Positions 1 through 64,000 of a DNA stretch of 64,000 nt are shown here, one piece after another. Location: contig JAEEKX010000039.1 of the NCBI GenBank assembly GCA_016288655.1, positions 1 to 64,000 of the forward strand, written 5' to 3'. The stretch comes from Bacteroidales bacterium (GTDB taxonomy: Bacteria > Bacteroidota > Bacteroidia > Bacteroidales > WCHB1-69). The first letter of the stretch is position 1; each line of letters begins with the position of its first letter. The position numbers were made by a program, and so were the translations under genes. Below the pieces are notes generated by a model. It worked only from the letters and a program-made list of their open reading frames with translations, did no database searches and had not been told where the DNA came from.

Positions 1-403
1 CGGCGTCGGTACCGGCGTTGGGTTCGGTAAGACCGAAAGCGCCGATCCACTCACCGGAGGCAAGTTTCGGGAGGTACTTCTGTTTCTGCTCCTCGGTGCC
101 GTGCTCCAAGATGGGAGCCATGCAGAGGGAGGTGTGAGCCGACACGATGACGCCGGTGGTGGCGCACACGCGGGAGAGTTCCTCCACGGCCATCGAGTAC
201 ATCTGGTTGGTGCCGCCCTGTCCGCCGTACTGTACGGGAATCGGAATGCCCATCACGCCGAGTTTGCCGAGCTTCTTCACGGTCTCGATCGGAAATTTCT
301 CTTCTTCGTCAACTTCCGCAGCCAGCGGCTTGACTTCGTTCACTGCAAATTCGCGAATCATCTGCAGGAACAACTCTTCTTTTTTTGATAAACTGAAATC
401 CAT
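1..403 (-). CDS. Acyl-CoA dehydrogenase, N-terminal part (truncated by window edge)
   Basis: Reverse-strand translation starts at CAT 401-403 and reads MDFSLSKKEELFLQMIREFAVNEVKPLAAEVDEEEKFPIETVKKLGKLGVMGIP...GAFGLTEPNAGTDA, typical of the acyl-CoA dehydrogenase N-terminal domain. Not in the ORF track because it runs off the edge. Confidence 0.88.
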   Translation of the reverse strand, partial: MDFSLSKKEELFLQMIREFAVNEVKPLAAEVDEEEKFPIETVKKLGKLGVMGIPIPVQYGGQGGTNQMYSMAVEELSRVCATTGVIVSAHTSLCMAPILEHGTEEQKQKYLPKLASGEWIGAFGLTEPNAGTDA

Positions 404-825
404 ATATCGTTTGGTTTGAATAATTTGTCGATAAAAAAAACGGCAGCAGACACCTCTTCACGCCCGATTTCCTTCGCTGCAAAACACGGGTGCAAAAGTA
501 ATAAAAAAAGTGGAACGAGCGATGACCCGCGACATAAAAAGAAGCGGAAGTTTTTACAGACAGGACAACCCACTTCAAGTTTGTCTTTCAGCGGCGGCAG
601 GTTTGCCGTAGTCGTATCCCCTACTTCTTTTGGACTCAACTGATAACGTTTTTTACTTCTCAATTACAAACACCCGCTACGCATTCTATCAGTTTGTAAA
701 ATTGCACATAAAAATAAATAACGCCCTCACATTCCGCGAATCCTTTCCCACTGGAATCGCAAACTTTATGGCAATAGAAATATCTCAAAACTTTTAAATC
801 AATACGATGATAAAAAAAATTCATG

Positions 826-833
826 TACTTTTG
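826..833 (+). promoter_or_regulatory. Putative Bacteroidota -7 promoter element (TACTTTTG, TAnnTTTG consensus)
   Basis: TACTTTTGC about 300 nt upstream of the 1132 ORF and about 120 nt upstream of a structured RNA region. Confidence 0.4.
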
Positions 834-950
834 CACGCCTGATTTATGTTAAAATGGCACTGTAGGCAAAAATCTGATGTGAAACCAAAACAGACATAAC
901 GCAAGAAAAGAAAAAAAATTAAAAAATAGATAGCACAACGCTCGATCATA

Positions 951-1099
951 GTCTTTTGGAACTTCGACACTTCTAACTTGTTTTCTGTGATTCAGCCGTG
1001 TATCCTGCCGCGTGGCGTGGATTCATATTGCTGTAATTGGAAAGCAAAGGTAGTCGAAGACCTCAAGAGACCGATGAAACATTGACTCCACGCTTTTTT
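951..1099 (+). ncRNA. Candidate structured RNA or 5' leader: long rod-like hairpin plus alternative terminator helix
   Basis: GUCUUUUG(951-958) pairs with CAAGAGAC(~1064-1071); CUUCGAC(962-968) with GUCGAAG(1053-1059). Further inner pairing: CUUGUUUUC with GAAAGCAAAG, GAUUCAGC with GCUGUAAUU, and apical GCC-GCGU-GGC. Alternative helix GCGUGGAUUC(1015-1024)/GACUCCACGC(1084-1093) is followed by U6 (1094-1099). Confidence 0.4.
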
Positions 1100-1131
1100 A
1101 TGTCAAAATCCAAACCAATTCATAAAAAAAT

Positions 1132-1620
1132 ATGAAAGTTAGACAGATTTTCAGGGCTGCGTTATGGGCAGTTCTTCTCCTGGGGGGAAAGTACCTCATG
1201 GCTCAAGAAAACACCAGCATCGGGATCATCGTCGTCAAGGACATCGACAGTGAGGATGCCGACCTCACCTACCAGAGCGCCGTCGTAAGCGACGACGTCT
1301 ATTCCGACGGCAAACTCATCATCGCGGCCGGCACACCCGTGATGATGGACATCCACTATGCCGACAACCACGGACTGGGAGTGCCCGGCGAGGTCTCCGC
1401 ACGACCCATCAGCACGACGGACATCTACAATCGCGTGCTCAAACTCGACGGCGCCACCATGAACCGCATAGGAAAGAGCCGGCGCGGTGCGGCCATCGGC
1501 TGCGGCGTCTTCTTCGGCATCGTCACCTTCCCCGTCGGACTGCTCTTCCTCTGCATCAAGGGGGCGGATGCCGAGATTCCCGAAGGCACACGCATGCTCG
1601 CCACAGTGAAACTGAATTAA
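1132..1620 (+). CDS. Hypothetical secreted or membrane protein (signal peptide, C-terminal hydrophobic segment)
   Basis: ORF track; MKVRQIFRAALWAVLLLGGKYLMAQ signal-like N-terminus, hydrophobic GCGVFFGIVTFPVGLLFLCIKG near the C-terminus. Confidence 0.7.
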   Translation: MKVRQIFRAALWAVLLLGGKYLMAQENTSIGIIVVKDIDSEDADLTYQSAVVSDDVYSDGKLIIAAGTPVMMDIHYADNHGLGVPGEVSARPISTTDIYNRVLKLDGATMNRIGKSRRGAAIGCGVFFGIVTFPVGLLFLCIKGADAEIPEGTRMLATVKLN

Positions 1621-1626
1621 CCCATT

Positions 1627-2082
1627 GTGAAACCCATCATGAATTTTACGATGAAAAAAACGCTTTTTTTTACCGCTTTGCTGTTGTGCACGGTCATTTC
1701 GAAAGCACAGAACATCCCCGCCGGCGCCGTGCTGGTTCCCGGCACCAAAGCCCTTTACGTGACCACCTACGACGAGCCCTCCAAGATGATGCGCTCCCCC
1801 GCCATCTGCGCCTGCGCGATCAAAGGCGACGGCTGGCGACTCCCCACCGTCAATGAACTACAGATCATCTACAGCCACCGCTACGAGATGGACTTCGCGG
1901 AGAGCACCTACTGGACGGGCGAGAAGGTGAACGGCGACTTCCGGTTCTACGCCCTGAACTTCAGGAACGGCAAACTGAGTGAGGCGAAATACGACAGGTA
2001 CTATTTCGTACGGTGCGTATGGACGTCCACCCCGCCGCCTTACATGCCCGGCACTTCCCAGCCCCAACAGCAAAACTATTAA
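1627..2082 (+). CDS. DUF1566/Lcl-like domain protein, short paralog
   Basis: Signal peptide, then AVLVPGTKALYV...GDGWRLPTVNELQIIY...YWTGEKV...FVRCVW. Probable start at the internal ATG MKKTLFFTALLL. Confidence 0.75.
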   Translation: MKPIMNFTMKKTLFFTALLLCTVISKAQNIPAGAVLVPGTKALYVTTYDEPSKMMRSPAICACAIKGDGWRLPTVNELQIIYSHRYEMDFAESTYWTGEKVNGDFRFYALNFRNGKLSEAKYDRYYFVRCVWTSTPPPYMPGTSQPQQQNY

Positions 2083-2110
2083 CCATTTTTTATAATAATT
2101 TTCAAAAAAA

Positions 2111-3304
2111 ATGAAAAAAAACGCCATTCTCCTGCTCCTGCTGTGCAGCATCAGCACCCTTTTCGCTCAAAATGAAAACCCGTCCGTCGTTCCCGCCAAT
2201 GCAGTGTTGGTTCCCGGAACCCAACAACTTTACGTGGCCTCCCAGGACGAGTTCAGTTTCATGATGCGCAACGCCGCCGTGAGCGCCTGCGAGGCCAAAG
2301 GCGACGGCTGGCGCCTTCCCACCGTCAACGAACTTCAGGTCATCTACGTTTACCGCTACAGGTTGGACTTCATGGAAGCCCGCTATTGGTCCGACGACAA
2401 AGTGCACGGAGAGTACAAATTCTACGATCTGAACTTCAAGAACTATAAAATCTCCGCCTCCCCTTACACCCGCGAAAACCGCGTGCGCTGCGTCTGGACA
2501 CCCACCTCCGCAAGCTCAGCCACTGGCGAAAACCAACAACAACAACAAACCCAGCCGCAAGCACAACCACAACCACAACCACAACCACAACCACAGCAAC
2601 AACCACAGCAACAACCACAGCAGCAGCAACAGCAGCAGCAACAGCAGCAGCAACAGCAGCCACAGCAACAACCGCAGCAACAACCGCAATACCAGCCGAA
2701 TCCGAACAACGGCTACAAAGCATACGTGGCGCCCTACACCCATGCCGTGGGTGTCTCGATGGGCAGCATGTTCGGCTTCTCCTACAAACGGATGGACGGC
2801 CACTTCGCCTTCACCCTCGATCTGGGCACCAAATTCACCATCGGCAGTGGCGTGGCCTACAACTTCCTGCCCTCATGGTACTACCTTGACTACGAAAACT
2901 ACGTGTACTTTGACGGGGTAAGGCCCCTGCGAGGCATGGTCTCCACGGTGGAACTCAACATCAATTTTCTGCGGCAGGACCGTTTCGCTACGGGTCTGTA
3001 CGGCATCATTGGCGGCGGCCCCACCATCGGCTACTGCTGGAGCCAATGGAACGGTCCCTTAGACAATTTCTACGTCTCTACTTATGGCTACGATTACCCT
3101 GACTATTACTGGTGTTTCGACAACAGTTTCAACACCGGCAAGGCGGGCTTAGGACTGCTGTTGGGGTTGGAGTACAAGTTCGATATCCCGTTATCCTTAC
3201 AAGCCGATTTCCGTCCCGCCTGCGGCCTGCTTTTCGCCCGGAATTTCGTCGCTCCCTACTTCGATTGGGGCCTCAATTTGGCGATTCGTTACACCATTGA
3301 TTAA
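2111..3304 (+). CDS. DUF1566-like domain + Q/PQ-rich linker + C-terminal beta-barrel-like domain
   Basis: N-terminal half is paralogous to 1627..2082 (GDGWRLPTVNELQVIY). A polyQ/PQ tract is followed by an aromatic-rich alternating C-terminus ending DWGLNLAIRYTID. Confidence 0.8.
   Translation: MKKNAILLLLLCSISTLFAQNENPSVVPANAVLVPGTQQLYVASQDEFSFMMRNAAVSACEAKGDGWRLPTVNELQVIYVYRYRLDFMEARYWSDDKVHGEYKFYDLNFKNYKISASPYTRENRVRCVWTPTSASSATGENQQQQQTQPQAQPQPQPQPQPQQQPQQQPQQQQQQQQQQQQQQPQQQPQQQPQYQPNPNNGYKAYVAPYTHAVGVSMGSMFGFSYKRMDGHFAFTLDLGTKFTIGSGVAYNFLPSWYYLDYENYVYFDGVRPLRGMVSTVELNINFLRQDRFATGLYGIIGGGPTIGYCWSQWNGPLDNFYVSTYGYDYPDYYWCFDNSFNTGKAGLGLLLGLEYKFDIPLSLQADFRPACGLLFARNFVAPYFDWGLNLAIRYTID
2534..2690 (+). 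repeat. Low-complexity CAA/CAG/CCA/CCG microsatellite-like tract encoding Q5..(PQ)n..Qn
   Basis: caacaacaacaacaa...caaccacaaccacaacc...cagcagcaacagcagcagcaacagcag read directly. Confidence 0.95.
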
Positions 3305-3443
3305 AAAAGACCGCATCTCATCCAACGGACTTCACGTTTATACATCCATAGAAAAATTTTTATAAAATATTAACACATAATAAATTGAATTATTAAGCAA
3401 GAGAATTCCAGGGTTATTTTACTTCCATTGAATAATTTTTTTG

Positions 3444-3451
3444 TAATTTTG
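3444..3451 (+). promoter_or_regulatory. Putative -7 element TAATTTTG(C)
   Basis: TAnnTTTGC about 60 nt upstream of the ATG at 3512. Confidence 0.4.
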
Positions 3452-3511
3452 CAAGCGAAAACAACGAGTCAATCGTTGCATTGATGACTTGAATTTATCG
3501 CATTTTTTACA

Positions 3512-4768
3512 ATGAATTATAAAAAATCAATTTCCCTGTTTCTGTTCCTCCTGTCGGCACTGATGCTGAATGCCCAGGAGGGCCGTTTTGTGGAGCGCGT
3601 GTTCTCCGACATCCGCGTCACCACGGAGATTCCCTATTCCGAAGCCGCGTTGGTTTACGAGGACGAACCGGAGACGCTCTATTTCGACCTTTACGAGCCG
3701 GAGGGCGACACGATGGCGCGGCGGCCGTTAGTCATCACCATCTTCGGCGGAGCCTTCGTCGCCGGCAACCGCTCGTGGTGCGACATGGTGGCCTTCGCCG
3801 ATTCGCTCAGCCACTATGGCTACGTGGTCGCCTCCATCGACTACCGCCTCATCGGCATCATCCACATCAACGAAACCAACTTCATCCGCGGGGCCTACGC
3901 CGGAGCACAAGACGTGAGCGCCGCCATCCGCTTCTTCAAAGGCAATGCCGACACCTACCGCATCGACACCAGCCAGATCTTCCTCCTCGGCAACTCCGCC
4001 GGCACCATCGCCGCCATGCACGCCCTCTGGATGGACGACGACGAGCGGCCCGCAGAGACCTTCTTCGACGAAGGCGGTCTTTTCGGCATCGGCGGCCACT
4101 CTGACCTCGGCGGCGTCCACTCCTCCGGCTATCCCGAATACCTCTCCTACTCCCCCTCCGTCGCCGGTATCATCGCCCAGTGGGGCGGCGTGCTCGACAC
4201 TACCATCATCGACCCCGACGACAACACCCCCATCTGCCTCCTCCACGGCACCGCCGACGAGACCGTTCCCTTCCTCTCCGGCACCCCTTACGGCAGTTCC
4301 TTCTTCGGCATCTCCGGCCTGGTCCTCCCCAATCTCTTCGGCTCCTACTTCATCGACCGCCGCCTCTCGCACTTCGGCATCGACCACGAACTGCACGTCT
4401 TCGAAGGCAAGGAACACTGCTTCTACATCGAAGGCACCTCCACCCTGCTACCCGAGGAACTCAATACCTGCTTCCGCATCGCCATCAACTTTATGTCTCA
4501 ACGCAACCACTACATTATCAATAATATACAAGATCTCGAAACGGCTACGATTGGCGTTTTCCCCAACCCCGCATCCCAGGAAATCACCTTCACACTCCCC
4601 AATCCTTCCGACAACTACCAATATCAGTTGTTTGACGCAACCGGCCGTGTCCTCCTTGCCGGTGAGAATCAAAACCGACTCGACATCGCCCATCTCCAAC
4701 CTGGAATTTACCTGCTTCTGGTCATACAGGACGGCCGGAATTATGAAGCCAAAATCATAAAATCGTAG
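3512..4768 (+). CDS. Secreted alpha/beta-hydrolase (carboxylesterase-like) with T9SS C-terminal sorting domain
   Basis: FGGAF oxyanion-type motif, GNSAG nucleophile elbow, late His (GKEHCFY). C-terminus FPNPASQEITFTLP...YQLFDATGRVLL...LQPGIYLLLVIQDGRNYEAKIIKS is a type-A sorting domain. Confidence 0.85.
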   Translation: MNYKKSISLFLFLLSALMLNAQEGRFVERVFSDIRVTTEIPYSEAALVYEDEPETLYFDLYEPEGDTMARRPLVITIFGGAFVAGNRSWCDMVAFADSLSHYGYVVASIDYRLIGIIHINETNFIRGAYAGAQDVSAAIRFFKGNADTYRIDTSQIFLLGNSAGTIAAMHALWMDDDERPAETFFDEGGLFGIGGHSDLGGVHSSGYPEYLSYSPSVAGIIAQWGGVLDTTIIDPDDNTPICLLHGTADETVPFLSGTPYGSSFFGISGLVLPNLFGSYFIDRRLSHFGIDHELHVFEGKEHCFYIEGTSTLLPEELNTCFRIAINFMSQRNHYIINNIQDLETATIGVFPNPASQEITFTLPNPSDNYQYQLFDATGRVLLAGENQNRLDIAHLQPGIYLLLVIQDGRNYEAKIIKS

Positions 4769-4925
4769 TTTTTTTCCAGATGAGATAAAATCAGATATGT
4801 TTGAACATTAACTATTTATGAATTACAACCACTGTTAAAACAACATCGGTTGCATAAATAGATGTTTTTTTTCAAACAGGAACAAATCATTTAAAAAATA
4901 CCCTTTTTTCTATAAAAAATTTTCG

Positions 4926-4933
4926 TACATTTG
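4926..4933 (+). promoter_or_regulatory. Putative -7 element TACATTTG(C)
   Basis: TAnnTTTGC about 100 nt upstream of the ATG at 5031. Confidence 0.5.
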
Positions 4934-5030
4934 CAGCCGATTTGGAATGTCGGAAAGTGGCGTGTTTTCAACACTTTGCGGCGGCCAAATCGGCAAATTT
5001 CGTATTGTAAACATCCAAAAAGACAAGCAC

Positions 5031-6590
5031 ATGACAATGCAAGAGAAAATCAACGAGCTACTGGCACTCAGGGAGAAGGCCCGCACCGCCGGCGGCGAGA
5101 AGCGCATCGAGAAGCAGCACGCCCAGGGCAAGTACACCGCCCGCGAGCGTATCGCCAAGTTCTTGGACGAAGGCAGCTTCGAAGAGTTCGACATGTTCGC
5201 CACCCACCGCTGCCACAACTTCGGTATGGAAAAGGACACCCCCCTCACCGACGGCGTCATCACCGGTTACGGCACCGTCGATGGCCGCTTGGTTTTCGTA
5301 TATTCCCAAGACTTCACCGTCTCCGGCGGCTCCCTCTCCGAAACCGTCGCCAACAAGATCTGCAAGGTCCTCGACCAAGCCATGAAGATGGGCGCACCCG
5401 TCATCGGTTTCAACGACTCCGGCGGCGCCCGCATCCAGGAAGGCGTCAACTCCCTCGCCGGCTACGCCGAGATCTTCCAGCGCAACATCCTCGCCTCGGG
5501 CGTCGTGCCGCAAATTTCCGCCATCTTCGGCCCCTGCGCCGGCGGCGCCGTCTATTCCCCCGCCCTCACCGACTTCATCATGATGACCAAGAACACCAGT
5601 TACATGTTCGTCACCGGCCCCAAGGTCGTCAAAACCGTCACCAACGAAGTCGTCTCCGTCGAAGACCTCGGCGGCGCATCCGTCCACTCCACCAAATCCG
5701 GCGTCGCCTCCTTCGCCGTCGATAACGAAGACGAAGGTATCGCCATGATCCGCCAACTGCTCAGCTTCCTCCCCTCCAACAACATGGAAGAGGCCCCGCG
5801 CATGGAGTGCAACGACCCCGTCAACCGCCTCGACGACGTGCTCAACCAACTCATCCCCGAGAACCCCAACAAGCCCTACGACGTCAAGAACGTCATCCAC
5901 AGCATCATCGATAACGGCGAGTTCCTCGAGGTCCAACCCAACTACGCCAAGAACATCGTCGTCGGCTTCGCCCGCTTCAACGGCATCTCCGTCGGTATCG
6001 TCGCCAACCAGCCCGGCTGGCTCGCCGGCGTGCTCGACATCAACGCCTCCCGCAAGGGCGCGCGCTTCGTCCGCTTCTGCGACGCCTTCAACATCCCGCT
6101 CGTCACCCTCGTCGATGTCCCCGGATTCCTCCCCGGTACCGGCCAAGAGTACGGCGGCATCATCCTCCACGGCGCAAAACTGCTCTACGCCTACGGTGAA
6201 GCCACCGTGCCCAAAGTCACCGTCATCCTCCGCAAGGACTACGGCGGCGCCTACTGCGTGATGAGCTCCAAACACCTCCGTGGCGACATCAACTACGCCT
6301 GGCCGACCGCCGAGATCGCCGTCATGGGCGGCAAGGGCGCTGTCGAAATCCTCTACAGCAAGGACGTCAAGAACATCGAAGATCCTGAAAAGAAGGCCGA
6401 CTACCTCAACGAGAAGGAAGCCGAATACACCCAGGCCTTCGCCAACCCCTACGTGGCCGCCAAATACGGCTACATCGACGACGTCATCGAGCCGCGCAAC
6501 ACCCGTTTCCGCGTCATCCGCGCCCTGGAGTCCCTGCGTACCAAACGCCTCCAGAACCCCGCCAAGAAACACGACAACCTCCCGCTCTAA
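5031..6590 (+). CDS. mmdA: Acyl-CoA carboxylase/decarboxylase carboxyltransferase subunit (methylmalonyl-CoA decarboxylase alpha / propionyl-CoA carboxylase beta)
   Basis: [101 protein letters not shown]. Start chosen at [10 protein letters not shown] rather than the ORF-track start 4947. Confidence 0.93.
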
Positions 6591-6608
6591 CCTTTTAAGC
6601 GTCTTACA

Positions 6609-7634
6609 ATGAAGAAATTACTATTCGCCTGTCTGTCCCTCGTCCTGGCCCTCTGCGTCATTCCCGCCACCGGCCAGACCATCGTGGACCTGAGACTGAA
6701 CGAAATCCTCGTCAAGAACAACAACAACCTCAATGACGAGTACGGCAACCACCCCGCCTGGGTCGAGGTCTTCAACACCTCCTTCAACTCCGTGAACATC
6801 GGTGGGTGCTTCCTCACCGACGACACCACCGGCCTCGCCGCCGCACAGAAGGACAAGGAAGCCCTCAACACCTTCAAGGCCTCCTGCTACCACATCCCCA
6901 CCGGCGACCCCACCACGCTCATCCAACAGCGTAGTTGCCTCGTATTCTACCTCGACGGGAAAGCCGACCTCGGCACCTTCCACGTCAGTTTCACCCCCGA
7001 CCACTCCAACTACATCGCCCTCATCGGCTCCGACGGCAAAACCCTCCTCGACATCATGTTCTTCCCCGAGAGCATCCGCGAGAAGGAAGTCTCCTTCGGC
7101 TGCCAAAAGGACGGTGTGGTCGCCGACAACCGCGACAACTCCGTGCTCGCCAAGAAGAACAATCAGGACCTGCGCACTACGCTCAAGCACTACACACCCG
7201 GCTCCAACAACCATGTGCTCGCCGGCGAAAGCAAGGCCGACAAACTCATCCAAAACGACCCCTACGGCATCATGATGGCCCTCATGTCCATGTTCATCGT
7301 CTTCACCGTTTTGGTCGTCATCTTCTTCGTGCTCAAGATCTTCGCCCACTTCGCCACCAAGCAGAACAACAAGAATGCACAGCCCAAGGCCGCCCCCGCC
7401 CCCAAAGCAGCAGCAGCCACCGGCAAACCCTCCGACGAAGAACTCGCCGCCATCACCCTCGCCCTCGACAAGGCTGGCGTCGGCGCCAACGACGAAGAGA
7501 TCGCAGCCATCTCGCTCGCCCTCTTCCTCTACCTCGACACCCAACACGACCAAGAGAGCGAAGTCATCACCTTCAACAACACTCCGTCGCACTGGGGCGG
7601 CAAACAGTTCAACTTCAAACAGGATCCCAGATAA
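6609..7634 (+). CDS. OadG-family decarboxylase gamma-like subunit with N-terminal lamin-tail-domain-like segment
   Basis: Signal peptide; LNEILVKNNNNLNDEYGNHPAWVEVFNTSFNSVNIGGCFLTDD resembles LTD; then TM segment MSMFIVFTVLVVIFFVLKIFAHFA and an Ala/Pro-rich tail with EELAAITLAL repeats as in OadG. Confidence 0.75.
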   Translation: MKKLLFACLSLVLALCVIPATGQTIVDLRLNEILVKNNNNLNDEYGNHPAWVEVFNTSFNSVNIGGCFLTDDTTGLAAAQKDKEALNTFKASCYHIPTGDPTTLIQQRSCLVFYLDGKADLGTFHVSFTPDHSNYIALIGSDGKTLLDIMFFPESIREKEVSFGCQKDGVVADNRDNSVLAKKNNQDLRTTLKHYTPGSNNHVLAGESKADKLIQNDPYGIMMALMSMFIVFTVLVVIFFVLKIFAHFATKQNNKNAQPKAAPAPKAAAATGKPSDEELAAITLALDKAGVGANDEEIAAISLALFLYLDTQHDQESEVITFNNTPSHWGGKQFNFKQDPR

Positions 7635-7667
7635 TTTTTTAGAATCATCCATTAAAAAACAGATAAA

Positions 7668-8126
7668 ATGAAAAACTACAAGTTCAAAATCAACGGCAAT
7701 GAATATTCCGTCGATATCGTCAATATCGAAGAGAACAAGGCCCAAGTCGAAGTCAACGGCAAGGCGTACGAAGTCGAGATGGACATGAGCGGCATCAAGG
7801 TTCCCGCCGCCCCGAAGGCAGCCCCGAGAGTGGCTCCCGTCGCTGCAGCCGCAGCTCCTGTCGCCGCAGCCCCTGCCGCCGCCCCGGCTCCCGCTCCCGC
7901 CGCTTCCGGCGCCGGAATGCAGGTCAAATCCCCCCTCCCGGGCACCGTCCTCAACATTATGGTCCATGAAGGCGACACCGTCACCGCCGGTCAACACCTC
8001 ATCCTCCTCGAAGCCATGAAGATGGAAAACAACATCGACGCCCCCAAAGCCGGTAAGGTCACCAACATCCGCGTCAAAGACCGCGATGCCGTCATGGAAG
8101 GCGACCTTCTGCTCACCATCGAATAA
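7668..8126 (+). CDS. mmdC: Biotin carboxyl carrier subunit of the decarboxylase/carboxylase
   Basis: Ala/Pro linker, then VKSPLPGTVLNIMVHEGDTVTAGQHLILLEAMKMENNI with the AMKM biotinylation motif. Confidence 0.92.
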   Translation: MKNYKFKINGNEYSVDIVNIEENKAQVEVNGKAYEVEMDMSGIKVPAAPKAAPRVAPVAAAAAPVAAAPAAAPAPAPAASGAGMQVKSPLPGTVLNIMVHEGDTVTAGQHLILLEAMKMENNIDAPKAGKVTNIRVKDRDAVMEGDLLLTIE

Positions 8127-8146
8127 TTATTTTCAACACACTTATA

Positions 8147-8192
8147 ATGAAGAAATTGAAGATGCTCGCACTTTGATTTCTTCATTTTTTTT
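8147..8192 (+). terminator. Intrinsic terminator
   Basis: ATGAAGAAAT(8147-8156)/ATTTCTTCAT(8176-8185) perfect 10-bp inverted repeat running into T8 (8185-8192). Confidence 0.75.
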
Positions 8193-8195
8193 GCC

Positions 8196-8843
8196 ATGAT
8201 AGAAGTCAAATCCCTCAACAAAAGTTACGGCACCCTTCAGGTGCTCAAAGAGATCAATCTCCGGGTGGAAGACTCCGCCGTGGTCTCCATCGTCGGTGCC
8301 TCCGGAGCCGGCAAATCAACCCTGCTCCACCTCATCGGCACCCTCGACCGCCCCGACAGCGGACAGGTGCTCATCGACGGCACCGACATCTTCGCCCTCA
8401 ACGACACCGATCAGGCCGCCTACCGCAACCGGAACATCGGATTCGTCTTCCAGTTCCACCACCTGCTACCGGAGTTCACCGCCGCCGAGAACGTGGCCCT
8501 GCCCGCCATGATCGCCGGCCAGAGCCACGCCGACGCCCTCAAGCGCGCCCACGAATTGCTCGACTTCCTCAACCTCGGCGACCGCCTCAACCACAAGCCG
8601 TCGCAACTCTCCGGCGGCGAACAACAACGCGTCGCCGTCGCCCGCGCCCTCGCCAACAACCCCAAAATCGTCCTCGCCGACGAACCCTCCGGCAACCTCG
8701 ACACCCAAAACGCCCGCAAACTCCACCAACTCTTCTTCGACCTCCGCGACCAGTTCCACCAAACCTTCGTCGTCGTCACCCACAACCCCGAACTCGCCAC
8801 CCTCGCCGATAAGACCTTCGAAATCAAAGACGGAAGACTGTAA
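8196..8843 (+). CDS. lolD: ABC transporter ATP-binding protein, LolD family
   Basis: Walker A GASGAGKST, signature LSGGEQQRVAVARAL, Walker B VLADEPSGNLD, FVFQFHHLLPEFTAAENV typical of LolD. Confidence 0.9.
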   Translation: MIEVKSLNKSYGTLQVLKEINLRVEDSAVVSIVGASGAGKSTLLHLIGTLDRPDSGQVLIDGTDIFALNDTDQAAYRNRNIGFVFQFHHLLPEFTAAENVALPAMIAGQSHADALKRAHELLDFLNLGDRLNHKPSQLSGGEQQRVAVARALANNPKIVLADEPSGNLDTQNARKLHQLFFDLRDQFHQTFVVVTHNPELATLADKTFEIKDGRL

Positions 8844-8862
8844 TCCTCTTCATAAAAATCCC

Positions 8863-9882
8863 ATGAAAAAAGGCGACATCCTTTTTCTGATCGTCTCCAT
8901 CGCCCTCCTGCTCGCGACTGTTTTTGTCGTTGAACGCACATCCCCCAAAAGGAACGCCATCGACACCTCCTGCAAGGAATTGGCAAAGGGAGTCTATTAC
9001 TGGCGAACGACGTTCGAACTGAACGACTACGAACGCGATTTCCTTCAACGGAATCAAATCCAAAAACTGTACGTCCGCTTCTTCGACGTGGATGTCAACG
9101 GAAACGATGCCTCCGACGACATCTGCGTGCCCATGGCCACAATAGAGTTCCGCGATTCCGTGCCCGCCGACGTCGAGATCGTCCCCACCGTGTTCATCAC
9201 GCCCGAAGCCATTCGCCATTGGAAAACCTTCGGCCCCTTCTTAGCCCGCCGACTAAACGCCATCTGTCAGTACAATAACTTGTCTCCCAAAGAGTTTCAG
9301 TTCGATTGCGACTGGACCGGTTCCACCCGCGACACCTATTTCCAATTCCTAGAAGAGATGAGGAAACAATTGGAACAGTACTACCCCTCCATCGTCCTCT
9401 CCACTACCATACGTCTTCACCAACTCGCCCAAAGCCCGCCCAATGTGGACTACGGCGTACTGATGTGCTACAACACCGGCAATTTCAAGGATTACAACAC
9501 GAAAAACGCCATCTTGGATATCGACGACGTGAAACCCTACCTGAAAAACCTCACCTCCTATTCACTCCCTTTGTCGCTTGCTCTGCCCGCCTACGAATGG
9601 AATGTACAGTTCGACTCAGCATATAAGTTCCAAATGCTCGACCGACAGCATTACGACTTCACGGACACCACGATGTTCGAAGCGCTTGGCCATGACCGAT
9701 ACAGGGACAAGATTTCCCAGAACATCTTACGGAGAGAATGGGTGGATTGCCCCACCCTGCTTTCCTCCAAGGATTTGATATTCCAAAAACGTGGAAACCC
9801 GATGCCAATCGTGCTTTATCATCTCGATTCCACCCAACTTTTCAAATACACCAACCATGAAATTACCGAAATTTATCGTTAG
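8863..9882 (+). CDS. Conserved hypothetical, N-terminal membrane anchor, possible TIM-barrel-like fold
   Basis: N-terminal TM, then FQFDCDWTGSTRDTYFQFLEEMRKQLEQYYPSIVLSTTIRLHQL and DYGVLMCYNTGNFKDY. Confidence 0.65.
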   Translation: MKKGDILFLIVSIALLLATVFVVERTSPKRNAIDTSCKELAKGVYYWRTTFELNDYERDFLQRNQIQKLYVRFFDVDVNGNDASDDICVPMATIEFRDSVPADVEIVPTVFITPEAIRHWKTFGPFLARRLNAICQYNNLSPKEFQFDCDWTGSTRDTYFQFLEEMRKQLEQYYPSIVLSTTIRLHQLAQSPPNVDYGVLMCYNTGNFKDYNTKNAILDIDDVKPYLKNLTSYSLPLSLALPAYEWNVQFDSAYKFQMLDRQHYDFTDTTMFEALGHDRYRDKISQNILRREWVDCPTLLSSKDLIFQKRGNPMPIVLYHLDSTQLFKYTNHEITEIYR

Positions 9883-12151
9883 TATCATATTGACGACCTG
9901 TTTATTACCTGCTTATCCCTGTGGAGGTCCTTACCGCATCGATCCCAATATGCACTACCTGTTCTTCCTCGGTAGCGACAAGAACTACTACTGGGATTGG
10001 AAAACCGTGGACAACGATTGGTTCAAAAAGGAGAACATCGACTTCTGGCACCAATATGTCAATCAGGAAGTTTCGCGAAAGGCAGTGGAACAAGCCCTCT
10101 ATGGACAAAATGCGAAGAGCCCCTTCTGGAAAGTACTGGAGCAGCGCAACGACACCGTCGCCATGCAATACTGGCACTTTGTCCTCGGGGCATACGGCGG
10201 CGATCGTGCCGACGCGACTTGGAAAAAATCCTCTTGGTACTATCCCTCCAGCAAAGAAGAGCGGAAGACAGACTTCAGTTTCAGCGAAACCGCCGACGAA
10301 AACATCCTGAAACATTGCAAGAACAGCCAAATCCGCGATCGTTACGTGTACCAACTGATGCAACGGGCATTTTATGACATGAGATACCAGGAGTGCCTGA
10401 AGTTGTGGGAGCAGTATGGCGAACAAATCCCGACGAGCGCCCTGCAACGCCAATGCAAGAGTTATTACGCCGGCGCGTTGTGTCACTTGGAAAGAAAAGC
10501 CGACGCGGCCATCGCCTACGCACAGATCGGCTACTACGACCGCAACCTGCACTACAACGTGGACGTGCTACGGAAAATTCACCAAAACAACCCCGACTGC
10601 CCGAGTTTCGAGTTCATCGTGCAGCATTTCGTAAGCGAATATTTCGACATGCAATACGAACACTTCAACGCCGACAACAAGCCGTCGAAAGAGTTTATAA
10701 AACTGGCCGACAACATCTTGGAAAACGGGAGTTCCCGCAATCCCGCCTTGTGGCAGTCGGCGAAGGCGGCCATCGCATACATCAACAAAGACAAGGCAAC
10801 CGCCCGACGATGGCTCAACGAAGCCGACCGCATGGCCGGCTCCCAAGCCGTGAAGGACAACATCCGGATGATGCGGCTGATCTTCAACGCCGCCGATGCC
10901 ACGACAGCCGAAGACGCAGACGACATGGCAGACGAAACCGCTTACGAAGCCCGACTGCTACCCGACCTCAAGTGGTTGGTCAATCAGGTGCGCAAACATG
11001 TCCAACAAGATAAAGATTATTTCCGTTGGAACTCCTACGAAGACCACTGGATCTACACGGAAGGAACGGAGAAGTACGGCAACCGCCAACTCCACCAGAT
11101 CAAAGTGCTCCGACGCGCCATCCTTGTGGAAATCGTCCCCCATTTCGAACGATCCGGGCGGAAAGACCGCGCCATGGCCTACCTCAACATGTATTCGAAT
11201 GTGCTGAGCGACTACCGCTACGGCTCGCGCTTCTTCTGCTACATGGACAACGCCGAAACCCCGGATGTGGAAAAACACTGGAAATTTCTCCAGACTAAAG
11301 GCACGACGGAAATGGATAAGTTCCTGCTCCGTTACAGCTATAAAAACCGCAATTTCTACAACGAACTCCTCGGAACGAAATACCTGCGCCTGGAAAAATG
11401 GGACGGCGCCATCGCCTATTTCCAGAAGGTGAGCAAAAAATACACCCGTTCTTTGAACATTCAGGAGTATATTACGGACAACAACCCCTTCCGTGAAAAA
11501 TGGATTACCAACAACCGCTGCGGACAATACAAACTGCAAGACTACTCCCCTGTTGATGTCTATCAGAAGAGTTCCTCGAAATTGCAATTCTGCCAAATCA
11601 TGAAGGAAATAGAGCGGCAGATGGCCGAAACGACAGACCCCGAAACACGCGCACAAGCCGCCTACGCATACGCCGTCGGACTTTACCAAAGTTCCATTGG
11701 GAAAAGTTGGGCGTTGAGTCGCTACTGCTGCGGAATTGCCAACAGCATGTACGGAATGTACTATACTCCAGATTTGGCTACCTGCACCCGAGTCCACGAG
11801 TTGACCGACAAGGCCAAAGCCATCACCCGAGACCAGAATCTCTCCGACAAATGTTTCGCGCTGCTCCGTCAAAACCTGCAAAGCGAAAATGCATACACCT
11901 ACCCTTATCCCAGCTACGAGAACTTCAGTTCCTATGAAAGTTACGAGCATGCCATCGAATCATGGATAAACAATCGGGAACTTTTCGAGAAGAAAGGAGA
12001 AGCGAATCTGCTCGCCGAATGGAGCAAGCGCAACAACCGGCAAATGACAGAAAACATCATCCAAAGCACCTTCTGCGACGGGTGGGAAGATTACCAAGGA
12101 TATTGGGATAGAAAATGGCGGAACAGCACGTGGTACTACGCGGACAAATAA
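9857..12151 (+). CDS. Large secreted hypothetical protein with TPR-like helical character
   Basis: Start at MKLPKFIVSIILTTCLLPAYPCGG (signal peptide), overlapping the upstream ORF by 26 bp; many helical repeat-like segments. Confidence 0.7.
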   Translation: MKLPKFIVSIILTTCLLPAYPCGGPYRIDPNMHYLFFLGSDKNYYWDWKTVDNDWFKKENIDFWHQYVNQEVSRKAVEQALYGQNAKSPFWKVLEQRNDTVAMQYWHFVLGAYGGDRADATWKKSSWYYPSSKEERKTDFSFSETADENILKHCKNSQIRDRYVYQLMQRAFYDMRYQECLKLWEQYGEQIPTSALQRQCKSYYAGALCHLERKADAAIAYAQIGYYDRNLHYNVDVLRKIHQNNPDCPSFEFIVQHFVSEYFDMQYEHFNADNKPSKEFIKLADNILENGSSRNPALWQSAKAAIAYINKDKATARRWLNEADRMAGSQAVKDNIRMMRLIFNAADATTAEDADDMADETAYEARLLPDLKWLVNQVRKHVQQDKDYFRWNSYEDHWIYTEGTEKYGNRQLHQIKVLRRAILVEIVPHFERSGRKDRAMAYLNMYSNVLSDYRYGSRFFCYMDNAETPDVEKHWKFLQTKGTTEMDKFLLRYSYKNRNFYNELLGTKYLRLEKWDGAIAYFQKVSKKYTRSLNIQEYITDNNPFREKWITNNRCGQYKLQDYSPVDVYQKSSSKLQFCQIMKEIERQMAETTDPETRAQAAYAYAVGLYQSSIGKSWALSRYCCGIANSMYGMYYTPDLATCTRVHELTDKAKAITRDQNLSDKCFALLRQNLQSENAYTYPYPSYENFSSYESYEHAIESWINNRELFEKKGEANLLAEWSKRNNRQMTENIIQSTFCDGWEDYQGYWDRKWRNSTWYYADK

Positions 12152-12168
12152 GATAAAGCGACAGCGGC

Positions 12169-12879
12169 TTACGCCTTCCTCAGCAAGAACGAGAACGTCG
12201 CGCCCCCATCTGCGTTGTTGGCGAACTCCAACCGCGAGCCGCCGCGCCGCAGGTGCGAATCGCAAAGCAACAGCCCAAAACCACACCCCAGCTCGCCCTC
12301 CGTGCCCGGCGTGTTGAAATACTTGTTCCTCTCCAACAAAGCCGTGATCTTCTCCTCATCAATACCCACACCGTTGTCAGACACCTTCACCCGGATCTTA
12401 TCACCCTCCTCAACAGTCGAAATCTTGATTTTACCGCCCTTGTGAGTGAACTTGACCGCGTTGCCAACCAGGTTGACAATGACGCCCAAAATCGCCTCCC
12501 TGTCCGTGAAAACCATGCACCCGTCCGGAACCTCATTCTTGATCTCAATTCCCTTGTTCTTCGCCCGCTCCTCCATCACATCCATCACGATAATGATCAC
12601 AAAGGAGAGATCCGCCTTGCGCGGTGTATAGGCATCCATGTGCGTCCGCGTCCGGTAAATCTTAAGCATGCGGTTGAGGACCTCCATCACAGCATCGCAA
12701 CTGCTGCCGATCTGCCGCAATGTCTCCTTTTCTTCCTCCCGTCCCATCTCCATCGTCTCCAACATCTCCACACGCGAAGTGATGGGAACCATCATGTTTT
12801 TGATGTCATGAATGAAGGAAAAAATAAAAGTGTCCTCCAGTTCGTTTTTCTGCTCTGTTAGTTGCGTTTCGTCATCCAT
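12169..12879 (-). CDS. Soluble histidine kinase (HisKA-like + HATPase_c), no obvious sensor or TM segment
   Basis: SFIHDIKNMMVPI H-box-like region, N-box LVGNAVKFT, VSDNGVGID G1, CGFGLLLCDSHL. Confidence 0.85.
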   Translation of the reverse strand: MDDETQLTEQKNELEDTFIFSFIHDIKNMMVPITSRVEMLETMEMGREEEKETLRQIGSSCDAVMEVLNRMLKIYRTRTHMDAYTPRKADLSFVIIIVMDVMEERAKNKGIEIKNEVPDGCMVFTDREAILGVIVNLVGNAVKFTHKGGKIKISTVEEGDKIRVKVSDNGVGIDEEKITALLERNKYFNTPGTEGELGCGFGLLLCDSHLRRGGSRLEFANNADGGATFSFLLRKA

Positions 12880-14264
12880 TATTTATGTACGTGTTTGATA
12901 AATTCATCCACCTCGTGGACGCCGCCTTGATAGATCAGGTAGCCGTTGTAAGGTTCTCTTTCGGTAATTTCATCATTGACGGGAGTGAGCATCAAACGTT
13001 TCACCTCTTCGGGGTCGTCGGTCTGGCCAAGCACCCAGCCCAACTTGATGTAAGCCACCTCGGGGAGCATGTTGCCCGCCGGGATGATGCCGCGCGCCAT
13101 CATGTCGCGGCCCGTGTCGTAAACGAACATATCCACATAGCCCCACAGCGTCTGCAGGGTCATGAACTGATGGACGCCAGCGGCCTGCGCACGTTCCACT
13201 GCCGGGTACATCAACTTGTTGATGTGTCCCAGGCCCGTGCCGACCCAGACCACGCCTTTGTAGCCGTTATCGACTAAAGCGTCAAGCACATCGGGCTTCA
13301 TGCCCGGATAGTAGTATAACATCGCCACGCGGTCATCGAACGTCGGGATGATCTTCACGTTCTTGTCCTTGCGACGGTGGTTGTAATGTTCATGGATGGG
13401 CACCACCCCCTTGCGGGTGACCGTCGCCACCGGAATGTCACCGATGGTACGGAAGGTGGAGCGGTAGGAAGAGTGCATCTTACGCACGCGGGTGCCCTTG
13501 TGCAGGAAACCGTACTCGTCGGATGTCGGTCCGAACATGCAGACCATCACCTCGGCAATGTCGCCGTGCCCTGCCGCCGTCATGGCGTGCATCAGGTTGA
13601 GGGCCGCATCGGAACTGGGACGGTCGGAACTGCGCTGCGAGCCCACCAAAACCACCGGAATCGGCAGGTTCTGACACATGAAAGTCAACGCAGCGGCCGT
13701 GTGGTGCAACGTGTCCGTGCCATGCCCGATCACGATGCCGTCAATGCCGTTCTCGATCTCCTCCCCTATCTTTTTGGCCAAGGCAATGTACTGCGGCGGA
13801 GCCATGTTTTCGGAGAAAACAGCGAAGATTTTCTCCGTATCGAGGTTGCAAATGTCGGCCAATTCCGGCACGGAACCGTAGAGTTCCCCCGGCGAAAAGG
13901 CCGGAATCACAGCACCGGTGCGATAGTCCAAACGAGAGGCAATCGTGCCGCCCGTGCCCAAAAGTTTCACGGAGGGCAGTCCAGGCGTATAAGGGAACTC
14001 CTTCTCCGGAATGTGGAAAATCGGCTGCGGTACCGATACACCACTCATCGCAGTAATCGTATCTACATCTATACCAACGTTATAGCCGGTGATTAACTTC
14101 AACACGATGTGCTTCGTGTCGGTATTCTCCGCACGCGGCAGAACCTTCCCCGAGAAATGCCCACGGGTGGTCTCCAACTTGGCATCGTCCCAAACATGAA
14201 CGTTGAATTTCTTGAGCGTTTCTAACGCTTCGCCCTTATAACCTTGGAATAAATCTTTATCCAT
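12879..14264 (-). CDS. gatD: Archaeal-type Glu-tRNA(Gln) amidotransferase subunit D (GatD-like; asparaginase superfamily)
   Basis: LLGTGGTIASRLDYRTGAVIPAFSPGELYGSVPELADI, SENMAPPQYI, GIVIGHGTDTLHHTAAALTFM, VLVGSQRSSDRPSSDAALN, RVRKMHSSYRSTFRTI, MLPEVAYIKLGWVLGQTDDPEEV. It also has the GatD-like N-terminal domain (KHIVLKLITGYNVGI). Start set to MDKDLFQG. Confidence 0.87.
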   Translation of the reverse strand: MDKDLFQGYKGEALETLKKFNVHVWDDAKLETTRGHFSGKVLPRAENTDTKHIVLKLITGYNVGIDVDTITAMSGVSVPQPIFHIPEKEFPYTPGLPSVKLLGTGGTIASRLDYRTGAVIPAFSPGELYGSVPELADICNLDTEKIFAVFSENMAPPQYIALAKKIGEEIENGIDGIVIGHGTDTLHHTAAALTFMCQNLPIPVVLVGSQRSSDRPSSDAALNLMHAMTAAGHGDIAEVMVCMFGPTSDEYGFLHKGTRVRKMHSSYRSTFRTIGDIPVATVTRKGVVPIHEHYNHRRKDKNVKIIPTFDDRVAMLYYYPGMKPDVLDALVDNGYKGVVWVGTGLGHINKLMYPAVERAQAAGVHQFMTLQTLWGYVDMFVYDTGRDMMARGIIPAGNMLPEVAYIKLGWVLGQTDDPEEVKRLMLTPVNDEITEREPYNGYLIYQGGVHEVDEFIKHVHK

Positions 14265-14286
14265 ACTGCTTTTGTTTTTGAATGCG

Positions 14287-14294
14287 CAAAAATA
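14287..14294 (-). promoter_or_regulatory. Putative -7 element for gatD-HK operon (TATTTTTG on minus strand)
   Basis: Plus-strand CAAAAATA 14287-14294, just upstream of the start at 14264. Confidence 0.5.
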
Positions 14295-14308
14295 CACTAT
14301 TTTTGGCA

Positions 14309-14347
14309 TAAAAAAAAGAGCTGACTAAAATTTAATCAGCTCTTTTG
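14309..14347 (-). terminator. Intrinsic terminator downstream of the OmpA-family gene
   Basis: AGAGCTGA(14317-14324)/TCAGCTCT(14336-14343) hairpin with an A-run on the plus strand (T-run on minus). Confidence 0.8.
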
Positions 14348-14363
14348 AATATTGTCGGTTTGC

Positions 14364-15956
14364 TTACTTCACCTTGATGTGGATGATCGCAGCTCTGTGC
14401 TCTTCCAGGGAAGGATCGGTAATGTTCTCGCTGTTCTCCTTATCACCGGCGGTGTAGGTGTGAAGTTCGAGTTGTGCCGGATCCACACCCTTCTCTTCCA
14501 CGAAGAGTCTCTTGATGCTCTCGGCTCTGCGCTGGGCCAGGTCGCGGTTGTGCTCTTCCGGTCCGAGTTTGCAGGTATAACCTTCGATCACCAAAATAAG
14601 GTTGGAGTTGGCTTTCAGTTTCTTGGCGGCCTTGTCAATGTAGTCACCGCTCTCGTTGATCTTCGGCACATCCTTGTCGAGGTCGAAGAGGATCTTGATC
14701 TTTTCAAGGTCATCGGCCAAGTCTTGAACTGCCTTCTGGTCTTTCTTGCTCAGTTTGGAGCCGTCCTCCTTGGTGTCGGGGCATGTGGGAACAATGTAGA
14801 TGTACTCGGTGTTACGATCGCAGGCGTTGCAGGTATCGTCAAGATACTTCTGGGCGGCCTCGGTCATCTTCTTGTAGAACTTCTTACGTGCGGAATCCTC
14901 AACCTGACCGCAAGCGTTGATGTGGATACCCACCTTCACGCCCACTTGCAGGTTGTGCCAGTGGAAGTTGCCAATCACATCCTCACGCAGAATGTTGGTG
15001 TACTGCGATTGGGTGCTGTTCGGGGTGTTGGAGATGACATTCTGGTCAAACAGAATGTCGTAGTTGGAACCCAGCAGACCGTTGTAGGTGAACTTGTTGG
15101 CATCGGAAGTCGGCTCGCAGAGGTTGTGGCGTTTCTCGGCTTTCGGAAGAATGTCGAGGAAGCCGTATGTGCAGTACAAGCCCACATAGAAATCGGTTTT
15201 GTTGTTGATGCGGAAGATGCCGCCGAAATCGGCCTGTAGGTCGAAGGAGCATCTCAACTTCGCGGAACCATTACCTTCAATGGTGTACTCATCAAAACCA
15301 TGGTTGACACAATATTCATGCGTATAAAGCACATCGTAATACTCATCATAACCGGAGGTCACCAGTGTTCCATCAACAATCTTGGAGCGATTGTAGATGG
15401 GGAACCACCCTCTCACACCCAACTGTGAATAGAGACCGATTCTCTCGTTGAAACGGTGCTCGAATACAGCGGTCAAGGGAACCTCAATGGCGTAAATGAC
15501 CTGTTTCTCGATCATGTTCTTGGTCTGATAGAGTAAATCGTAGTTGGTGTTGTGCAGTGAGAATTCGTTATAGAACTCCACGTCGGCTGCATCGGGGATC
15601 ACGCCGCTGATGTTCATATTGGCACGGGCGGAAAGACGCTGGATGCCAACGCCAAGACCCAAACCCCAATGTTTGTCAAACATATAGGCGTAACCCAATT
15701 CCAACGTGTGAGCGTTGGGGAGAAACTTGCTGTATTTGATCGGAACGACATCGCCATAGCCGGCGTTGACGCGGGCAATGCGATGGTAGATGTTGTTCGA
15801 GAACGCTCCGCCGGCATGGATATACACCCGGTGATGACATACTGAATCAACAACCATTGAGTCCTGCTTTACCATATCGTCATCGATTTCCTGCGCATGG
15901 CCGTAGCCGATGAAGGCGGTAAGGAGAAGACCGATTAAAAATAATTGCTTTTTCAT
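14364..15956 (-). CDS. Outer-membrane beta-barrel + C-terminal OmpA peptidoglycan-binding-like domain
   Basis: Signal peptide, aromatic-rich barrel-like region, C-terminal ILFDLDKDVPKI...LILVIEGYTCKLGPEEHNRDLAQRRAESIKRLFVEEKGV, typical of the OmpA domain. Confidence 0.88.
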   Translation of the reverse strand: MKKQLFLIGLLLTAFIGYGHAQEIDDDMVKQDSMVVDSVCHHRVYIHAGGAFSNNIYHRIARVNAGYGDVVPIKYSKFLPNAHTLELGYAYMFDKHWGLGLGVGIQRLSARANMNISGVIPDAADVEFYNEFSLHNTNYDLLYQTKNMIEKQVIYAIEVPLTAVFEHRFNERIGLYSQLGVRGWFPIYNRSKIVDGTLVTSGYDEYYDVLYTHEYCVNHGFDEYTIEGNGSAKLRCSFDLQADFGGIFRINNKTDFYVGLYCTYGFLDILPKAEKRHNLCEPTSDANKFTYNGLLGSNYDILFDQNVISNTPNSTQSQYTNILREDVIGNFHWHNLQVGVKVGIHINACGQVEDSARKKFYKKMTEAAQKYLDDTCNACDRNTEYIYIVPTCPDTKEDGSKLSKKDQKAVQDLADDLEKIKILFDLDKDVPKINESGDYIDKAAKKLKANSNLILVIEGYTCKLGPEEHNRDLAQRRAESIKRLFVEEKGVDPAQLELHTYTAGDKENSENITDPSLEEHRAAIIHIKVK

Positions 15957-16000
15957 AATATTGCTGTATTTAATTTTCTATTCAGTAATCATAAACTCCA

Positions 16001-16028
16001 GCTCTTGACGACTTGCGTCGCCAAGAGC
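16001..16028 (-). terminator. Strong hairpin with GNRA-type loop after giant ORF; weak U-tract (attenuator or processing site?)
   Basis: Minus strand GCTCTTGGCGAC-GCAA-GTCGTCAAGAGC; 12-bp stem with one mismatch, 14-40 nt after the stop codon at 16042. Confidence 0.5.
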
Positions 16029-16041
16029 GGAGAGCTTAATA

Positions 16042-19000
16042 TTATTTCACAATGACGAATTTAACCGTTTCAATGGTGTTGGTGCCGGTGGTGATGCGGC
16101 CGAAGTAGGTGCCCTGGGCCTCGAAGCCGGCCACTCTCGTGATCTGCTGCAGGTTGGTCACATGCTGTACCAGAGCGCCCTTGGCGTCGAAGATGTCGAG
16201 GACAGCGCCGTCGAGTTCTTCAGCGGAGAGCGGGAGCTCAACCGTGATCTCAACACCGACGTGTGCCGGGACAGGATAGACACGCAACTGCGGGTTGGTA
16301 GCGACAATCATTTCGCAAGTCCAGTATTCGTTGCCTTGGTCGTCGAGTACCCACAAGCTGTAGATACCGTTCAGACCGCCGATCTCCTGATAGTACTGGT
16401 GGGTGGCACCCGGGATGGGCTCGCCATTTCTGTACCACTGGAAGCTTACGAAGGTGTGACCACCGTTCGTGGCAGGATTGTTGTTGCAGACAACCACATC
16501 GTCCCACTTCTGATCCATGATGTTGATACCATTGGTAGCACCCCAGAGGATGGTGACCGTGACATCGTACATGCAACCGTCGATGACGATACCGAACTGG
16601 TAGGTGCCAGGTTCAGTCGTCGGCATCCAGATGCTGACGGTGTTGTTGTCAAGGTCAATCATACCACCGGTGTAGTCGAAGCCGATGTTGTTGTAATCAA
16701 CGATCTCGTACCAGATGGTGTCGCGGTCATCGTTCACAGTCAGGTTGTTGAACTGGAAGACTGCCAACGCGCCGACTTCATCCGGACAGATGGCCACGCT
16801 GTCGTTCACGATCTCGAACTGCGACACAACGATCGTCACCGTAGCGTCGGTGATGTCACCAACGGAGCAGTAGAGGTCGGAGAGTGCGGTCAACTGATAG
16901 GTCGTGGTCGAATTGGGCGTGAGCTCAATGGAATAGACGTTGCTGTTGGTCACATAGTTGGTGCTGATGCCGTGCGTCACATCGGTCAACGTGAAGTAGA
17001 ACGGAGCAGTACCGTGGAAGACTATCGTCAACGTAGCGTTGTCGTCAGCATCGTTCCAGCAGAGGACGTCAGAACCTTCGCCCAAGTACATCGTTGCAGT
17101 CGGGTGCTCGTGGACCGTCACCGTGGTGGCGTTCGGCGTGTTGCTCGGCATGCAGTTCGTGTTGGCCGGGGCGACATAGGTCGGATAGTAGGTGTAGATA
17201 CCAGCGCTGGTGGTGATATCGTAAGAGAGACCACCCAGACCGCCAGTGACGTTGCTCACGTCGCTCAGGTCGGAAACCGGAGCATAGACCCACTGGATGA
17301 AGGTGCCCGTCTGATGGTTGGCATCCTCAACGCCGCCTGCCACCGTAGCGAACAGGTCAACGCGATCACCCAAGCAGACGTCGGCAGGCGTTACAACCGT
17401 CTGCTCCCATCTGGGCTGGTAGAGGACGTACACATCAACATTGTCGGAGGTAGCCACACAGCCGCTGCCCTGCGGGTAGTTGACGCTTACAGAGTAGGTG
17501 TAAGGACCGCCAACCGCGTCGGTGGTGTCAGTGTGGATGGTAACCATATTGTCAAACTCGGTGATTCTGGCGTTGTTACGTCTCCAGATAATGTTCGGGG
17601 TACCAATACCGCCCTCGATGATGGCGCTCAGCTCAACATAACCGCCTTCGCACACCTGCAGCATGCCGCTGTAGGAGATGCCGACGAACGGCTGCTCGAG
17701 GACTTCGATGACAATGCTCTGGGTCTCGGACTCACAACCGGTGTTGTAGTCGTTGTGACCCTGCGTAGCATACACAGTGTAGGTGTAGGTGCCAGGTACG
17801 TTGATCGTCTCGGTGAAGGTAGCACCGTTGGCGCCAACAATCTCATGACCGTTGACCGCCCAGTGATATACCGTGTTCACGTTGGCGGCATTCGTACCGT
17901 TGCTCATGGAGGCCGTCAGGGTTACTGCACCGCCTTCGCACATCTGGTTGTTCGGGAGCGAGCTTACGATGCTGTCGATGACCGGCTCAGCAGCAACAGT
18001 GTAGGTGAACTGGGCCGTAGCGACACAGCTGTTGTACATGTTGTTGGAGGCCTCGACGGCGTAAGTGTAGGTGCCGACAGCCAAGGTGGCATCCGTGGTG
18101 AGCGTCGCAGCATTCTGCGTGGTCAGCTCAACACCGTTCAAATACCATGTGTAGTTGTAAGTGCTGGTCGGATAGACATTCGCACTCAGAACGACACTAC
18201 CGCCTTCGCAAACCTCATTGAAACCACTGATGGTTGCGGTCGGACCGGCCAGGACAACTGCCTGAACCATAGCGGAGGTGGCGTTACAGCCGCTCATGCC
18301 TGCAGGCGTGACCTCAACGAAGTAGTTGTAGGTGCCGGCGGCCAAGCTGGCGTCAGTGACGTACGTGCTGGCGTTGCTGCCAACCTGTGCGTTGTCTCTG
18401 TACCAAGCGTAGTTGTATGTCGTGCCAGGAACCGTTTCAGCAATGTCAGCCACCAGGGTGATCGTACCGCCTTGACAGACGGACTCAGCACCGAGGACAA
18501 CCACCGTAGGATCGGCAACCACATGGGCCGCAACAATGCCGGAAGTAGTCTGGCAACCGCTCAGCGTGTTGATGACAACAACTTGATATTCGTAGTTACC
18601 CACGTTCAGGGTAGCATCCGTGGTGTAAGTGGACTGGGTCGCACCGTCAATCGGCTGGCCGTTTCTGATCCACTGGTAGGTCACGTTATCGCCGTAGGTC
18701 GTATCAACCGTAGCGGTCATCGTCACCTGGCCACCGAAGCAGACATTGGCAGCGCCGTCGATCGTGGCAACCGGGGTGGCAACCACCGGGATGGTGATGG
18801 TGTTCGACGCACCGTCACAGGCCACGCCGTCCATCGTCACAATCACCTGGTATTCGTAGTTACCAGCCGTCAGGTTGGCGTCGGTTACCAAGGTGGGCTG
18901 GGTAGCACCCGGCAGGATGATACCGTTGCGATACCACTGGTAGTTGTACTGGGCATTCTCGAGACCGCCATCCACGTGGTGGACATACAGCTCGGTGGTG

Positions 19001-22000
19001 CCGCCAACGCAGACGATGCTGTCGTTGTCAACATGGATTGCAATGAACGGGGTCGGGTCGTCAACAACCGTGAAGTTGTAGATGCCCGTGTTACCCTGGA
19101 CAGCGGTGTTCACGTCGCAGCCGTAAGCATTGTCGGCGAACGACATCACAACCGTGTAGGCATAGGAACCAGCAGCCAAGGTGTCGGGGATAACGTAGGT
19201 GTTACCCGTGCCAACCTGCTCGCCGTTGTTGAACCAAGTGTAGGTCGGAGTGCCAAGACCGTTGATCTGGGCGACACCACCTTCGTAGGAAGCGGTCAGC
19301 GTAGCCGTACCACCCACACAGACGGTGGAGGCACCAGCGTTGGTGACATCAACCAAGGTGACGATCGGGTCAGCAACCACGGTCACAGGAACGGCCTCAC
19401 CCATCGTGGAGGTGATACAGCCAGCAGCACCCTCAACGATCACATGGATCATATATGGGGTCTCTCTGGCAGCCAGGCCCTGAGCGATGAAGACGTTGGT
19501 GTCTTGACCCACCGGCTGGTTGTCGATGTACCACTGATAGGTGTAGTTGTCGGCAGGATCAACATTGGCAGTCAGCATCACATTGCCGCCCTCGCAGACC
19601 GTCTGAGAACCAGTGGTGGTGACGGTGATGGTAGCATGCTCGTTGACAGTCACAACAGGAGCGAAGGCCTCGGCAGACGTACAGCCGCTTGCAGCCAGCG
19701 TGACAACCGCGCTGTAGGTGAACGTGGTCTGGTCGTCAACGATGGTCGGGTAGTCGGTGAACGTATTGGAGGTGATACCCGGCAGCAGAACGCCGTTTCT
19801 ATACCAGGTGTAGATAGGATCACCCAGTTCAGCATCGTAGTTGCCCGTGGCGGTCACAACGACCTGTCCACCGTCACAGATAACCTCGTTGCTGACCGTG
19901 ATGTCGGTGATGACCGGATCAGCGTGGACGGTGATCGTATAGACATCGGAGGAGACGCAGTCGGAAGTGGTCTGTCTCACGATGACGGTGTATTCGTAGT
20001 CGCCATCAAGCAAGTTGTCGGGCGTGGTGTAAGTGGCCTGGGTGGCACCAGCGATGTTGACGCCATTCAGTTGCCACTGGTAAGTCAGGAACTCAGTGTT
20101 GTAGTCGCCGAGCGTAGCCGTCAGCGTGGTCTGGCCGCCTTCGCAGATGTCATTCTCGGTAACCGTGATGACAACCTCAGGAGCAGCATTGACCATGACG
20201 TTGAACGGAGCGCTCACGACGCCGCAACCATTCTCGTTCGTGATGACGGCCGTGAAGGTGTAAGGATCAACACTCGGAGCCAGCGTCATATCGAGGACAT
20301 TGGTGTTCTCGCCAGCCAAGGTCTCGTTGAAGAGTCTCCATTCGTAGTTGTATCCGTCAACCATATCGGATGTGTCATTGACATTTGCAGTCAAGTGGAC
20401 CGTGGTGGCAGCCACACCGGAGCCGCAGATGACAGGATCACCGGCGATCACAACCGTGGCGTTACGCAACACAGTCACGTTGATGGTCGAGGAGTCGGTC
20501 ACCACCGACTGGCAGCCGCTCGCCGTCAGGGTAGCGACAACCGTGTAGGTGTAGTTGGTGACATCGTTATCGACCGTCACTTGAGATTCATGCAAGGTGT
20601 TGGTGTTGGCACCCGCGATCACGACTCCGTTCTTGGTCCACGTGTAAGTCACGTCGCCAAGGATCTCGTCGTAAACTGCCGTAGCAGTCAGGGTGAACTC
20701 ACCACCTTCGCAGATGACAGTGTCCTCATCGCTGATTTCAACCGTAACCACCGGATCCGGATGGACATTCACGGTGACGAAGGCGTTGCTGATGCAAGAG
20801 GTCGTCGGTTGTTCAACGATAACTTCAAACACCGTGGTGCTGTCGAGACTGGTGGTGTACTCAGGCGAGGTGGCACCCGGGATGGTGTCGCCGTTGGCAA
20901 CCCACTGATAGGTCAGACCAGCGATGTTGGCGTTGTCGAGGTGTGCGCTGACGGTGACATTACCGCCTTCACAGATGTCGTACTCCGTGCTGAGAGCCGT
21001 CACAACAACGGGCTCGTTGACCAGAACTTCGAACGGAGCGCTCGTCGTGGTGCAACCATTCTCATTGCGGACAATGACCGTGAAGATGTAAGGTTCGTCG
21101 TTGCTCGGGAGGACAGTGTCAATTGTATTTTCAGTACCCACCGTGAGGTTGAACAGTCTCCATTCGTAGGTGAAGCCGTCAACGTCGGCAACCGTGTCGT
21201 TCACATTGGCCGTGAGGATGACGTGGTCAGCACCAACGCCGTTGCCACAGATGCTGTGGTCACCAGCGATTTCAACGGTCGGGTTCGGGAGAACCGTCAC
21301 GATCATCGTGGAGGAGTCGGTGATGACGGACTGGCAACCGTTAGCCGTCAAGGTCACGAGGACCTCGTAAGTGTAGGTCGTCACGTCGCCGTCAACGGTC
21401 ACCGGGCTTTCGGTCAACGTGGCCTCAGTGGCGTTGGTGATTTCAACACCATTTCTGAACCAGGTATAGACCGGAGTACCCAGGATGCTGTCGTAGGTAG
21501 CCGTAGCAGTGATGGTGAATTCACCGCCCTCACAGATCGTAGTGTCTTCGTCGCTGATAGCAACCGTGACAGTAGGATCGGCGTGGACGTTCACCGTGTT
21601 CTCACCGTAGGCAACACAGTTGGAAGTGGGCTGATAGACGCGGACAACATAGGTGTGGGCACCCACAGTGTCGAGCGTGGTGATGTAAGTGGACTGGGTG
21701 GCACCCGCGATAGCGTTGGTGGTGTCGCCTTCGTACCACTGGTAGGTCAAGTTCGGCATGTTGTAGTCGCCGATGTTGGCGTAGAACGTCACTTCACCGT
21801 ATTCGCAGATGTCGTACTCGCTGACCGTCACATTGATGTCGGCGGTATCGTTCACATAAACATAGAACGGAGCGCTTTCGTTCGTGCAGCCATTCGGGTT
21901 GTGGACGATGACGGTGAAGATGTACGGGTTATCGCTGACCGTCAAGTTGTAATCAAGCACCACGCTGTCGGCAGCGCCGTTCACATTGGTGTCGGTAGCG

Positions 22001-25000
22001 TCAATCGTACGGTTGAACAGTCTCCACTCGAAGGTGTAACCGTCAACGTCGGTGACCGTGTCGTTCAAGTTGGCAGTCAGGACAGTCGAGACGGTGTTAG
22101 CACCGGCGCCGCAGATGATCGGGTCGCCTTCGATCTCAACCGTGCTGTTCGGATAGACATGGACGTCGATGGTGGAGGAGTCGGTGATGACGGACTGGCA
22201 GCCGCTGGCCGTCAGAGTCACCAGGACTTCGTAACGGTAGTTGGTGATGTCACCGTCAACCGTCACCGGGCTCTCCGTCAGGACTGCGCCAGTGGCGTCG
22301 GCAACTTCAACGCCGTTTCTGTACCAAGTGTAGGTGGGTTCGCCGAGGACAGTGTCATACACTGCCGTAGCCGTCAGGGTGAACTGGCCACCTTCGCAGA
22401 TGTTGGTGTCAGCATCGCTGATGGCAACCGTCACCGTAGGATCGGCGTGGACATTCACCGTGACCGTAGCATTGGAGATGCAGGAGGTCGTCGGCTGATC
22501 CACGAGAACCTCGAAGGTCGTCGTCGAATCCAAAGTAGTAGTATAGGTGGCCTCAGTAGCACCGTCGATGGTGTCGCCATTGGCAAGCCACTGGTAGGTC
22601 AAACCTTCAATGTTGTAGTTGTTCAGGTGAGCAGAAACCGTGACCGTACCACCGACACAGATGTCTGCCTCAGTCGTCAGAGCAACAACCTCAACAGCTT
22701 CGTGGACATAGACCTCGAAGGGCTCGCTCACGGTCGTGCAGCCATTTTCGTTGGCCACAATGGCAGTGAAAATGTAGGGCTCGTCGTTCGGCATGAGGAA
22801 GGTGTCGAGGACATTGGTGGTCGCCTGATCAATCGTAGTGTTGAACAATCTCCATTCGTAGGTGAACTCGTGGCTGTTGGTAACCGTGTCGTTCACGTTG
22901 GCCACCAGGTGGATGGTGTCAAGACCAGCACCGCTGCCACAGATGTTGTGGTCGCCCTCGATCTCGATGGTCGGGTTCGGGTTGACCGTGACAGTGACGG
23001 TGGAGCTGTCGGTGATGACAGACTGGCAACCGCTCTGCGGCAAGGTGACCATGACGGAGTACTCGTAGGTGGTGACGTCGCCGTCAACCGTCAACGGGCT
23101 TTCAACATAGATGCTGTCATGAGCATCAGCGATTTCAACATGGTTGCGATACCAAGTGAAGGTCGCAGGTCCGAGGATGCTGTCATAGACCGCAGTAGCC
23201 GTCAGGGTGACTTGACCACCGTCGCAGATGACAGTGTCGTTGTCGTTGATAGCCAAGGTCACTACAGGATCCGGATGGACGTAGATGGTGATCTCGTTGT
23301 AACTCAAGCAGGAACTGGTGGTCTGGACGAGGTTGACAGCGAAAGTGGAGGTGCTGTCAAGCGTCGTGGTGTACTCAGCAGAGGTGGCACCCGGGATGGT
23401 GTCGCCATTCACAATCCACTGGTAGGTGAGGTTGTTCACATGGTAGTCGCCCAAGTTGGCGAACAGGGTGACCTCGCCGCCGACACAGATCTCAGTCTCG
23501 CTGGCAGTGATCACAACGCTCGTGGTGTCATTCACATAGACCGGGAACTCTTCGCTGACGGTGGAGCAGCCGTTCTCATTCCATACGTGGACGGTGAAGA
23601 CATAGGGCTCAAGGCTCGGAGCGACCAGAATGTCGAGGACATTGCTGTCGGCGCGACCGATGATGCTGTCTTGAGCTGCGTTGATCGTACGGTTGTAGAG
23701 ACGCCACTCGTAGGTGAAGCCATCGACGAAGGCGCTGGTGTCGTTCACGTTGGCAACCAAGTGGATGGTATCAAGTTCGTTGCCGGCACCGCAGATGACC
23801 GGGTCGCCCTCGATCTGGACCGTAGCGTTCGGGAGAACCGTCACGTTGATGGTCGAACTGTCAGAGACCGTGCTGGCGCAACCAGAAGCAGTCAGGGTGA
23901 CATAGACACCGTAAGTGTAGTTGACGCTGTCGTTATCAACGGTGACCGGATGGTCAACGAAGACGCTGTCAAAGGTGTTGTCGAGGACAACGCCGTTTCT
24001 ACTCCAAGTGAAGGTCGGGACACCGAGGATGCTGTCGTAAACCGCGGAAGCAGTCAGCGTGAACTCGCCACCGGCGCAAATGACCGTGTCAGAGTCGCTG
24101 ATCGCGAGGGTGACGGTCGGATCTTCATGGACGTTGATCGTGATCTGATCAATGTCGAAGCATTCACTCAACGTTCTGAACACCTTGACATAGTAAGTCG
24201 TGGTGGTGTCGATGTTGGCAGCAGTGTAGGTCGGCAGGGTGGCGCCGTAGATGGCGTTGGCCTGGGTGACGCTGTTCTCGTACCACTGGAAAGTAAGGTC
24301 TCCGATGTGATCATCGTCAGAAACCATGTGGTAATCCTCAAGGTTGGCGGTCATGGTAACCGTACCACCGACGCAAATCTCGGTTTCGGTAGCAGTGACA
24401 GAGACCACCGGAGCTTCGTGGACATAGACGTCGAACGGTTCGCTCATCGTGCGGCAGCCATTGCCTCTGGTGACCTCAACCTGCATGTGGTAAGCATTCG
24501 GTCTCGGGTAGAAGTACTCGCTGAAGTATCTGCTGTCACCATAGCCATAGGCCATGTTGTCGCGGATCTGGCCGGATTCGTACCAAGTGAAGTGCAGGTT
24601 ACCAACCGTGATGGAACTGGTATCGACATTAGCCATGACGAAGACAGGATCGGTCTGGCAGACGTACGGGTCGCCAGTGATCTCAACTCTCGGGTTCATG
24701 TAAACATTCAGTCTGTCAGCGGAGGTGGGCTCGGAAGTACAGCCAGACGGAATCTGGTGTGCAACGGCGGTATAGACATAGTAGCTGTCGTCGTTGTCAA
24801 CGGCAATCTCATTCAGGTTGTCGGTGAAGGTCTCACCGGTGACGCCTTCGATGAGTTCGCCATTTCTGTACCAAGTGTAGTAGTACGGGTAGTCGGCCGT
24901 GTCAACACCACCGTGAGTGTGGGCGGTGATGGTCGGTTGACCACCGTAGCACATTTCATAGAAGTCAAGGGTTACACTGTCAACAACCGGAATCTCGTGG

Positions 25001-28000
25001 ACACGGATCTCAATGCTGTCAACGTTAACGCACTCGGAACCAACCTGGTAGATCTCGACGAAGTACATGGTCGTGGTATCCGGGGTCATGGTGACGATAC
25101 GCTGCATGTCGCCGTCGATCGGGTTGTTCAGACTGTCCTTATGCCATCTGTACATCAGGTTGGTGAGGTTGTAGTTGTCGATGTTGGCAGTCAACACCGT
25201 GCTACCACCTTCGCAGATGTCTTCCTCGTAAGCGGTGATTTCAACAGCAGGCATCGGGTTCACAGTCAGTCTGTAAACGTCGCTCATGCTGACGCAACCG
25301 AGGTCATTGGCAACCACGACAGTGAAGTTGTAACTATGGTCGCGCGGCTCCAACAGGGTATCGAACTGAGTCATACCCAAACCATCGGCGATGGTGTCGT
25401 TGTCGAGCTTCCAAGTAAAGTTCAGGTTGGCCGTCGGATACTCGTCAGTAACGTTGGCATAGAGATGTACGCTGTCGTACTGGCAGATCAACGGGTCGCT
25501 GGAGATGACTACGTACGGGTTCGGGTTAACACGCAGGTAAGCAGCGGCAGTGCTGTCGGAGACGCAGCCTGAGATATCCTGACGGACAACAGCGGAGAAG
25601 ACGTAGTCGGTAATGTTATTGTCAACAGTCAGCGGGCTGACGACGAAGGTGGCACCGGTTTCGCCCTCAACGAGTTCACCGTTTCTGTACCAAGTGTAGA
25701 TGTACGGGACGTTGGCCGTGTCAACACCACCATGAGTGTAGGCAGTGACGGTCACTTGACCACCGTCGCAAATCTCGTAGTCGCTCAGGATGACGCTGTC
25801 GATAACAGGTCTTTCGTTCACCTTGATGGTGATGGTGTCGTAAGACATACATTCGGAACCGACCTGATAGACCTCCACAGCGTAACGGGTGGTGGAGTCA
25901 GGATAGACAGTCAGTTCGTGCTGCATGCCACCATAGATCGTGTCGCCGCTTTCGACGTTGATCCATCTGTACATCAGGTTGGTCAAGAAGCCGTTATCAA
26001 CGTTGGCTCTCAGGATGGTGGAACCCGTCTCACAGATCGTGTCTTCGAAGGCAGTGAGTTCAACCACCGGACGCGGGTTGACGGTGACGCTATAGACAGC
26101 GCTCTCGGTTACACAACCATGTTCGTTGGAGACAACAACCGTGAAGTCGTAACTGTGGTCACGCGGTTCGACCAGCGTGTCGAAGGTATCCATACCCAGA
26201 CCGTCAGCAACAGTGTCGTTGTCAAGCTTCCAAGTGAAGTTCAGGTTGGCGGTCGGATACTCGTCGGTGACGTTCGCATGGAGGATAATATGGTCGTCTT
26301 CGCAGATCAGAGGATCGCTGGAGATGACAACCTGCGGGTTCGGGTTGACTCTCAGGATGCTGTCGGCGTACTTACGCTCGGACTCGCAACCAGAGGCAGC
26401 CTGGTGAACCGTAGCAGAATAGACGTAGTCGGTGATGTTACCATCCACAGTCAGCGGGCTTTCCGTGAAGGTGGAGTCGGTAACGCCTTCTATCACTTCG
26501 TTATTTCTGTACCAAGTGAAGACGTAAGGAGCGATATCGGTGCTGACGCCGCCCATCGGGTGAGCAGTGATGGTGACCTGACCACCGTCGCAAATCTCAT
26601 TGATGGAGAGTTCGATAGTGTCGATGTAGGGCACCGGGTTGACGATGATTCTGTAGGAGCCGAAGGTCTCGCAGTCAGAGGTCGTCTGGAACACGCGGAC
26701 GAAGTAGTTCATCGTGCTATCCGGGACAATCGTCAACTGAGACTGGGTGGCACCCCAGATTTCGTTGGCTGCAGTGGTATCGTTCTTGTACCATCTGTAG
26801 GTAAGGGCATCAGCGTTGTAGTCACCGATGTTGGCAGTCAGAGTGATGCTGCCACCTTCGCAGATCGTATCTTCGCTGGAGGTCACTTCAACGATGATGG
26901 TATCGTTGACATAGACATAGAACGGAGCGCTCTCGGTGAGACAGCCGTGAGGATTGTTGACCACAGCCGTGTAGATGTACGGATGGTCTTGAGCCGGACG
27001 AGGATCAATGATCGTGTCGGCACCCACGCCCGTGCGAGGAGCACGGATGGTATCGTTGTAGAGCAACCAGGTGTAGGTCAGTTCGGCGCCGAAGTAGTCG
27101 TTGGTGACGTTGGCGGAGAGCATGATGACGGAGTCTTCGCAGATGATCGGGTCGCCAGCGATGACAACAGTCGGGTTCGGGTAAACCGTAAGAGTGTCAG
27201 TGGCGAAGGTCTGTGCGGAGGTACAGCCGGAGGAAACCTGGGAAGCGATAGCGCTATAGACATAGGTCGTGATGTCGCCATCGACGGTCATCGGGCTTTC
27301 GGTGAAGGTGGAGTCGGTGATACCTTCCATCAAGATGCCGTTGCGGAACCAAGTGTAGGTATAAGCATCGCTCGGGATACCTTCAGAGGTGTGAGCCGTG
27401 ACAGTTACCTGACCGCCTTCGCAGATATCGTCAACCGAGATGGTCACAGAATCCACAACCGGATCCGGAACCACGGTCACAGTGTAACCGTCGGTGGCGG
27501 TGCAGAGAGCGTCATTAGCGACAAGTGAGGAGAAGACCTCCACATAATAGGTGTGGGTCTCGTTCAGCGTGTCGGTATAGGTCGGGTTGGTGGCACCCGG
27601 GATTCTGTTGGTTTCAAGGATGACATCCTGGTACCACTGATACTGGAGGTACTCAAGGTTGTAGTTGTCGAGGTTGGCCGTGAAGGTCACTTCGCCACCA
27701 ACGCAGACGCTGTCTTCCGTAGCGGTGATATGGACCACAGGAGCTTCGACCACAACGACCTGGAACGGATCGCTGAAGCCAGAGCAACCGTTGGCGTCAA
27801 CTGCCTCAACCATGAAGTTGTAGGCAAAGCCGGTGGAGACTGCCAAGGAATCCCAGTGATAGAAGCGGTAGGACTGGTAAGTGTTGTGCAACTGACCATC
27901 AAGGTACCAGTTGTAAGTCGTCGTCAGCGGAGCCACATCACCGTTCACCCATGCGAACAGGTTGATAGGCATGTACTGGCAGACGTACGGGTTACCAGAG

Positions 28001-31000
28001 ATATAGACGATCGGGTTACGAACCACCGTCACAGTGTCGGAGAAGTTCATCTGAGAGTATTCGCAACCAGGAATGTCGAGGACGATCACAGCACTATACT
28101 GATAGTGCGTGGTGTCACCATCCACAGTCAGCGGGCTTTCTCTGAACCACGGACCGCTCAAGAACGGGTGTTCGAAGCCGTTTCTGTACCAATTGTAGGT
28201 GAAGAGCGTGGAATCAATGCGGTTGCCGTTGAGATCAGACAGTTCAACCTGGACATCAACCTCACCACCGTCACAGATGAAGTGAGAGTTGTTGGCGATG
28301 TTCAAAGCGTGGACATGAGAGATGACGTAAGGAACACGCGGCCACACATAGACGGAGTCGATACCCCAAGCTTCACAGCCAGAGTTGGTCTGGGTGATGT
28401 GGAGTTCGAAGTAGTTCCACAAAGAGTCAGTCATCGTGTAGTGGAGGATCGGCTCAGTACCGTAGTCGATCGCAATCAAGGTATCGGCACCCGTAGCGGT
28501 GGTGTCGCGCTTGTACCACTGGAAGGTGAGTGAACCGCTGTTGTAGTCGGCCAAGTGAGCTGTGAGGGTCACTTCACCACCAACACAAACGGTGTCGTAG
28601 TCGGAGGTGACAACCACCTGGATGGAAGCGGTGTCATTAACATAGACCGGGAACTCTTCGCTGAGGGTCGTGCAACCACGGTGGTTGGAGACCTGGACAG
28701 TAAAGAGGTACGGGTTATCGGAAGCATCGAGGTGTGCTCTCAGAGTATCCTCGGTAGCACCTTCAATCGTACGGTTGGCCAGTCTCCACTCATAAGTGAG
28801 GTCGTGGTGGACTGTATCGTTGACGTTGGCAACCAGAACAAGGTTGTTCTCAGTGCCTTCAACATTACAGATAATCGGGTCGCCAGAAATCTGGACGGTC
28901 GGGTTCATATAGACAATGACAGTGGTGTCAGCCGTGTCAGCGCGACAACCAGGAACATCCAAAGCATACATCACTTGATAGATGTAGGCGGTGGAGTCGT
29001 TGTCGATAGCCAACGGGCTTTCCGTGATGGAAGGACCTTCAGCACCAGGAATCACAACACCGTTTCTCGTCCAGATGAAGCTGCCACCGACGAGGGCTTC
29101 ACCGTGTTCGCCCGTAGCAACGAGGGTGACCTCACCACCATTGCAGAGCGTGTCACGACCTTCGTCAACACCCAAATTGATGGCGATGGCAGTCGGAGCA
29201 ATAACCTTGATGGTATCATAACCGATGGCGAAGCATTCGGAAGTGGTCTGACGCACCAAGACGCTGTAGTAGGTGGTCTTAATCGGGTTGACCGTGATGA
29301 TGCGGCTGGTACCACCCCAAATTTCGGTGGAATCGGCAGCACCCTCTTCCTTAGCATACCATCTGTAAATCATATTGTCAGCATTGTAGTCACCCAAGTT
29401 AGCTTCGAGGGTAACTTCGCCGCCTGCGCAGACAGAGTCAACGGAAGAGGTAACCTCAACCAAGACCGTATCATTGACATACACATTGTAAGGTGCGCTA
29501 GTAACCGTGCAACCGCGGTTGTTGCTCATGACAACGGTGAAGATGTAAGGTTCATCGCGGAACTCAACACCGTGGATCAGGAGCGTATCTTCGCTAGCCA
29601 GGTTCTCGGTAGCCGTAATCTCACGGTTGGACTCGAACCAGGTGTAGGTGAAGTCACGAGAAGCAACGGAAGTATCAGAGACATGAGCAATGAGGTAGAT
29701 GTTGCTGTCAGTGCGGGTGCAGACGATAGCATCACCAGTAATCTCAATGACCGGGCTCGGATAGACATAGACAATAGTGTCAATCATTTCGGAACGGCAT
29801 CCATCAACAACGGGGTTGAAGACGACTGCATATTCGTATGCGGTAGAGTCACCGTCAACAGCAATCGGAGAGTCGTTGAGGTGGTTCAGGTTGGCACCAG
29901 TGATCTGCTGACCGTTGCGGTACCAAGTGTAGTAACCTTCCAGGTTGGTGGGCGGAGTGACCGTCAGGGAGACTTCACCACCGAAGCAAAGAGCGGTGTC
30001 GCTAACCTCTTCCCAAGCAAGGGTAGCAGGACTGAGCACCTTCACGCTGTCGAAGCCGATGGCTTTACACATGGAAGTGGTCTGCAGAATCTCAACCTGA
30101 TATCTATAAATTTCAGTGGTCGGACGGACAACAACCTCGCGGCTGGTAGCACCGTGGATCTCAGTGGTGTCACCAACGCTGGTGCCTCTGATTTCAGACC
30201 ATCTATAGATCAAGTTGTCAGCATTATAGTCAATCAGGTTGGCGGTGAAGGTGACCTCAGCACCCGGGCAAACGCTATCGGGTTCGTGAGTGACCTCAAC
30301 GCGGACGCTGTCGTTGACATATACATAGTAAGGCTCGCTCGTTACGGCGCAACCACGGTCGTTAGAGACGGTAACCGTGAAGATGTAAGGCTCATCGCGG
30401 AAGGTCGTATCATGGATCGTGAGGTCTCTGGAGTTGTTTCCTATCGTGGTGTTGGAGAGTCTCCATTCGTAATTGAAAGTCAAGTTGAGAGCCGTGTCAT
30501 TCAAGTTGGCGTGCAACTCAATGTCGCCATGGTCGCAGATGATCTGGTCACCGCTGATCCAAACAGTCGGATTCGGGAAGACATAGACGGTGTCAGACAT
30601 CGGCAGGCTGTTGCAGCCGGAGCTGATCTGGTGGGCGACCACCGTGTAGATGTACATGGCAGTGTCACCATCAGTGGCGACAGGCGTGTCGTAGATGACG
30701 GAGTCAACCAGACCAGTCATCTCTGCACCATTTCTGTACCAAGTGTAGGTGTAACCGTCTTCCGCGACACCGTTGCTGGCGACGGCGTGGATGTTAACCT
30801 GATAACCCTCGCAAATGGTGTCTGCGCTGGCTTCCACCTCAGTGATCTCAGGAGCAGCGACAACTTCGACTTCAACAACGTCGGTGTTGCGGCAAGCATA
30901 TCTGTCAGGATCAGAGACAAGCTGATTGACAGAAACCGTGATCTCATGAGTGGCAACACCCGTCAGGGTAGTGGTCAAAATCGGAGTAGTGGCACCAATG

Positions 31001-34000
31001 ATGGAGTCGCCATCGACCAACCACTGATAGGTGATGTTGGTAGCATTCGGATTGGCCAAGTAAGCGGTGGCAGTGATCTGACCGCCGTCGCAGATGGTGG
31101 AGTCAACGTCATCAACGAGGACATTGACAACGGGCTTGGCAAGCACCTGAACCATGAACGGATCACTGGTCACACGGCAGCCGTTGCTGGAGATGACCTC
31201 CAACTGGTAGGTGTGGGGATCCATCTGCAGATCGACATGGTCGCTGAGGAAGTATCCATCAAGCATCGGAACTTCATCGCCCATAGCAGGAATCACTTCG
31301 ACACCATCAACATACCAGTGGTGTTCCATCATAGGATCGAAGGGGATGTCCGTAACGATTCTGGCATTGACTTGGACATTATTGACACCCACGGGAGCTT
31401 CACAAACGATGGAGTGACCATAGAGGAGGACTTCCGGATTGGCGCTGACACGGACCGTTGCGGTGGCAGGTTCGGAGGCACAAGCCGGAGCGGCAGCGAT
31501 AGCAACAACGGAGTAGATGTGAGCCGTCTGGTCAACATCGACTACCAGCGGGGAAACCGTGTAGGTGCTGTCGGTGACACCCTGGAGGAGGACACCGTTC
31601 TCGTACCAAGCGAAGGTGATGTCACCCAACTCGGCATCGGCGGTGGCATGGGCAATCAAAGTAACCTGACCTCCTTCACAGATGGTGGAGTCGGTAACGC
31701 TGCCCGTGCCGATGTTCAGCACAACAACAGGAATGTCATGTTTCGTAATGGTGATATCACCCGTGCCAACACAACCGGAGTTGGCTTGAGTCACTTCCGC
31801 GGTGTAAGTATGGGAGGCATCAATAGTAGCAACGTACGTGGCCTCATTGGCACCTGCGATCTCCGTGCCGTCAACCTTCCAAACGTAGGTGAGGTTCGGG
31901 GTGTTGTAGTTGCCGAGGTGAGCGGTCAGTGTGACAACGCCATTCTCACAAACATCGGTGTCGGAAGCGCTTACCACAACTTCCGGATTGGCATCAACAT
32001 AGACGTAGTAGCCATCGCTGACAGCCACGCAACCGGAGATATTGTTGGTGACGCGGACACTGAAAATGTAAGGATAATCGCGCTCGGTCATGGCTTGATC
32101 GAAGTCGGCGTTGTTGGCACCGGCAACGTCAACACCATCGACCATCCACTGATATTCATAAGTAGCGTTCTGGACCGTGTCGTGCAAGGTGGCCAACAAC
32201 TGGACGTTGTTAGTGTTGCAGAGGATCGGGTCGCCGCTGATCGTAACGCTGTGGTTCGGGAAGACCGTAATCATCGTGTCAATCGTAGTGGATTGGCAAC
32301 CAGGAATCTCGGTGAAGCAGAGGACAGCGTAGTTGTAAGTGGTGATGTCATTATCGACTGCGATCGGGGAGTCAGACAAGACATTGGTGTTGGCACCTTC
32401 GATGACAACGCCATTCTTCATCCAAGTGTAGGTAGCAGGAAGTTCAGTAGCCGTAAGGGTAACTTCACCGCCAACACAGATGGTGTCTTGAGGAACAAGT
32501 GTGAGCGTGAGTTCCGGAAGGTCGATAACCTTGATTTGCTTCGTGCCTTCGGCCTCACATTCGGAAGTGGTCTGCATAACGCGGACAAGGTAATCAGTGG
32601 TGGCCTCGGGGTGAACCGTAAGCTCACGAGAAGTAGCGCCGACGATTTCCGTTTCAACAGAACCCTCGACGGTGTACCATCTGTAAACCAAGTTGTCGGT
32701 GTTGTAGTTGCCCAAGTTGGCAGTCAGTGTAACCGCACCATTCGTGCAGACACTGTCGAAATCAGCAGTGACTTCAACGAGGATGGTGTCGTTTACATAG
32801 ACATAGTAGGGCTCGCTCAAACTTCTACAACCATTGTCGTTAGCAACTTCAACGGTGAAAATGTAGGGCTCATCCTGTGTGGCCATGTGTGCAATCTCCA
32901 AGTGGTCGGTGGTAGCACCCGTAGTGTCGCCACCATCAATGAGGTTATCATTGAACATTCTCCATTGATAAGTCAGAGCGCCAGTAGCAATGAGCGTGTC
33001 ATTGATATGGGCATCGAGGATGACGGTGGAATCCTTACACAGGATAGCGTCACCACTGATCATAACGGTCGGGTTCTGGCTGACGGTGAGAGTGTCGGAA
33101 GCAGCTACCAAGGAGGTGCAACCTGCGCTGGCCTGACGGACCACGGCAGTATAGACGAAACTGTTTGCGTCAACATCGCTCAGGACAGGAGCATCAACAA
33201 AGGTAGAGTCGGTGACGCCTTCAATCACTTCACCGTTTCTGTACCAAGTGTAAATATAAGCTTCACCAGTCACACCATCAGAAGCATGACCCGTGACCGT
33301 GACTTGAGTGCCTTCACAAATATCGTTGGAGCTGAGTTCGATGCTGCTGATTACAGGGATCGTGCTCACTTCGACATTAACGGCATTCTCTTTCAGACAA
33401 CGAGTGCTGTTAGCCAGAACTTGGACCTTCACCGGAATGGTACCGGCAGTGGTCAACGTAGTGGTCAACGTGGAGGAGACAGCACCGTCAACAACAGTAC
33501 CATCAACAGACCAAACATACGTCAAATCGTTGGCGTCATAGAATGCAGTGTCATGTGTATTGTTGAAACCAATATTGGCAGTGGCAGTGATTTCACCACC
33601 CTCACAAATCGTGGCATCGTCAACCGTGACATAGACATCGGGCAGGTTGAAGATAGTAACAGGATAAGGATCGCTGGTAACCGTACAACCGTGACCGGCG
33701 TTGATGCGGATGGAATAGTTGTAAGGCTCAGTCTGAACATCATTGATACGATTCTCTTTGTAGTAGATAGTACCGGGGTTGATCATATTACCGAGCATCG
33801 GGTTGCTGGAGACATCGTTGTTGTCGAGCAACCAAGCCCAGGTGATATGGGCCATGTCGAACGGAACTGCATTATGGTTCTGGATATGAGCCCACAGGAT
33901 GACGGTATCACCGTAGCAGAGGGAAGCATCGCCAGAGAGTTGAACGGTGGGCAGACTGAAGACCGTCAGCGATTGAGCAGAAGTCTTCATCTCGGAAACG

Positions 34001-37000
34001 CAAGAGGAACTGGCCTGTCTAACCGTAGCAGAATAAACATAGACGGAAGAATCAGCGTTGGTGAGCGGAGCAGCATCCATGAAGGTGCTGTCGGTCACGC
34101 CCTCTATCAACTGACCGTTTCTGTACCAAGTGTAGATATAGGGCTCACCAGCGATACCCGGCTGAGCGGGATCGATGGTAGCAGTGATCTGAATTTGATA
34201 AGCATCGCAGACTGCGGTATCGCTCAACGTGATGTTAGCGATGGCAGGAGCTTGTTCTGTATGGATGGTCTGACTACCCGAAGCATGGCAATCCGAAGTG
34301 GTCTGGATCACCTCAACGTAATAGGTCTCAGTAGCAGAGACATTGGTTGTCAAGGTAGCGCTGGTGGCACCGGCGATAGCGTTGGCCGGGGCAACCGAAC
34401 CCGTGTACCACTGATAGATGAGAGCATCATCGTTATAGTCGCCGAGGTTGGCGGTCAAGGTGACGGTACCATTTTCACAGATGGTGGTATCGTCTGCGGT
34501 GACAACAACCTGGATGCTGTCGTTCACATAGACATAGTAAATATCAGAGATGCTTCTGCATCCACTGTTATCATATGCCATGACGGTGAACTGATAAGGA
34601 TCGGTGCTGTTGGCGGCAAGGTAGGTCAGATGATTAGTAGTGGCGGAAGCATCCGTCAAGTTGGTGTTGGCCAACATCCATTGGTAATGAACGTTGGTGG
34701 TCGTCGTATCGTAACCATTGATATTGGCTGTCAAATCAATATTGTTACCATCGCAGATGATCGGGTCACCGCTAATAACGATCGTCGGATTCGGATAGGC
34801 GTAGACGATGGTGTCTTTCGTAGCCATGCAACCAGGAATGTTGGAGGAGAAGACCACACTATAGACATAAGCCGTGGAGTCACCGTCGATAGCGATCGGG
34901 GAATCCATCAGTAACTGTTGGGTAGCACCTTCGATGAGAACGCCGTTCTTGTACCAAGCAAAGGTACCTTCCTGGGTGGCGGAGGCCACCAAGGTAACTT
35001 CACCGCCGGAGCAGACCATGGTCATGTTGACATCAAGGGTCAGATCGGGAGCGGCGAGGACCTTCACGGAGTCTTTACCGGAAGCAGCACACTCGGAAGT
35101 GGTCTGCAGAAGGTCAACTCTGTAGTGGTTCACACCAACATTTTGAGGAACGACGGTAATGACGCGCTCGGTAGCGCCCGGGATTTCAACATCTTCGGCA
35201 AACCATCTGTAGATGAGGTTTTCGGAGTTATAGTCGCCCAGGTGAGCGGTAAGGGTGATTTCTGCGTTCTCGCAGATGGAGTCATAGTCGGAAGTGACAA
35301 CCACGTTCAGGGTGTCGTTCACATAGACATAGTAAGGATCGCTTTCAACAGCGCAACCAGCATTCTCGTTGGTAACGACGACCGTGTAGATGTAAGGTTC
35401 GTTGGAAGCGGGACGGTTGGTTTCAGACAAAGTATCGTTGGTCGCACCAGTGATGTCGGCATTAGCCAGTCTCCACTGGAAGTGGAGTTCGCCCATCGTC
35501 TCATCATAGTCGTTAACATGAGCGACGAGACCGATGCTGTCGTTGTGGCAGATCATAGCGTCACCGCTAATGGCAACGGTCGGATGAGCCTTAACGCTTA
35601 CGGTGTCATAAACGATGACTGAACCGCAAGCGGAACTGGGCTGGCTGATGGCAACACCATAAACGTAGGTGGTACCATAAATGCTCTGTGCTTCCGGTGT
35701 ATCGTAGATCACGCTGTCGGTTTCGTTCTCCATCACAGCACCGTTCTTATACCAAGTGTAGGTGATCGGCTCAGCAGCGATGAAGGACGTCGGAGTGGCA
35801 GCCACCATGATTTGTTGACCTGCGCAGACCGTGTCATTGTTGGCGTCGATGTTGACGGTCAACTGCTCCTTGGGGGTGACCTTGATGGTATCGGTAGCAG
35901 TGCAGCCAGAGAGGTTCTGGAGCGCATTCACGACGACCACATATTCCGAAGCATCCTGGAAGAGGTAAGTCATAGTGTTGGAGGCAGCACCATCGACAAC
36001 GACATTGTTGACTTTCCATTCATAGGAGAGACCCGCAATGTTATTGTTGGTGACGTTGGCCGTAAAGGTCACATCGCCACCAGCGCAGATGGTCGTGTCA
36101 TTAGCAGTCATCTGAATCAGAGGTGCACTGTAAACAGTGACAGGATAGTCGGCGCTGAGCGTCGTGCAGCCATTGCCGCGGGAGATCTCCACGCTATAGA
36201 TGTAGGTGGAAGAAGTTTCACCCGTACGGACTGCATCGTGGTTGGCAACATAGACGCTGTTATCTGTGCCATTGGTGATTGTGCCTAAGGTAGAGGCGTC
36301 AATACCATCGCGATACCAGGTCGCCGTAACGTTGGTGCTCGGGATAGCCATACCGTTGACGGTAGCTGTCAAATTGACATTGAACTCGCCATCGCAGACA
36401 GTCTGGTCACCGCTGATCACGACATTGAGGTTCGGGAAGACATAAACGGTGTCATATTGGAAGGCCTCGCAACCGGTGCTGTCTTGGACGAACTGGACTG
36501 CATAAGTGTACATGGTTCTGTCACCATCGATGGCAACAGGACTGTCAGTGAAATAGTTGTTGGTGTTGGTAGCGACAAGGTTGTTGTTCTTGTACCAGTT
36601 GTAAGTGCCGGCGGGAGCCACGTCGCTGGGCTGCAGTTCGAGGGTGAACTGACCGCCTTCGCAGATGGAGTCTGTACCGGCAGGAGTGACGGCGAGAGTC
36701 ATAGTGGGAGCCGTAACGACTTCAATGGCAGTGTCTCCTTGAGCGGTGCAGAAGGTGCTATTCTGAAGAACTCTCACACGATAGATCGTATTTGCAGTCG
36801 GATACTGAACCAGCGTAGAAGTGTATTCATTCGGGATTTCAGTTTCGGTGGTACCATTAACCGTGTACCATCTGAAAGTCACTTGATCGAAGTTGTCCTG
36901 AACAGCAGCGTTCAAAACCACTTCCTTACCGGCGCAAACTTTATTGGAGCTGGCGTTGACACCCACAACAATGGTGTCATTGACATAGACCGGGTAAGGA

Positions 37001-39816
37001 TCGCTGACAACCACACAGCCATCAGGGCCGGTGACAGCGACAGTATAGATGTACGGATATTCACGATAATCTTTAGCTTTGCTGAAGGTGTATCCCGTCT
37101 GGGTGGTGTTGACGTTGTCCTCACGCCATACCAAGTTGTAAGTACCAGCGATGGTATCATTCAAAGTAGCGGTCAAGTTAACCGTATTTTGATCAGGGTT
37201 ACCGCAAAGGAGCTGGTCGCCGCTGATGCTGACGCTCGGGATATGGTTGACGCGGATGGTATCGTTCGGAGTGGAGTGGGCTACACAACCACTGGTGGGT
37301 TGTTCGACGGTGACACTATATATATATAAGGTAGTGTCGTTGCCGGTGGCCACTTCATCGTAGTAACTGGCAGTGGTAGTAGTGCCCATGACGAGACCGT
37401 TTCTATACCAAGTGTAGATGGCAGTACCGGCAGCGTCGTCAAGGGTGGCGGTGGCTGTCAGTTCGACTTGCGAGCCGGAGCAGACAAAGCCAGCGGGATT
37501 CGTGGTGAGATCGACGGTGGGCATCGTGCGGGCCTTCACCTCAAAGGTGGTGTCAGCTTTGCAGGAACTGGTGCCCGGATAGTGTTGGGTCATGTGGACG
37601 GTATAGACACCAGCTTCAGTGGCAACGTAGGTGGCACCCGTGCCAACTTCACTCCCGCCGAACTCCCAAGTATAGGTGACGCCAGGGATAGTCTCGTCGG
37701 AGGTCGTAGCCATCAGGGTGACAGAACCACCTTCGCAGAGAGCCGAGTCGCTCGCGTTGATGCTGACGATCGGCATGGGATCAACTTGGGTGAAGAAGAT
37801 GTCGGAAGCCATAGCCCGACAACCGATGGCGGAAGCCATACCCATCACAGCATAAATCTGATGAGCATCCTGCTGAGCGGCTAAGTCGATGGAAAGAATC
37901 GGGAGGTTTTCACCGGTTTGAATATTCTCATCGACGAACCAAGTCCAACCATTGGAGGCAGTCACGAAGATTTCCGGAGCACCCACAGCGTGATAATTTG
38001 CCGTGGTACCTTCGCAGATGCGAGAGGGACCGGTAATCACGATCTCTGTCTGCGGGAAGACGGTGACGACCGGAGAGGCGGCTGTCTTGCTGCCGCAGTT
38101 GTCGGTCGTAGTCAACACCAACGTATAGGTGTATTCCGTCTCCGCGTTGGAGTTGTTCTCCACGTTGTCCACGAAGGACGCGGTGGTTGCCGGAAGCAAC
38201 TGGCCGTTTCTATACCATGTATATATATAGTTGGTACCGGTCAAGCCCGTGGCCTCGACATGGATGGGAGCACCGTTACAAGCCAATACATTTGTGGCAC
38301 CACCTTCAATCTTCACAACCGGGGTCTCCATTTCAGGAAGAACCTCGATGGTGGCCGTGGCCGTGGCAGAGCATTGTGCATTGCCCGTCACAGTGACCGT
38401 CACACCCAGAGGGGCGGTGAGGTTGCCCGAGACTGCTGTGGCACCCGTACCGGTGACACCCGTTGACCAAGTATAGGTCGGGTAATCGGAAACGTAACCA
38501 TTGACCGTTACGGTAGCCGTACCCGGAGCGTCGTAGCAGGCAGGTGTCGTGGTGAGCGTCGCGGTCGGCATGGGATAGACCGAAACCAACAGCGGCTCAC
38601 TGACGAGGTGACAGTTAAGGGCTGCGTCGTTGAGGTTGAGAACAATCTCGTAAGGTCTATCTGAAGGAGCCAGACCACTAATGGTTGTTGCGGAACCATT
38701 ATTGCCAGCAGCGCCATCCACAGACCATGTCAGAGCACATTCGGGTACAAAAACATACAAACCTTCGTAATTGGAGGTAAGAGAGATGTTAGCAGTACTA
38801 TTCGTACAGAAAACCGCCTGACCGGGCGATCCGATGACAGGAGTGATGGGAGTCTCCACGGAGAAATCGGCATTGGTGGCAGAGCAACCGCCAGCATCTA
38901 CAACGGTGTAAGAGACAGTTCCCGCATCATACGGATTGTCAATCCAGGTTGAGTTGGAGGAGCCGAGGAGGGCACCATTGCGATAGAAGGTGTACGGCGC
39001 GGCACCGCCAGTGGCCGTCAACAAAAGTTGGCCACCAGGACAGATGATGGGGTCTGCAGTGGGGTCACAAGGCGGCAAAGCAAATTCCACGTTGAGAGTG
39101 GGAGGGGTGGCGCCGGTGAAATCAACGGTATAGACGGCGGAGGTGTCGTTGCAGAGGTCGGAGCCCTGATAGACGGCGATGGCCTTATAGTCACCTGCCG
39201 TAGTGGCAACATAGGTGTTGGAGGTACCCGTGTTGGCGACGACGTTGCTGCCGAGCATCCAGACCCAGTGGTCAACCGTGGCCGGGCTGGTCGTGGTGGC
39301 GGTCAGGGTCTGCTGGGTGCAGGCGTGTTCCGGAGTGCCGGTAATCGTCACGGTGCCTCTGTCCACACTTCTCAGCATGAAGACGGCGGAGGTGTCGGCG
39401 GGGCCGACACAGGCGCTGCCCTCCATCCGTTGTACAACTACTTTATAATAGCGGACAGGGGTGACGTCACTCATATTGACATGCAGTTCCTGTATATTCT
39501 GTGCACCGGCGACCCCGCTGAACCCACCACCGTGGGATGTGCTGGACAGCCAGGTGTAAGAATATGTCGTTCCGGTTGTGAAGGGATCAGTGTCCACAAA
39601 CACAGCATGCAACGTGACCATTGCATTTGAGCATGCGAACTCCGGACCCTCAATGCGGACAACAAGGTTCTGAGTGGCATTGACACGATTTACTGCATAT
39701 ACCCCGTCTGCGCGGTCAGTATAATTATTCGCAAGCATTCCTGTGGTGCCCGGAGACGAGTAACCATGATAAGCATACATGAACACCATCAGGAAAAAAA
39801 TCGTAAACTTTTTCAT
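16042..39816 (-). CDS. Giant (7924 aa) secreted multi-Ig-like-module protein with T9SS type-A sorting domain; putative adhesin or surface-layer protein
   Basis: Single uninterrupted ORF; signal peptide MKKFTIFFLMVFMYAYHGYS. About 80 modules with paired Cys, ICEGGxVTLTA...YTWYRNGxxIxGAT...SGC. C-terminus LRVYPVPAHVGVEITVELP...LDIFDAKGALVQHV...GTYFGRITTGTNTIETVKFVIVK is a type-A CTD. Confidence 0.95.
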   Translation of the reverse strand: MKKFTIFFLMVFMYAYHGYSSPGTTGMLANNYTDRADGVYAVNRVNATQNLVVRIEGPEFACSNAMVTLHAVFVDTDPFTTGTTYSYTWLSSTSHGGGFSGVAGAQNIQELHVNMSDVTPVRYYKVVVQRMEGSACVGPADTSAVFMLRSVDRGTVTITGTPEHACTQQTLTATTTSPATVDHWVWMLGSNVVANTGTSNTYVATTAGDYKAIAVYQGSDLCNDTSAVYTVDFTGATPPTLNVEFALPPCDPTADPIICPGGQLLLTATGGAAPYTFYRNGALLGSSNSTWIDNPYDAGTVSYTVVDAGGCSATNADFSVETPITPVIGSPGQAVFCTNSTANISLTSNYEGLYVFVPECALTWSVDGAAGNNGSATTISGLAPSDRPYEIVLNLNDAALNCHLVSEPLLVSVYPMPTATLTTTPACYDAPGTATVTVNGYVSDYPTYTWSTGVTGTGATAVSGNLTAPLGVTVTVTGNAQCSATATATIEVLPEMETPVVKIEGGATNVLACNGAPIHVEATGLTGTNYIYTWYRNGQLLPATTASFVDNVENNSNAETEYTYTLVLTTTDNCGSKTAASPVVTVFPQTEIVITGPSRICEGTTANYHAVGAPEIFVTASNGWTWFVDENIQTGENLPILSIDLAAQQDAHQIYAVMGMASAIGCRAMASDIFFTQVDPMPIVSINASDSALCEGGSVTLMATTSDETIPGVTYTWEFGGSEVGTGATYVATEAGVYTVHMTQHYPGTSSCKADTTFEVKARTMPTVDLTTNPAGFVCSGSQVELTATATLDDAAGTAIYTWYRNGLVMGTTTTASYYDEVATGNDTTLYIYSVTVEQPTSGCVAHSTPNDTIRVNHIPSVSISGDQLLCGNPDQNTVNLTATLNDTIAGTYNLVWREDNVNTTQTGYTFSKAKDYREYPYIYTVAVTGPDGCVVVSDPYPVYVNDTIVVGVNASSNKVCAGKEVVLNAAVQDNFDQVTFRWYTVNGTTETEIPNEYTSTLVQYPTANTIYRVRVLQNSTFCTAQGDTAIEVVTAPTMTLAVTPAGTDSICEGGQFTLELQPSDVAPAGTYNWYKNNNLVATNTNNYFTDSPVAIDGDRTMYTYAVQFVQDSTGCEAFQYDTVYVFPNLNVVISGDQTVCDGEFNVNLTATVNGMAIPSTNVTATWYRDGIDASTLGTITNGTDNSVYVANHDAVRTGETSSTYIYSVEISRGNGCTTLSADYPVTVYSAPLIQMTANDTTICAGGDVTFTANVTNNNIAGLSYEWKVNNVVVDGAASNTMTYLFQDASEYVVVVNALQNLSGCTATDTIKVTPKEQLTVNIDANNDTVCAGQQIMVAATPTSFIAAEPITYTWYKNGAVMENETDSVIYDTPEAQSIYGTTYVYGVAISQPSSACGSVIVYDTVSVKAHPTVAISGDAMICHNDSIGLVAHVNDYDETMGELHFQWRLANADITGATNDTLSETNRPASNEPYIYTVVVTNENAGCAVESDPYYVYVNDTLNVVVTSDYDSICENAEITLTAHLGDYNSENLIYRWFAEDVEIPGATERVITVVPQNVGVNHYRVDLLQTTSECAASGKDSVKVLAAPDLTLDVNMTMVCSGGEVTLVASATQEGTFAWYKNGVLIEGATQQLLMDSPIAIDGDSTAYVYSVVFSSNIPGCMATKDTIVYAYPNPTIVISGDPIICDGNNIDLTANINGYDTTTTNVHYQWMLANTNLTDASATTNHLTYLAANSTDPYQFTVMAYDNSGCRSISDIYYVYVNDSIQVVVTADDTTICENGTVTLTANLGDYNDDALIYQWYTGSVAPANAIAGATSATLTTNVSATETYYVEVIQTTSDCHASGSQTIHTEQAPAIANITLSDTAVCDAYQIQITATIDPAQPGIAGEPYIYTWYRNGQLIEGVTDSTFMDAAPLTNADSSVYVYSATVRQASSSCVSEMKTSAQSLTVFSLPTVQLSGDASLCYGDTVILWAHIQNHNAVPFDMAHITWAWLLDNNDVSSNPMLGNMINPGTIYYKENRINDVQTEPYNYSIRINAGHGCTVTSDPYPVTIFNLPDVYVTVDDATICEGGEITATANIGFNNTHDTAFYDANDLTYVWSVDGTVVDGAVSSTLTTTLTTAGTIPVKVQVLANSTRCLKENAVNVEVSTIPVISSIELSSNDICEGTQVTVTGHASDGVTGEAYIYTWYRNGEVIEGVTDSTFVDAPVLSDVDANSFVYTAVVRQASAGCTSLVAASDTLTVSQNPTVMISGDAILCKDSTVILDAHINDTLIATGALTYQWRMFNDNLIDGGDTTGATTDHLEIAHMATQDEPYIFTVEVANDNGCRSLSEPYYVYVNDTILVEVTADFDSVCTNGAVTLTANLGNYNTDNLVYRWYTVEGSVETEIVGATSRELTVHPEATTDYLVRVMQTTSECEAEGTKQIKVIDLPELTLTLVPQDTICVGGEVTLTATELPATYTWMKNGVVIEGANTNVLSDSPIAVDNDITTYNYAVLCFTEIPGCQSTTIDTMITVFPNHSVTISGDPILCNTNNVQLLATLHDTVQNATYEYQWMVDGVDVAGANNADFDQAMTERDYPYIFSVRVTNNISGCVAVSDGYYVYVDANPEVVVSASDTDVCENGVVTLTAHLGNYNTPNLTYVWKVDGTEIAGANEATYVATIDASHTYTAEVTQANSGCVGTGDITITKHDIPVVVLNIGTGSVTDSTICEGGQVTLIAHATADAELGDITFAWYENGVLLQGVTDSTYTVSPLVVDVDQTAHIYSVVAIAAAPACASEPATATVRVSANPEVLLYGHSIVCEAPVGVNNVQVNARIVTDIPFDPMMEHHWYVDGVEVIPAMGDEVPMLDGYFLSDHVDLQMDPHTYQLEVISSNGCRVTSDPFMVQVLAKPVVNVLVDDVDSTICDGGQITATAYLANPNATNITYQWLVDGDSIIGATTPILTTTLTGVATHEITVSVNQLVSDPDRYACRNTDVVEVEVVAAPEITEVEASADTICEGYQVNIHAVASNGVAEDGYTYTWYRNGAEMTGLVDSVIYDTPVATDGDTAMYIYTVVAHQISSGCNSLPMSDTVYVFPNPTVWISGDQIICDHGDIELHANLNDTALNLTFNYEWRLSNTTIGNNSRDLTIHDTTFRDEPYIFTVTVSNDRGCAVTSEPYYVYVNDSVRVEVTHEPDSVCPGAEVTFTANLIDYNADNLIYRWSEIRGTSVGDTTEIHGATSREVVVRPTTEIYRYQVEILQTTSMCKAIGFDSVKVLSPATLAWEEVSDTALCFGGEVSLTVTPPTNLEGYYTWYRNGQQITGANLNHLNDSPIAVDGDSTAYEYAVVFNPVVDGCRSEMIDTIVYVYPSPVIEITGDAIVCTRTDSNIYLIAHVSDTSVASRDFTYTWFESNREITATENLASEDTLLIHGVEFRDEPYIFTVVMSNNRGCTVTSAPYNVYVNDTVLVEVTSSVDSVCAGGEVTLEANLGDYNADNMIYRWYAKEEGAADSTEIWGGTSRIITVNPIKTTYYSVLVRQTTSECFAIGYDTIKVIAPTAIAINLGVDEGRDTLCNGGEVTLVATGEHGEALVGGSFIWTRNGVVIPGAEGPSITESPLAIDNDSTAYIYQVMYALDVPGCRADTADTTVIVYMNPTVQISGDPIICNVEGTENNLVLVANVNDTVHHDLTYEWRLANRTIEGATEDTLRAHLDASDNPYLFTVQVSNHRGCTTLSEEFPVYVNDTASIQVVVTSDYDTVCVGGEVTLTAHLADYNSGSLTFQWYKRDTTATGADTLIAIDYGTEPILHYTMTDSLWNYFELHITQTNSGCEAWGIDSVYVWPRVPYVISHVHALNIANNSHFICDGGEVDVQVELSDLNGNRIDSTLFTYNWYRNGFEHPFLSGPWFRESPLTVDGDTTHYQYSAVIVLDIPGCEYSQMNFSDTVTVVRNPIVYISGNPYVCQYMPINLFAWVNGDVAPLTTTYNWYLDGQLHNTYQSYRFYHWDSLAVSTGFAYNFMVEAVDANGCSGFSDPFQVVVVEAPVVHITATEDSVCVGGEVTFTANLDNYNLEYLQYQWYQDVILETNRIPGATNPTYTDTLNETHTYYVEVFSSLVANDALCTATDGYTVTVVPDPVVDSVTISVDDICEGGQVTVTAHTSEGIPSDAYTYTWFRNGILMEGITDSTFTESPMTVDGDITTYVYSAIASQVSSGCTSAQTFATDTLTVYPNPTVVIAGDPIICEDSVIMLSANVTNDYFGAELTYTWLLYNDTIRAPRTGVGADTIIDPRPAQDHPYIYTAVVNNPHGCLTESAPFYVYVNDTIIVEVTSSEDTICEGGSITLTANIGDYNADALTYRWYKNDTTAANEIWGATQSQLTIVPDSTMNYFVRVFQTTSDCETFGSYRIIVNPVPYIDTIELSINEICDGGQVTITAHPMGGVSTDIAPYVFTWYRNNEVIEGVTDSTFTESPLTVDGNITDYVYSATVHQAASGCESERKYADSILRVNPNPQVVISSDPLICEDDHIILHANVTDEYPTANLNFTWKLDNDTVADGLGMDTFDTLVEPRDHSYDFTVVVSNEHGCVTESAVYSVTVNPRPVVELTAFEDTICETGSTILRANVDNGFLTNLMYRWINVESGDTIYGGMQHELTVYPDSTTRYAVEVYQVGSECMSYDTITIKVNERPVIDSVILSDYEICDGGQVTVTAYTHGGVDTANVPYIYTWYRNGELVEGETGATFVVSPLTVDNNITDYVFSAVVRQDISGCVSDSTAAAYLRVNPNPYVVISSDPLICQYDSVHLYANVTDEYPTANLNFTWKLDNDTIADGLGMTQFDTLLEPRDHSYNFTVVVANDLGCVSMSDVYRLTVNPMPAVEITAYEEDICEGGSTVLTANIDNYNLTNLMYRWHKDSLNNPIDGDMQRIVTMTPDTTTMYFVEIYQVGSECVNVDSIEIRVHEIPVVDSVTLDFYEMCYGGQPTITAHTHGGVDTADYPYYYTWYRNGELIEGVTGETFTDNLNEIAVDNDDSYYVYTAVAHQIPSGCTSEPTSADRLNVYMNPRVEITGDPYVCQTDPVFVMANVDTSSITVGNLHFTWYESGQIRDNMAYGYGDSRYFSEYFYPRPNAYHMQVEVTRGNGCRTMSEPFDVYVHEAPVVSVTATETEICVGGTVTMTANLEDYHMVSDDDHIGDLTFQWYENSVTQANAIYGATLPTYTAANIDTTTTYYVKVFRTLSECFDIDQITINVHEDPTVTLAISDSDTVICAGGEFTLTASAVYDSILGVPTFTWSRNGVVLDNTFDSVFVDHPVTVDNDSVNYTYGVYVTLTASGCASTVSDSSTINVTVLPNATVQIEGDPVICGAGNELDTIHLVANVNDTSAFVDGFTYEWRLYNRTINAAQDSIIGRADSNVLDILVAPSLEPYVFTVHVWNENGCSTVSEEFPVYVNDTTSVVITASETEICVGGEVTLFANLGDYHVNNLTYQWIVNGDTIPGATSAEYTTTLDSTSTFAVNLVQTTSSCLSYNEITIYVHPDPVVTLAINDNDTVICDGGQVTLTATAVYDSILGPATFTWYRNHVEIADAHDSIYVESPLTVDGDVTTYEYSVMVTLPQSGCQSVITDSSTVTVTVNPNPTIEIEGDHNICGSGAGLDTIHLVANVNDTVTNSHEFTYEWRLFNTTIDQATTNVLDTFLMPNDEPYIFTAIVANENGCTTVSEPFEVYVHEAVEVVALTTEADICVGGTVTVSAHLNNYNIEGLTYQWLANGDTIDGATEATYTTTLDSTTTFEVLVDQPTTSCISNATVTVNVHADPTVTVAISDADTNICEGGQFTLTATAVYDTVLGEPTYTWYRNGVEVADATGAVLTESPVTVDGDITNYRYEVLVTLTASGCQSVITDSSTIDVHVYPNSTVEIEGDPIICGAGANTVSTVLTANLNDTVTDVDGYTFEWRLFNRTIDATDTNVNGAADSVVLDYNLTVSDNPYIFTVIVHNPNGCTNESAPFYVYVNDTADINVTVSEYDICEYGEVTFYANIGDYNMPNLTYQWYEGDTTNAIAGATQSTYITTLDTVGAHTYVVRVYQPTSNCVAYGENTVNVHADPTVTVAISDEDTTICEGGEFTITATATYDSILGTPVYTWFRNGVEITNATEATLTESPVTVDGDVTTYTYEVLVTLTANGCQSVITDSSTMIVTVLPNPTVEIAGDHSICGNGVGADHVILTANVNDTVADVDGFTYEWRLFNLTVGTENTIDTVLPSNDEPYIFTVIVRNENGCTTTSAPFEVLVNEPVVVTALSTEYDICEGGNVTVSAHLDNANIAGLTYQWVANGDTIPGATSPEYTTSLDSTTVFEVIVEQPTTSCISNAFVTVNVHPDPVVTVEISDEDTVICEGGEFTLTATAVYDEILGDVTYTWTKNGVVIAGANTNTLHESQVTVDNDVTNYTYTVVATLTASGCQSVVTDSSTINVTVLRNATVVIAGDPVICGSGVAATTVHLTANVNDTSDMVDGYNYEWRLFNETLAGENTNVLDMTLAPSVDPYTFTAVITNENGCGVVSAPFNVMVNAAPEVVITVTENDICEGGQTTLTATLGDYNTEFLTYQWQLNGVNIAGATQATYTTPDNLLDGDYEYTVIVRQTTSDCVSSDVYTITVHADPVITDITVSNEVICDGGQVVVTATGNYDAELGDPIYTWYRNGVLLPGITSNTFTDYPTIVDDQTTFTYSAVVTLAASGCTSAEAFAPVVTVNEHATITVTTTGSQTVCEGGNVMLTANVDPADNYTYQWYIDNQPVGQDTNVFIAQGLAARETPYMIHVIVEGAAGCITSTMGEAVPVTVVADPIVTLVDVTNAGASTVCVGGTATLTASYEGGVAQINGLGTPTYTWFNNGEQVGTGNTYVIPDTLAAGSYAYTVVMSFADNAYGCDVNTAVQGNTGIYNFTVVDDPTPFIAIHVDNDSIVCVGGTTELYVHHVDGGLENAQYNYQWYRNGIILPGATQPTLVTDANLTAGNYEYQVIVTMDGVACDGASNTITIPVVATPVATIDGAANVCFGGQVTMTATVDTTYGDNVTYQWIRNGQPIDGATQSTYTTDATLNVGNYEYQVVVINTLSGCQTTSGIVAAHVVADPTVVVLGAESVCQGGTITLVADIAETVPGTTYNYAWYRDNAQVGSNASTYVTDASLAAGTYNYFVEVTPAGMSGCNATSAMVQAVVLAGPTATISGFNEVCEGGSVVLSANVYPTSTYNYTWYLNGVELTTQNAATLTTDATLAVGTYTYAVEASNNMYNSCVATAQFTYTVAAEPVIDSIVSSLPNNQMCEGGAVTLTASMSNGTNAANVNTVYHWAVNGHEIVGANGATFTETINVPGTYTYTVYATQGHNDYNTGCESETQSIVIEVLEQPFVGISYSGMLQVCEGGYVELSAIIEGGIGTPNIIWRRNNARITEFDNMVTIHTDTTDAVGGPYTYSVSVNYPQGSGCVATSDNVDVYVLYQPRWEQTVVTPADVCLGDRVDLFATVAGGVEDANHQTGTFIQWVYAPVSDLSDVSNVTGGLGGLSYDITTSAGIYTYYPTYVAPANTNCMPSNTPNATTVTVHEHPTATMYLGEGSDVLCWNDADDNATLTIVFHGTAPFYFTLTDVTHGISTNYVTNSNVYSIELTPNSTTTYQLTALSDLYCSVGDITDATVTIVVSQFEIVNDSVAICPDEVGALAVFQFNNLTVNDDRDTIWYEIVDYNNIGFDYTGGMIDLDNNTVSIWMPTTEPGTYQFGIVIDGCMYDVTVTILWGATNGINIMDQKWDDVVVCNNNPATNGGHTFVSFQWYRNGEPIPGATHQYYQEIGGLNGIYSLWVLDDQGNEYWTCEMIVATNPQLRVYPVPAHVGVEITVELPLSAEELDGAVLDIFDAKGALVQHVTNLQQITRVAGFEAQGTYFGRITTGTNTIETVKFVIVK
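19950..37300 (-). repeat. Higher-order tandem repeat, about 840-bp superunit (three Ig-like modules A-B-C), about 21 copies, within the giant ORF
   Basis: The B-module signature (ISGDPIIC / PYIFTV...VYVNDT) recurs near 20440, 21270, 22130, 22960, 23800, 24670, 25500, 26310, 27155, 28000, 28885, 29750, 30555, 31420, 32230, 33060, 33920, 34760, 35570, 36420 and 37220. Confidence 0.88.
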
Positions 39817-39974
39817 TGCTTTGAATTTAATTATTACTATTTATTTCTATTTTCTTTCAAATTTTCCAATTTTCAAATATTCTGACTACAAATCAGTTAT
39901 ACTCGTTTTTTCAATAAATGTTTCGTTTGAATTCAAAATTCAAATCCTTTTTTTCGGTTTAATATATCAACTTG

Positions 39975-39982
39975 CAAAAATA
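39975..39982 (-). promoter_or_regulatory. Putative -7 element for the giant ORF (TATTTTTG on minus)
   Basis: Plus CAAAAATA preceded by TTG, i.e. minus TATTTTTGCAAG; about 160 nt upstream of the start codon. Confidence 0.45.
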
Positions 39983-40138
39983 CAAAAAAATATCTACTTG
40001 TATTCACTTCTATCTTTTTTTTTTGAAACCTTTGCTATTTCTGCAATTTGAGTACTTTTCAACACTTTTTCAACACTGTGTTATTCTTTTGAATTTCAGT
40101 AATTTAATAAAACGAAAAAAAATTATATTCACAGTCAA

Positions 40139-40172
40139 TGTTTGATAAATTTTTCTTTTATCAACATTTTTT
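40139..40172 (+). terminator. Orphan terminator-like hairpin (plus orientation) in the giant-gene upstream region
   Basis: TGTTTGATAAA(40139-40149)/TTTATCAACA(40157-40166) followed by T6. Confidence 0.35.
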
Positions 40173-40222
40173 GCTGAGATATGAACAGTGGGCGTTTTCG
40201 GTCCAAAAGAGGTGAAAAAAGC

Positions 40223-40264
40223 AAAAAAAAAACCGTCCACCTCCTCTTTGGAGCAAGCGGACGG
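40223..40264 (-). terminator. Intrinsic terminator of the lipoprotein-glutamine synthetase operon
   Basis: Minus strand CCGTCC...(inner CTCC...GGAG)...GGACGG followed by T10. Confidence 0.85.
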
Positions 40265-40284
40265 GCTAAACATTAACTATCTGT

Positions 40285-40800
40285 CTAATAGAGCAATGCC
40301 ACTTCCCGTTGCAGCAGTTGCAAGGCCTCTGCTGTAGGAGATTGGGCGGAAATAGCTTCAAAGATATTGATATACAAATCGTTAGCCATCGCACCATCGG
40401 ACAATTTCCCCGCCGACAGGTTGATCACATTCACCACCTTCTCCTTGGCGTTGCGGATAGTGTCCCACACCTCCGGCGACAGATAGACCTGCTGCGAGAG
40501 GTTGTGCTCGTACTCGCTCCGAATGGTCGTCAGGAGGATCGTCTGCATCTGATATGCAGTCAGTTCTGGATTATTAACCCTGAAAATCAATTGGTTAGGT
40601 TCAATTCTTTCCAAAAACATGGCCATACGCTCGTAGGCCTGCAACCGCATGGGCAGGATGGCCTTCTTAGCGTCGAACTTGAGTTCGAGCAGCCGTTTCT
40701 TCTGGTCGTTTTCCACGAAGTGACGGACGATGAGGTAGGCCGCAACCGCCACGATGAGCGGCGGCACAACGGCGAGGATAATGATGGTGGCGTTACACAT
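40285..40800 (-). CDS. Conserved hypothetical membrane-anchored protein
   Basis: Start at MCNATIIILAVVPPLIVAVAAYLIVRHF (single N-terminal TM), then KKRLLELKFDAKKAILPMRLQAYERMAMFLERI; the upstream ORF-track extension looks spurious. Confidence 0.75.
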   Translation of the reverse strand: MCNATIIILAVVPPLIVAVAAYLIVRHFVENDQKKRLLELKFDAKKAILPMRLQAYERMAMFLERIEPNQLIFRVNNPELTAYQMQTILLTTIRSEYEHNLSQQVYLSPEVWDTIRNAKEKVVNVINLSAGKLSDGAMANDLYINIFEAISAQSPTAEALQLLQREVALLY

Positions 40801-40828
40801 AGTCGCTAACAGTTTGTATGATAATGGA

Positions 40829-42334
40829 TTAGCCGCAGTAGAAATACTCGTGGACGATCTGCAGCATGAGGTCGGGGTTCTTCTCAATGCGTTTGCGGAT
40901 GTCGGCGTCGTCGAAGGACTTGAGTTGCTTGACAATGTCGTCAATCATGTCGGAGTTGAAAACACCGTATTTCTCGAAGATGCTGCGGTGGGCGGAGAGT
41001 TGGTCGGCCGACTCAGAGCAGGAGGCGGGCAGTTGGGCGAGGGACTCCAGTTTGGCCTTGTTCTCGGCCTTGTGGATGTTGACATCGACGTAAGTCTTCT
41101 CGGCGAGTTCGAGGGGCTTTTCCATCTCGAAGCCGTGACGGGCGGCGACGACGAGGCCGGCGAGCAGCAAGTAGATGTCGGCGGAACCGTCGGGGCAGCG
41201 GAACTCCACAGTCTGCTTCTGGGAGTGATCGACGTTGTTGGGTTTCTCATTGGGGTTGGCCATGGCGACCATGTCGGTGGCACTGGTCCAGCCGAGGGGT
41301 ACGCGCACGAGCACGGAGCGGTTGCGGTCGCCCCAGCAGATGGAGGTGGGAGCTTCCTGGTGCGGCACAAGGCGGAAGTAGGAGGTCGGGTTGGTGTTGC
41401 CGAAGGCGGTGAGCGAAGAGGCGCAGGTCATGTAACCGGCGATAGCGTTCTTGGCAATGGAGTTGAGTTTGCCCTTGGTGACCATCTGGTTCTTGCCGTT
41501 CTTCACAATGCGGGTGTGGATGTGGAGGCCGCTGCCCGCCTTGCCCGCAGTGATCTTCGGGGCGAAGGTGACATCGAGACCGTACTGGTAGGCCAGGTTG
41601 CGGATGATCCACTTGGCGAGCACGAGTTGGTCGGCGGCGTCCTGGACGTCGGTGACGAGGAACTCGATTTCGTTCTGCTCATAGATCTTGTCTTCGAGGG
41701 TGAAGTTGCCCACTTCGGAGTGGCCGTACTTGATGAGGCCGCCGACCTTGGCGATGTTGAGCATGCATTCTGTGCGGAACTGTTCGAACTTGGTGAAGGG
41801 TGTGGACTCGTGATAGCCCTTCTGGTCGGGGGTGAGGTAGAGGTCCTCCTTGTCACCGATGACGTAGTACTCAAGTTCGCCCATGGCCTGGAAGTCAAAG
41901 CCGGTGACTTGGTGGAAGGAGGCAGCGGCTTTGCGGAGGATGTACTCGGGAGAGTTCTCCATGGGCTGTCCGTCCTTATTGAAGTAAGAACAGAGGAAGG
42001 AGAGGGTGGGGATTTCGGCGAAAGGATCGACGAAGGCGGTGCGGAAGCGCGGGATGACGTACATGTCGCTGGAGCCGGCATGGATGAAGGCGGGGAAGAT
42101 GTTGGAGCCGTCAACGCGTTCGCCGCAGGAGAGGATCTGTTCGAGATAGTCGTGGTCGTTGAGTACGAAGTTCAAGGTCTTGAGACGTCCGTCGCCCGCC
42201 ACGTAGCGGAAATTCACCATCTGGATGCCTTTTTCTTCCACAAAGCGGATCATGTCGGCTTTGGTGAAATCCTTGGGGCTTTTCTTGAGGAAGTTGACCA
42301 CCTCATTCATGTTCATTACCTGTTCTTCTTTCAT
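40829..42334 (-). CDS. glnA: Glutamine synthetase family (GSI-type) protein
   Basis: GELEYYVIG, AGKAGSGLHIHTRI, YFRLVPHQEAPTSICWGDRNRSVLVRVPLGW, VEFRCPDGSADIYLLLAGLVVAARHG. Confidence 0.9.
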   Translation of the reverse strand: MKEEQVMNMNEVVNFLKKSPKDFTKADMIRFVEEKGIQMVNFRYVAGDGRLKTLNFVLNDHDYLEQILSCGERVDGSNIFPAFIHAGSSDMYVIPRFRTAFVDPFAEIPTLSFLCSYFNKDGQPMENSPEYILRKAAASFHQVTGFDFQAMGELEYYVIGDKEDLYLTPDQKGYHESTPFTKFEQFRTECMLNIAKVGGLIKYGHSEVGNFTLEDKIYEQNEIEFLVTDVQDAADQLVLAKWIIRNLAYQYGLDVTFAPKITAGKAGSGLHIHTRIVKNGKNQMVTKGKLNSIAKNAIAGYMTCASSLTAFGNTNPTSYFRLVPHQEAPTSICWGDRNRSVLVRVPLGWTSATDMVAMANPNEKPNNVDHSQKQTVEFRCPDGSADIYLLLAGLVVAARHGFEMEKPLELAEKTYVDVNIHKAENKAKLESLAQLPASCSESADQLSAHRSIFEKYGVFNSDMIDDIVKQLKSFDDADIRKRIEKNPDLMLQIVHEYFYCG

Positions 42335-42337
42335 AAT

Positions 42338-43288
42338 TTACAGATTTATAATGTTATTGAAATAATTTCTGATCTTCATCTGGAGGAAGCGGGTGTTGCC
42401 AGAATAGTTCTCCACCTGCGGTTCCTGACTGCTGCTCATGAGGATGATGCCTGCCTCGTCGTTCTGCACGAAACGGGAGAGGTCGAGTGTGACGACAGGG
42501 TTCATCTGATAGTCCTCCACATCGACCTGACGGAAGTTGTCGGAAGCGGTGAGCGTGAGAAAGATGATGTTGTTCTCTTCGCAATAGGGGGCGAGGTCGT
42601 TGATGACATCGAACCAGGTGTCGGGCAGGTTCTCCGTAGTGGTGTAAAGCACCGCCAACTGGTATTCGGGACCTTCGGAGAGCGTCATGGGACTGCACTC
42701 GAAAAGGCCGGAGGTGCCCACGAGGTATCGGTCAACGGCATAGATGTCACACTGGCGCTGGGTAGTGTCGCGGAAGTCGGGGCGTTTTTCATAATGCTTA
42801 TATACAAGGAACGCGCCGGAGGCGTCGCGGGTCCAACTCCACTTTTCGGATTCGATGATGGCGCCGGTAGAGGCGAGGTCAACGGCTACGGGCACGACGT
42901 CGCGCACATGTTCCCCAACCGCAATGACCAAGTAGGTCCAGTCACCGTCATCGGAACGCACCATCCACAACTCTTGGTTGGAGGTCAGCGGTTCGCGGTA
43001 GAGCAAGCTCCACTCTTGCGGCAGCTGGCTGGCCAAATGCACATGCACCCCCTCATACTGTTGTGCCCGCTTGAGAAATTCCGTCAGAAAACCGGAAGGA
43101 AGCGGATAGGTCTGCACATCCGAAGGGACCAGACTGAGTGAATCAGGTATGGTGCTTATCGGGCAGGTGTCCGGTTTCTCCATAACCACCAGGGCCTCCT
43201 TTTCCTCCCGCTTACAAGCAGTTGCCAGCAGAAGGAACGCCACTCCGAGAAGGGTCAATACCTGTATTGTTTTTCTCATTCGAATCAT
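42338..43288 (-). CDS. Hypothetical lipoprotein
   Basis: Lipobox LLATAC near the N-terminus (start may be MRKTIQVL at 43279); no recognised domain. Confidence 0.7.
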   Translation of the reverse strand: MIRMRKTIQVLTLLGVAFLLLATACKREEKEALVVMEKPDTCPISTIPDSLSLVPSDVQTYPLPSGFLTEFLKRAQQYEGVHVHLASQLPQEWSLLYREPLTSNQELWMVRSDDGDWTYLVIAVGEHVRDVVPVAVDLASTGAIIESEKWSWTRDASGAFLVYKHYEKRPDFRDTTQRQCDIYAVDRYLVGTSGLFECSPMTLSEGPEYQLAVLYTTTENLPDTWFDVINDLAPYCEENNIIFLTLTASDNFRQVDVEDYQMNPVVTLDLSRFVQNDEAGIILMSSSQEPQVENYSGNTRFLQMKIRNYFNNIINL

Positions 43289-43302
43289 TTTCTATCAGGG
43301 GG

Positions 43303-43310
43303 CAAAGATA
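43303..43310 (-). promoter_or_regulatory. Putative -7 element (TATCTTTG on minus)
   Basis: Plus CAAAGATA 15 nt upstream of the start codon at 43288. Confidence 0.5.
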
Positions 43311-43318
43311 CACAATTT

Positions 43319-45244
43319 TTATTTATTCTGAGTGGCTGTGAAAAAATCGGCATGGGCGGCCTTCGCGATGCGGTCAGCCATCTGTTCGGGGGTGAAACCA
43401 GATTCGGCATACAAAGAAGGAATATCGCCATGTTCCACAAAACGTCGGTCGATGGCAATGGGCACGACAGGAATGGAACCGCGGATAGAGACGAACTCGG
43501 AGACAGCCGAGAAGAGGCCACCCTGTTCGATTCCATCTTCAATAGTTACGATAACTTTGTGTTTTTCAATAATTTGAGAAAGCATTTCCGTATCCAACGG
43601 CGCCAAAAAGCGCATATCCACATGGGTGGCGTCGATGCCCTGTTCGTGGAGCAGGTCGAGGGCACGTGCGGCATTGTTGCCGAGCGGACCGAGGGAGAGC
43701 ACGGCCACCTGACTGCCTTCACGCAGCAGCTGAGCACTTCCTATCGGAATCTCCTCCATCGGCAGGCGCCACTCGGCGTGCACTCCCCTCCCCCGCGGAT
43801 AACGGATGGCGAAGGGCAGCTCGCGATGGCGGTAGGCGGTGAACATGAGATTGCGCAAAGAGATCTCATCCATAGGCGATGCAATGACGAGGTTGGGGAC
43901 AGCGCGCAGAAAGGCGAGGTCGAAAAGCCCGTGGTGCGTGGCGCCGTCCTCCCCTACCAACCCGGCGCGGTCGAGGCAAAAGACGACGGGCAGTTTCTGC
44001 AGGGCCACGTCGTGAATAACCTGATCATAAGCACGTTGGAAGAAGGAGGAGTAAATATTGCAAAAAGGGATCATGCCCTGGGCGGCGAGACCGGCAGCGA
44101 AGGTGACGGCATGTTGCTCGGCAATGCCGACGTCGAAAACGCGGTCGGGCAGTTCCTTGGCCATGATGGTGAGGGAGCAGCCGGTGGCCATGGCTGGCGT
44201 GATGCCGACAACGCGCTCGTCTTGGCGGGCCAATTCGAGGATGGTTTCCCCGAAAACGTCCTGATATTTTGGAGGTTGCCCAGCGACAGGAGTTTCGATG
44301 CGCTCACCCGTGTCGGGGTCGAACTTGCCGGGGGCGTGATAGACGGTCTGGTTCTTCTCCGCCAGGTGGAGACCCTTGCCTTTCACGGTGATGGCGTGCA
44401 GGAGGCGGGCACCCGGAATGGTGCGCAGGTCGCGCAGCACCTTGACAAGGTACTCGACATTGTGTCCATCCACGGGACCGAAGTAGCGGAACCCCATGGA
44501 TTGGAAGAGGTTGCTGCCACGCAACAACGTACCCTTGATGGCGTTTCCGAGTTTGCTGAAAGCTCTCAGAATCTTATTATGGATGGGGCGGCGGGAGGAG
44601 AAGAAGTTCCAGATTCGGTTCTTCGCGCGATTGTAGCCAGGAGAAGAGGTGATGTTGAGCAGTTGACGGCTGACAGCCCCGACGTTCTTGTCGATGGCTA
44701 TCTTATTGTCGTTGAGGATGACCAGGATATTGGCCTGGGTTTCGGCGGCGTGGTTGAGGGCCTCGAAGGCCATGCCCCCGCCGATGGAGCCGTCGCCGAT
44801 GACGGCAATGTAGTTGCGCTTTTCGTCGCCGGAGAGTTTGCCGGCCACCGCCATGCCGAGAACGGCGGAGATGGAGGTGGAGGAGTGCCCCGTGCCGAAA
44901 GCGTCGTACTCGCTCTCCGACATTTTCGGAAAACCGCTGATACCTTGATACTTGCGGTTGGTATGAAATTGTTCTTTCCGGCCGGTGAGGATCTTGTGGG
45001 CATACGCTTGGTGCCCGACGTCCCAGACCAATTTGTCGTTGGGGGTATCGAAGACGTAGTGGATGGCTACGGCGAGTTCAACGGCGCCGAGGGAAGAGCC
45101 GAGGTGCCCCGGGTTTTCAGCGGTTTCGGAGATGATATAGTCGCGGATTTCCGCACACAGCATGGGCAGTTCCGAAACTTTGAGTTTGCGGAGGTCTTCG
45201 GGGGTATTGATGCGTGACAAGAAGGTGTATTTACTCGTTCGCAT
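43319..45244 (-). CDS. dxs: 1-deoxy-D-xylulose-5-phosphate synthase
   Basis: ELPMLCAEIRDYIISE, HQAYAHKILTGRK, GTGHSSTSISAVLGMA, VIGDGSIGGGMAFEALNHAA, DVGIAEQHAVTFAAGLA, FCLDRAGLVGEDGATHHGLFDL. Start set to MRTSKYTF. Confidence 0.95.
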   Translation of the reverse strand: MRTSKYTFLSRINTPEDLRKLKVSELPMLCAEIRDYIISETAENPGHLGSSLGAVELAVAIHYVFDTPNDKLVWDVGHQAYAHKILTGRKEQFHTNRKYQGISGFPKMSESEYDAFGTGHSSTSISAVLGMAVAGKLSGDEKRNYIAVIGDGSIGGGMAFEALNHAAETQANILVILNDNKIAIDKNVGAVSRQLLNITSSPGYNRAKNRIWNFFSSRRPIHNKILRAFSKLGNAIKGTLLRGSNLFQSMGFRYFGPVDGHNVEYLVKVLRDLRTIPGARLLHAITVKGKGLHLAEKNQTVYHAPGKFDPDTGERIETPVAGQPPKYQDVFGETILELARQDERVVGITPAMATGCSLTIMAKELPDRVFDVGIAEQHAVTFAAGLAAQGMIPFCNIYSSFFQRAYDQVIHDVALQKLPVVFCLDRAGLVGEDGATHHGLFDLAFLRAVPNLVIASPMDEISLRNLMFTAYRHRELPFAIRYPRGRGVHAEWRLPMEEIPIGSAQLLREGSQVAVLSLGPLGNNAARALDLLHEQGIDATHVDMRFLAPLDTEMLSQIIEKHKVIVTIEDGIEQGGLFSAVSEFVSIRGSIPVVPIAIDRRFVEHGDIPSLYAESGFTPEQMADRIAKAAHADFFTATQNK

Positions 45245-46448
45245 GGTTGAGCAGGGAGTTGTAGAATTGGATGAGATCTTGCGTGATGACCTCGTTGTTA
45301 TGGTCGAGCGCGATGAGGTTGCGGGCATTTTCTCCGATGAAAGAACAGATGTCAGGAGCGTGGACGCACTTGGCGATGGCCTCTACAAACTGCTCGGGCG
45401 TGTTGGCGATGAGGATGTTCTTGCCATCCTCCACGGCGATGCCTTCCGCGCCGATCGTAGTGGTGATGACGGTCTTGCCTAACGCCATCCCTTCGATGAT
45501 CTTCACGCGGATGCCACTGCCCGACAGGAGCGGCACCACCATGACATCCTTGGAGAGCATGAAGTCGTTGGCGGACTCCACCTCGCCGACGACGATGACA
45601 TTCTTGTCGTGGCGGGAGGTGAGGGTGGCGGGGGTTCCGCGGCCTGCAATGGTGAAGGTGAGGTCGGGAAAACGCTCCAGAACCAACGGCCACACTTCAT
45701 CGAGGAAGAACTCCAGCCCTTCGATGTTGGGGCGCCAGTTCATGCTGCCCACATAGAAGAGTTCGGGAGTCGCCGACGGCATGTAGTTCTCATCTTCGGG
45801 GTAGTCGTCGGGATCGACGCCGAAGGGAAGAATGGTGCCGGGGACATCGCCATAGCAATCCGCAAAGAACTGATAATCAGGTTCGGAGATGGCGGCAAAG
45901 GCATCTATTTGAGAACCCAATCCGCACTCGAAACGCTCCAATTGGTTGGCAAGGCATTTGATAGCCCACTTCCTCGGCCAAAATCTCTCGTGACGGGCCA
46001 TCCTCTGCCAGATCTGGTGCTCGATGTTGTGGGTGCGCAAGACTATTTTCGCCTTGGAATACTGACGGATGACGGGGATGTATGAGGCGGTGAAAACGGA
46101 TTCGAGTTGTACGATGTCAAAAGTCTCCTGCTGGAGGATGGCGGCCAATTTTTTGGCGAAGGCCTTGGAGTAAAAACGGGAGATTTGGTAGGAGCGGCGG
46201 GTGAAAAGACTTTTGAAGGCGGCGAAAAACGAGGGGGTGGTATCCACATAAACCGACTCGAAGTTCACGGCGGAGCGATAGCCGGTGGTATTCACGGCCG
46301 CGCTGACGGCATGTTTCGGAGTCTCCATGGCCAAGACACGCACACTGTGGCCCGCCTTGAGCAGCCCCTGCGTCACGTTGTTCATGGCAATCGCCCCGCC
46401 ATCGGAGGGCGGAAACGGCGGTTTATGACAGAGTTGGAGTATTTTCAT
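45231..46448 (-). CDS. Glycosyltransferase family 4-like protein
   Basis: HKPPFPPSDGGAIAMNNVTQGLLKAGHSV N-terminus; FYVGSMNWRPNIEGLEFFLDEVWP and VVPLLSGSGIRVKIIEGMALGKTVITTTIGAEGI. Confidence 0.9.
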   Translation of the reverse strand: MKILQLCHKPPFPPSDGGAIAMNNVTQGLLKAGHSVRVLAMETPKHAVSAAVNTTGYRSAVNFESVYVDTTPSFFAAFKSLFTRRSYQISRFYSKAFAKKLAAILQQETFDIVQLESVFTASYIPVIRQYSKAKIVLRTHNIEHQIWQRMARHERFWPRKWAIKCLANQLERFECGLGSQIDAFAAISEPDYQFFADCYGDVPGTILPFGVDPDDYPEDENYMPSATPELFYVGSMNWRPNIEGLEFFLDEVWPLVLERFPDLTFTIAGRGTPATLTSRHDKNVIVVGEVESANDFMLSKDVMVVPLLSGSGIRVKIIEGMALGKTVITTTIGAEGIAVEDGKNILIANTPEQFVEAIAKCVHAPDICSFIGENARNLIALDHNNEVITQDLIQFYNSLLNHANE

Positions 46449-47934
46449 TTTTGTTTTTTAGGAATATTTTTTTGAAAAAAAGTCTGACCTTCGCAAAAAA
46501 ATGAGTGTAGGTGTCGGGGGAAAGAATAGCGGAATCATTTGTCGCCTTGTAAGTTAGGAAGATACAGATGGGAATAGTGATGAAAGTGGAGAACCACATG
46601 CCCGCCCAGACAGGCCACTCGCCCGACTTAGCGACTTTTTCCCCGAAAATGGAGATGACGAAGTAGAATGCGAAGAATACCACGGTGATAACCAGGGGAA
46701 TACCAATACCTCCCTTGCGGATAATCGTGCCTAGCGGCGCGCCGATGAAGAAGAAAAGCAGGCAAGCGAAGGGCAGCACCATCCGCTGGTGATACTCCAT
46801 CATGCTCTCCCGAATCTCCCGCGCCCGGAGGTCGGACAGGATGTCAACGTGAGGCAGGCAGCCGATGGTGTTGGAGGCCTTGTTGACAGCACGAAAGGCC
46901 ACCTGATCTTTCCACTCCGGCGGAAGATTCTTCCACTGGTACGAAATCCCAGAAGAGGAGGGAAGATCAAAAGAGAGGTCGCGAGCCATGGCCTCCTTGA
47001 AAAAATTGGACTCATATTTCATATAAACCCCCTCCGATATATCCTTCATCTCCTGCTCCTTCTCTCGAACTAAATCCATTATCTTATTCATTTTCAAAGA
47101 TTTACTATTATCCTTGAAAAAACTCTCATCCGCATCCTGCATCTGGAAAGAGGAGATGTCCATCTTCATATATTGCTGATCAAAATGGGCAAAGAAATAG
47201 GGATAGGAGGCATTACGACTGTTCTGACTTCGTCCTTCATCCCATAAAAAACCATCATAGAGGTTGAAAATGAAGTACTTCTTATCGGGGGAAATCGTCA
47301 TCTTTCCGCGATGGGCATAAGTGCCGGAGAGGTTGCCGAAATGACGGGTGTGGTCATAGATAAGCACATCCTCGATGTTTTCGTTGTCGCGATGCTTCTT
47401 GCCGATACGGATAACGTAACCGTCAATGCCATCGTAAAATACGCCTTCGTCGATACTGAGCGTGGGCTTTTGTTGAACGATCTCATACATCATCGATCGC
47501 CACTTCACGTATGCGGCGGGCACCACGTTGTCGGAAAACCAGAAGGAGAAAAGTCCTACGAACAAAGCGATGAATGCCAGCGGTTTCATCAAACTGAGCA
47601 CTGAAATTCCCGCCGACTTGAGCGCCACAATCTCGTACTTTTCACCCAAATTTCCGAATGCCATCAACGAGGAGAGCAACACGGCGAGAGCCAAGGCGAG
47701 GGAAACGAAGGTGGCGGAAACATAGAAAAGCAACTGAAGAATCAGATACCATTCCAACCCTTTTCCCACCAGATCGTCAACGTATTTCCAGAGGAACTGC
47801 ATGTCGATGATCAACAGGGCAAGAAAAAAGGTCAAGGCAAACGGACCCACGAATTTCTTGACCAAGTATCGGTAGATGATCTTGGAGAAAGAGAACTCTA
47901 ACAGATGATGATTGGCCTTGGGTCGAGGTTTCAC
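46423..47934 (-). CDS. LptF/LptG-family permease (YjgP/YjgQ)
   Basis: IIYRYLVKKFVGPFALTFFLALLIIDMQFLWKYVDDLVGKGL and LPFACLLFFFIGAPLGTIIRKGGIGIPL; TM pattern. Confidence 0.9.
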   Translation of the reverse strand: MKPRPKANHHLLEFSFSKIIYRYLVKKFVGPFALTFFLALLIIDMQFLWKYVDDLVGKGLEWYLILQLLFYVSATFVSLALALAVLLSSLMAFGNLGEKYEIVALKSAGISVLSLMKPLAFIALFVGLFSFWFSDNVVPAAYVKWRSMMYEIVQQKPTLSIDEGVFYDGIDGYVIRIGKKHRDNENIEDVLIYDHTRHFGNLSGTYAHRGKMTISPDKKYFIFNLYDGFLWDEGRSQNSRNASYPYFFAHFDQQYMKMDISSFQMQDADESFFKDNSKSLKMNKIMDLVREKEQEMKDISEGVYMKYESNFFKEAMARDLSFDLPSSSGISYQWKNLPPEWKDQVAFRAVNKASNTIGCLPHVDILSDLRAREIRESMMEYHQRMVLPFACLLFFFIGAPLGTIIRKGGIGIPLVITVVFFAFYFVISIFGEKVAKSGEWPVWAGMWFSTFITIPICIFLTYKATNDSAILSPDTYTHFFAKVRLFFKKIFLKNKNENTPTLS

Positions 47935-47943
47935 GGCTGGAAA

Positions 47944-48792
47944 TTAGAAATCGCCTAAGGAGGTGACGGGCAGTTGTTCGAGTGCGCTGGCGGCTTGTTC
48001 CGCATTGGGGGGCGTGCCGTGCCATTTGTGGGTGCCCATCATGAAATCGACGCCCATGCCCATTTCGCTCTTCATGACGATGGCGACGGGCTTGCCCTGT
48101 CCTGTCTTTGATTTTGCAACTTCAAGAGTATCAACAACTTGTTGCATGTCATTACCATCCATTTCAAGAACGGTCCACTGGAAAGACTCCAATTTGTCGC
48201 GGAGAGAGCCGAGCGGCATGACGTCGTCGGTGGAGCCGTCAATCTGCTTTTTGTTATGGTCGATGATGGCGATGAGGTTGTCGGTATGTTTGCCGCCGGC
48301 GAACATGAAGGCCTCCCAGACCTGACCCTCTTCAAGTTCGCCGTCGCCGGTGAGCACGAAGACACGGTGATCGTCGTGGTTGGCTTTCTTGGCGATGGCT
48401 GCGCCGATGGCGACGGAGAGGCCCTGTCCGAGGGAGCCGGAAGCGATACGCAGGCCCGGCAGATGCTCCACCGGGGTAGGATGTCCCTGCAGGCGGGTGC
48501 CGAGTTTGCGGAAGGTGGCCAGTTCGCTCACGGGAAAGTAACCGCGGCGGGCCATGATGCTGTAAAGCATGGGGGAGATATGTCCGTTGGAGAGGAAGAA
48601 CATGTCCTCTCCCCTACCCTCGCGGGTAAAGTTGGCGGGATCGATATCCATAACGTTGAAATAGAGCGCGGTGACCAGGTCCGTGCAGCCCAGCGAGCCG
48701 CCAGGATGCCCCGACTTGGCGTTGAAGACCATGCGAATAATGTCGCGGCGCACTTGCGCTGCAATCTCTTTTAACTGTTCTACCGTTTTCAT
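47944..48792 (-). CDS. Transketolase, N-terminal (TPP-binding) half
   Basis: MVFNAKSGHPGGSLGCTDLVTALYF, GSLGQGLSVAIGAAIA, LTGDGELEEGQVWEAFMFA, IDHNKKQIDG. Start at MKTVEQLKEIAA. Confidence 0.92.
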   Translation of the reverse strand: MKTVEQLKEIAAQVRRDIIRMVFNAKSGHPGGSLGCTDLVTALYFNVMDIDPANFTREGRGEDMFFLSNGHISPMLYSIMARRGYFPVSELATFRKLGTRLQGHPTPVEHLPGLRIASGSLGQGLSVAIGAAIAKKANHDDHRVFVLTGDGELEEGQVWEAFMFAGGKHTDNLIAIIDHNKKQIDGSTDDVMPLGSLRDKLESFQWTVLEMDGNDMQQVVDTLEVAKSKTGQGKPVAIVMKSEMGMGVDFMMGTHKWHGTPPNAEQAASALEQLPVTSLGDF

Positions 48793-48815
48793 TTTCAGGT
48801 AATTATGGATAAAAA

Positions 48816-49337
48816 TTACTTTGTTTGTGCCAAAGAGGCCAATTCGTCTTCCAATTGGAGCAGGAAGTATGCGCCGGATGCGGCCACCAGTTCGAGGTGG
48901 GGAAGATAGTAGAAGTCTTTGGAAATCTCCACGTCGCCGCGGACGAGACCGGCGTTGGTCAACATGAAGCGCATCACGCACTTGTTCTTCTCATTCACCC
49001 AGCCCCATTGGTTTTTCCAGAGGGCCAACTGTTTGAAAGAGATGAGGACGCCATCGAGGGCGAAACTCATCTGGCCGTGGAGGTCGAGTAGCACGGTGGC
49101 CACGTCGCTCTGGTCGGACTCCCGACGGAGCGTGACGTAGGGGAAGAAGAAGCCCTGACGCTTGATGGTGTAGGAGCCGTCGATGGTCTCGAGGCGGGCA
49201 AGCGAACCCTGACCGTGAATCAGGTCGATGGTGGCAAAAATGCCGTCATCCGAGACGATTTGATAGAACTTCTTGGTGACATCCGGCTTGACCAACTGCA
49301 AACCCGAAGTTTGACTTTCTGTAATCTTTTGGAACAT
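48816..49337 (-). CDS. Hypothetical protein (173 aa)
   Basis: Intact ORF in the operon; no recognised motif. Confidence 0.65.
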   Translation of the reverse strand: MFQKITESQTSGLQLVKPDVTKKFYQIVSDDGIFATIDLIHGQGSLARLETIDGSYTIKRQGFFFPYVTLRRESDQSDVATVLLDLHGQMSFALDGVLISFKQLALWKNQWGWVNEKNKCVMRFMLTNAGLVRGDVEISKDFYYLPHLELVAASGAYFLLQLEDELASLAQTK

Positions 49338-49340
49338 GGT

Positions 49341-49739
49341 TTAATACTGTACGGATTTGGAAATACGTTCAGCGATATCCTTCATTTCATCATCGCTCAA
49401 TTTACACTTGGGATTGGCGAAGTTGAGGTCGCCGACGCGGTTGATCGGGACGAGGTGGATGTGGGTATGAGGCACTTCGATGCCGATGACGGCGATGCCG
49501 ATGCGGAGGCACTCCACATTCTTCTCGATGGCTTTCGCCACCTTTTTGGCGAACACCATCATATCGGCCAACATCTTGTCGTCGAGGTCGAAGATATAGT
49601 CATTCTGCAACTTAGGGACAACGAGGGTGTGGCCCTTGGCGAGGGGGTTGATGTCAAGGAAGGCGAAGAACTGGTCGTCTTCTGCGATTTTGTAGCAGGG
49701 AATTTCGCCCTTGATGATCTTGGTGAAGATGGTATCCAT
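49341..49739 (-). CDS. HIT family protein
   Basis: DTIFTKIIKGEIPCYKIAEDDQFFAFLDINPLAKGHTLVVPK and HTHIHLVPI histidine triad. Confidence 0.93.
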   Translation of the reverse strand: MDTIFTKIIKGEIPCYKIAEDDQFFAFLDINPLAKGHTLVVPKLQNDYIFDLDDKMLADMMVFAKKVAKAIEKNVECLRIGIAVIGIEVPHTHIHLVPINRVGDLNFANPKCKLSDDEMKDIAERISKSVQY

Positions 49740-50212
49740 TATCGGGAGATTTTAAGGATTTCGAATTTGAGGATGCCGACGGGGGCGTTCACCTCCGCGA
49801 TTTCGCCCACTTTTTTGCCCAATAAGCCCTTCGCGATAGGTGAGGTAACACTTATCTTGCCCGACTTGAAATCGGCCTCGGATTCAGGCACAAGGGTGTA
49901 AACAATTTCTTTATTACGCTTCATGTCCTTGACAGTAACGATAGAATAGAGCAGAACCTTGGAGATGTCGAGTTTGGATTCATCCAGAATGCGGGCGTTA
50001 GCAATGAGGGTCTGGAGGTTGGCGATCTTCATCTCTAAAAGTCCCTGGGCCTCCTTGGCGGAGTCGTACTCCGCATTTTCGGAGAGGTCTCCTTTGTCGC
50101 GGGCCTCGGCGATCATGGCGGAGATGCGGGGACGTTCCACGGATTCAAGATGTGCTAGTTCGGCTTTCAGTGCGGCCAAGCTTTCGGCAGAATAATATTT
50201 GATTTCACTCAT
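49739..50212 (-). CDS. greA: Transcription elongation factor GreA
   Basis: SAESLAALKAELAHLESVERPRISAMIAEARDKGDLSENAEYDSAKEAQG and ISVTSPIAKGLLGKKVGEIAEV. Confidence 0.95.
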   Translation of the reverse strand: MSEIKYYSAESLAALKAELAHLESVERPRISAMIAEARDKGDLSENAEYDSAKEAQGLLEMKIANLQTLIANARILDESKLDISKVLLYSIVTVKDMKRNKEIVYTLVPESEADFKSGKISVTSPIAKGLLGKKVGEIAEVNAPVGILKFEILKISR

Positions 50213-50246
50213 GATTGATATGCTATGGGTTATGATATAAAATAAT

Positions 50247-50277
50247 ACTAAAGAGACCCGAAACAGGTCTCTTTAGT
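50247..50277 (-). terminator. Terminator hairpin after PorV-like gene
   Basis: ACTAAAGAGACC/GGTCTCTTTAGT perfect 12-bp stem, 7-nt loop, then a T-rich segment on the minus strand. Confidence 0.7.
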
Positions 50278-50301
50278 GTATGAGAAAATGTTGCACAAAA
50301 A

Positions 50302-51483
50302 TTAGAGGGCGAGCTTCAAGCCAACGCAATGGTTGCCGCCCCACTTGTTTGTGAAACGATAGGAATAGTCGAGATAGAGTCTGGTTGCCTGCTTGCCAGG
50401 TTCGAGTTTGGACTTCTTCTGCAACGGAATACCAAGGGTAGCGCCGAGGGCGGGACCCGTGTACCAAGTGGTGCACTTGTCAACGCTGAACATGCCCGTC
50501 TCGAAGTTGTAGCCGGCGCGGACCATGAAGATCTGACCGAGGCCGTATTCAACACCAAGGGTGAAGATGTCGCGGGAGAAGGAGTTCGCGGTGAAGGAGC
50601 CGGCGAGGGTGATCCTGTGAGCGGCATCGTCGCGGGTGAGTTCCATATCCGTTCTGTCTCGCTTGGACATGTTTGCATACTCTTTACCCCAAATGAGGAA
50701 GTCGTAGGAAAGACCCAACACCAACATGGTGGGAATTTCGTAAGTGGCGGAACGGCTTTCAAGCGTTTGTTCCCAAGCGAGGTCGTTGGCGTTGGCACGC
50801 ACGGCCAGACCGTCACCCTTGTAATGCATCGGCAGGCCGATGTTCTTCAGGGTGATACCGATTTTGAAATTCTTGTAAGGACCGGTCAGATACTGCACGC
50901 CTGCGTCAATGGCAAAACCTGTGGCCTTGGCATCGTCGGCGCCGGTTTCAGTGACCACCTTCAAGGAAACACCACCATGAATGAAGTCGTTGAAACTCTT
51001 CGCATAGTGCAAGCACAAGTAGGAGAGTTTAGGCGAGAAAGTACCTTGGTTGCCTTCCGGCAAGGTTTCCGAGGTGATTTCAATGTCGCCAAATCCCATT
51101 GTGAAGAAAGAGAAGCCGATGACGCCTAAGTCGCGGACTTGTCCGGTTTGCTTGTTGGTGGAACGAAGGTGTTGTGCCAACGCGAAGGAACTGATGCCGA
51201 TGCCAGCACCGGAGCCCACCAAATAGCGGGTGTGGGAAAATCCTATTTCGGTTCTGTTGACGAAGGCCATGCCACCGATGTTGGAGTGCATGGCTTCCAG
51301 TCCGCGGATCTCGGCCACACCGGCGGTTCCCCAACCGGTGGAACGAGCCCACGGGTCAATCAGCAAGTGCTGCGCACCCGCCTGACCGGAACGGTCTCTG
51401 TTGCCGGCGAACACATTGCCCGTCATCGCACAGCAAAGCCCGATCAGCATACAAATGACTAACGATTTCTGTAATTTATTCAT
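50302..51483 (-). CDS. PorV/PorQ-family outer-membrane protein
   Basis: Signal peptide; AGAQHLLIDPWARSTGWGTAGVAEIRGLEAMHSNIGGMAF and barrel-like strands ending HCVGLKLAL. Confidence 0.82.
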   Translation of the reverse strand: MNKLQKSLVICMLIGLCCAMTGNVFAGNRDRSGQAGAQHLLIDPWARSTGWGTAGVAEIRGLEAMHSNIGGMAFVNRTEIGFSHTRYLVGSGAGIGISSFALAQHLRSTNKQTGQVRDLGVIGFSFFTMGFGDIEITSETLPEGNQGTFSPKLSYLCLHYAKSFNDFIHGGVSLKVVTETGADDAKATGFAIDAGVQYLTGPYKNFKIGITLKNIGLPMHYKGDGLAVRANANDLAWEQTLESRSATYEIPTMLVLGLSYDFLIWGKEYANMSKRDRTDMELTRDDAAHRITLAGSFTANSFSRDIFTLGVEYGLGQIFMVRAGYNFETGMFSVDKCTTWYTGPALGATLGIPLQKKSKLEPGKQATRLYLDYSYRFTNKWGGNHCVGLKLAL

Positions 51484-51514
51484 AATCTTATATTTTTTTC
51501 AGTTATACCATTTG

Positions 51515-54500
51515 TTAGAATGCATTCAAGTCGGTAGGACGCATAGCAGCGAAGAACTTAAGCGTACGTTCACCAATGCCAGGTGCGTTGACATGAATAA
51601 TGTAGATGCCGCTGGCGATCGGGATGTTGGCGGAGTTCTTCATATCCCAATCCACATAGGTAGTTGCGTCACCCTTGGTCAATCTGCGTACCAAGATGCC
51701 GCTGACCGTATAGATGGAGATGGTGACAGACTTGGCACCGTCTTCGTACGAAGGCAGGTTGACGATCTTCACATAGTTCTCCAACGCGGAACCTTCGTAG
51801 GTGGAGTAACCGTAGTACGGGTTCGGGACAATGTTGATCTTGTCGAGGATGCTCTCGTGGGTGCTCTCCTGAGCAGTCTGCACTGCGATGTTCTTCGTGG
51901 TGAAGCTGTACATCGGGTAGTTGTCGTTCTCCAAGGAGGCAGGGCCTTGACCCTGACCGGCGGAGTAACGCATGTACGGACGGCTGACACGCAACTTGAT
52001 GGTCACGTCGTTGGACAGCCACTCACTTTCATGCATTTCGGCAGGCATCGGGATGCTGGTCCACATCACATTGCTGAAGAGTTGCATCTTTCTGTTCATA
52101 CGGGTCTGGTTGGACAGATCGGTTTCGTTCACGAAAGTGCTGAACTTGTTCATCAGCCATTGACCTTCGTCGTACGCACCGCAGTCCTTGTCACTTTCGA
52201 ACGAACGATTGATGTTGCTGACGTTCGGTCTCATGACCACAGAGTTGGTGTTACCGGTGCTACCCACGATATAGATGTAGTGCTTGCCGCCCCAGCACGG
52301 GTTGGTGTAATAAGTGCCGTAGGAATCCGGGTAGTTGGCATAGAGATAATCGTAGGTGGGCTGGTCGATAGGATCGCCATTTTCGTCCACTGCGAAAATA
52401 TTGGTGGGGTTGAAGAGCATGTCGTTACCGTTGTTGTCCGGGTCGGAGGAGTTCTCAGCGAACATGATGTTCAGGCGCTGACCGGTTTCAACGTTGATGG
52501 CATAGCCCGGGAACCAACCCATGCCATAACCCGTACCATCGGGATTACCGTTCTTGTCAACGGATTCGTGTTTTCTGGGCTCATGAGCGATGGCACCACC
52601 TTCCGATTTGGTGCGGTCATCGCAGGATTCGAGAACCACGCAACGGGTCCACTTGTCTTTATCGGGAGTGAGCACGATATCGACGGAGTAGAGGTTGGTC
52701 ATGGTCTGGTTGAAACCAGGCGAACAGTTGGTGGTACCCATCGTAGTAACAAGCCAATAAGCCGGGTCCGGAACCGGAGCGTCAGCGGCGCGGTTGTTAT
52801 CGGGGACAATGAACTTAGCCATCGGGCCACCAGCGTACGGAGAACTCAATACATAAGGTGCCCAAGTTCCACCGAGAACACCTTCAAACTGAGCCAGCGG
52901 GTCTTTCCATGCACGAGCCGACCAGGTGCTGGTTGTGAGCGTACCAGGAGCCATCAACATGAAGAAGTCTTCTGTTTTCCATTTGGCATATTCATCTTCA
53001 ACACCATCCTGGACACCAGGAGCATCGTCCCACGGACCGGCTTCTTGGATACCTGCACGGATCCAGTTGTCGGGATAGTCACCATCGACATCCACAACAC
53101 CACCCAACCACGGTTTGGTTTCATCAGCATAGGTGATTTCCGCACCTAAGAAGTCAACCTGAGCATAACGGCTGAGATTTTTATAATTATTGCCACCATT
53201 CTTGGCCACATATTCGGCTAAGTTATCCTGATGGATGGCAAACTGGTAGTTGAGGATATTGACGGAAATACCAAATTCAGGAAGGAGTTGTTCATTGTTG
53301 ACGGAGATGGAGGTCTGGGATTCGATTTCCATCGGGAATCCTTTATCATCAATCATCACGTCGCCGTTTTCGTCAACCACCTGAAGAATCCAAGTGGCTT
53401 CTTCGGAAAGTTGGTCAAGTGTGTCAACGAATTTCAACACATAGTCGTTGGGCTGAATCTTCAACGGGTTGACAACCTTGACAGCGATAGGACCGTGGTC
53501 GTTCTTGTAGGTGACATGATCGACGGAGCCATTGGCAAGAATCTGATCGCGGGTCTCGTCGGTGATGTCGAGGAAGAAGCCGCCATTGCCCTGACCTTCA
53601 ATACGGGTGATCATCGGCTGGGTACCATATTCGCAGTTGGCGACGGTACCACCGTTTTCAGGAGTCGGATCATGCGGGATGCCCACATAAGGAGCGCCGC
53701 TGTTTTCTTTGTCACCGATGTTTCTACGACCAGCAAGGAAAGGAGTCTTCTGACCTTCCAGACCATGGTCGGAGTTGGCTGCAATAGAGAAGGGCCAATA
53801 GTTGTTGTAAGCGTAAGCCAGAACCAGGAAGTAGTACTTCTTGTGGTTGATCAACTGGGTGGAGGTGGTAGCGAACTTATCTTCGGTGACCACGAAGGAG
53901 TGACGGATACCGAGGTTCTCGCCATCGACCATCAGATGCGGGGCAGAGGTGCCTATTGCATCGTCGTGGGTCCAGTTGACCAACTGGCTGGCTTCGTTCT
54001 GGATATCGCACTGGGCGATCAGACGAACCTTGTTCAAGTCTCCAATATCGGTGACGCTAACGTCAGCGGCAGCGCACTGATAAATCAAATAACCCTCGAA
54101 ACGGTAGTGGTTGTCGAATTCGATAGTGTCGAAAGTGGAGACGTCGTGAGACTGAAGAACGAAGGTGTCGATGCCGGAGATCGTGCACCAAATAGTGTCA
54201 TAGACAGTGGTGTAGGTTTCGTCAACTCTATCAACCGGAATGGCCGGGTCTTCTTCTTCGTATTGTTCAGCGTAGTTGTTGCTGGTCTCAAGGTTGGTGA
54301 GGTAAAGGATCAATTGGTTGTTCAATTCTTCGATGGTGACGGTAGGAGCATCCGGACCGTCAAGGACCTTGAAGCAGTTCTCGAAAAGGGACTGACACTT
54401 GTCGTCGGCCACTTTCAAAGCATCGACGGATGCCTGGGCGCCACCGCTCGTAGCGCGAGCCCACGGAATACCGACGGTGATGTAGTTGACGGCACCGGCT

Positions 54501-56188
54501 TTCAAGGTGAAGGGGCCTGCGGACTGCATGAAACGGCGGTCGGCGGGAGCGTTGCCCACGGCACTTTCAGTCCAGCCTTCAGCGGAGAAGTTATAAGAGC
54601 TCGGATCGGGAACCACGCCCATCGTACCCCAGTTACAGGGGTCGGAAAGGCCGGGGAACATGAAGTCGCAGTCGAGGTCGCTGGCACCGTTCTGCGGGTG
54701 AGCGTTGGCACCATACTTCATCTTCAAGTTGTCAGCCCAGATACCGCGCAACATATTATAATAGCCGTATGCGACTTCGGGGTCGCCGACTACGGAATTG
54801 TCGTTGTTGTGATAGACGAAACGTCTCATACCGAAACGCTCGTTATCTTTAATACCATCACCAAAGTTCACACCGTTGATGGCTTCTGCACGGATCATGA
54901 CAAGAGAGTCAACAATCATTTCGTGGGCTTCAGTGGCATTCGGAGCAGGATCCCAAGAGAAGAGACCCAGGGTACCGTTGTTCGTCACGATGTCGCAATT
55001 TCCATTCATGGTCGGACCATATTCTGCACGGCCGTTGAAGGAGGGGTTGTCATATCCATCGGGATCGAGATAGGGTCCTTGGAAGAAGTCAACACCGACC
55101 GCAGGCGGTTGGTTGCCGTAGTGCTGGGCCAGACCTTGACCATCAACGTTACGGCCATTGTAGCAGTAACCCAAACCACGTGCGACGTCACAACCCACAT
55201 AGTCGTCATCGGCCCAACCCAAGTCGGGGTCAACCCACTGTGAGAAGTAGGTCTTAGTCAAGTCGTAAGTGGAACGGTTGATGATCTCGTAGGAGTAGAA
55301 GGTCATGTTGTTCAACTCGTCGTTGGTGGAGAAACCGAATGCCTGGGCACGGATTTCAAGACCGATAGGCTCACCCTGGGATTCGGTGTGCGGGCCGCCC
55401 TTATCGTTGAATATCCAGTAGAGGGTGGCGTCGCCTTTCAAGACGTGGTCGGCATAGACCATACCTTTGGAGATACCCATTCTCTCTTCGGGAGTCTTCG
55501 GCAGTTGGTCGGCAGCAGCCAATGCACGGTTCTTTTCAGTCCACGGACAGAGGTCGTTGTCGATGTCGTAGTAAGGATAGTCACCGTTTTCGGGATTGTA
55601 GTCACCGTCGCCGTCATTGTCGTAGAACGGAGCCAAGTAGTAGGACTGTCCGGCGGAGAGATCCATCGGGTGGGCAGGCCAGTTACGGATGGAGTTCGGC
55701 ATGACATAGTCGGCGTTCATCCAGTTGGCGATGTGGTTTTCGACCTCAGCACGGGTGATGGGGAAGTGCTTGTCGTATGCGGCGCAGGTCTCCTGGGTGA
55801 CGGAAGCACCGTTCAGGGTCAGAGGACCCGTCCAGAAGTCATCACCTCTTTGACGGAATCTCACGGCGGCCAACTTCAGCACGTCGTTGATATCCATACC
55901 ACCGATCCAAAGAGCGGCGGCGAACATGGAAGTCTTGCCGGAGCCGTAAGGCACCTCGTACTGTGCGATTTCATTGAACCACATGGTACCGTTCGTCTCC
56001 AGGTAAGCTCTGACATTGTTGACCGTAAGTTCGTTGGAGTTGGTAGCCGGCAAGCAGGTGGAAGCCGCACGAGGAGTCATGCTCCGCGGAGTGGCCGTAC
56101 CGCCTTTGTACTTTTCAGCATGCAACGAACTGACGGCAAGCATCAATCCTGCTAAAAATAAAATCTTAAAGGTGTTTTTCATATTCAT
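51515..56188 (-). CDS. Large secreted protein (1557 aa) with probable T9SS C-terminal domain
   Basis: Signal peptide; C-terminus YEDGAKSVTISIYTVSGILVRRLTKGDATTYVDWDMKNSANIPIASGIYIIHVNAPGIGERTLKFFAAMR resembles a sorting/Por-type C-terminal domain. Confidence 0.8.
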   Translation of the reverse strand: MNMKNTFKILFLAGLMLAVSSLHAEKYKGGTATPRSMTPRAASTCLPATNSNELTVNNVRAYLETNGTMWFNEIAQYEVPYGSGKTSMFAAALWIGGMDINDVLKLAAVRFRQRGDDFWTGPLTLNGASVTQETCAAYDKHFPITRAEVENHIANWMNADYVMPNSIRNWPAHPMDLSAGQSYYLAPFYDNDGDGDYNPENGDYPYYDIDNDLCPWTEKNRALAAADQLPKTPEERMGISKGMVYADHVLKGDATLYWIFNDKGGPHTESQGEPIGLEIRAQAFGFSTNDELNNMTFYSYEIINRSTYDLTKTYFSQWVDPDLGWADDDYVGCDVARGLGYCYNGRNVDGQGLAQHYGNQPPAVGVDFFQGPYLDPDGYDNPSFNGRAEYGPTMNGNCDIVTNNGTLGLFSWDPAPNATEAHEMIVDSLVMIRAEAINGVNFGDGIKDNERFGMRRFVYHNNDNSVVGDPEVAYGYYNMLRGIWADNLKMKYGANAHPQNGASDLDCDFMFPGLSDPCNWGTMGVVPDPSSYNFSAEGWTESAVGNAPADRRFMQSAGPFTLKAGAVNYITVGIPWARATSGGAQASVDALKVADDKCQSLFENCFKVLDGPDAPTVTIEELNNQLILYLTNLETSNNYAEQYEEEDPAIPVDRVDETYTTVYDTIWCTISGIDTFVLQSHDVSTFDTIEFDNHYRFEGYLIYQCAAADVSVTDIGDLNKVRLIAQCDIQNEASQLVNWTHDDAIGTSAPHLMVDGENLGIRHSFVVTEDKFATTSTQLINHKKYYFLVLAYAYNNYWPFSIAANSDHGLEGQKTPFLAGRRNIGDKENSGAPYVGIPHDPTPENGGTVANCEYGTQPMITRIEGQGNGGFFLDITDETRDQILANGSVDHVTYKNDHGPIAVKVVNPLKIQPNDYVLKFVDTLDQLSEEATWILQVVDENGDVMIDDKGFPMEIESQTSISVNNEQLLPEFGISVNILNYQFAIHQDNLAEYVAKNGGNNYKNLSRYAQVDFLGAEITYADETKPWLGGVVDVDGDYPDNWIRAGIQEAGPWDDAPGVQDGVEDEYAKWKTEDFFMLMAPGTLTTSTWSARAWKDPLAQFEGVLGGTWAPYVLSSPYAGGPMAKFIVPDNNRAADAPVPDPAYWLVTTMGTTNCSPGFNQTMTNLYSVDIVLTPDKDKWTRCVVLESCDDRTKSEGGAIAHEPRKHESVDKNGNPDGTGYGMGWFPGYAINVETGQRLNIMFAENSSDPDNNGNDMLFNPTNIFAVDENGDPIDQPTYDYLYANYPDSYGTYYTNPCWGGKHYIYIVGSTGNTNSVVMRPNVSNINRSFESDKDCGAYDEGQWLMNKFSTFVNETDLSNQTRMNRKMQLFSNVMWTSIPMPAEMHESEWLSNDVTIKLRVSRPYMRYSAGQGQGPASLENDNYPMYSFTTKNIAVQTAQESTHESILDKINIVPNPYYGYSTYEGSALENYVKIVNLPSYEDGAKSVTISIYTVSGILVRRLTKGDATTYVDWDMKNSANIPIASGIYIIHVNAPGIGERTLKFFAAMRPTDLNAF

Positions 56189-56210
56189 AATATTTTATTT
56201 CAACGGTGAA

Positions 56211-59200
56211 TTAAAATGAGAAATTGACACCCAGGCGGACACGGGTCGGCATGGTGTAGTTGTACGGATCAGCAACTCTCATTCTGTAGTACCCAATGTA
56301 GGCGGCCACATCGACCTGAGAGTTGATCTGTTGTTGGTATTCGTTGGCGGTGAGGTAACCATCGTCATCGGCATTACCGGTGTATTGATAAACATAGATG
56401 ACGTTCTTGAAGTTGAACAGGTTCATCACATCGAGATAGACATTGAGGAAGGCCTGCTTGGTGGGCTTGCCAGTCTCTTCGTCTTTCTTGAGGTTGAGGA
56501 CGAAGGTCTTGTCAACGCGGATATCGCACTGGAAGATCCACGGCATGTTGGAACCGTTGATGGTACCGGTAAGTTGGCTCTTACCAACGCCGAGGATGGA
56601 GGAGTAGGGCTTGCTGGAACGGCTGTAGGGCAGACCTGAACCGGCGGAGAAGTTGATGTTGACACCGAAGTTCTCCAACCATCTGATCTCTCTGGAGGTG
56701 GTGCCATCCTTAGAAACCTTTGTGGATGTGGGTCCTTTGTAATCAGTACCCATGCCAAAGCGGTAGTCGATGTTGGCGCTCAGTTTGTGACGCTGGTCGA
56801 AACTGAGGTTGGTAAGGGTTCTGAGGTTCGGCTGACCGGAGGCGATGATGGCCAAACTGGAGGTCTCGCTGGAACCGGTACCCTTGGCGAACTGGAGGGT
56901 GTAACTGGCACGCAGGGTCACGTTTCTGGTACGGCGAAGGTCGTAGCCGACGGTGAAGCCTTGAACGGTACCGAAGTCGATGTTGTCGTAAGAATAGTAG
57001 GTGGAGGGATAAGCACCGGTGTAACGGTAGCACTGCACCTGATCACGTTTTTCGGAATAGTAAGCGGAGAGGCTGATGGCGGAGTTCTCGCCGATTGCCT
57101 GACGGAAACCGATTTCGTAGTCGATGCTCTTGGAAGGTTTCAGACTCGGGTTGTTGATGACGTTGTTCTGGTTGGAACCGAGTTTTTCAACCCAGAGGTA
57201 GCTGATAGGATCGAGACGGAGGTCGGAGGGACGCACGGTGATAATGTTGTAGTGTGCGTAGAAGAGGGATTTGCTGGAGACGTTGAAGGAGAAGGAGAGA
57301 CGAGGCATCACGGACCATTGGGGTTCGTATTTGGAGAAGGCGGAACCTTCAACTTTGGATACTGCCGTCTCGTTGAGTTCGTTCTTCAGGATCGGGCCGC
57401 CGGTGGCACCCAACACGGTGGAGGGGTCGGTGACGACGGCACCTTCAGAGTCGTACCAGTTGTGACCCTTACGGTAGGCAACGATGCTGGCGTTGTCGGG
57501 GTCGAGGGTCTTGTCGAGTTGGTTGACATAGACTACCCAATCGTCTTCGGCGTTGGAGGCGACATCATAGACATCGCGAACTTCGCCGACCTTGTATGCC
57601 TCACGGAAGAGGTAGGGGTCATTCAACACATACTGGTTAGCGTCGAAACGGTCAACACGCAAGCCGATGTTGAACATCATCGTGTTGATGGAGAACTTAT
57701 CCTGGATGTACATGGCCATGTAGATAGGTTCGTAGGCACCGACGTTGTAAAGTTTGTCACCGTATTTGTCGGTCTTGTTGAAGAAGTCGTTGATGTCGGT
57801 CTTCTTGGTGTATTTCTTGGTGCCGGTGTAGTCATATCCATAATAAGATATATAGGTAGAACCACCATTGAAGAGTTCTTCGGGGGAGAACATGCTCAGG
57901 GAGAACTGGTCGGGCGACATATTGTCGATGTCGATCCAGTCTTTACCATCGGGGTCAAGGCCGAGGGACTTACGGAGATTGCGGTCGAAAGTCGTCTGGG
58001 CTTCGGCGTCGAAATATCTGTCGTACATGACAGTGTCATCACCGACGATGTAGGGATGATCCGTATCAAGTTCGCTGATGTGGTAGTTGGCGCTGCTTCT
58101 CATCAAGGTCCAGAGCCCGTAAGGAGAGACGCCGAAGGAACGGTTGGTACGTTTCTCAAAGATGTAACCCAACTTAAAGTCGTGGTTCTTGATGGTCAGG
58201 GACAAACTGGCGTTGGCGCCGATCTGGTCCTCAGCGGATTTGCTGTAGGAACCACGCACAGTACCGGGAGCCTGGAAGAGGCTATAGACTGCGTCCGGAG
58301 AGTCGCCGTTGAGCAGAGCACCGAACTGCTGGTAGAGGGTCTTGTTGTAAGGAATCACACCGAAGTATTCGTAGATGGTCTCGGGAGAGTAGGTGTCAGT
58401 GAATGTGGTGACGTAAGGAGTAAGGTCAGGGTTGGTGTTGAGCGACTGGTCATTGCTGCCGAACGGGATGGGGCTGAACTCCACGATGGAGTCGTAGATG
58501 TTGGCAAGAATGTTCATGTCGTAGTACCTGATGGAGTCAATGGTGATGTCGCCGCGTTGGAAAGCCATGGCCTTAGTGCTCTTGAAGTAGCCAATGTGGC
58601 CATAGTTGAATAAGTTGTCCTTATGGTTGACGTCACGGGTCCAGGTATCGTAGTGGGTGTAGTTGACGTTGATGTTATACATTATATTTTTAATAGCACT
58701 CGAATCGGACTTGAGGGGGATTCTGTGCTGGAGTCTCGCATTGACACGCCAGGTGTTGATTTGGCTTTGGCTGTTGTTGTGGGCGTTGAAGAGGGCGTAG
58801 TAGCTGTCTGACCAGTTTTTGTATCTGGTGAATTCGTACATGCCGCCAATGGAGAGACTGATGTTGTTGGTTTCACCGAAGAGGAAGTCGAGTTTACCTT
58901 GAAGGAGGTAGTTGAAGTTGCCGGCGTTGTCTCTTACACGCTGTTTGTGGAAGTTCTCTTCGTGGAGATATTCCGCGTTGGAGTAGTGGGCACCGAACTC
59001 GGTAGCGCTGTAGCGGTAGGGGTGTTGGATGAGGTAGTCGATGGTTTCGTCGTTGGCGCGCCAGGTGCCTCCGCGGGCGGGAGAACCGTCCTTGTCGTAA
59101 CTGACATCTCCAGTGAGGAGGAAGCCGACGCGGGCGGGCTGGCCTTGTGCTTTGGGTTTGGCGAGCGGGCCGGTGAGGGAGACAGAACCGAGGAAGTTGT

Positions 59201-59930
59201 TGTAGCCATCAAGCGAACCCATCAACTCGACAGAGCCGTGGAGGTCTTTCGAGATGCCCTTGGTGGTGATGATGGTGAAGGAGTTACCGTCACCATACTC
59301 AGCGGGGATACCGCCCTGGATCAACTCGACCTGTTCGATGGATGCCATGGAGACGCCGCCGGTACCACGAACGATCACACCGTCGATCATAGTTTTCTGA
59401 CCGTCACCACGGTTACCACGCACGGACTGCATCTTACCGTCGATGGCGGTTACACCAGCGGCAGTGGAGATGGCACCCGTAACATCGTGACCCGGCTGCT
59501 GACGCACCGCGCTAGCGTCAAGAATTGTCGTCGTCTTCGTGTTGTCCTGGTCAATCAGCGGGCGGACATAGATGATTTCGATACCGAGGTCAAGATCTTC
59601 TGCGCCGCAGGTGATCTGTGCATCCATGATCAAGGTAGAACCCGTGTACTGAACATCTCTGATTGTTTTCTTTTTGCCGCATTGGCCCATCTCTGCGTCG
59701 AACACCAAGTCGTAGGTGCCGATGGACACACCATGCAGTTGGTAATTGCCTTCCGCATCGGTCATCGTGTAGTTTACATCATTACCCTCCTTTTGAAGTT
59801 GGACGTTGATGTATGGAAGCGCGACTCCGGTTTGGTCGGTGACCTTACCTTTAATGCCTTGAGCAGATGCAAAACTGCCGAGAAGGAAGACTGCCACAAG
59901 CGTCAAGAGTAACTTTTTTACCATAATCAA
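56211..59930 (-). CDS. TonB-dependent receptor with N-terminal carboxypeptidase-regulatory-like domain
   Basis: IKGKVTDQTGVALPYINVQL...GNYQLHGVSIGTYDL; plug region VRGNRGDGQKTMIDGVIVRGTGGVSMASIEQVELIQGGIPAEYGDGNSFTIITTKG; C-terminus RVRLGVNFSF. Confidence 0.93.
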   Translation of the reverse strand: MIMVKKLLLTLVAVFLLGSFASAQGIKGKVTDQTGVALPYINVQLQKEGNDVNYTMTDAEGNYQLHGVSIGTYDLVFDAEMGQCGKKKTIRDVQYTGSTLIMDAQITCGAEDLDLGIEIIYVRPLIDQDNTKTTTILDASAVRQQPGHDVTGAISTAAGVTAIDGKMQSVRGNRGDGQKTMIDGVIVRGTGGVSMASIEQVELIQGGIPAEYGDGNSFTIITTKGISKDLHGSVELMGSLDGYNNFLGSVSLTGPLAKPKAQGQPARVGFLLTGDVSYDKDGSPARGGTWRANDETIDYLIQHPYRYSATEFGAHYSNAEYLHEENFHKQRVRDNAGNFNYLLQGKLDFLFGETNNISLSIGGMYEFTRYKNWSDSYYALFNAHNNSQSQINTWRVNARLQHRIPLKSDSSAIKNIMYNINVNYTHYDTWTRDVNHKDNLFNYGHIGYFKSTKAMAFQRGDITIDSIRYYDMNILANIYDSIVEFSPIPFGSNDQSLNTNPDLTPYVTTFTDTYSPETIYEYFGVIPYNKTLYQQFGALLNGDSPDAVYSLFQAPGTVRGSYSKSAEDQIGANASLSLTIKNHDFKLGYIFEKRTNRSFGVSPYGLWTLMRSSANYHISELDTDHPYIVGDDTVMYDRYFDAEAQTTFDRNLRKSLGLDPDGKDWIDIDNMSPDQFSLSMFSPEELFNGGSTYISYYGYDYTGTKKYTKKTDINDFFNKTDKYGDKLYNVGAYEPIYMAMYIQDKFSINTMMFNIGLRVDRFDANQYVLNDPYLFREAYKVGEVRDVYDVASNAEDDWVVYVNQLDKTLDPDNASIVAYRKGHNWYDSEGAVVTDPSTVLGATGGPILKNELNETAVSKVEGSAFSKYEPQWSVMPRLSFSFNVSSKSLFYAHYNIITVRPSDLRLDPISYLWVEKLGSNQNNVINNPSLKPSKSIDYEIGFRQAIGENSAISLSAYYSEKRDQVQCYRYTGAYPSTYYSYDNIDFGTVQGFTVGYDLRRTRNVTLRASYTLQFAKGTGSSETSSLAIIASGQPNLRTLTNLSFDQRHKLSANIDYRFGMGTDYKGPTSTKVSKDGTTSREIRWLENFGVNINFSAGSGLPYSRSSKPYSSILGVGKSQLTGTINGSNMPWIFQCDIRVDKTFVLNLKKDEETGKPTKQAFLNVYLDVMNLFNFKNVIYVYQYTGNADDDGYLTANEYQQQINSQVDVAAYIGYYRMRVADPYNYTMPTRVRLGVNFSF

Positions 59931-59981
59931 ACTAATTTATATTAAACAATTATTTTATTCTAAAATTAGCCCGCTAATTTA

Positions 59982-59989
59982 CAAAAATA
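59982..59989 (-). promoter_or_regulatory. Putative -7 element for the TonB receptor operon (TATTTTTG on minus)
   Basis: Plus CAAAAATA about 50 nt upstream of the start at 59930. Confidence 0.45.
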
Positions 59990-60041
59990 TTACAAGCCGT
60001 ACATTAGTATGGCTTCAATTTTTTCTTTTTTTTATAATCGC

Positions 60042-60434
60042 CTAAAAATCAGGTCTTTTTAAAATTATTGAATAAATGATTCCCTTTTTGATTTCATCTT
60101 CGTCGAATCGCAAATCGGTAATTTTTTCTTTCTCATTTTCAGTAGTTTGCGAGTAAACGTCTGAAGAAAAAGCATCGTTTTTCGGGGATTCCGCAAAAGA
60201 GGGCTTGCCGTTGGCATCCAACGTTTCATAGGTGAAAATTTCGCCGTTTTTCGGATAATTTTCCGCTTTTGACCGCAAATCCGATGGCGGAATCTCCTCT
60301 TCCTGCACAAATTCGTTCTCGGGTTCCTCCCCTATCGGATAGGGTTGGGGCTTGGGTTGCGGCGGGGGCGACTTCTTGGCTAAAACGAACGACGCCACCA
60401 CGGACAAGATGATAAATATCAGTAATCCACTCAC
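60042..60434 (-). CDS. Small single-TM hypothetical protein (possible GTG start)
   Basis: [35 protein letters not shown]...; a GTG at 60432-60434 lies just downstream of a TATTTTTG motif. The longer ORF-track version would overlap mutS and its promoter. Confidence 0.5.
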
Positions 60435-60458
60435 GGTGATGTATTTTTGTTCAGGTTG

Positions 60459-60466
60459 CAAAAATA
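60459..60466 (-). promoter_or_regulatory. Putative -7 element for the 60042..60434 gene (TATTTTTG on minus)
   Basis: Plus CAAAAATA; divergent to the mutS promoter. Confidence 0.4.
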
Positions 60467-60512
60467 CACTTTTTTTCCCAATCAGCGCGGCGGCGATTTT
60501 GCAAAAAGTCCG

Positions 60513-60520
60513 TATCTTTG
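60513..60520 (+). promoter_or_regulatory. Putative -7 element for mutS (TATCTTTG)
   Basis: TATCTTTGCGC about 20 nt upstream of ATG 60541. Confidence 0.5.
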
Positions 60521-60540
60521 CGCCCGAAAAATCTACTACC

Positions 60541-63159
60541 ATGGCCAAGCAAGCGGAAACTCCCCTGATGAAGCAGTACAACCAGTTCAAGTCGCAGTAC
60601 CCGGACGCCATCCTGCTGTTTCGGGTGGGCGATTTTTACGAAACCTTCGGGGAGGATGCCGTGAAAGCCTCGCAAATTTTGGGCATTGTACTCACCAAAC
60701 GTTCCAACGGCGCGGCGGCCGACATGGATCTGGCCGGTTTTCCGCACCATGCCATCGACACCTATCTGCCCAAACTGGTGCGGGCGGGCCTGCGCGTCGC
60801 CATCTGCGACCAACTCGAGGACCCGAAACTGACCAAAACGCTCGTCAAACGCGGCATCACCGAATTGGTCACCCCGGGTATTGCCACCAACGACAAGATC
60901 TTGGAACAGAAGGAGAACAACTTCCTTGCCGCCATTCATTTCAACGAGAAAAACAGTGGCATCGCCTTCATTGACGCCTCCACCGGTGAATTTTACATAG
61001 CCGAAGGAAACCTCGAATACATCGACAAACTGCTCCAGAACTTCAAACCCGCCGAAATGGTCATCCAGAAAGGGAAAACCGTCGATTTCCGCGAGCATTT
61101 CGGTGAAAAGATACTTCTCACCAGCTTCGATGACTGGGTCTTCACATCCGACTACGCCTTGCCCCTGCTGACCAAGCATTTCCAGACCAACTCTCTGAAA
61201 GGATTTGGCATAGACAACCTCACTAATGGCATCATCGCAGCCGGCGCCGCACTCCATTACCTGAGCGAAACGCAGAACCATAAAATCCAACATATCAACA
61301 AGATAAATCGGATTGAAGAGGAATTGTACGTCTGGCTCGACCGTTTCACCATCCGCAACCTGGAACTCATCCACTCCTCCAACGAGAATGCCGTGACGCT
61401 GCTCCAGATCCTCGACCAGACACTGACTCCCATGGGTGGGAGACTGCTCAAGAAGTGGATTTTGATGCCCCTGAAGGAGAAGACGTTGATTGACGAACGG
61501 CTTTCAGCGGTTTCATATCTCATTGATAATGATGAGTTCAAGCAGGATGTCGAAGCCGACATCCGCAACATTGGAGATTTGGAGCGCCTCGGTTCCAAAA
61601 TCGCCACCGGAAAGATCAACCCGCGGGAGATGCTGCAACTCGCCCGCGCCCTCCGCGCCATTGAAAAAATTCAGCAACTCTGCCAAAAACAGGATCTTCC
61701 CGCCTTCCAGAAAACCGCCGAACAACTCAACCCCTGCCTGTCGATCTGCCAGCGTATCGAACACGAAATCAGTGAGGATGCCCCCGTGCAACTCAACAAG
61801 GGAAGGGTTTTCAACCGCGGCGTGAACGAAGAACTCGACGAACTCAATGCCCTCGCCACCAACAGCAAGAACATCTTAGCCGACATCCAACGTCGGGAGG
61901 CCGCCAACACAGGCATCTCCTCGTTGAAGATCGGTTTCAACAACGTTTTCGGCTACTACATCGAGGTCAGCAACGCGCACAAGAACAAAGTGCCCGCCGA
62001 TTGGATCCGCAAACAGACCCTCACCAACGGCGAACGTTATATCACTGAAGAACTTAAAGAATTGGAAAGCAAGATTTTAGGAGCGGAAGACAAAATCCTC
62101 TCCATCGAATCGCGGCTCTACAACGAACTCGTGTTGGCCCTCATGGACTACATTCCGATGATCCAACTCGACGCCCGGTTGGTGGCCCGCATCGACGTGC
62201 TCTCTTGCTTCGCAAGCATCGCTGTTTCAAATCATTACACCAAACCCATCATCGACGAAGGGACGGCCATCTCCATCCAGTCGGGGCGGCACCCCGTGAT
62301 TGAGACTCAACTGCCGCCGGGCGAACCCTACATCGCCAACGACATTTACCTTGACAATGAACAGCAGCAGATCATCATCATCACCGGTCCCAACATGTCG
62401 GGTAAGTCCGCGTTGCTACGGCAAACGGCACTGATCGTGCTCATGGCGCAGATCGGCTGTTTCGTGCCGGCCAAGCACGCCAACATCGGCATCATCGACA
62501 AGATCTTCACCCGCGTCGGGGCCTCGGACAACATCTCCACCGGCGAATCCACCTTCATGGTCGAGATGAACGAGACCGCCAGCATCCTGAACAACATCTC
62601 CGATCGCAGTCTGGTATTATTGGATGAAATCGGCAGAGGAACAAGCACTTACGACGGTGTTTCCATCGCGTGGTCCATTGCGGAATACCTGCATGAACAT
62701 CCGCGGCACCGCGCCAAAGTGCTCTTCGCCACCCATTACCACGAACTCAACGACATGGCTTCAATGTTCCCGCGCATCAAGAACTTCCACGTCTCCGTGA
62801 AAGAAATCAACAACAAGATCCTGTTTTTGAGGAAGTTGGAACCCGGAGGAAGCGAGCACAGTTTCGGTATTCACGTGGCCCGAATGGCCGGTATGCCTTC
62901 CAGCGTGTTGCGCCGAGCCGAAGAAGTGCTCAAACAACTTGAAAGTCACCACGATAACAAAGTGGAGAAACATATCGAAAAGAGGGCCGACCCGGGTTAT
63001 CAACTCAGTTTCATCGCCCTCGACGACCCGCTTCTCTTGGATATCAAAGACCAGATTGTCGATTTGGACATCAACTCGCTCACGCCCGTGGAGGCGTTGA
63101 TGAAACTCAACGACATCAAGAGCATGTTGACCAAGGACAAAAAAGGGAAAAAGAACTAA
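60541..63159 (+). CDS. mutS: DNA mismatch repair protein MutS
   Basis: [102 protein letters not shown]. Start set to MAKQAE rather than 60352. Confidence 0.97.
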
Positions 63160-63932
63160 GGAAACATGCGGGTGGAAAAGACCGTCGCCCCATTTTCTCG
63201 AAGGAGTTCCTGTGCTTCTTGATTTTGCATGATACTTCCTCCAAATTCTTCAAAATCAAATCGATGTGGATGCTGGAACCATTCATTTACATCCATCACT
63301 ATGCCAATATTTTGCACAGTTTCTTCCTCTACATAACAATCTGAAAGAGGGAGTGTCACTCGGAAATAATTCTGCACAAACTCAACGATTTCGCCGTTTT
63401 CCCATCGCTGTCCGATGCCGGTATGGAGATTGAAAGGTTTTAGGGAATCGTTGGTACTCAACCACTTGCCATTGATCTGCATGTAATGATAACCGCCCCC
63501 GAGGGCATCCGGCCAAGCCATGTTGTTCTCCGGCGGATTGACAAAATACCCGGTCAAATTTTGGTCAGGTAATAGGCCGAAAACGAAGGAGACGCTGTCG
63601 TATTTCCCCTCCCCCACTTTCGACAACAACCAATCTTGTGTTTCTGCCAAATTGTTATCAACATAGTGAATTCCAGCGTTTTCTGGAACTTTATATCGAC
63701 TACCACTATGCGAAATCAAGGTAAAGTCAGACACGAAAAAGCGCACTTCATCCATCTGGTAATGGTTGCCCGCTGCATTTTGGTAGGTCAGTGCGTGATA
63801 CGTCACCTCTTGTCCATCCACCTGTATGTCAAAATGGATTCTCACATCGCCGACATGCTCTTTTTTATGCCTGCAACCCCACAATGAAAATGCCAATAAC
63901 AAGCAGAGCAATAGCCCTTTTCGACTCACCAT
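63156..63932 (-). CDS. MbnP-like family lipoprotein
   Basis: Lipobox [58 protein letters not shown] and [22 protein letters not shown] resemble MbnP. Confidence 0.68.
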
Positions 63933-64000
63933 TCGTCCTCTTTTTCAACCGCGGGCTGCATGCCATCCACCAAGGAAGAGATCAGAGCTTGAATCTGCTC
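63926..64000 (-). CDS. C-terminal end of an upstream gene (partial, window edge), unknown product
   Basis: Reverse frame [24 protein letters not shown]-stop; the stop TGA overlaps the downstream ATG (ATGGTGA). Confidence 0.55.
   Translation of the reverse strand, partial: EQIQALISSLVDGMQPAVEKEDEW

Follow-up and report, generated by a model that had tools for sequence, protein, structure and literature searches.

A candidate two-gene surface system: a giant Ig-repeat T9SS protein and an OmpA-type barrel protein

How might a surface protein of several thousand residues be held in place, and does the gene directly behind it contribute? Both questions are raised by a locus in the 64,000-nt stretch of Bacteroidales DNA analyzed here (the window), in which an open reading frame (ORF) for a giant protein is followed, on the minus strand, by an ORF of OmpA type. 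A sequence-only reading of this DNA had placed the second gene 85 bp past the giant's stop codon on the same strand, and the gap, from 15957 to 16041, is indeed 85 nt long (Table 1). Dedicated outer-membrane partners have been published for type B T9SS cargo only, with type A cargo sharing PorV (PMC12618676, PMC10994853). The locus runs against the rule that such partners belong to type B cargo only, and our literature search, covering open-licence papers, found no report of a type A cargo with a barrel encoded beside it and conserved along with it. We think it likely that the two genes form an operon for a giant Ig-repeat surface adhesin and a dedicated outer-membrane receptor or anchor. The pairing suggests that giant proteins may be held at the cell surface in a manner not described before.

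The source draft genome is 2.26 Mb in size and 93% complete. Its closest named relatives, in a scan of named genomes run with the closer-related alignment, are uncultured Bacteroidales, chiefly from rumen and other gut samples.

Table 1. Features of the giant/barrel locus, in window positions
Feature	Position	Strand	Basis
Intrinsic terminator downstream of partner gene	14306..14346	-	15-pair stem and T-run
Partner gene, 530 aa: barrel and periplasmic OmpA domain	14364..15956	-	Pfam, AlphaFold2, Foldseek
OmpA-like periplasmic domain (PF00691)	14415..14657	-	52.6 bits, cut-off 27.2
Cys462 codon, at diaminopimelate-binding Asp position	14571..14573	-	phmmer alignment to 3td3
Cys349 codon, just past last strand	14910..14912	-	Cys in 32/32 having a residue there; absent only in L079
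Barrel region, residues 42-347	14916..15833	-	AlphaFold2 strands; part kept with giants in relatives
Cys40 codon, just ahead of strand 1	15837..15839	-	Cys in 31/32
Intercistronic hairpin (core 16001-16028), directly after giant stop	15992..16038	-	Folding, covariation
Giant Ig-repeat T9SS protein, 7,924 aa	16042..39816	-	Begins with ATG; frame uninterrupted
T9SS type A C-terminal sorting domain (CTD), distinct subclass	16045..16299	-	TIGR04183, tree
Penultimate Ig-like domain ending in T-C motif	16300..16554	-	Conservation, alignments A5/A6
N-terminal signal peptide of giant (MKKFTIFFLMVFMYAYHGYSS)	39754..39816	-	By eye; similar in orthologues
Promoter-like TAttTTTG, 166 nt upstream of giant ATG	39975..39982	-	Conserved position

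Promoter-like element, hairpin, and terminator

The promoter-like element ahead of the giant recurs among relatives, with a TAnnTTTG found within 200 nt of the ATG in 16 of the 17 giants checked, in most cases between -166 and -189. The minus strand of the whole window holds only 14 such sites. None had been seen between the two genes, and we likewise found none in the gap or in the last 300 nt of the giant gene; only 2 of 33 gaps in relatives contain one.

The gap itself contains a hairpin that had been described as lacking a strong U-tract. This description is accurate: the folding energy of the gap is -32.2 kcal/mol (z = -7.4), 0 of 200 shuffles did as well, and no U-tract follows. Among 27 sequences of the hairpin core, all 10 pairs showed compensatory changes and 93% of cells pair; the covariation score was 0.724, compared with 0.309 for shuffled sequences and no more than 0.20 when slid. 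The hairpin matched no known RNA family. The terminator proposed behind the OmpA-type gene can be seen directly as a long stem, at 14314..14346, followed by a T-run; its strength rests on these two features, because shuffles gave as many terminator-like sites in our terminator scan.

Cotranscription of the two genes, as originally suggested, is supported by the promoter-like element conserved ahead of the giant and by the lack of one in the gap. Taken with the covarying hairpin and the one terminator, these features make giant and partner look like one operon, with one transcript carrying a conserved internal RNA element. We imagine that the hairpin probably separates or stabilizes two messages, which would let the short partner be produced at a level suited to the 24-kb message of the giant.

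The complete giants vary in length between 3,666 and 9,397 aa. Preserved across this range are the signal peptide and the C-terminal module of the giant as well as the hairpin and the length of the intergenic gap, which measures 80 to 96 nt in 20 of 20 giants compared. The gene downstream of the pair differs among relatives, so what is conserved is the pair itself and not a wider syntenic block containing it.

The giant and its C-terminal module

The giant is made up of Ig-like domains of ~90 aa, arranged in a diverged three-domain super-repeat of ~280 aa. The Ig repeats first read from the translation were recovered as Pfam Ig_7, Ig_3, and PKD_3 matches; a search of the giant for near-exact tandem repeats found none, the repeats having diverged. 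At the other end from the C-terminal module, orthologues share the start pattern MKKF.IFLLMAFLY.GTCQARSE. The best PDB sequence match of the repeats was the grappling hook protein GhpA of Aureispira (phmmer, E=3.5e-26), like the giant a T9SS-secreted chain of Ig-like domains of giant size from Bacteroidota. GhpA is also the top fold match of the C-terminal module. However, the A5 profile, built from the last 170 aa of the giants, has no match in GhpA, and we rejected the GhpA C terminus as a relative of the giant module. Antisense within the giant gene lies a 3,136-aa ORF (16162..25572, plus strand), which shows no sign of being a gene and probably arises from the codon usage of the repeats.

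Assignment of the giant to the T9SS was upheld by TIGR04183, which matched its last 200 aa with 34.1 bits (cut-off, 23). All 10 of the C-terminal modules scanned with this model matched, 9 of them over the cut-off, and the giant gave no match to TIGR04131, the type B CTD model. The giant CTD carries the motif YPVPA ... GTYFGRI.TGTN.I.TVKFVIVK and, in the alignment, retains C-terminal Lys residues. In the CTD tree, the domains of paired giants group into a single clade that excludes 30 other CTDs from the genome (support 100/99), a grouping favored by the fact that the paired CTDs are orthologues.

The giants' last 170 aa, comprising the penultimate Ig domain and the CTD, are 51 to 68% identical across genera. 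Identity in the penultimate Ig domain is 51 to 59%, vs 33 to 43% for repeats farther upstream. In published structures of ordinary type A CTDs, the translocon-facing surface is poorly conserved but for one Lys (PMC10994853). High conservation of the C-terminal module is what a further binding partner would produce.

Elsewhere in the window, a 1,557-aa ORF (51515..56188, minus strand) with no Pfam match at 1e-5 ends in a sub-threshold T9SS CTD; it adjoins an ORF for a TonB-dependent receptor (56211..59930).

Pairing of giant and barrel across genomes

We searched 104 genomes of the family with the partner protein, and an A5 search with the giants' C-terminal module agreed closely. A strong giant signal, one in each case, was present in 36 genomes, and the partner was adjacent in 36/36. 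Barrel-containing partners number 41, the other 5 lying at contig ends (G003, G017, G072, G078, and G100; a giant stub is retained in G072), and the remaining family genomes have neither giant nor barrel. Co-conservation, set beforehand as the refutation test, is exceptionless among complete family loci: across the 104 genomes, none of these has a giant without a barrel or a barrel without a giant. One apparent exception, G018, was set aside as merely an OmpA domain on an unrelated protein.

Pairing extends beyond the family. A profile search at the order level covered 393 genomes, whose neighboring genes were then inspected, and a CTD lay directly upstream in 36 of 43 barrel loci (a few loci being counted twice). 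These CTDs were detected with a short profile built solely from ordinary CTDs of the window's genome, and several of the loci that it missed show an upstream T9SS signal by eye. The A5 profile gave 8 weak matches outside the known pairs of the family, 7 of which have a barrel relative directly downstream. In a wider sample of the phylum, 15 other genomes contained the barrel, every one of them belonging to the same class, and 18 of 19 class-level barrel loci lie behind a matching C-terminal module (A5 E-values, 1e-18 to 1e-31). One of the 7 weak A5 matches with a barrel behind them, in G102 (C131, L222:1-3191), belongs to a 14,117-aa open frame; this frame ends in the giant-type module, and a gene for a 544-aa barrel-OmpA protein comes next.

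The OmpA domain behaves differently from the barrel. Barrel relatives follow a T9SS-signal gene both with and without an OmpA domain, whereas OmpA-only proteins were found directly behind such a gene in only 1 of 25 cases. By this comparison of sequences, it is the barrel that is conserved as the partner, with the OmpA domain an optional addition. Relatives in the order and phylum often lack the OmpA domain and yet are paired; as the conserved element it was rejected, given OmpA-only relatives without giants and barrel-only relatives with them.

These patterns bear on a simpler account in which the two genes are only co-expressed, the barrel being a general OmpA-type envelope stabilizer made together with a large surface load and never touching the giant. 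OmpA proteins are common envelope stabilizers, and operon membership by itself is no proof of contact. Against this, OmpA-only relatives do not track giants and OmpA-less barrels do; only 1 of the 6 OmpA domains in the genome is paired with a giant in this way, and the genome's other giants are not so paired. We consider co-expression without contact distinctly improbable. Pairing is not a rule for all giants of this genome, an idea that we rejected because type A giants of 6,694, 4,118, 3,537, 3,188, and 3,087 aa have no such partner.

Giant and barrel also diverge together. Distances between CTD modules and between barrels correlate with r=0.90 (76 pairs) and, for 42 distant pairs, r=0.85, with a permutation maximum of 0.26, and paralogous pairs within a genome show about equal divergence in the two parts; G059, G102, and G103, for example, have three pairs each. 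Since the two genes are linked, the correlation shows evolution as a unit and is not proof of binding: neighbors duplicated jointly would diverge in step even if their products never bound, which tempers the receptor/anchor reading.

The barrel protein and routes to the surface

The AlphaFold2 model of the partner, built with 33 sequences, has 8 main strands, a linker helix, and the OmpA domain; its confidence is moderate (pLDDT 71, pTM 0.51), a point against leaning heavily on an anchor. Best PDB matches of the barrel in Foldseek were E. coli OmpA, OmpX, Ail, and NspA, with low TM-scores, and those of the tail were OmpA/Pal domains; PorP/SprF and PorV structures were absent among the best 50 Foldseek matches of the partner. 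The partner has a weak Pfam match to an outer-membrane barrel family, a PDB sequence search with the barrel family found no structure, and NCBIfam T9SS models, including PorV, PorP/SprF, and PorG, gave no match to the window barrel at cut-off. The partner thus models as an 8-stranded OmpA-type outer-membrane barrel with a periplasmic OmpA domain. The modeled fold contradicts a SprF/PorP-like barrel with an OmpA tail; we rejected a SprF/PorP identity, given that PF11751 lies elsewhere in the genome, the predicted fold is of OmpA type, and NCBIfam gave no match.

The likeness to SprB-SprF of Flavobacterium johnsoniae is one of layout: a giant with a T9SS signal, a dedicated barrel immediately downstream, and strict cognate pairing. 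The window pair differs in its type A signal, its barrel, modeled as 8-stranded and OmpA-type, and the lack of a C-x-C tail, so the earlier suggestion of an arrangement distinct from SprB/SprF stands on the type A CTD, the absence of a PorP/SprF match, and the predicted OmpA-type fold. Both routes seem to be present in this genome. It encodes T9SS machinery (a GldK homologue, 531.9 bits), with 89 TIGR04183 matches, mostly above cut-off; TIGR04131 matches number 13, of which 12 are above cut-off and all lie outside the giant, and the 3 PF11751 (PorP/SprF) matches all lie away from the window barrel. An SprB-like route and the giant/barrel route therefore coexist, because PorP/SprF proteins and type B CTDs lie elsewhere. 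One of the type B CTDs (G000:C31:25791-26054, L245) belongs to an open frame of 7,695 aa, which makes another giant in the genome, with an SprB-type signal.

PorV and SprF are larger barrels, with 14 strands. It is worth asking whether the window barrel could nonetheless be a dedicated shuttle replacing PorV, one that would dock on the SprA translocon, take up the giant, and remain attached to it, as SprF does for SprB. Strict one-to-one pairing, co-divergence, and a distinct CTD subclass would all be expected of such a shuttle, and there is precedent in the type B/PorP-SprF pairs, in which the barrel is encoded downstream (PMC12618676). However, the window barrel models as 8-stranded, with OmpA, OmpX, and Ail nearest and the larger PorV and SprF unrelated, and it matched neither PorV nor PorP/SprF models at cut-off; the CTD passes the type A model and retains its C-terminal Lys residues. 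We regard a PorV-replacing shuttle as unlikely and prefer a receptor or anchor, because neither PorV nor SprF resembles the predicted 8-stranded barrel and because the CTD has stayed type A. The published route for type A cargo, by the general shuttle PorV to lipopolysaccharide or into the medium, needs no partner barrel, which also speaks against an anchor (PMC12618676).

The cysteines flanking the barrel offer another view of its function. Cys40 and Cys349 are lost together in L079, which suggests, from the alignment, an intramolecular disulfide closing the barrel ends. One can also envision that cysteines of the barrel or the OmpA domain bond the PorK/GldK ring or a track, so that the giant is moved or force-loaded, by analogy with PorG and SprF, in which cysteines in the tail after the barrel bond GldK (PMC12635249). 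Like PorG, the partner is an outer-membrane barrel with a Cys just past its last strand, nearly invariant in this family; GldK is encoded in the genome, and Cys462 in the OmpA domain is widespread. Yet Cys349 is single in the partner tail, with no C-x-C motif, distant paired barrels lack it, and its joint loss with Cys40 in one lineage fits an internal disulfide. Unlike PorG, moreover, the partner does not match the PorG model at cut-off and is encoded beside cargo rather than machinery. A link to the PorK/GldK ring is, to our minds, very improbable.

The OmpA domain was expected to bind peptidoglycan. The PF00691 domain is there, but Cys462 aligns with the Asp of GHTDNTG in Acinetobacter baumannii OmpA (3td3), with Arg477 kept. 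This Asp contacts diaminopimelate in that protein. Cys occupies the position in 31 of 33 orthologues and in 47 of 55 paired OmpA domains vs 2 of 26 unpaired ones (Fisher p=1e-11, a statistic that ignores relatedness). Replacement of the Asp makes simple wall binding by this domain doubtful, and the missing contact residue counts against the anchor as well. In G018 (C212, L250:4046-5444), an OmpA domain of the partner family with Ser at the ligand position sits on a different protein away from giants, from which it appears that the domain has been swapped between architectures.

Other systems share parts of this design. As in E. coli OmpA and OmpA-like proteins of Bacteroidota, a barrel, here modeled as 8-stranded, precedes a C-terminal OmpA domain; the partner differs from them in its large extracellular loops, its constant pairing with a T9SS giant, and the Cys in its ligand site. 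Static wall anchoring has been proposed for a type B CTD protein with a PorP-like barrel and a PorE-like anchor (PMC9143113, PMC12618676). The Fjoh_3952/3951/3950 type similarly combines a barrel partner with an OmpA-fold periplasmic domain; in the window, unlike there, barrel and OmpA domain form one polypeptide, TPR and propeller are lacking, and the wall-binding Asp is replaced.

For the receptor/anchor reading, we imagine that the giant would cross the outer membrane via the T9SS; because its signal is still of type A, the general shuttle PorV would probably take part. The giant's conserved C-terminal module would dock on the large extracellular loops of the barrel, which would hold the several-thousand-residue fiber at the surface, and the OmpA domain, where present, would add a periplasmic tether.

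More tentatively, and with somewhat less than even confidence, we propose that Bacteroidota at large contain an unrecognized class of distinct type A cargo, each received or anchored by a co-evolving 8-stranded barrel with an optional OmpA domain repurposed by the change from Asp to Cys. If it exists, such a class would overturn the view that the general shuttle PorV alone serves type A cargo, and many surface proteins of gut and environmental Bacteroidota would be cognate pairs with a predictable anchoring route. Members of such pairs would so far have been recognized only as matches to generic models, "type A sorting domain" on one side and "outer membrane beta-barrel/OmpA" on the other; the rule for finding them in genomes is simple, namely a C-terminal module and then a barrel.

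Two PorP/SprF loci of the genome also drew notice. At G000:C8:22350-24600 (L121, L136), directly behind a 1,820-aa T9SS protein, an ORF for a RarA/MgsA-like ATPase continues in frame, with no stop, into a PorP/SprF barrel that has its own signal-peptide-like start; this 762-aa frame may reflect a genuine fusion, an overlap of two genes, or a misassembly. At G000:C29:68326-70772 (L134, L138), a PorP/SprF gene, whose product has two separated Cys in its tail, lies immediately upstream of a gene for a GldK/GldJ-like lipoprotein, and the two could be a gliding-type remnant.

Follow-up and report, generated by a model that had tools for sequence, protein, structure and literature searches.

A two-gene cassette in gut Bacteroidales encodes a giant Ig-repeat T9SS cargo and a barrel-OmpA partner that may hold it at the cell surface

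Introduction

Characterised cargos of the type IX secretion system (T9SS) that carry a type A C-terminal sorting domain (CTD) use PorV, lose the CTD to PorU and end up either released or attached to A-LPS (PMC12618676, PMC9143113). Type B cargos need a cognate PorP/SprF shuttle that is encoded downstream (PMC12618676). Both PorV and PorP are 14-stranded barrels of the FadL type (PMC9143113). For PG1035, a type B cargo, a complex linked to the wall through PorP and the OmpA-domain protein PorE has been proposed (PMC12618676, PMC9143113). The T9SS-exported SprB is about 200 nm long, and PorG is an 8-stranded outer membrane protein whose C-tail contains cysteines and which is disulfide-linked to GldK/PorK (PMC12635249). 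Outside the phylum, AtaA of Acinetobacter forms a fibre of about 260 nm that is secured by TpgA, an auxiliary OmpA-domain protein (PMC13082670). As summarised in PMC13319060, which cites Lien 2024, GhpA of Aureispira sp. CCB-QB1 (PDB 9flp and others) has 5,898 residues and spans a heptameric grappling-hook filament on the cell surface. More than 41,000 proteins above 5,000 residues are found in UniProt (PMC11573180).

Since giant proteins as such are already known, size alone is not the novelty of the locus described here. What is new is a conserved cassette of a cargo gene and a barrel gene, and the literature on giant T9SS proteins, in the part that we covered, contained no description of it. 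The cassette lies in the window, a 64,000-nucleotide stretch of a Bacteroidales bacterium (assembly GCA_016288655.1, contig JAEEKX010000039.1, positions 1 to 64,000). We favor the reading, with a probability of roughly 0.6, that its two genes make a static surface fibre, with the T9SS exporting it and the barrel-OmpA partner retaining it at the base.

Results

The giant gene and its product

The features of the giant gene in the window are as follows.

39975..39982, minus strand: candidate promoter, Bacteroidota-type -7 element TATTTTTG (consensus match only)
16042..39816, minus strand: giant coding sequence, T9SS cargo with about 83 Ig-like modules (7,924 aa, 854 kDa)
39757..39816, minus strand: signal-peptide-like N-terminus, first ~20 codons (judged by eye)
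37246..39672, minus strand: modules 1-8, the fast-evolving, length-variable N-terminal end, presumed distal (identity, insertions)
19636..37245, minus strand: modules 9-71, 21 A-B-C triplets, with the period starting from about module 8 (lag identity)
17416..19635, minus strand: modules 72-79, Ig modules that do not follow the triplet period (Cys pairing, lag identity)
16282..17415, minus strand: modules 80-83, the divergent base (last module common phylum-wide)
16051..16281, minus strand: T9SS type A CTD (TIGR04183), residues 7846-7922 (profile match)

The ORF starts with ATG and runs from 39816 to 16042 on the minus strand, with 7,924 codons and no internal stops. The initial annotation, which gave no strand, had described an uninterrupted 23.8-kb ORF at exactly these positions, and its estimate of 0.8-0.9 MDa agrees with the computed mass of 854 kDa. 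The protein has a pI of 4.05, 0.6% Lys and 171 Cys. Its leader, MKKFTIFFLMVFMYAYHG, looks like a signal peptide by eye, as first proposed, and is conserved in the orthologues, most of which read MKKF[TM]I[FY]FLM. The candidate promoter element was found by pattern match 159-166 nt 5' of the ATG, in a leader with 22% GC, and fits the Bacteroidota -7 consensus.

It had also been claimed that the protein is far larger than ordinary T9SS cargo. This holds in general, but the same genome has ORFs of 7,689 and 6,685 aa, and relatives of the giant reach 9,397 aa. The 7,689-aa ORF (contig C31:2988-26057) has a type B-like C-terminus by eye. The next large ORF after it is on the opposite strand, and no obvious PorP/SprF-like gene follows. 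Six further giant ORFs of 6,685, 4,116, 3,537, 3,177, 3,075 and at least 2,504 aa lie on contigs C1, C15, C36, C29, C11 and C50, respectively, and most of them, including the 6,685-aa one, have type A CTDs. With the two largest included, the giant ORFs take up about 5% of the 2.26-Mb genome, which has 82 Por_Secre_tail matches in all.

A 3,136-aa ORF lies antisense over the giant gene (window 16162-25572, plus strand), and the opposite strand is nearly open as a whole. Only 12 antisense stops were observed, compared to 47 expected from the codon bias of the neighbours and 219 expected from uniform codons. Nine of the 12 gather in the first ~1,650 codons, the fast-evolving end of the gene. The plus strand is nearly open because the giant gene avoids the codons TTA, CTA and TCA. 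The antisense ORF was therefore rejected as a gene and is read as a by-product of codon choice in the giant gene.

The Ig-like module array

Modules were defined by Cys pairing with the rule C-x(50-80)-C. By this rule the giant protein has 83 modules, close to the 80 or so Cys-paired Ig-like modules in the initial annotation. The Cys spacing is non-random, since 98% of the Cys-Cys gaps fall into two spacing classes (25-36 and 52-78), compared to 28% (maximum 40%) with random placement. Pfam matches were found to Ig_7 (E 4.5e-47) and Ig_3 (E 6.8e-41), and Ig_2 was also far over its cut-off. The Ig_7 (CHU_C-associated) scores of 158.7 and 91.7 bits exceed the gathering score of 27.3 and place the modules in this family. 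An AlphaFold2 model of one triplet, a check that had been proposed at the outset along with the profile search, gave a mean pLDDT of 91.5.

Modules (about 8-71) that lie 3, 6, 9, 12 or 15 positions apart share 37-44% identity, compared to 27-29% at all other lags. This stretch is a strict repeat of an A-B-C supermodule, which measures about 277 aa (265-296) and is present in 21 copies. Across 32 aligned triplets, six Cys and three Trp never vary. The last module, with the pattern KWDDVVVxNN...YQWYKNG..IPGATxQYY, is the part that is shared across the phylum. This architecture supports the long surface fibre or adhesin that was first suggested. No recognisable ligand-binding domain was found in the giant protein, so the word adhesin is taken from the architecture.

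Authenticity and variation of the array

Tandem Repeats Finder detected no nucleotide tandem repeat in the giant gene, which leaves short reads little opportunity to collapse the array. Two congeners, G001 and G012, each assembled independently, were compared with the giant, and 74 consecutive modules (9-82) align 1:1 and in order with both at a mean identity of 77%. Misassembly or a collapsed repeat was rejected on these two grounds, and the initial worry that the array could be misassembled or the frame broken was not borne out by the congener assemblies. Recent amplification of the array was also rejected because identity is much higher between orthologous modules (77%) than between most modules of the same protein (27-44%, averages by lag). 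The blocks of orthologous modules have a dN/dS of 0.04-0.34, with mostly synonymous substitutions, which indicates purifying selection on the modules.

Variation in length and sequence is found mainly at the N-terminal, presumably membrane-distal, end. There are extra modules near module 9, eight in G001 and 15 in G012, and modules 1-8 have an identity of 49-52%, compared to 59-89% in the other blocks. Two other orthologues, G010 and G004, differ by the loss or gain of one whole triplet. Between G001 and G012, dS falls along the giant gene from 1.3-1.6 to 0.07-0.2, suggesting a recombination mosaic with exchange of N-terminal alleles. This exchange stays a lead because the reference genes disagree on the background dS (MmdA 0.13, partner 0.34, DXS saturated).

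The sorting domain

The proposed type A sorting domain passed the TIGR04183 cut-off of 23 bits, though weakly, with 26.9 bits when half of the protein was searched and 33.8 bits with the last 270 aa. A search with Pfam PF18962 missed the domain. The type B model (TIGR04131) did not match the C-terminus, where TIGR04183 was the only match, and we regard the type A match as real but weak. Among the orthologues, eight of the nine tested pass the TIGR04183 cut-off, the exception (L088) scoring 18.6 bits. The SprA translocon is present in the host genome (SprA_N, E 8e-165).

The partner gene

The partner gene lies immediately downstream of the giant gene and has the following features.

14364..15956, minus strand: partner gene, 530 aa, 85 bp 3' of the giant (signal-like N-terminus, outer membrane barrel, linker, OmpA domain)
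14916..15833, minus strand: partner barrel, residues 42-347 (structure model, Cys pattern)
14415..14657, minus strand: OmpA peptidoglycan-binding domain, PF00691, residues 434-514 (profile, fold match)

The structure model of the partner, which is of moderate confidence (pLDDT 70.8), has eight long beta strands, and the barrel belongs to the OMP_b-brl_2/OmpA-like class. With a PF00691 match of 52.6 bits, the protein has both parts of an OmpA-type wall anchor, an outer membrane barrel and an OmpA domain. Among the solved structures that match it are E. coli OmpA, Ail, Pal, Capnocytophaga OmpA and the C-domain of PorE, and its OmpA domain resembles solved peptidoglycan-binding domains, PorE included. 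The TpgA model matches the partner in the OmpA-domain part only (37.7 bits vs 350), which does not make it a TpgA-type anchor. PorP/SprF and PorE were considered as identities for the partner and rejected on family models and strand number, and no PorP/SprF family match was found for it in profile searches.

Cys40 sits just before strand 1 of the barrel and Cys349 just after strand 8. Both are present in 32 of 33 homologues and both are absent in the other one. This co-occurrence suggests an internal bond, and a Cys40-Cys349 disulfide would close both periplasmic ends of the barrel.

After the partner, a GatD-type asparaginase gene and a short histidine-kinase gene occupy window 12169-14309 (minus strand). 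A kinase-like ORF also comes after the partner in G010, and a regulatory link between the kinase genes and the cassette is possible. Elsewhere in the window, a PorV/PorQ-family gene (50302-51483, minus strand) lies directly 3' of a 1,557-aa ORF (51515-56188, minus strand) that had no Pfam or NCBIfam match. These two genes are perhaps another cargo/shuttle-type pair.

Linkage of cargo and partner across genomes

Scanning genomes with the partner alignment gave 42 loci. By record title nearly all are from a Bacteroidales or Bacteroidetes bacterium, the exceptions being one Erysipelotrichaceae and one Prevotella. Most come from the rumen or other ruminant stomachs, others from horse faeces and, to judge from isolate names, insect guts. 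In all 37 loci with a visible upstream side, an Ig-repeat giant with the conserved tail lies directly 5' of the partner, at a spacing of about 80-110 bp in the relatives (allowing for the start of the partner match). Complete giant orthologues have 4,181-9,397 aa and the others run off contig ends.

The pairing extends beyond this family. Distant relatives of the base module were detected in 13 of 296 other genomes of the phylum, and a barrel relative lies immediately 3' of the base-module gene in nine of the 12 loci fetched. Two of these nine barrels have an OmpA domain and seven do not. Since some distant partners lack this domain, wall binding is not universal. In one genome (G343), the barrel is on the upstream side of the base-module gene. 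The partner profile was also used to search 12 of the base-carrying genomes and the window's own for barrel-region matches below 1e-5. All eight matches outside the window's genome, in seven genomes, adjoin a base-module gene. As a control, 203 ORFs from the window and from the neighbourhoods of the other giants in the same genome were searched, and the profile matched the partner only. The cargos tested beside barrels in the phylum have type A CTDs. Base and barrel stay together with arms of different kinds: G052 has an InlB/Flg_new repeat array as its arm, G053 a GH38 mannosidase with cadherin-like domains, G027 Ig_7 and G031 PKD.

The MAG Fux382_bin47 (G083:C131) has a 14,106-aa ORF with a sorting-domain-like tail, and 85 bp after it lies a 537-aa ORF that resembles the barrel-OmpA protein. 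This is possibly the same cassette at 42 kb.

Discussion

Three features go beyond the initial annotation: the A-B-C triplet, the variability of the N-terminal end and, directly 3' of the giant gene, the cognate barrel-OmpA gene. The last of these gives the best indication of how the fibre is retained. As a static surface fibre, the giant would enter the periplasm by its signal peptide (Sec export) and would exit through the SprA/T9SS translocon, directed by the type A CTD. Outside the cell, it would fold into about 83 disulfide-closed Ig-like beads. When extended, it would measure roughly 300-370 nm end to end, as computed from 83 modules of 3.6-4.5 nm each, the textbook size of an Ig module rather than a length from the model. 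The C-terminal base module and the CTD would remain at the outer membrane, where the co-encoded 8-stranded barrel would bind the base, and the OmpA domain of the partner would grip peptidoglycan and so keep a long lever in place under shear. Other cells, plant particles or host surfaces would be contacted by the N-terminal modules at the far end, which diversify rapidly. We infer this polarity, with the N-terminus outermost, from CTD biology. The fibre built by the giant would most likely rank among the longest known from a single protein.

A broader reading, which we hold tentatively and at somewhat less than even odds, is that base module and barrel form a third kind of T9SS cargo/anchor pair across the Bacteroidota, possibly distinct from PorV and from PorP/SprF. 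A dedicated 8-stranded OMP_b-brl_2 barrel would receive and hold type A cargos with a base module, independently of A-LPS and with the OmpA domain optional. The arms would be exchangeable (Ig fibre, InlB/PKD repeats, enzyme) and reach 9,400 residues in one gut family.

Should the giant follow the PorV route, with release or A-LPS linkage afterwards, no anchoring by the partner would be required. In one alternative, the partner serves above all as a shuttle dedicated to this cargo, taking the place of PorV or PorP/SprF and collecting the giant from the translocon, with anchoring secondary or through A-LPS. The gene order is like that of type B cargos and their shuttles, and some distant relatives have partners that consist of a barrel alone, which makes the barrel the common element and the OmpA domain optional. 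We consider this alternative unlikely, though it deserves attention, since the partner is predicted to be 8-stranded and OMP_b-brl_2/OmpA-like, not 14-stranded and FadL-type as PorV and PorP are (PMC9143113). An OmpA domain also has no role in shuttling, and type A CTDs are reported to use PorV. Another candidate is a grappling hook like that of GhpA, in which the giant would oligomerise into a hooked filament that catches other cells. GhpA was the best solved match to the triplet in the PDB, both by fold (TMq 0.68, E 2.5e-12) and by sequence profile (E 2.6e-141), and it comes from the same phylum, with the same secretion route and size class. However, the identity is only 18-21%, across generic Ig modules, and phmmer with the C-terminal 1,197 aa of the giant gave no GhpA match (E<=0.01), leaving orthology unsupported at the C-terminus. 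VipB of the type VI system, which we take to be part of ixotrophic killing, was not found in the window's genome by a search that left out divergent Bacteroidota type VI genes. Ixotrophy by analogy was rejected on this result, which also helps to make the hook a decidedly doubtful reading.

Length and T9SS export resemble those of SprB (PMC12635249), but a gliding adhesin that is moved along the cell surface is highly improbable for this locus. The giant's CTD is type A and not type B, and the partner is not SprF-like and has a wall-binding domain that would hold the giant still. The Cys-X-Cys motif of the SprF C-tail (PMC12635249) does not describe the partner either, in which Cys349 occurs together with Cys40. 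There is hardly any room for an assembly artefact or a non-functional repeat expansion. With 50 contigs at 93% completeness, the source genome is probably a MAG, which speaks for such an artefact, but the missing DNA repeat, the 1:1 collinearity of modules across independent assemblies, the signs of purifying selection and the strong codon bias of the giant gene all speak against it.

The static, wall-anchored fibre is the reading that we carry forward. For type A cargos, PorV is described as the common shuttle, followed by release or attachment to A-LPS. The phylum-wide pair of base-module and barrel genes, frequently including a wall-binding domain, predicts another route by which exported proteins are fixed to the cell, and cultured relatives with small arms offer a way to test it. 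The giant puts an extreme load on the T9SS pore. It also suggests that uncultured bacteria of the rumen and insect gut bear fibres longer than SprB or AtaA, and the variable N-terminal end could decide what these bacteria stick to.

Compared to the known systems, GhpA is also a Bacteroidota protein with thousands of residues of Ig-like modules. The arms share a domain class only, given the low identity and the unmatched C-terminal region, so GhpA appears to be a possible functional parallel and not an orthologue. We know of no partner gene for GhpA. AtaA-TpgA is a mechanical analogue outside the phylum, and the OmpA domain of the partner matches the TpgA model, but AtaA is a trimeric autotransporter (type V) with its own membrane domain, and its fibre and secretion route are unrelated. 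PorG is, like the partner, a small 8-stranded outer membrane barrel with a Cys right after the last strand, whereas Cys349 of the partner co-occurs with Cys40 at the other barrel end and is followed by the OmpA domain. SprB-SprF and PG1035-PorP-PorE share with our cassette a T9SS surface protein with a cognate outer membrane barrel, often encoded downstream. They differ from it in that the CTD here is type A and the barrel is an 8-stranded OMP_b-brl_2 barrel, while theirs are 14-stranded and FadL-type. By analogy, PG1035-PorP-PorE is the nearest functional counterpart within the phylum, with the difference that barrel and OmpA domain are here fused in one protein.
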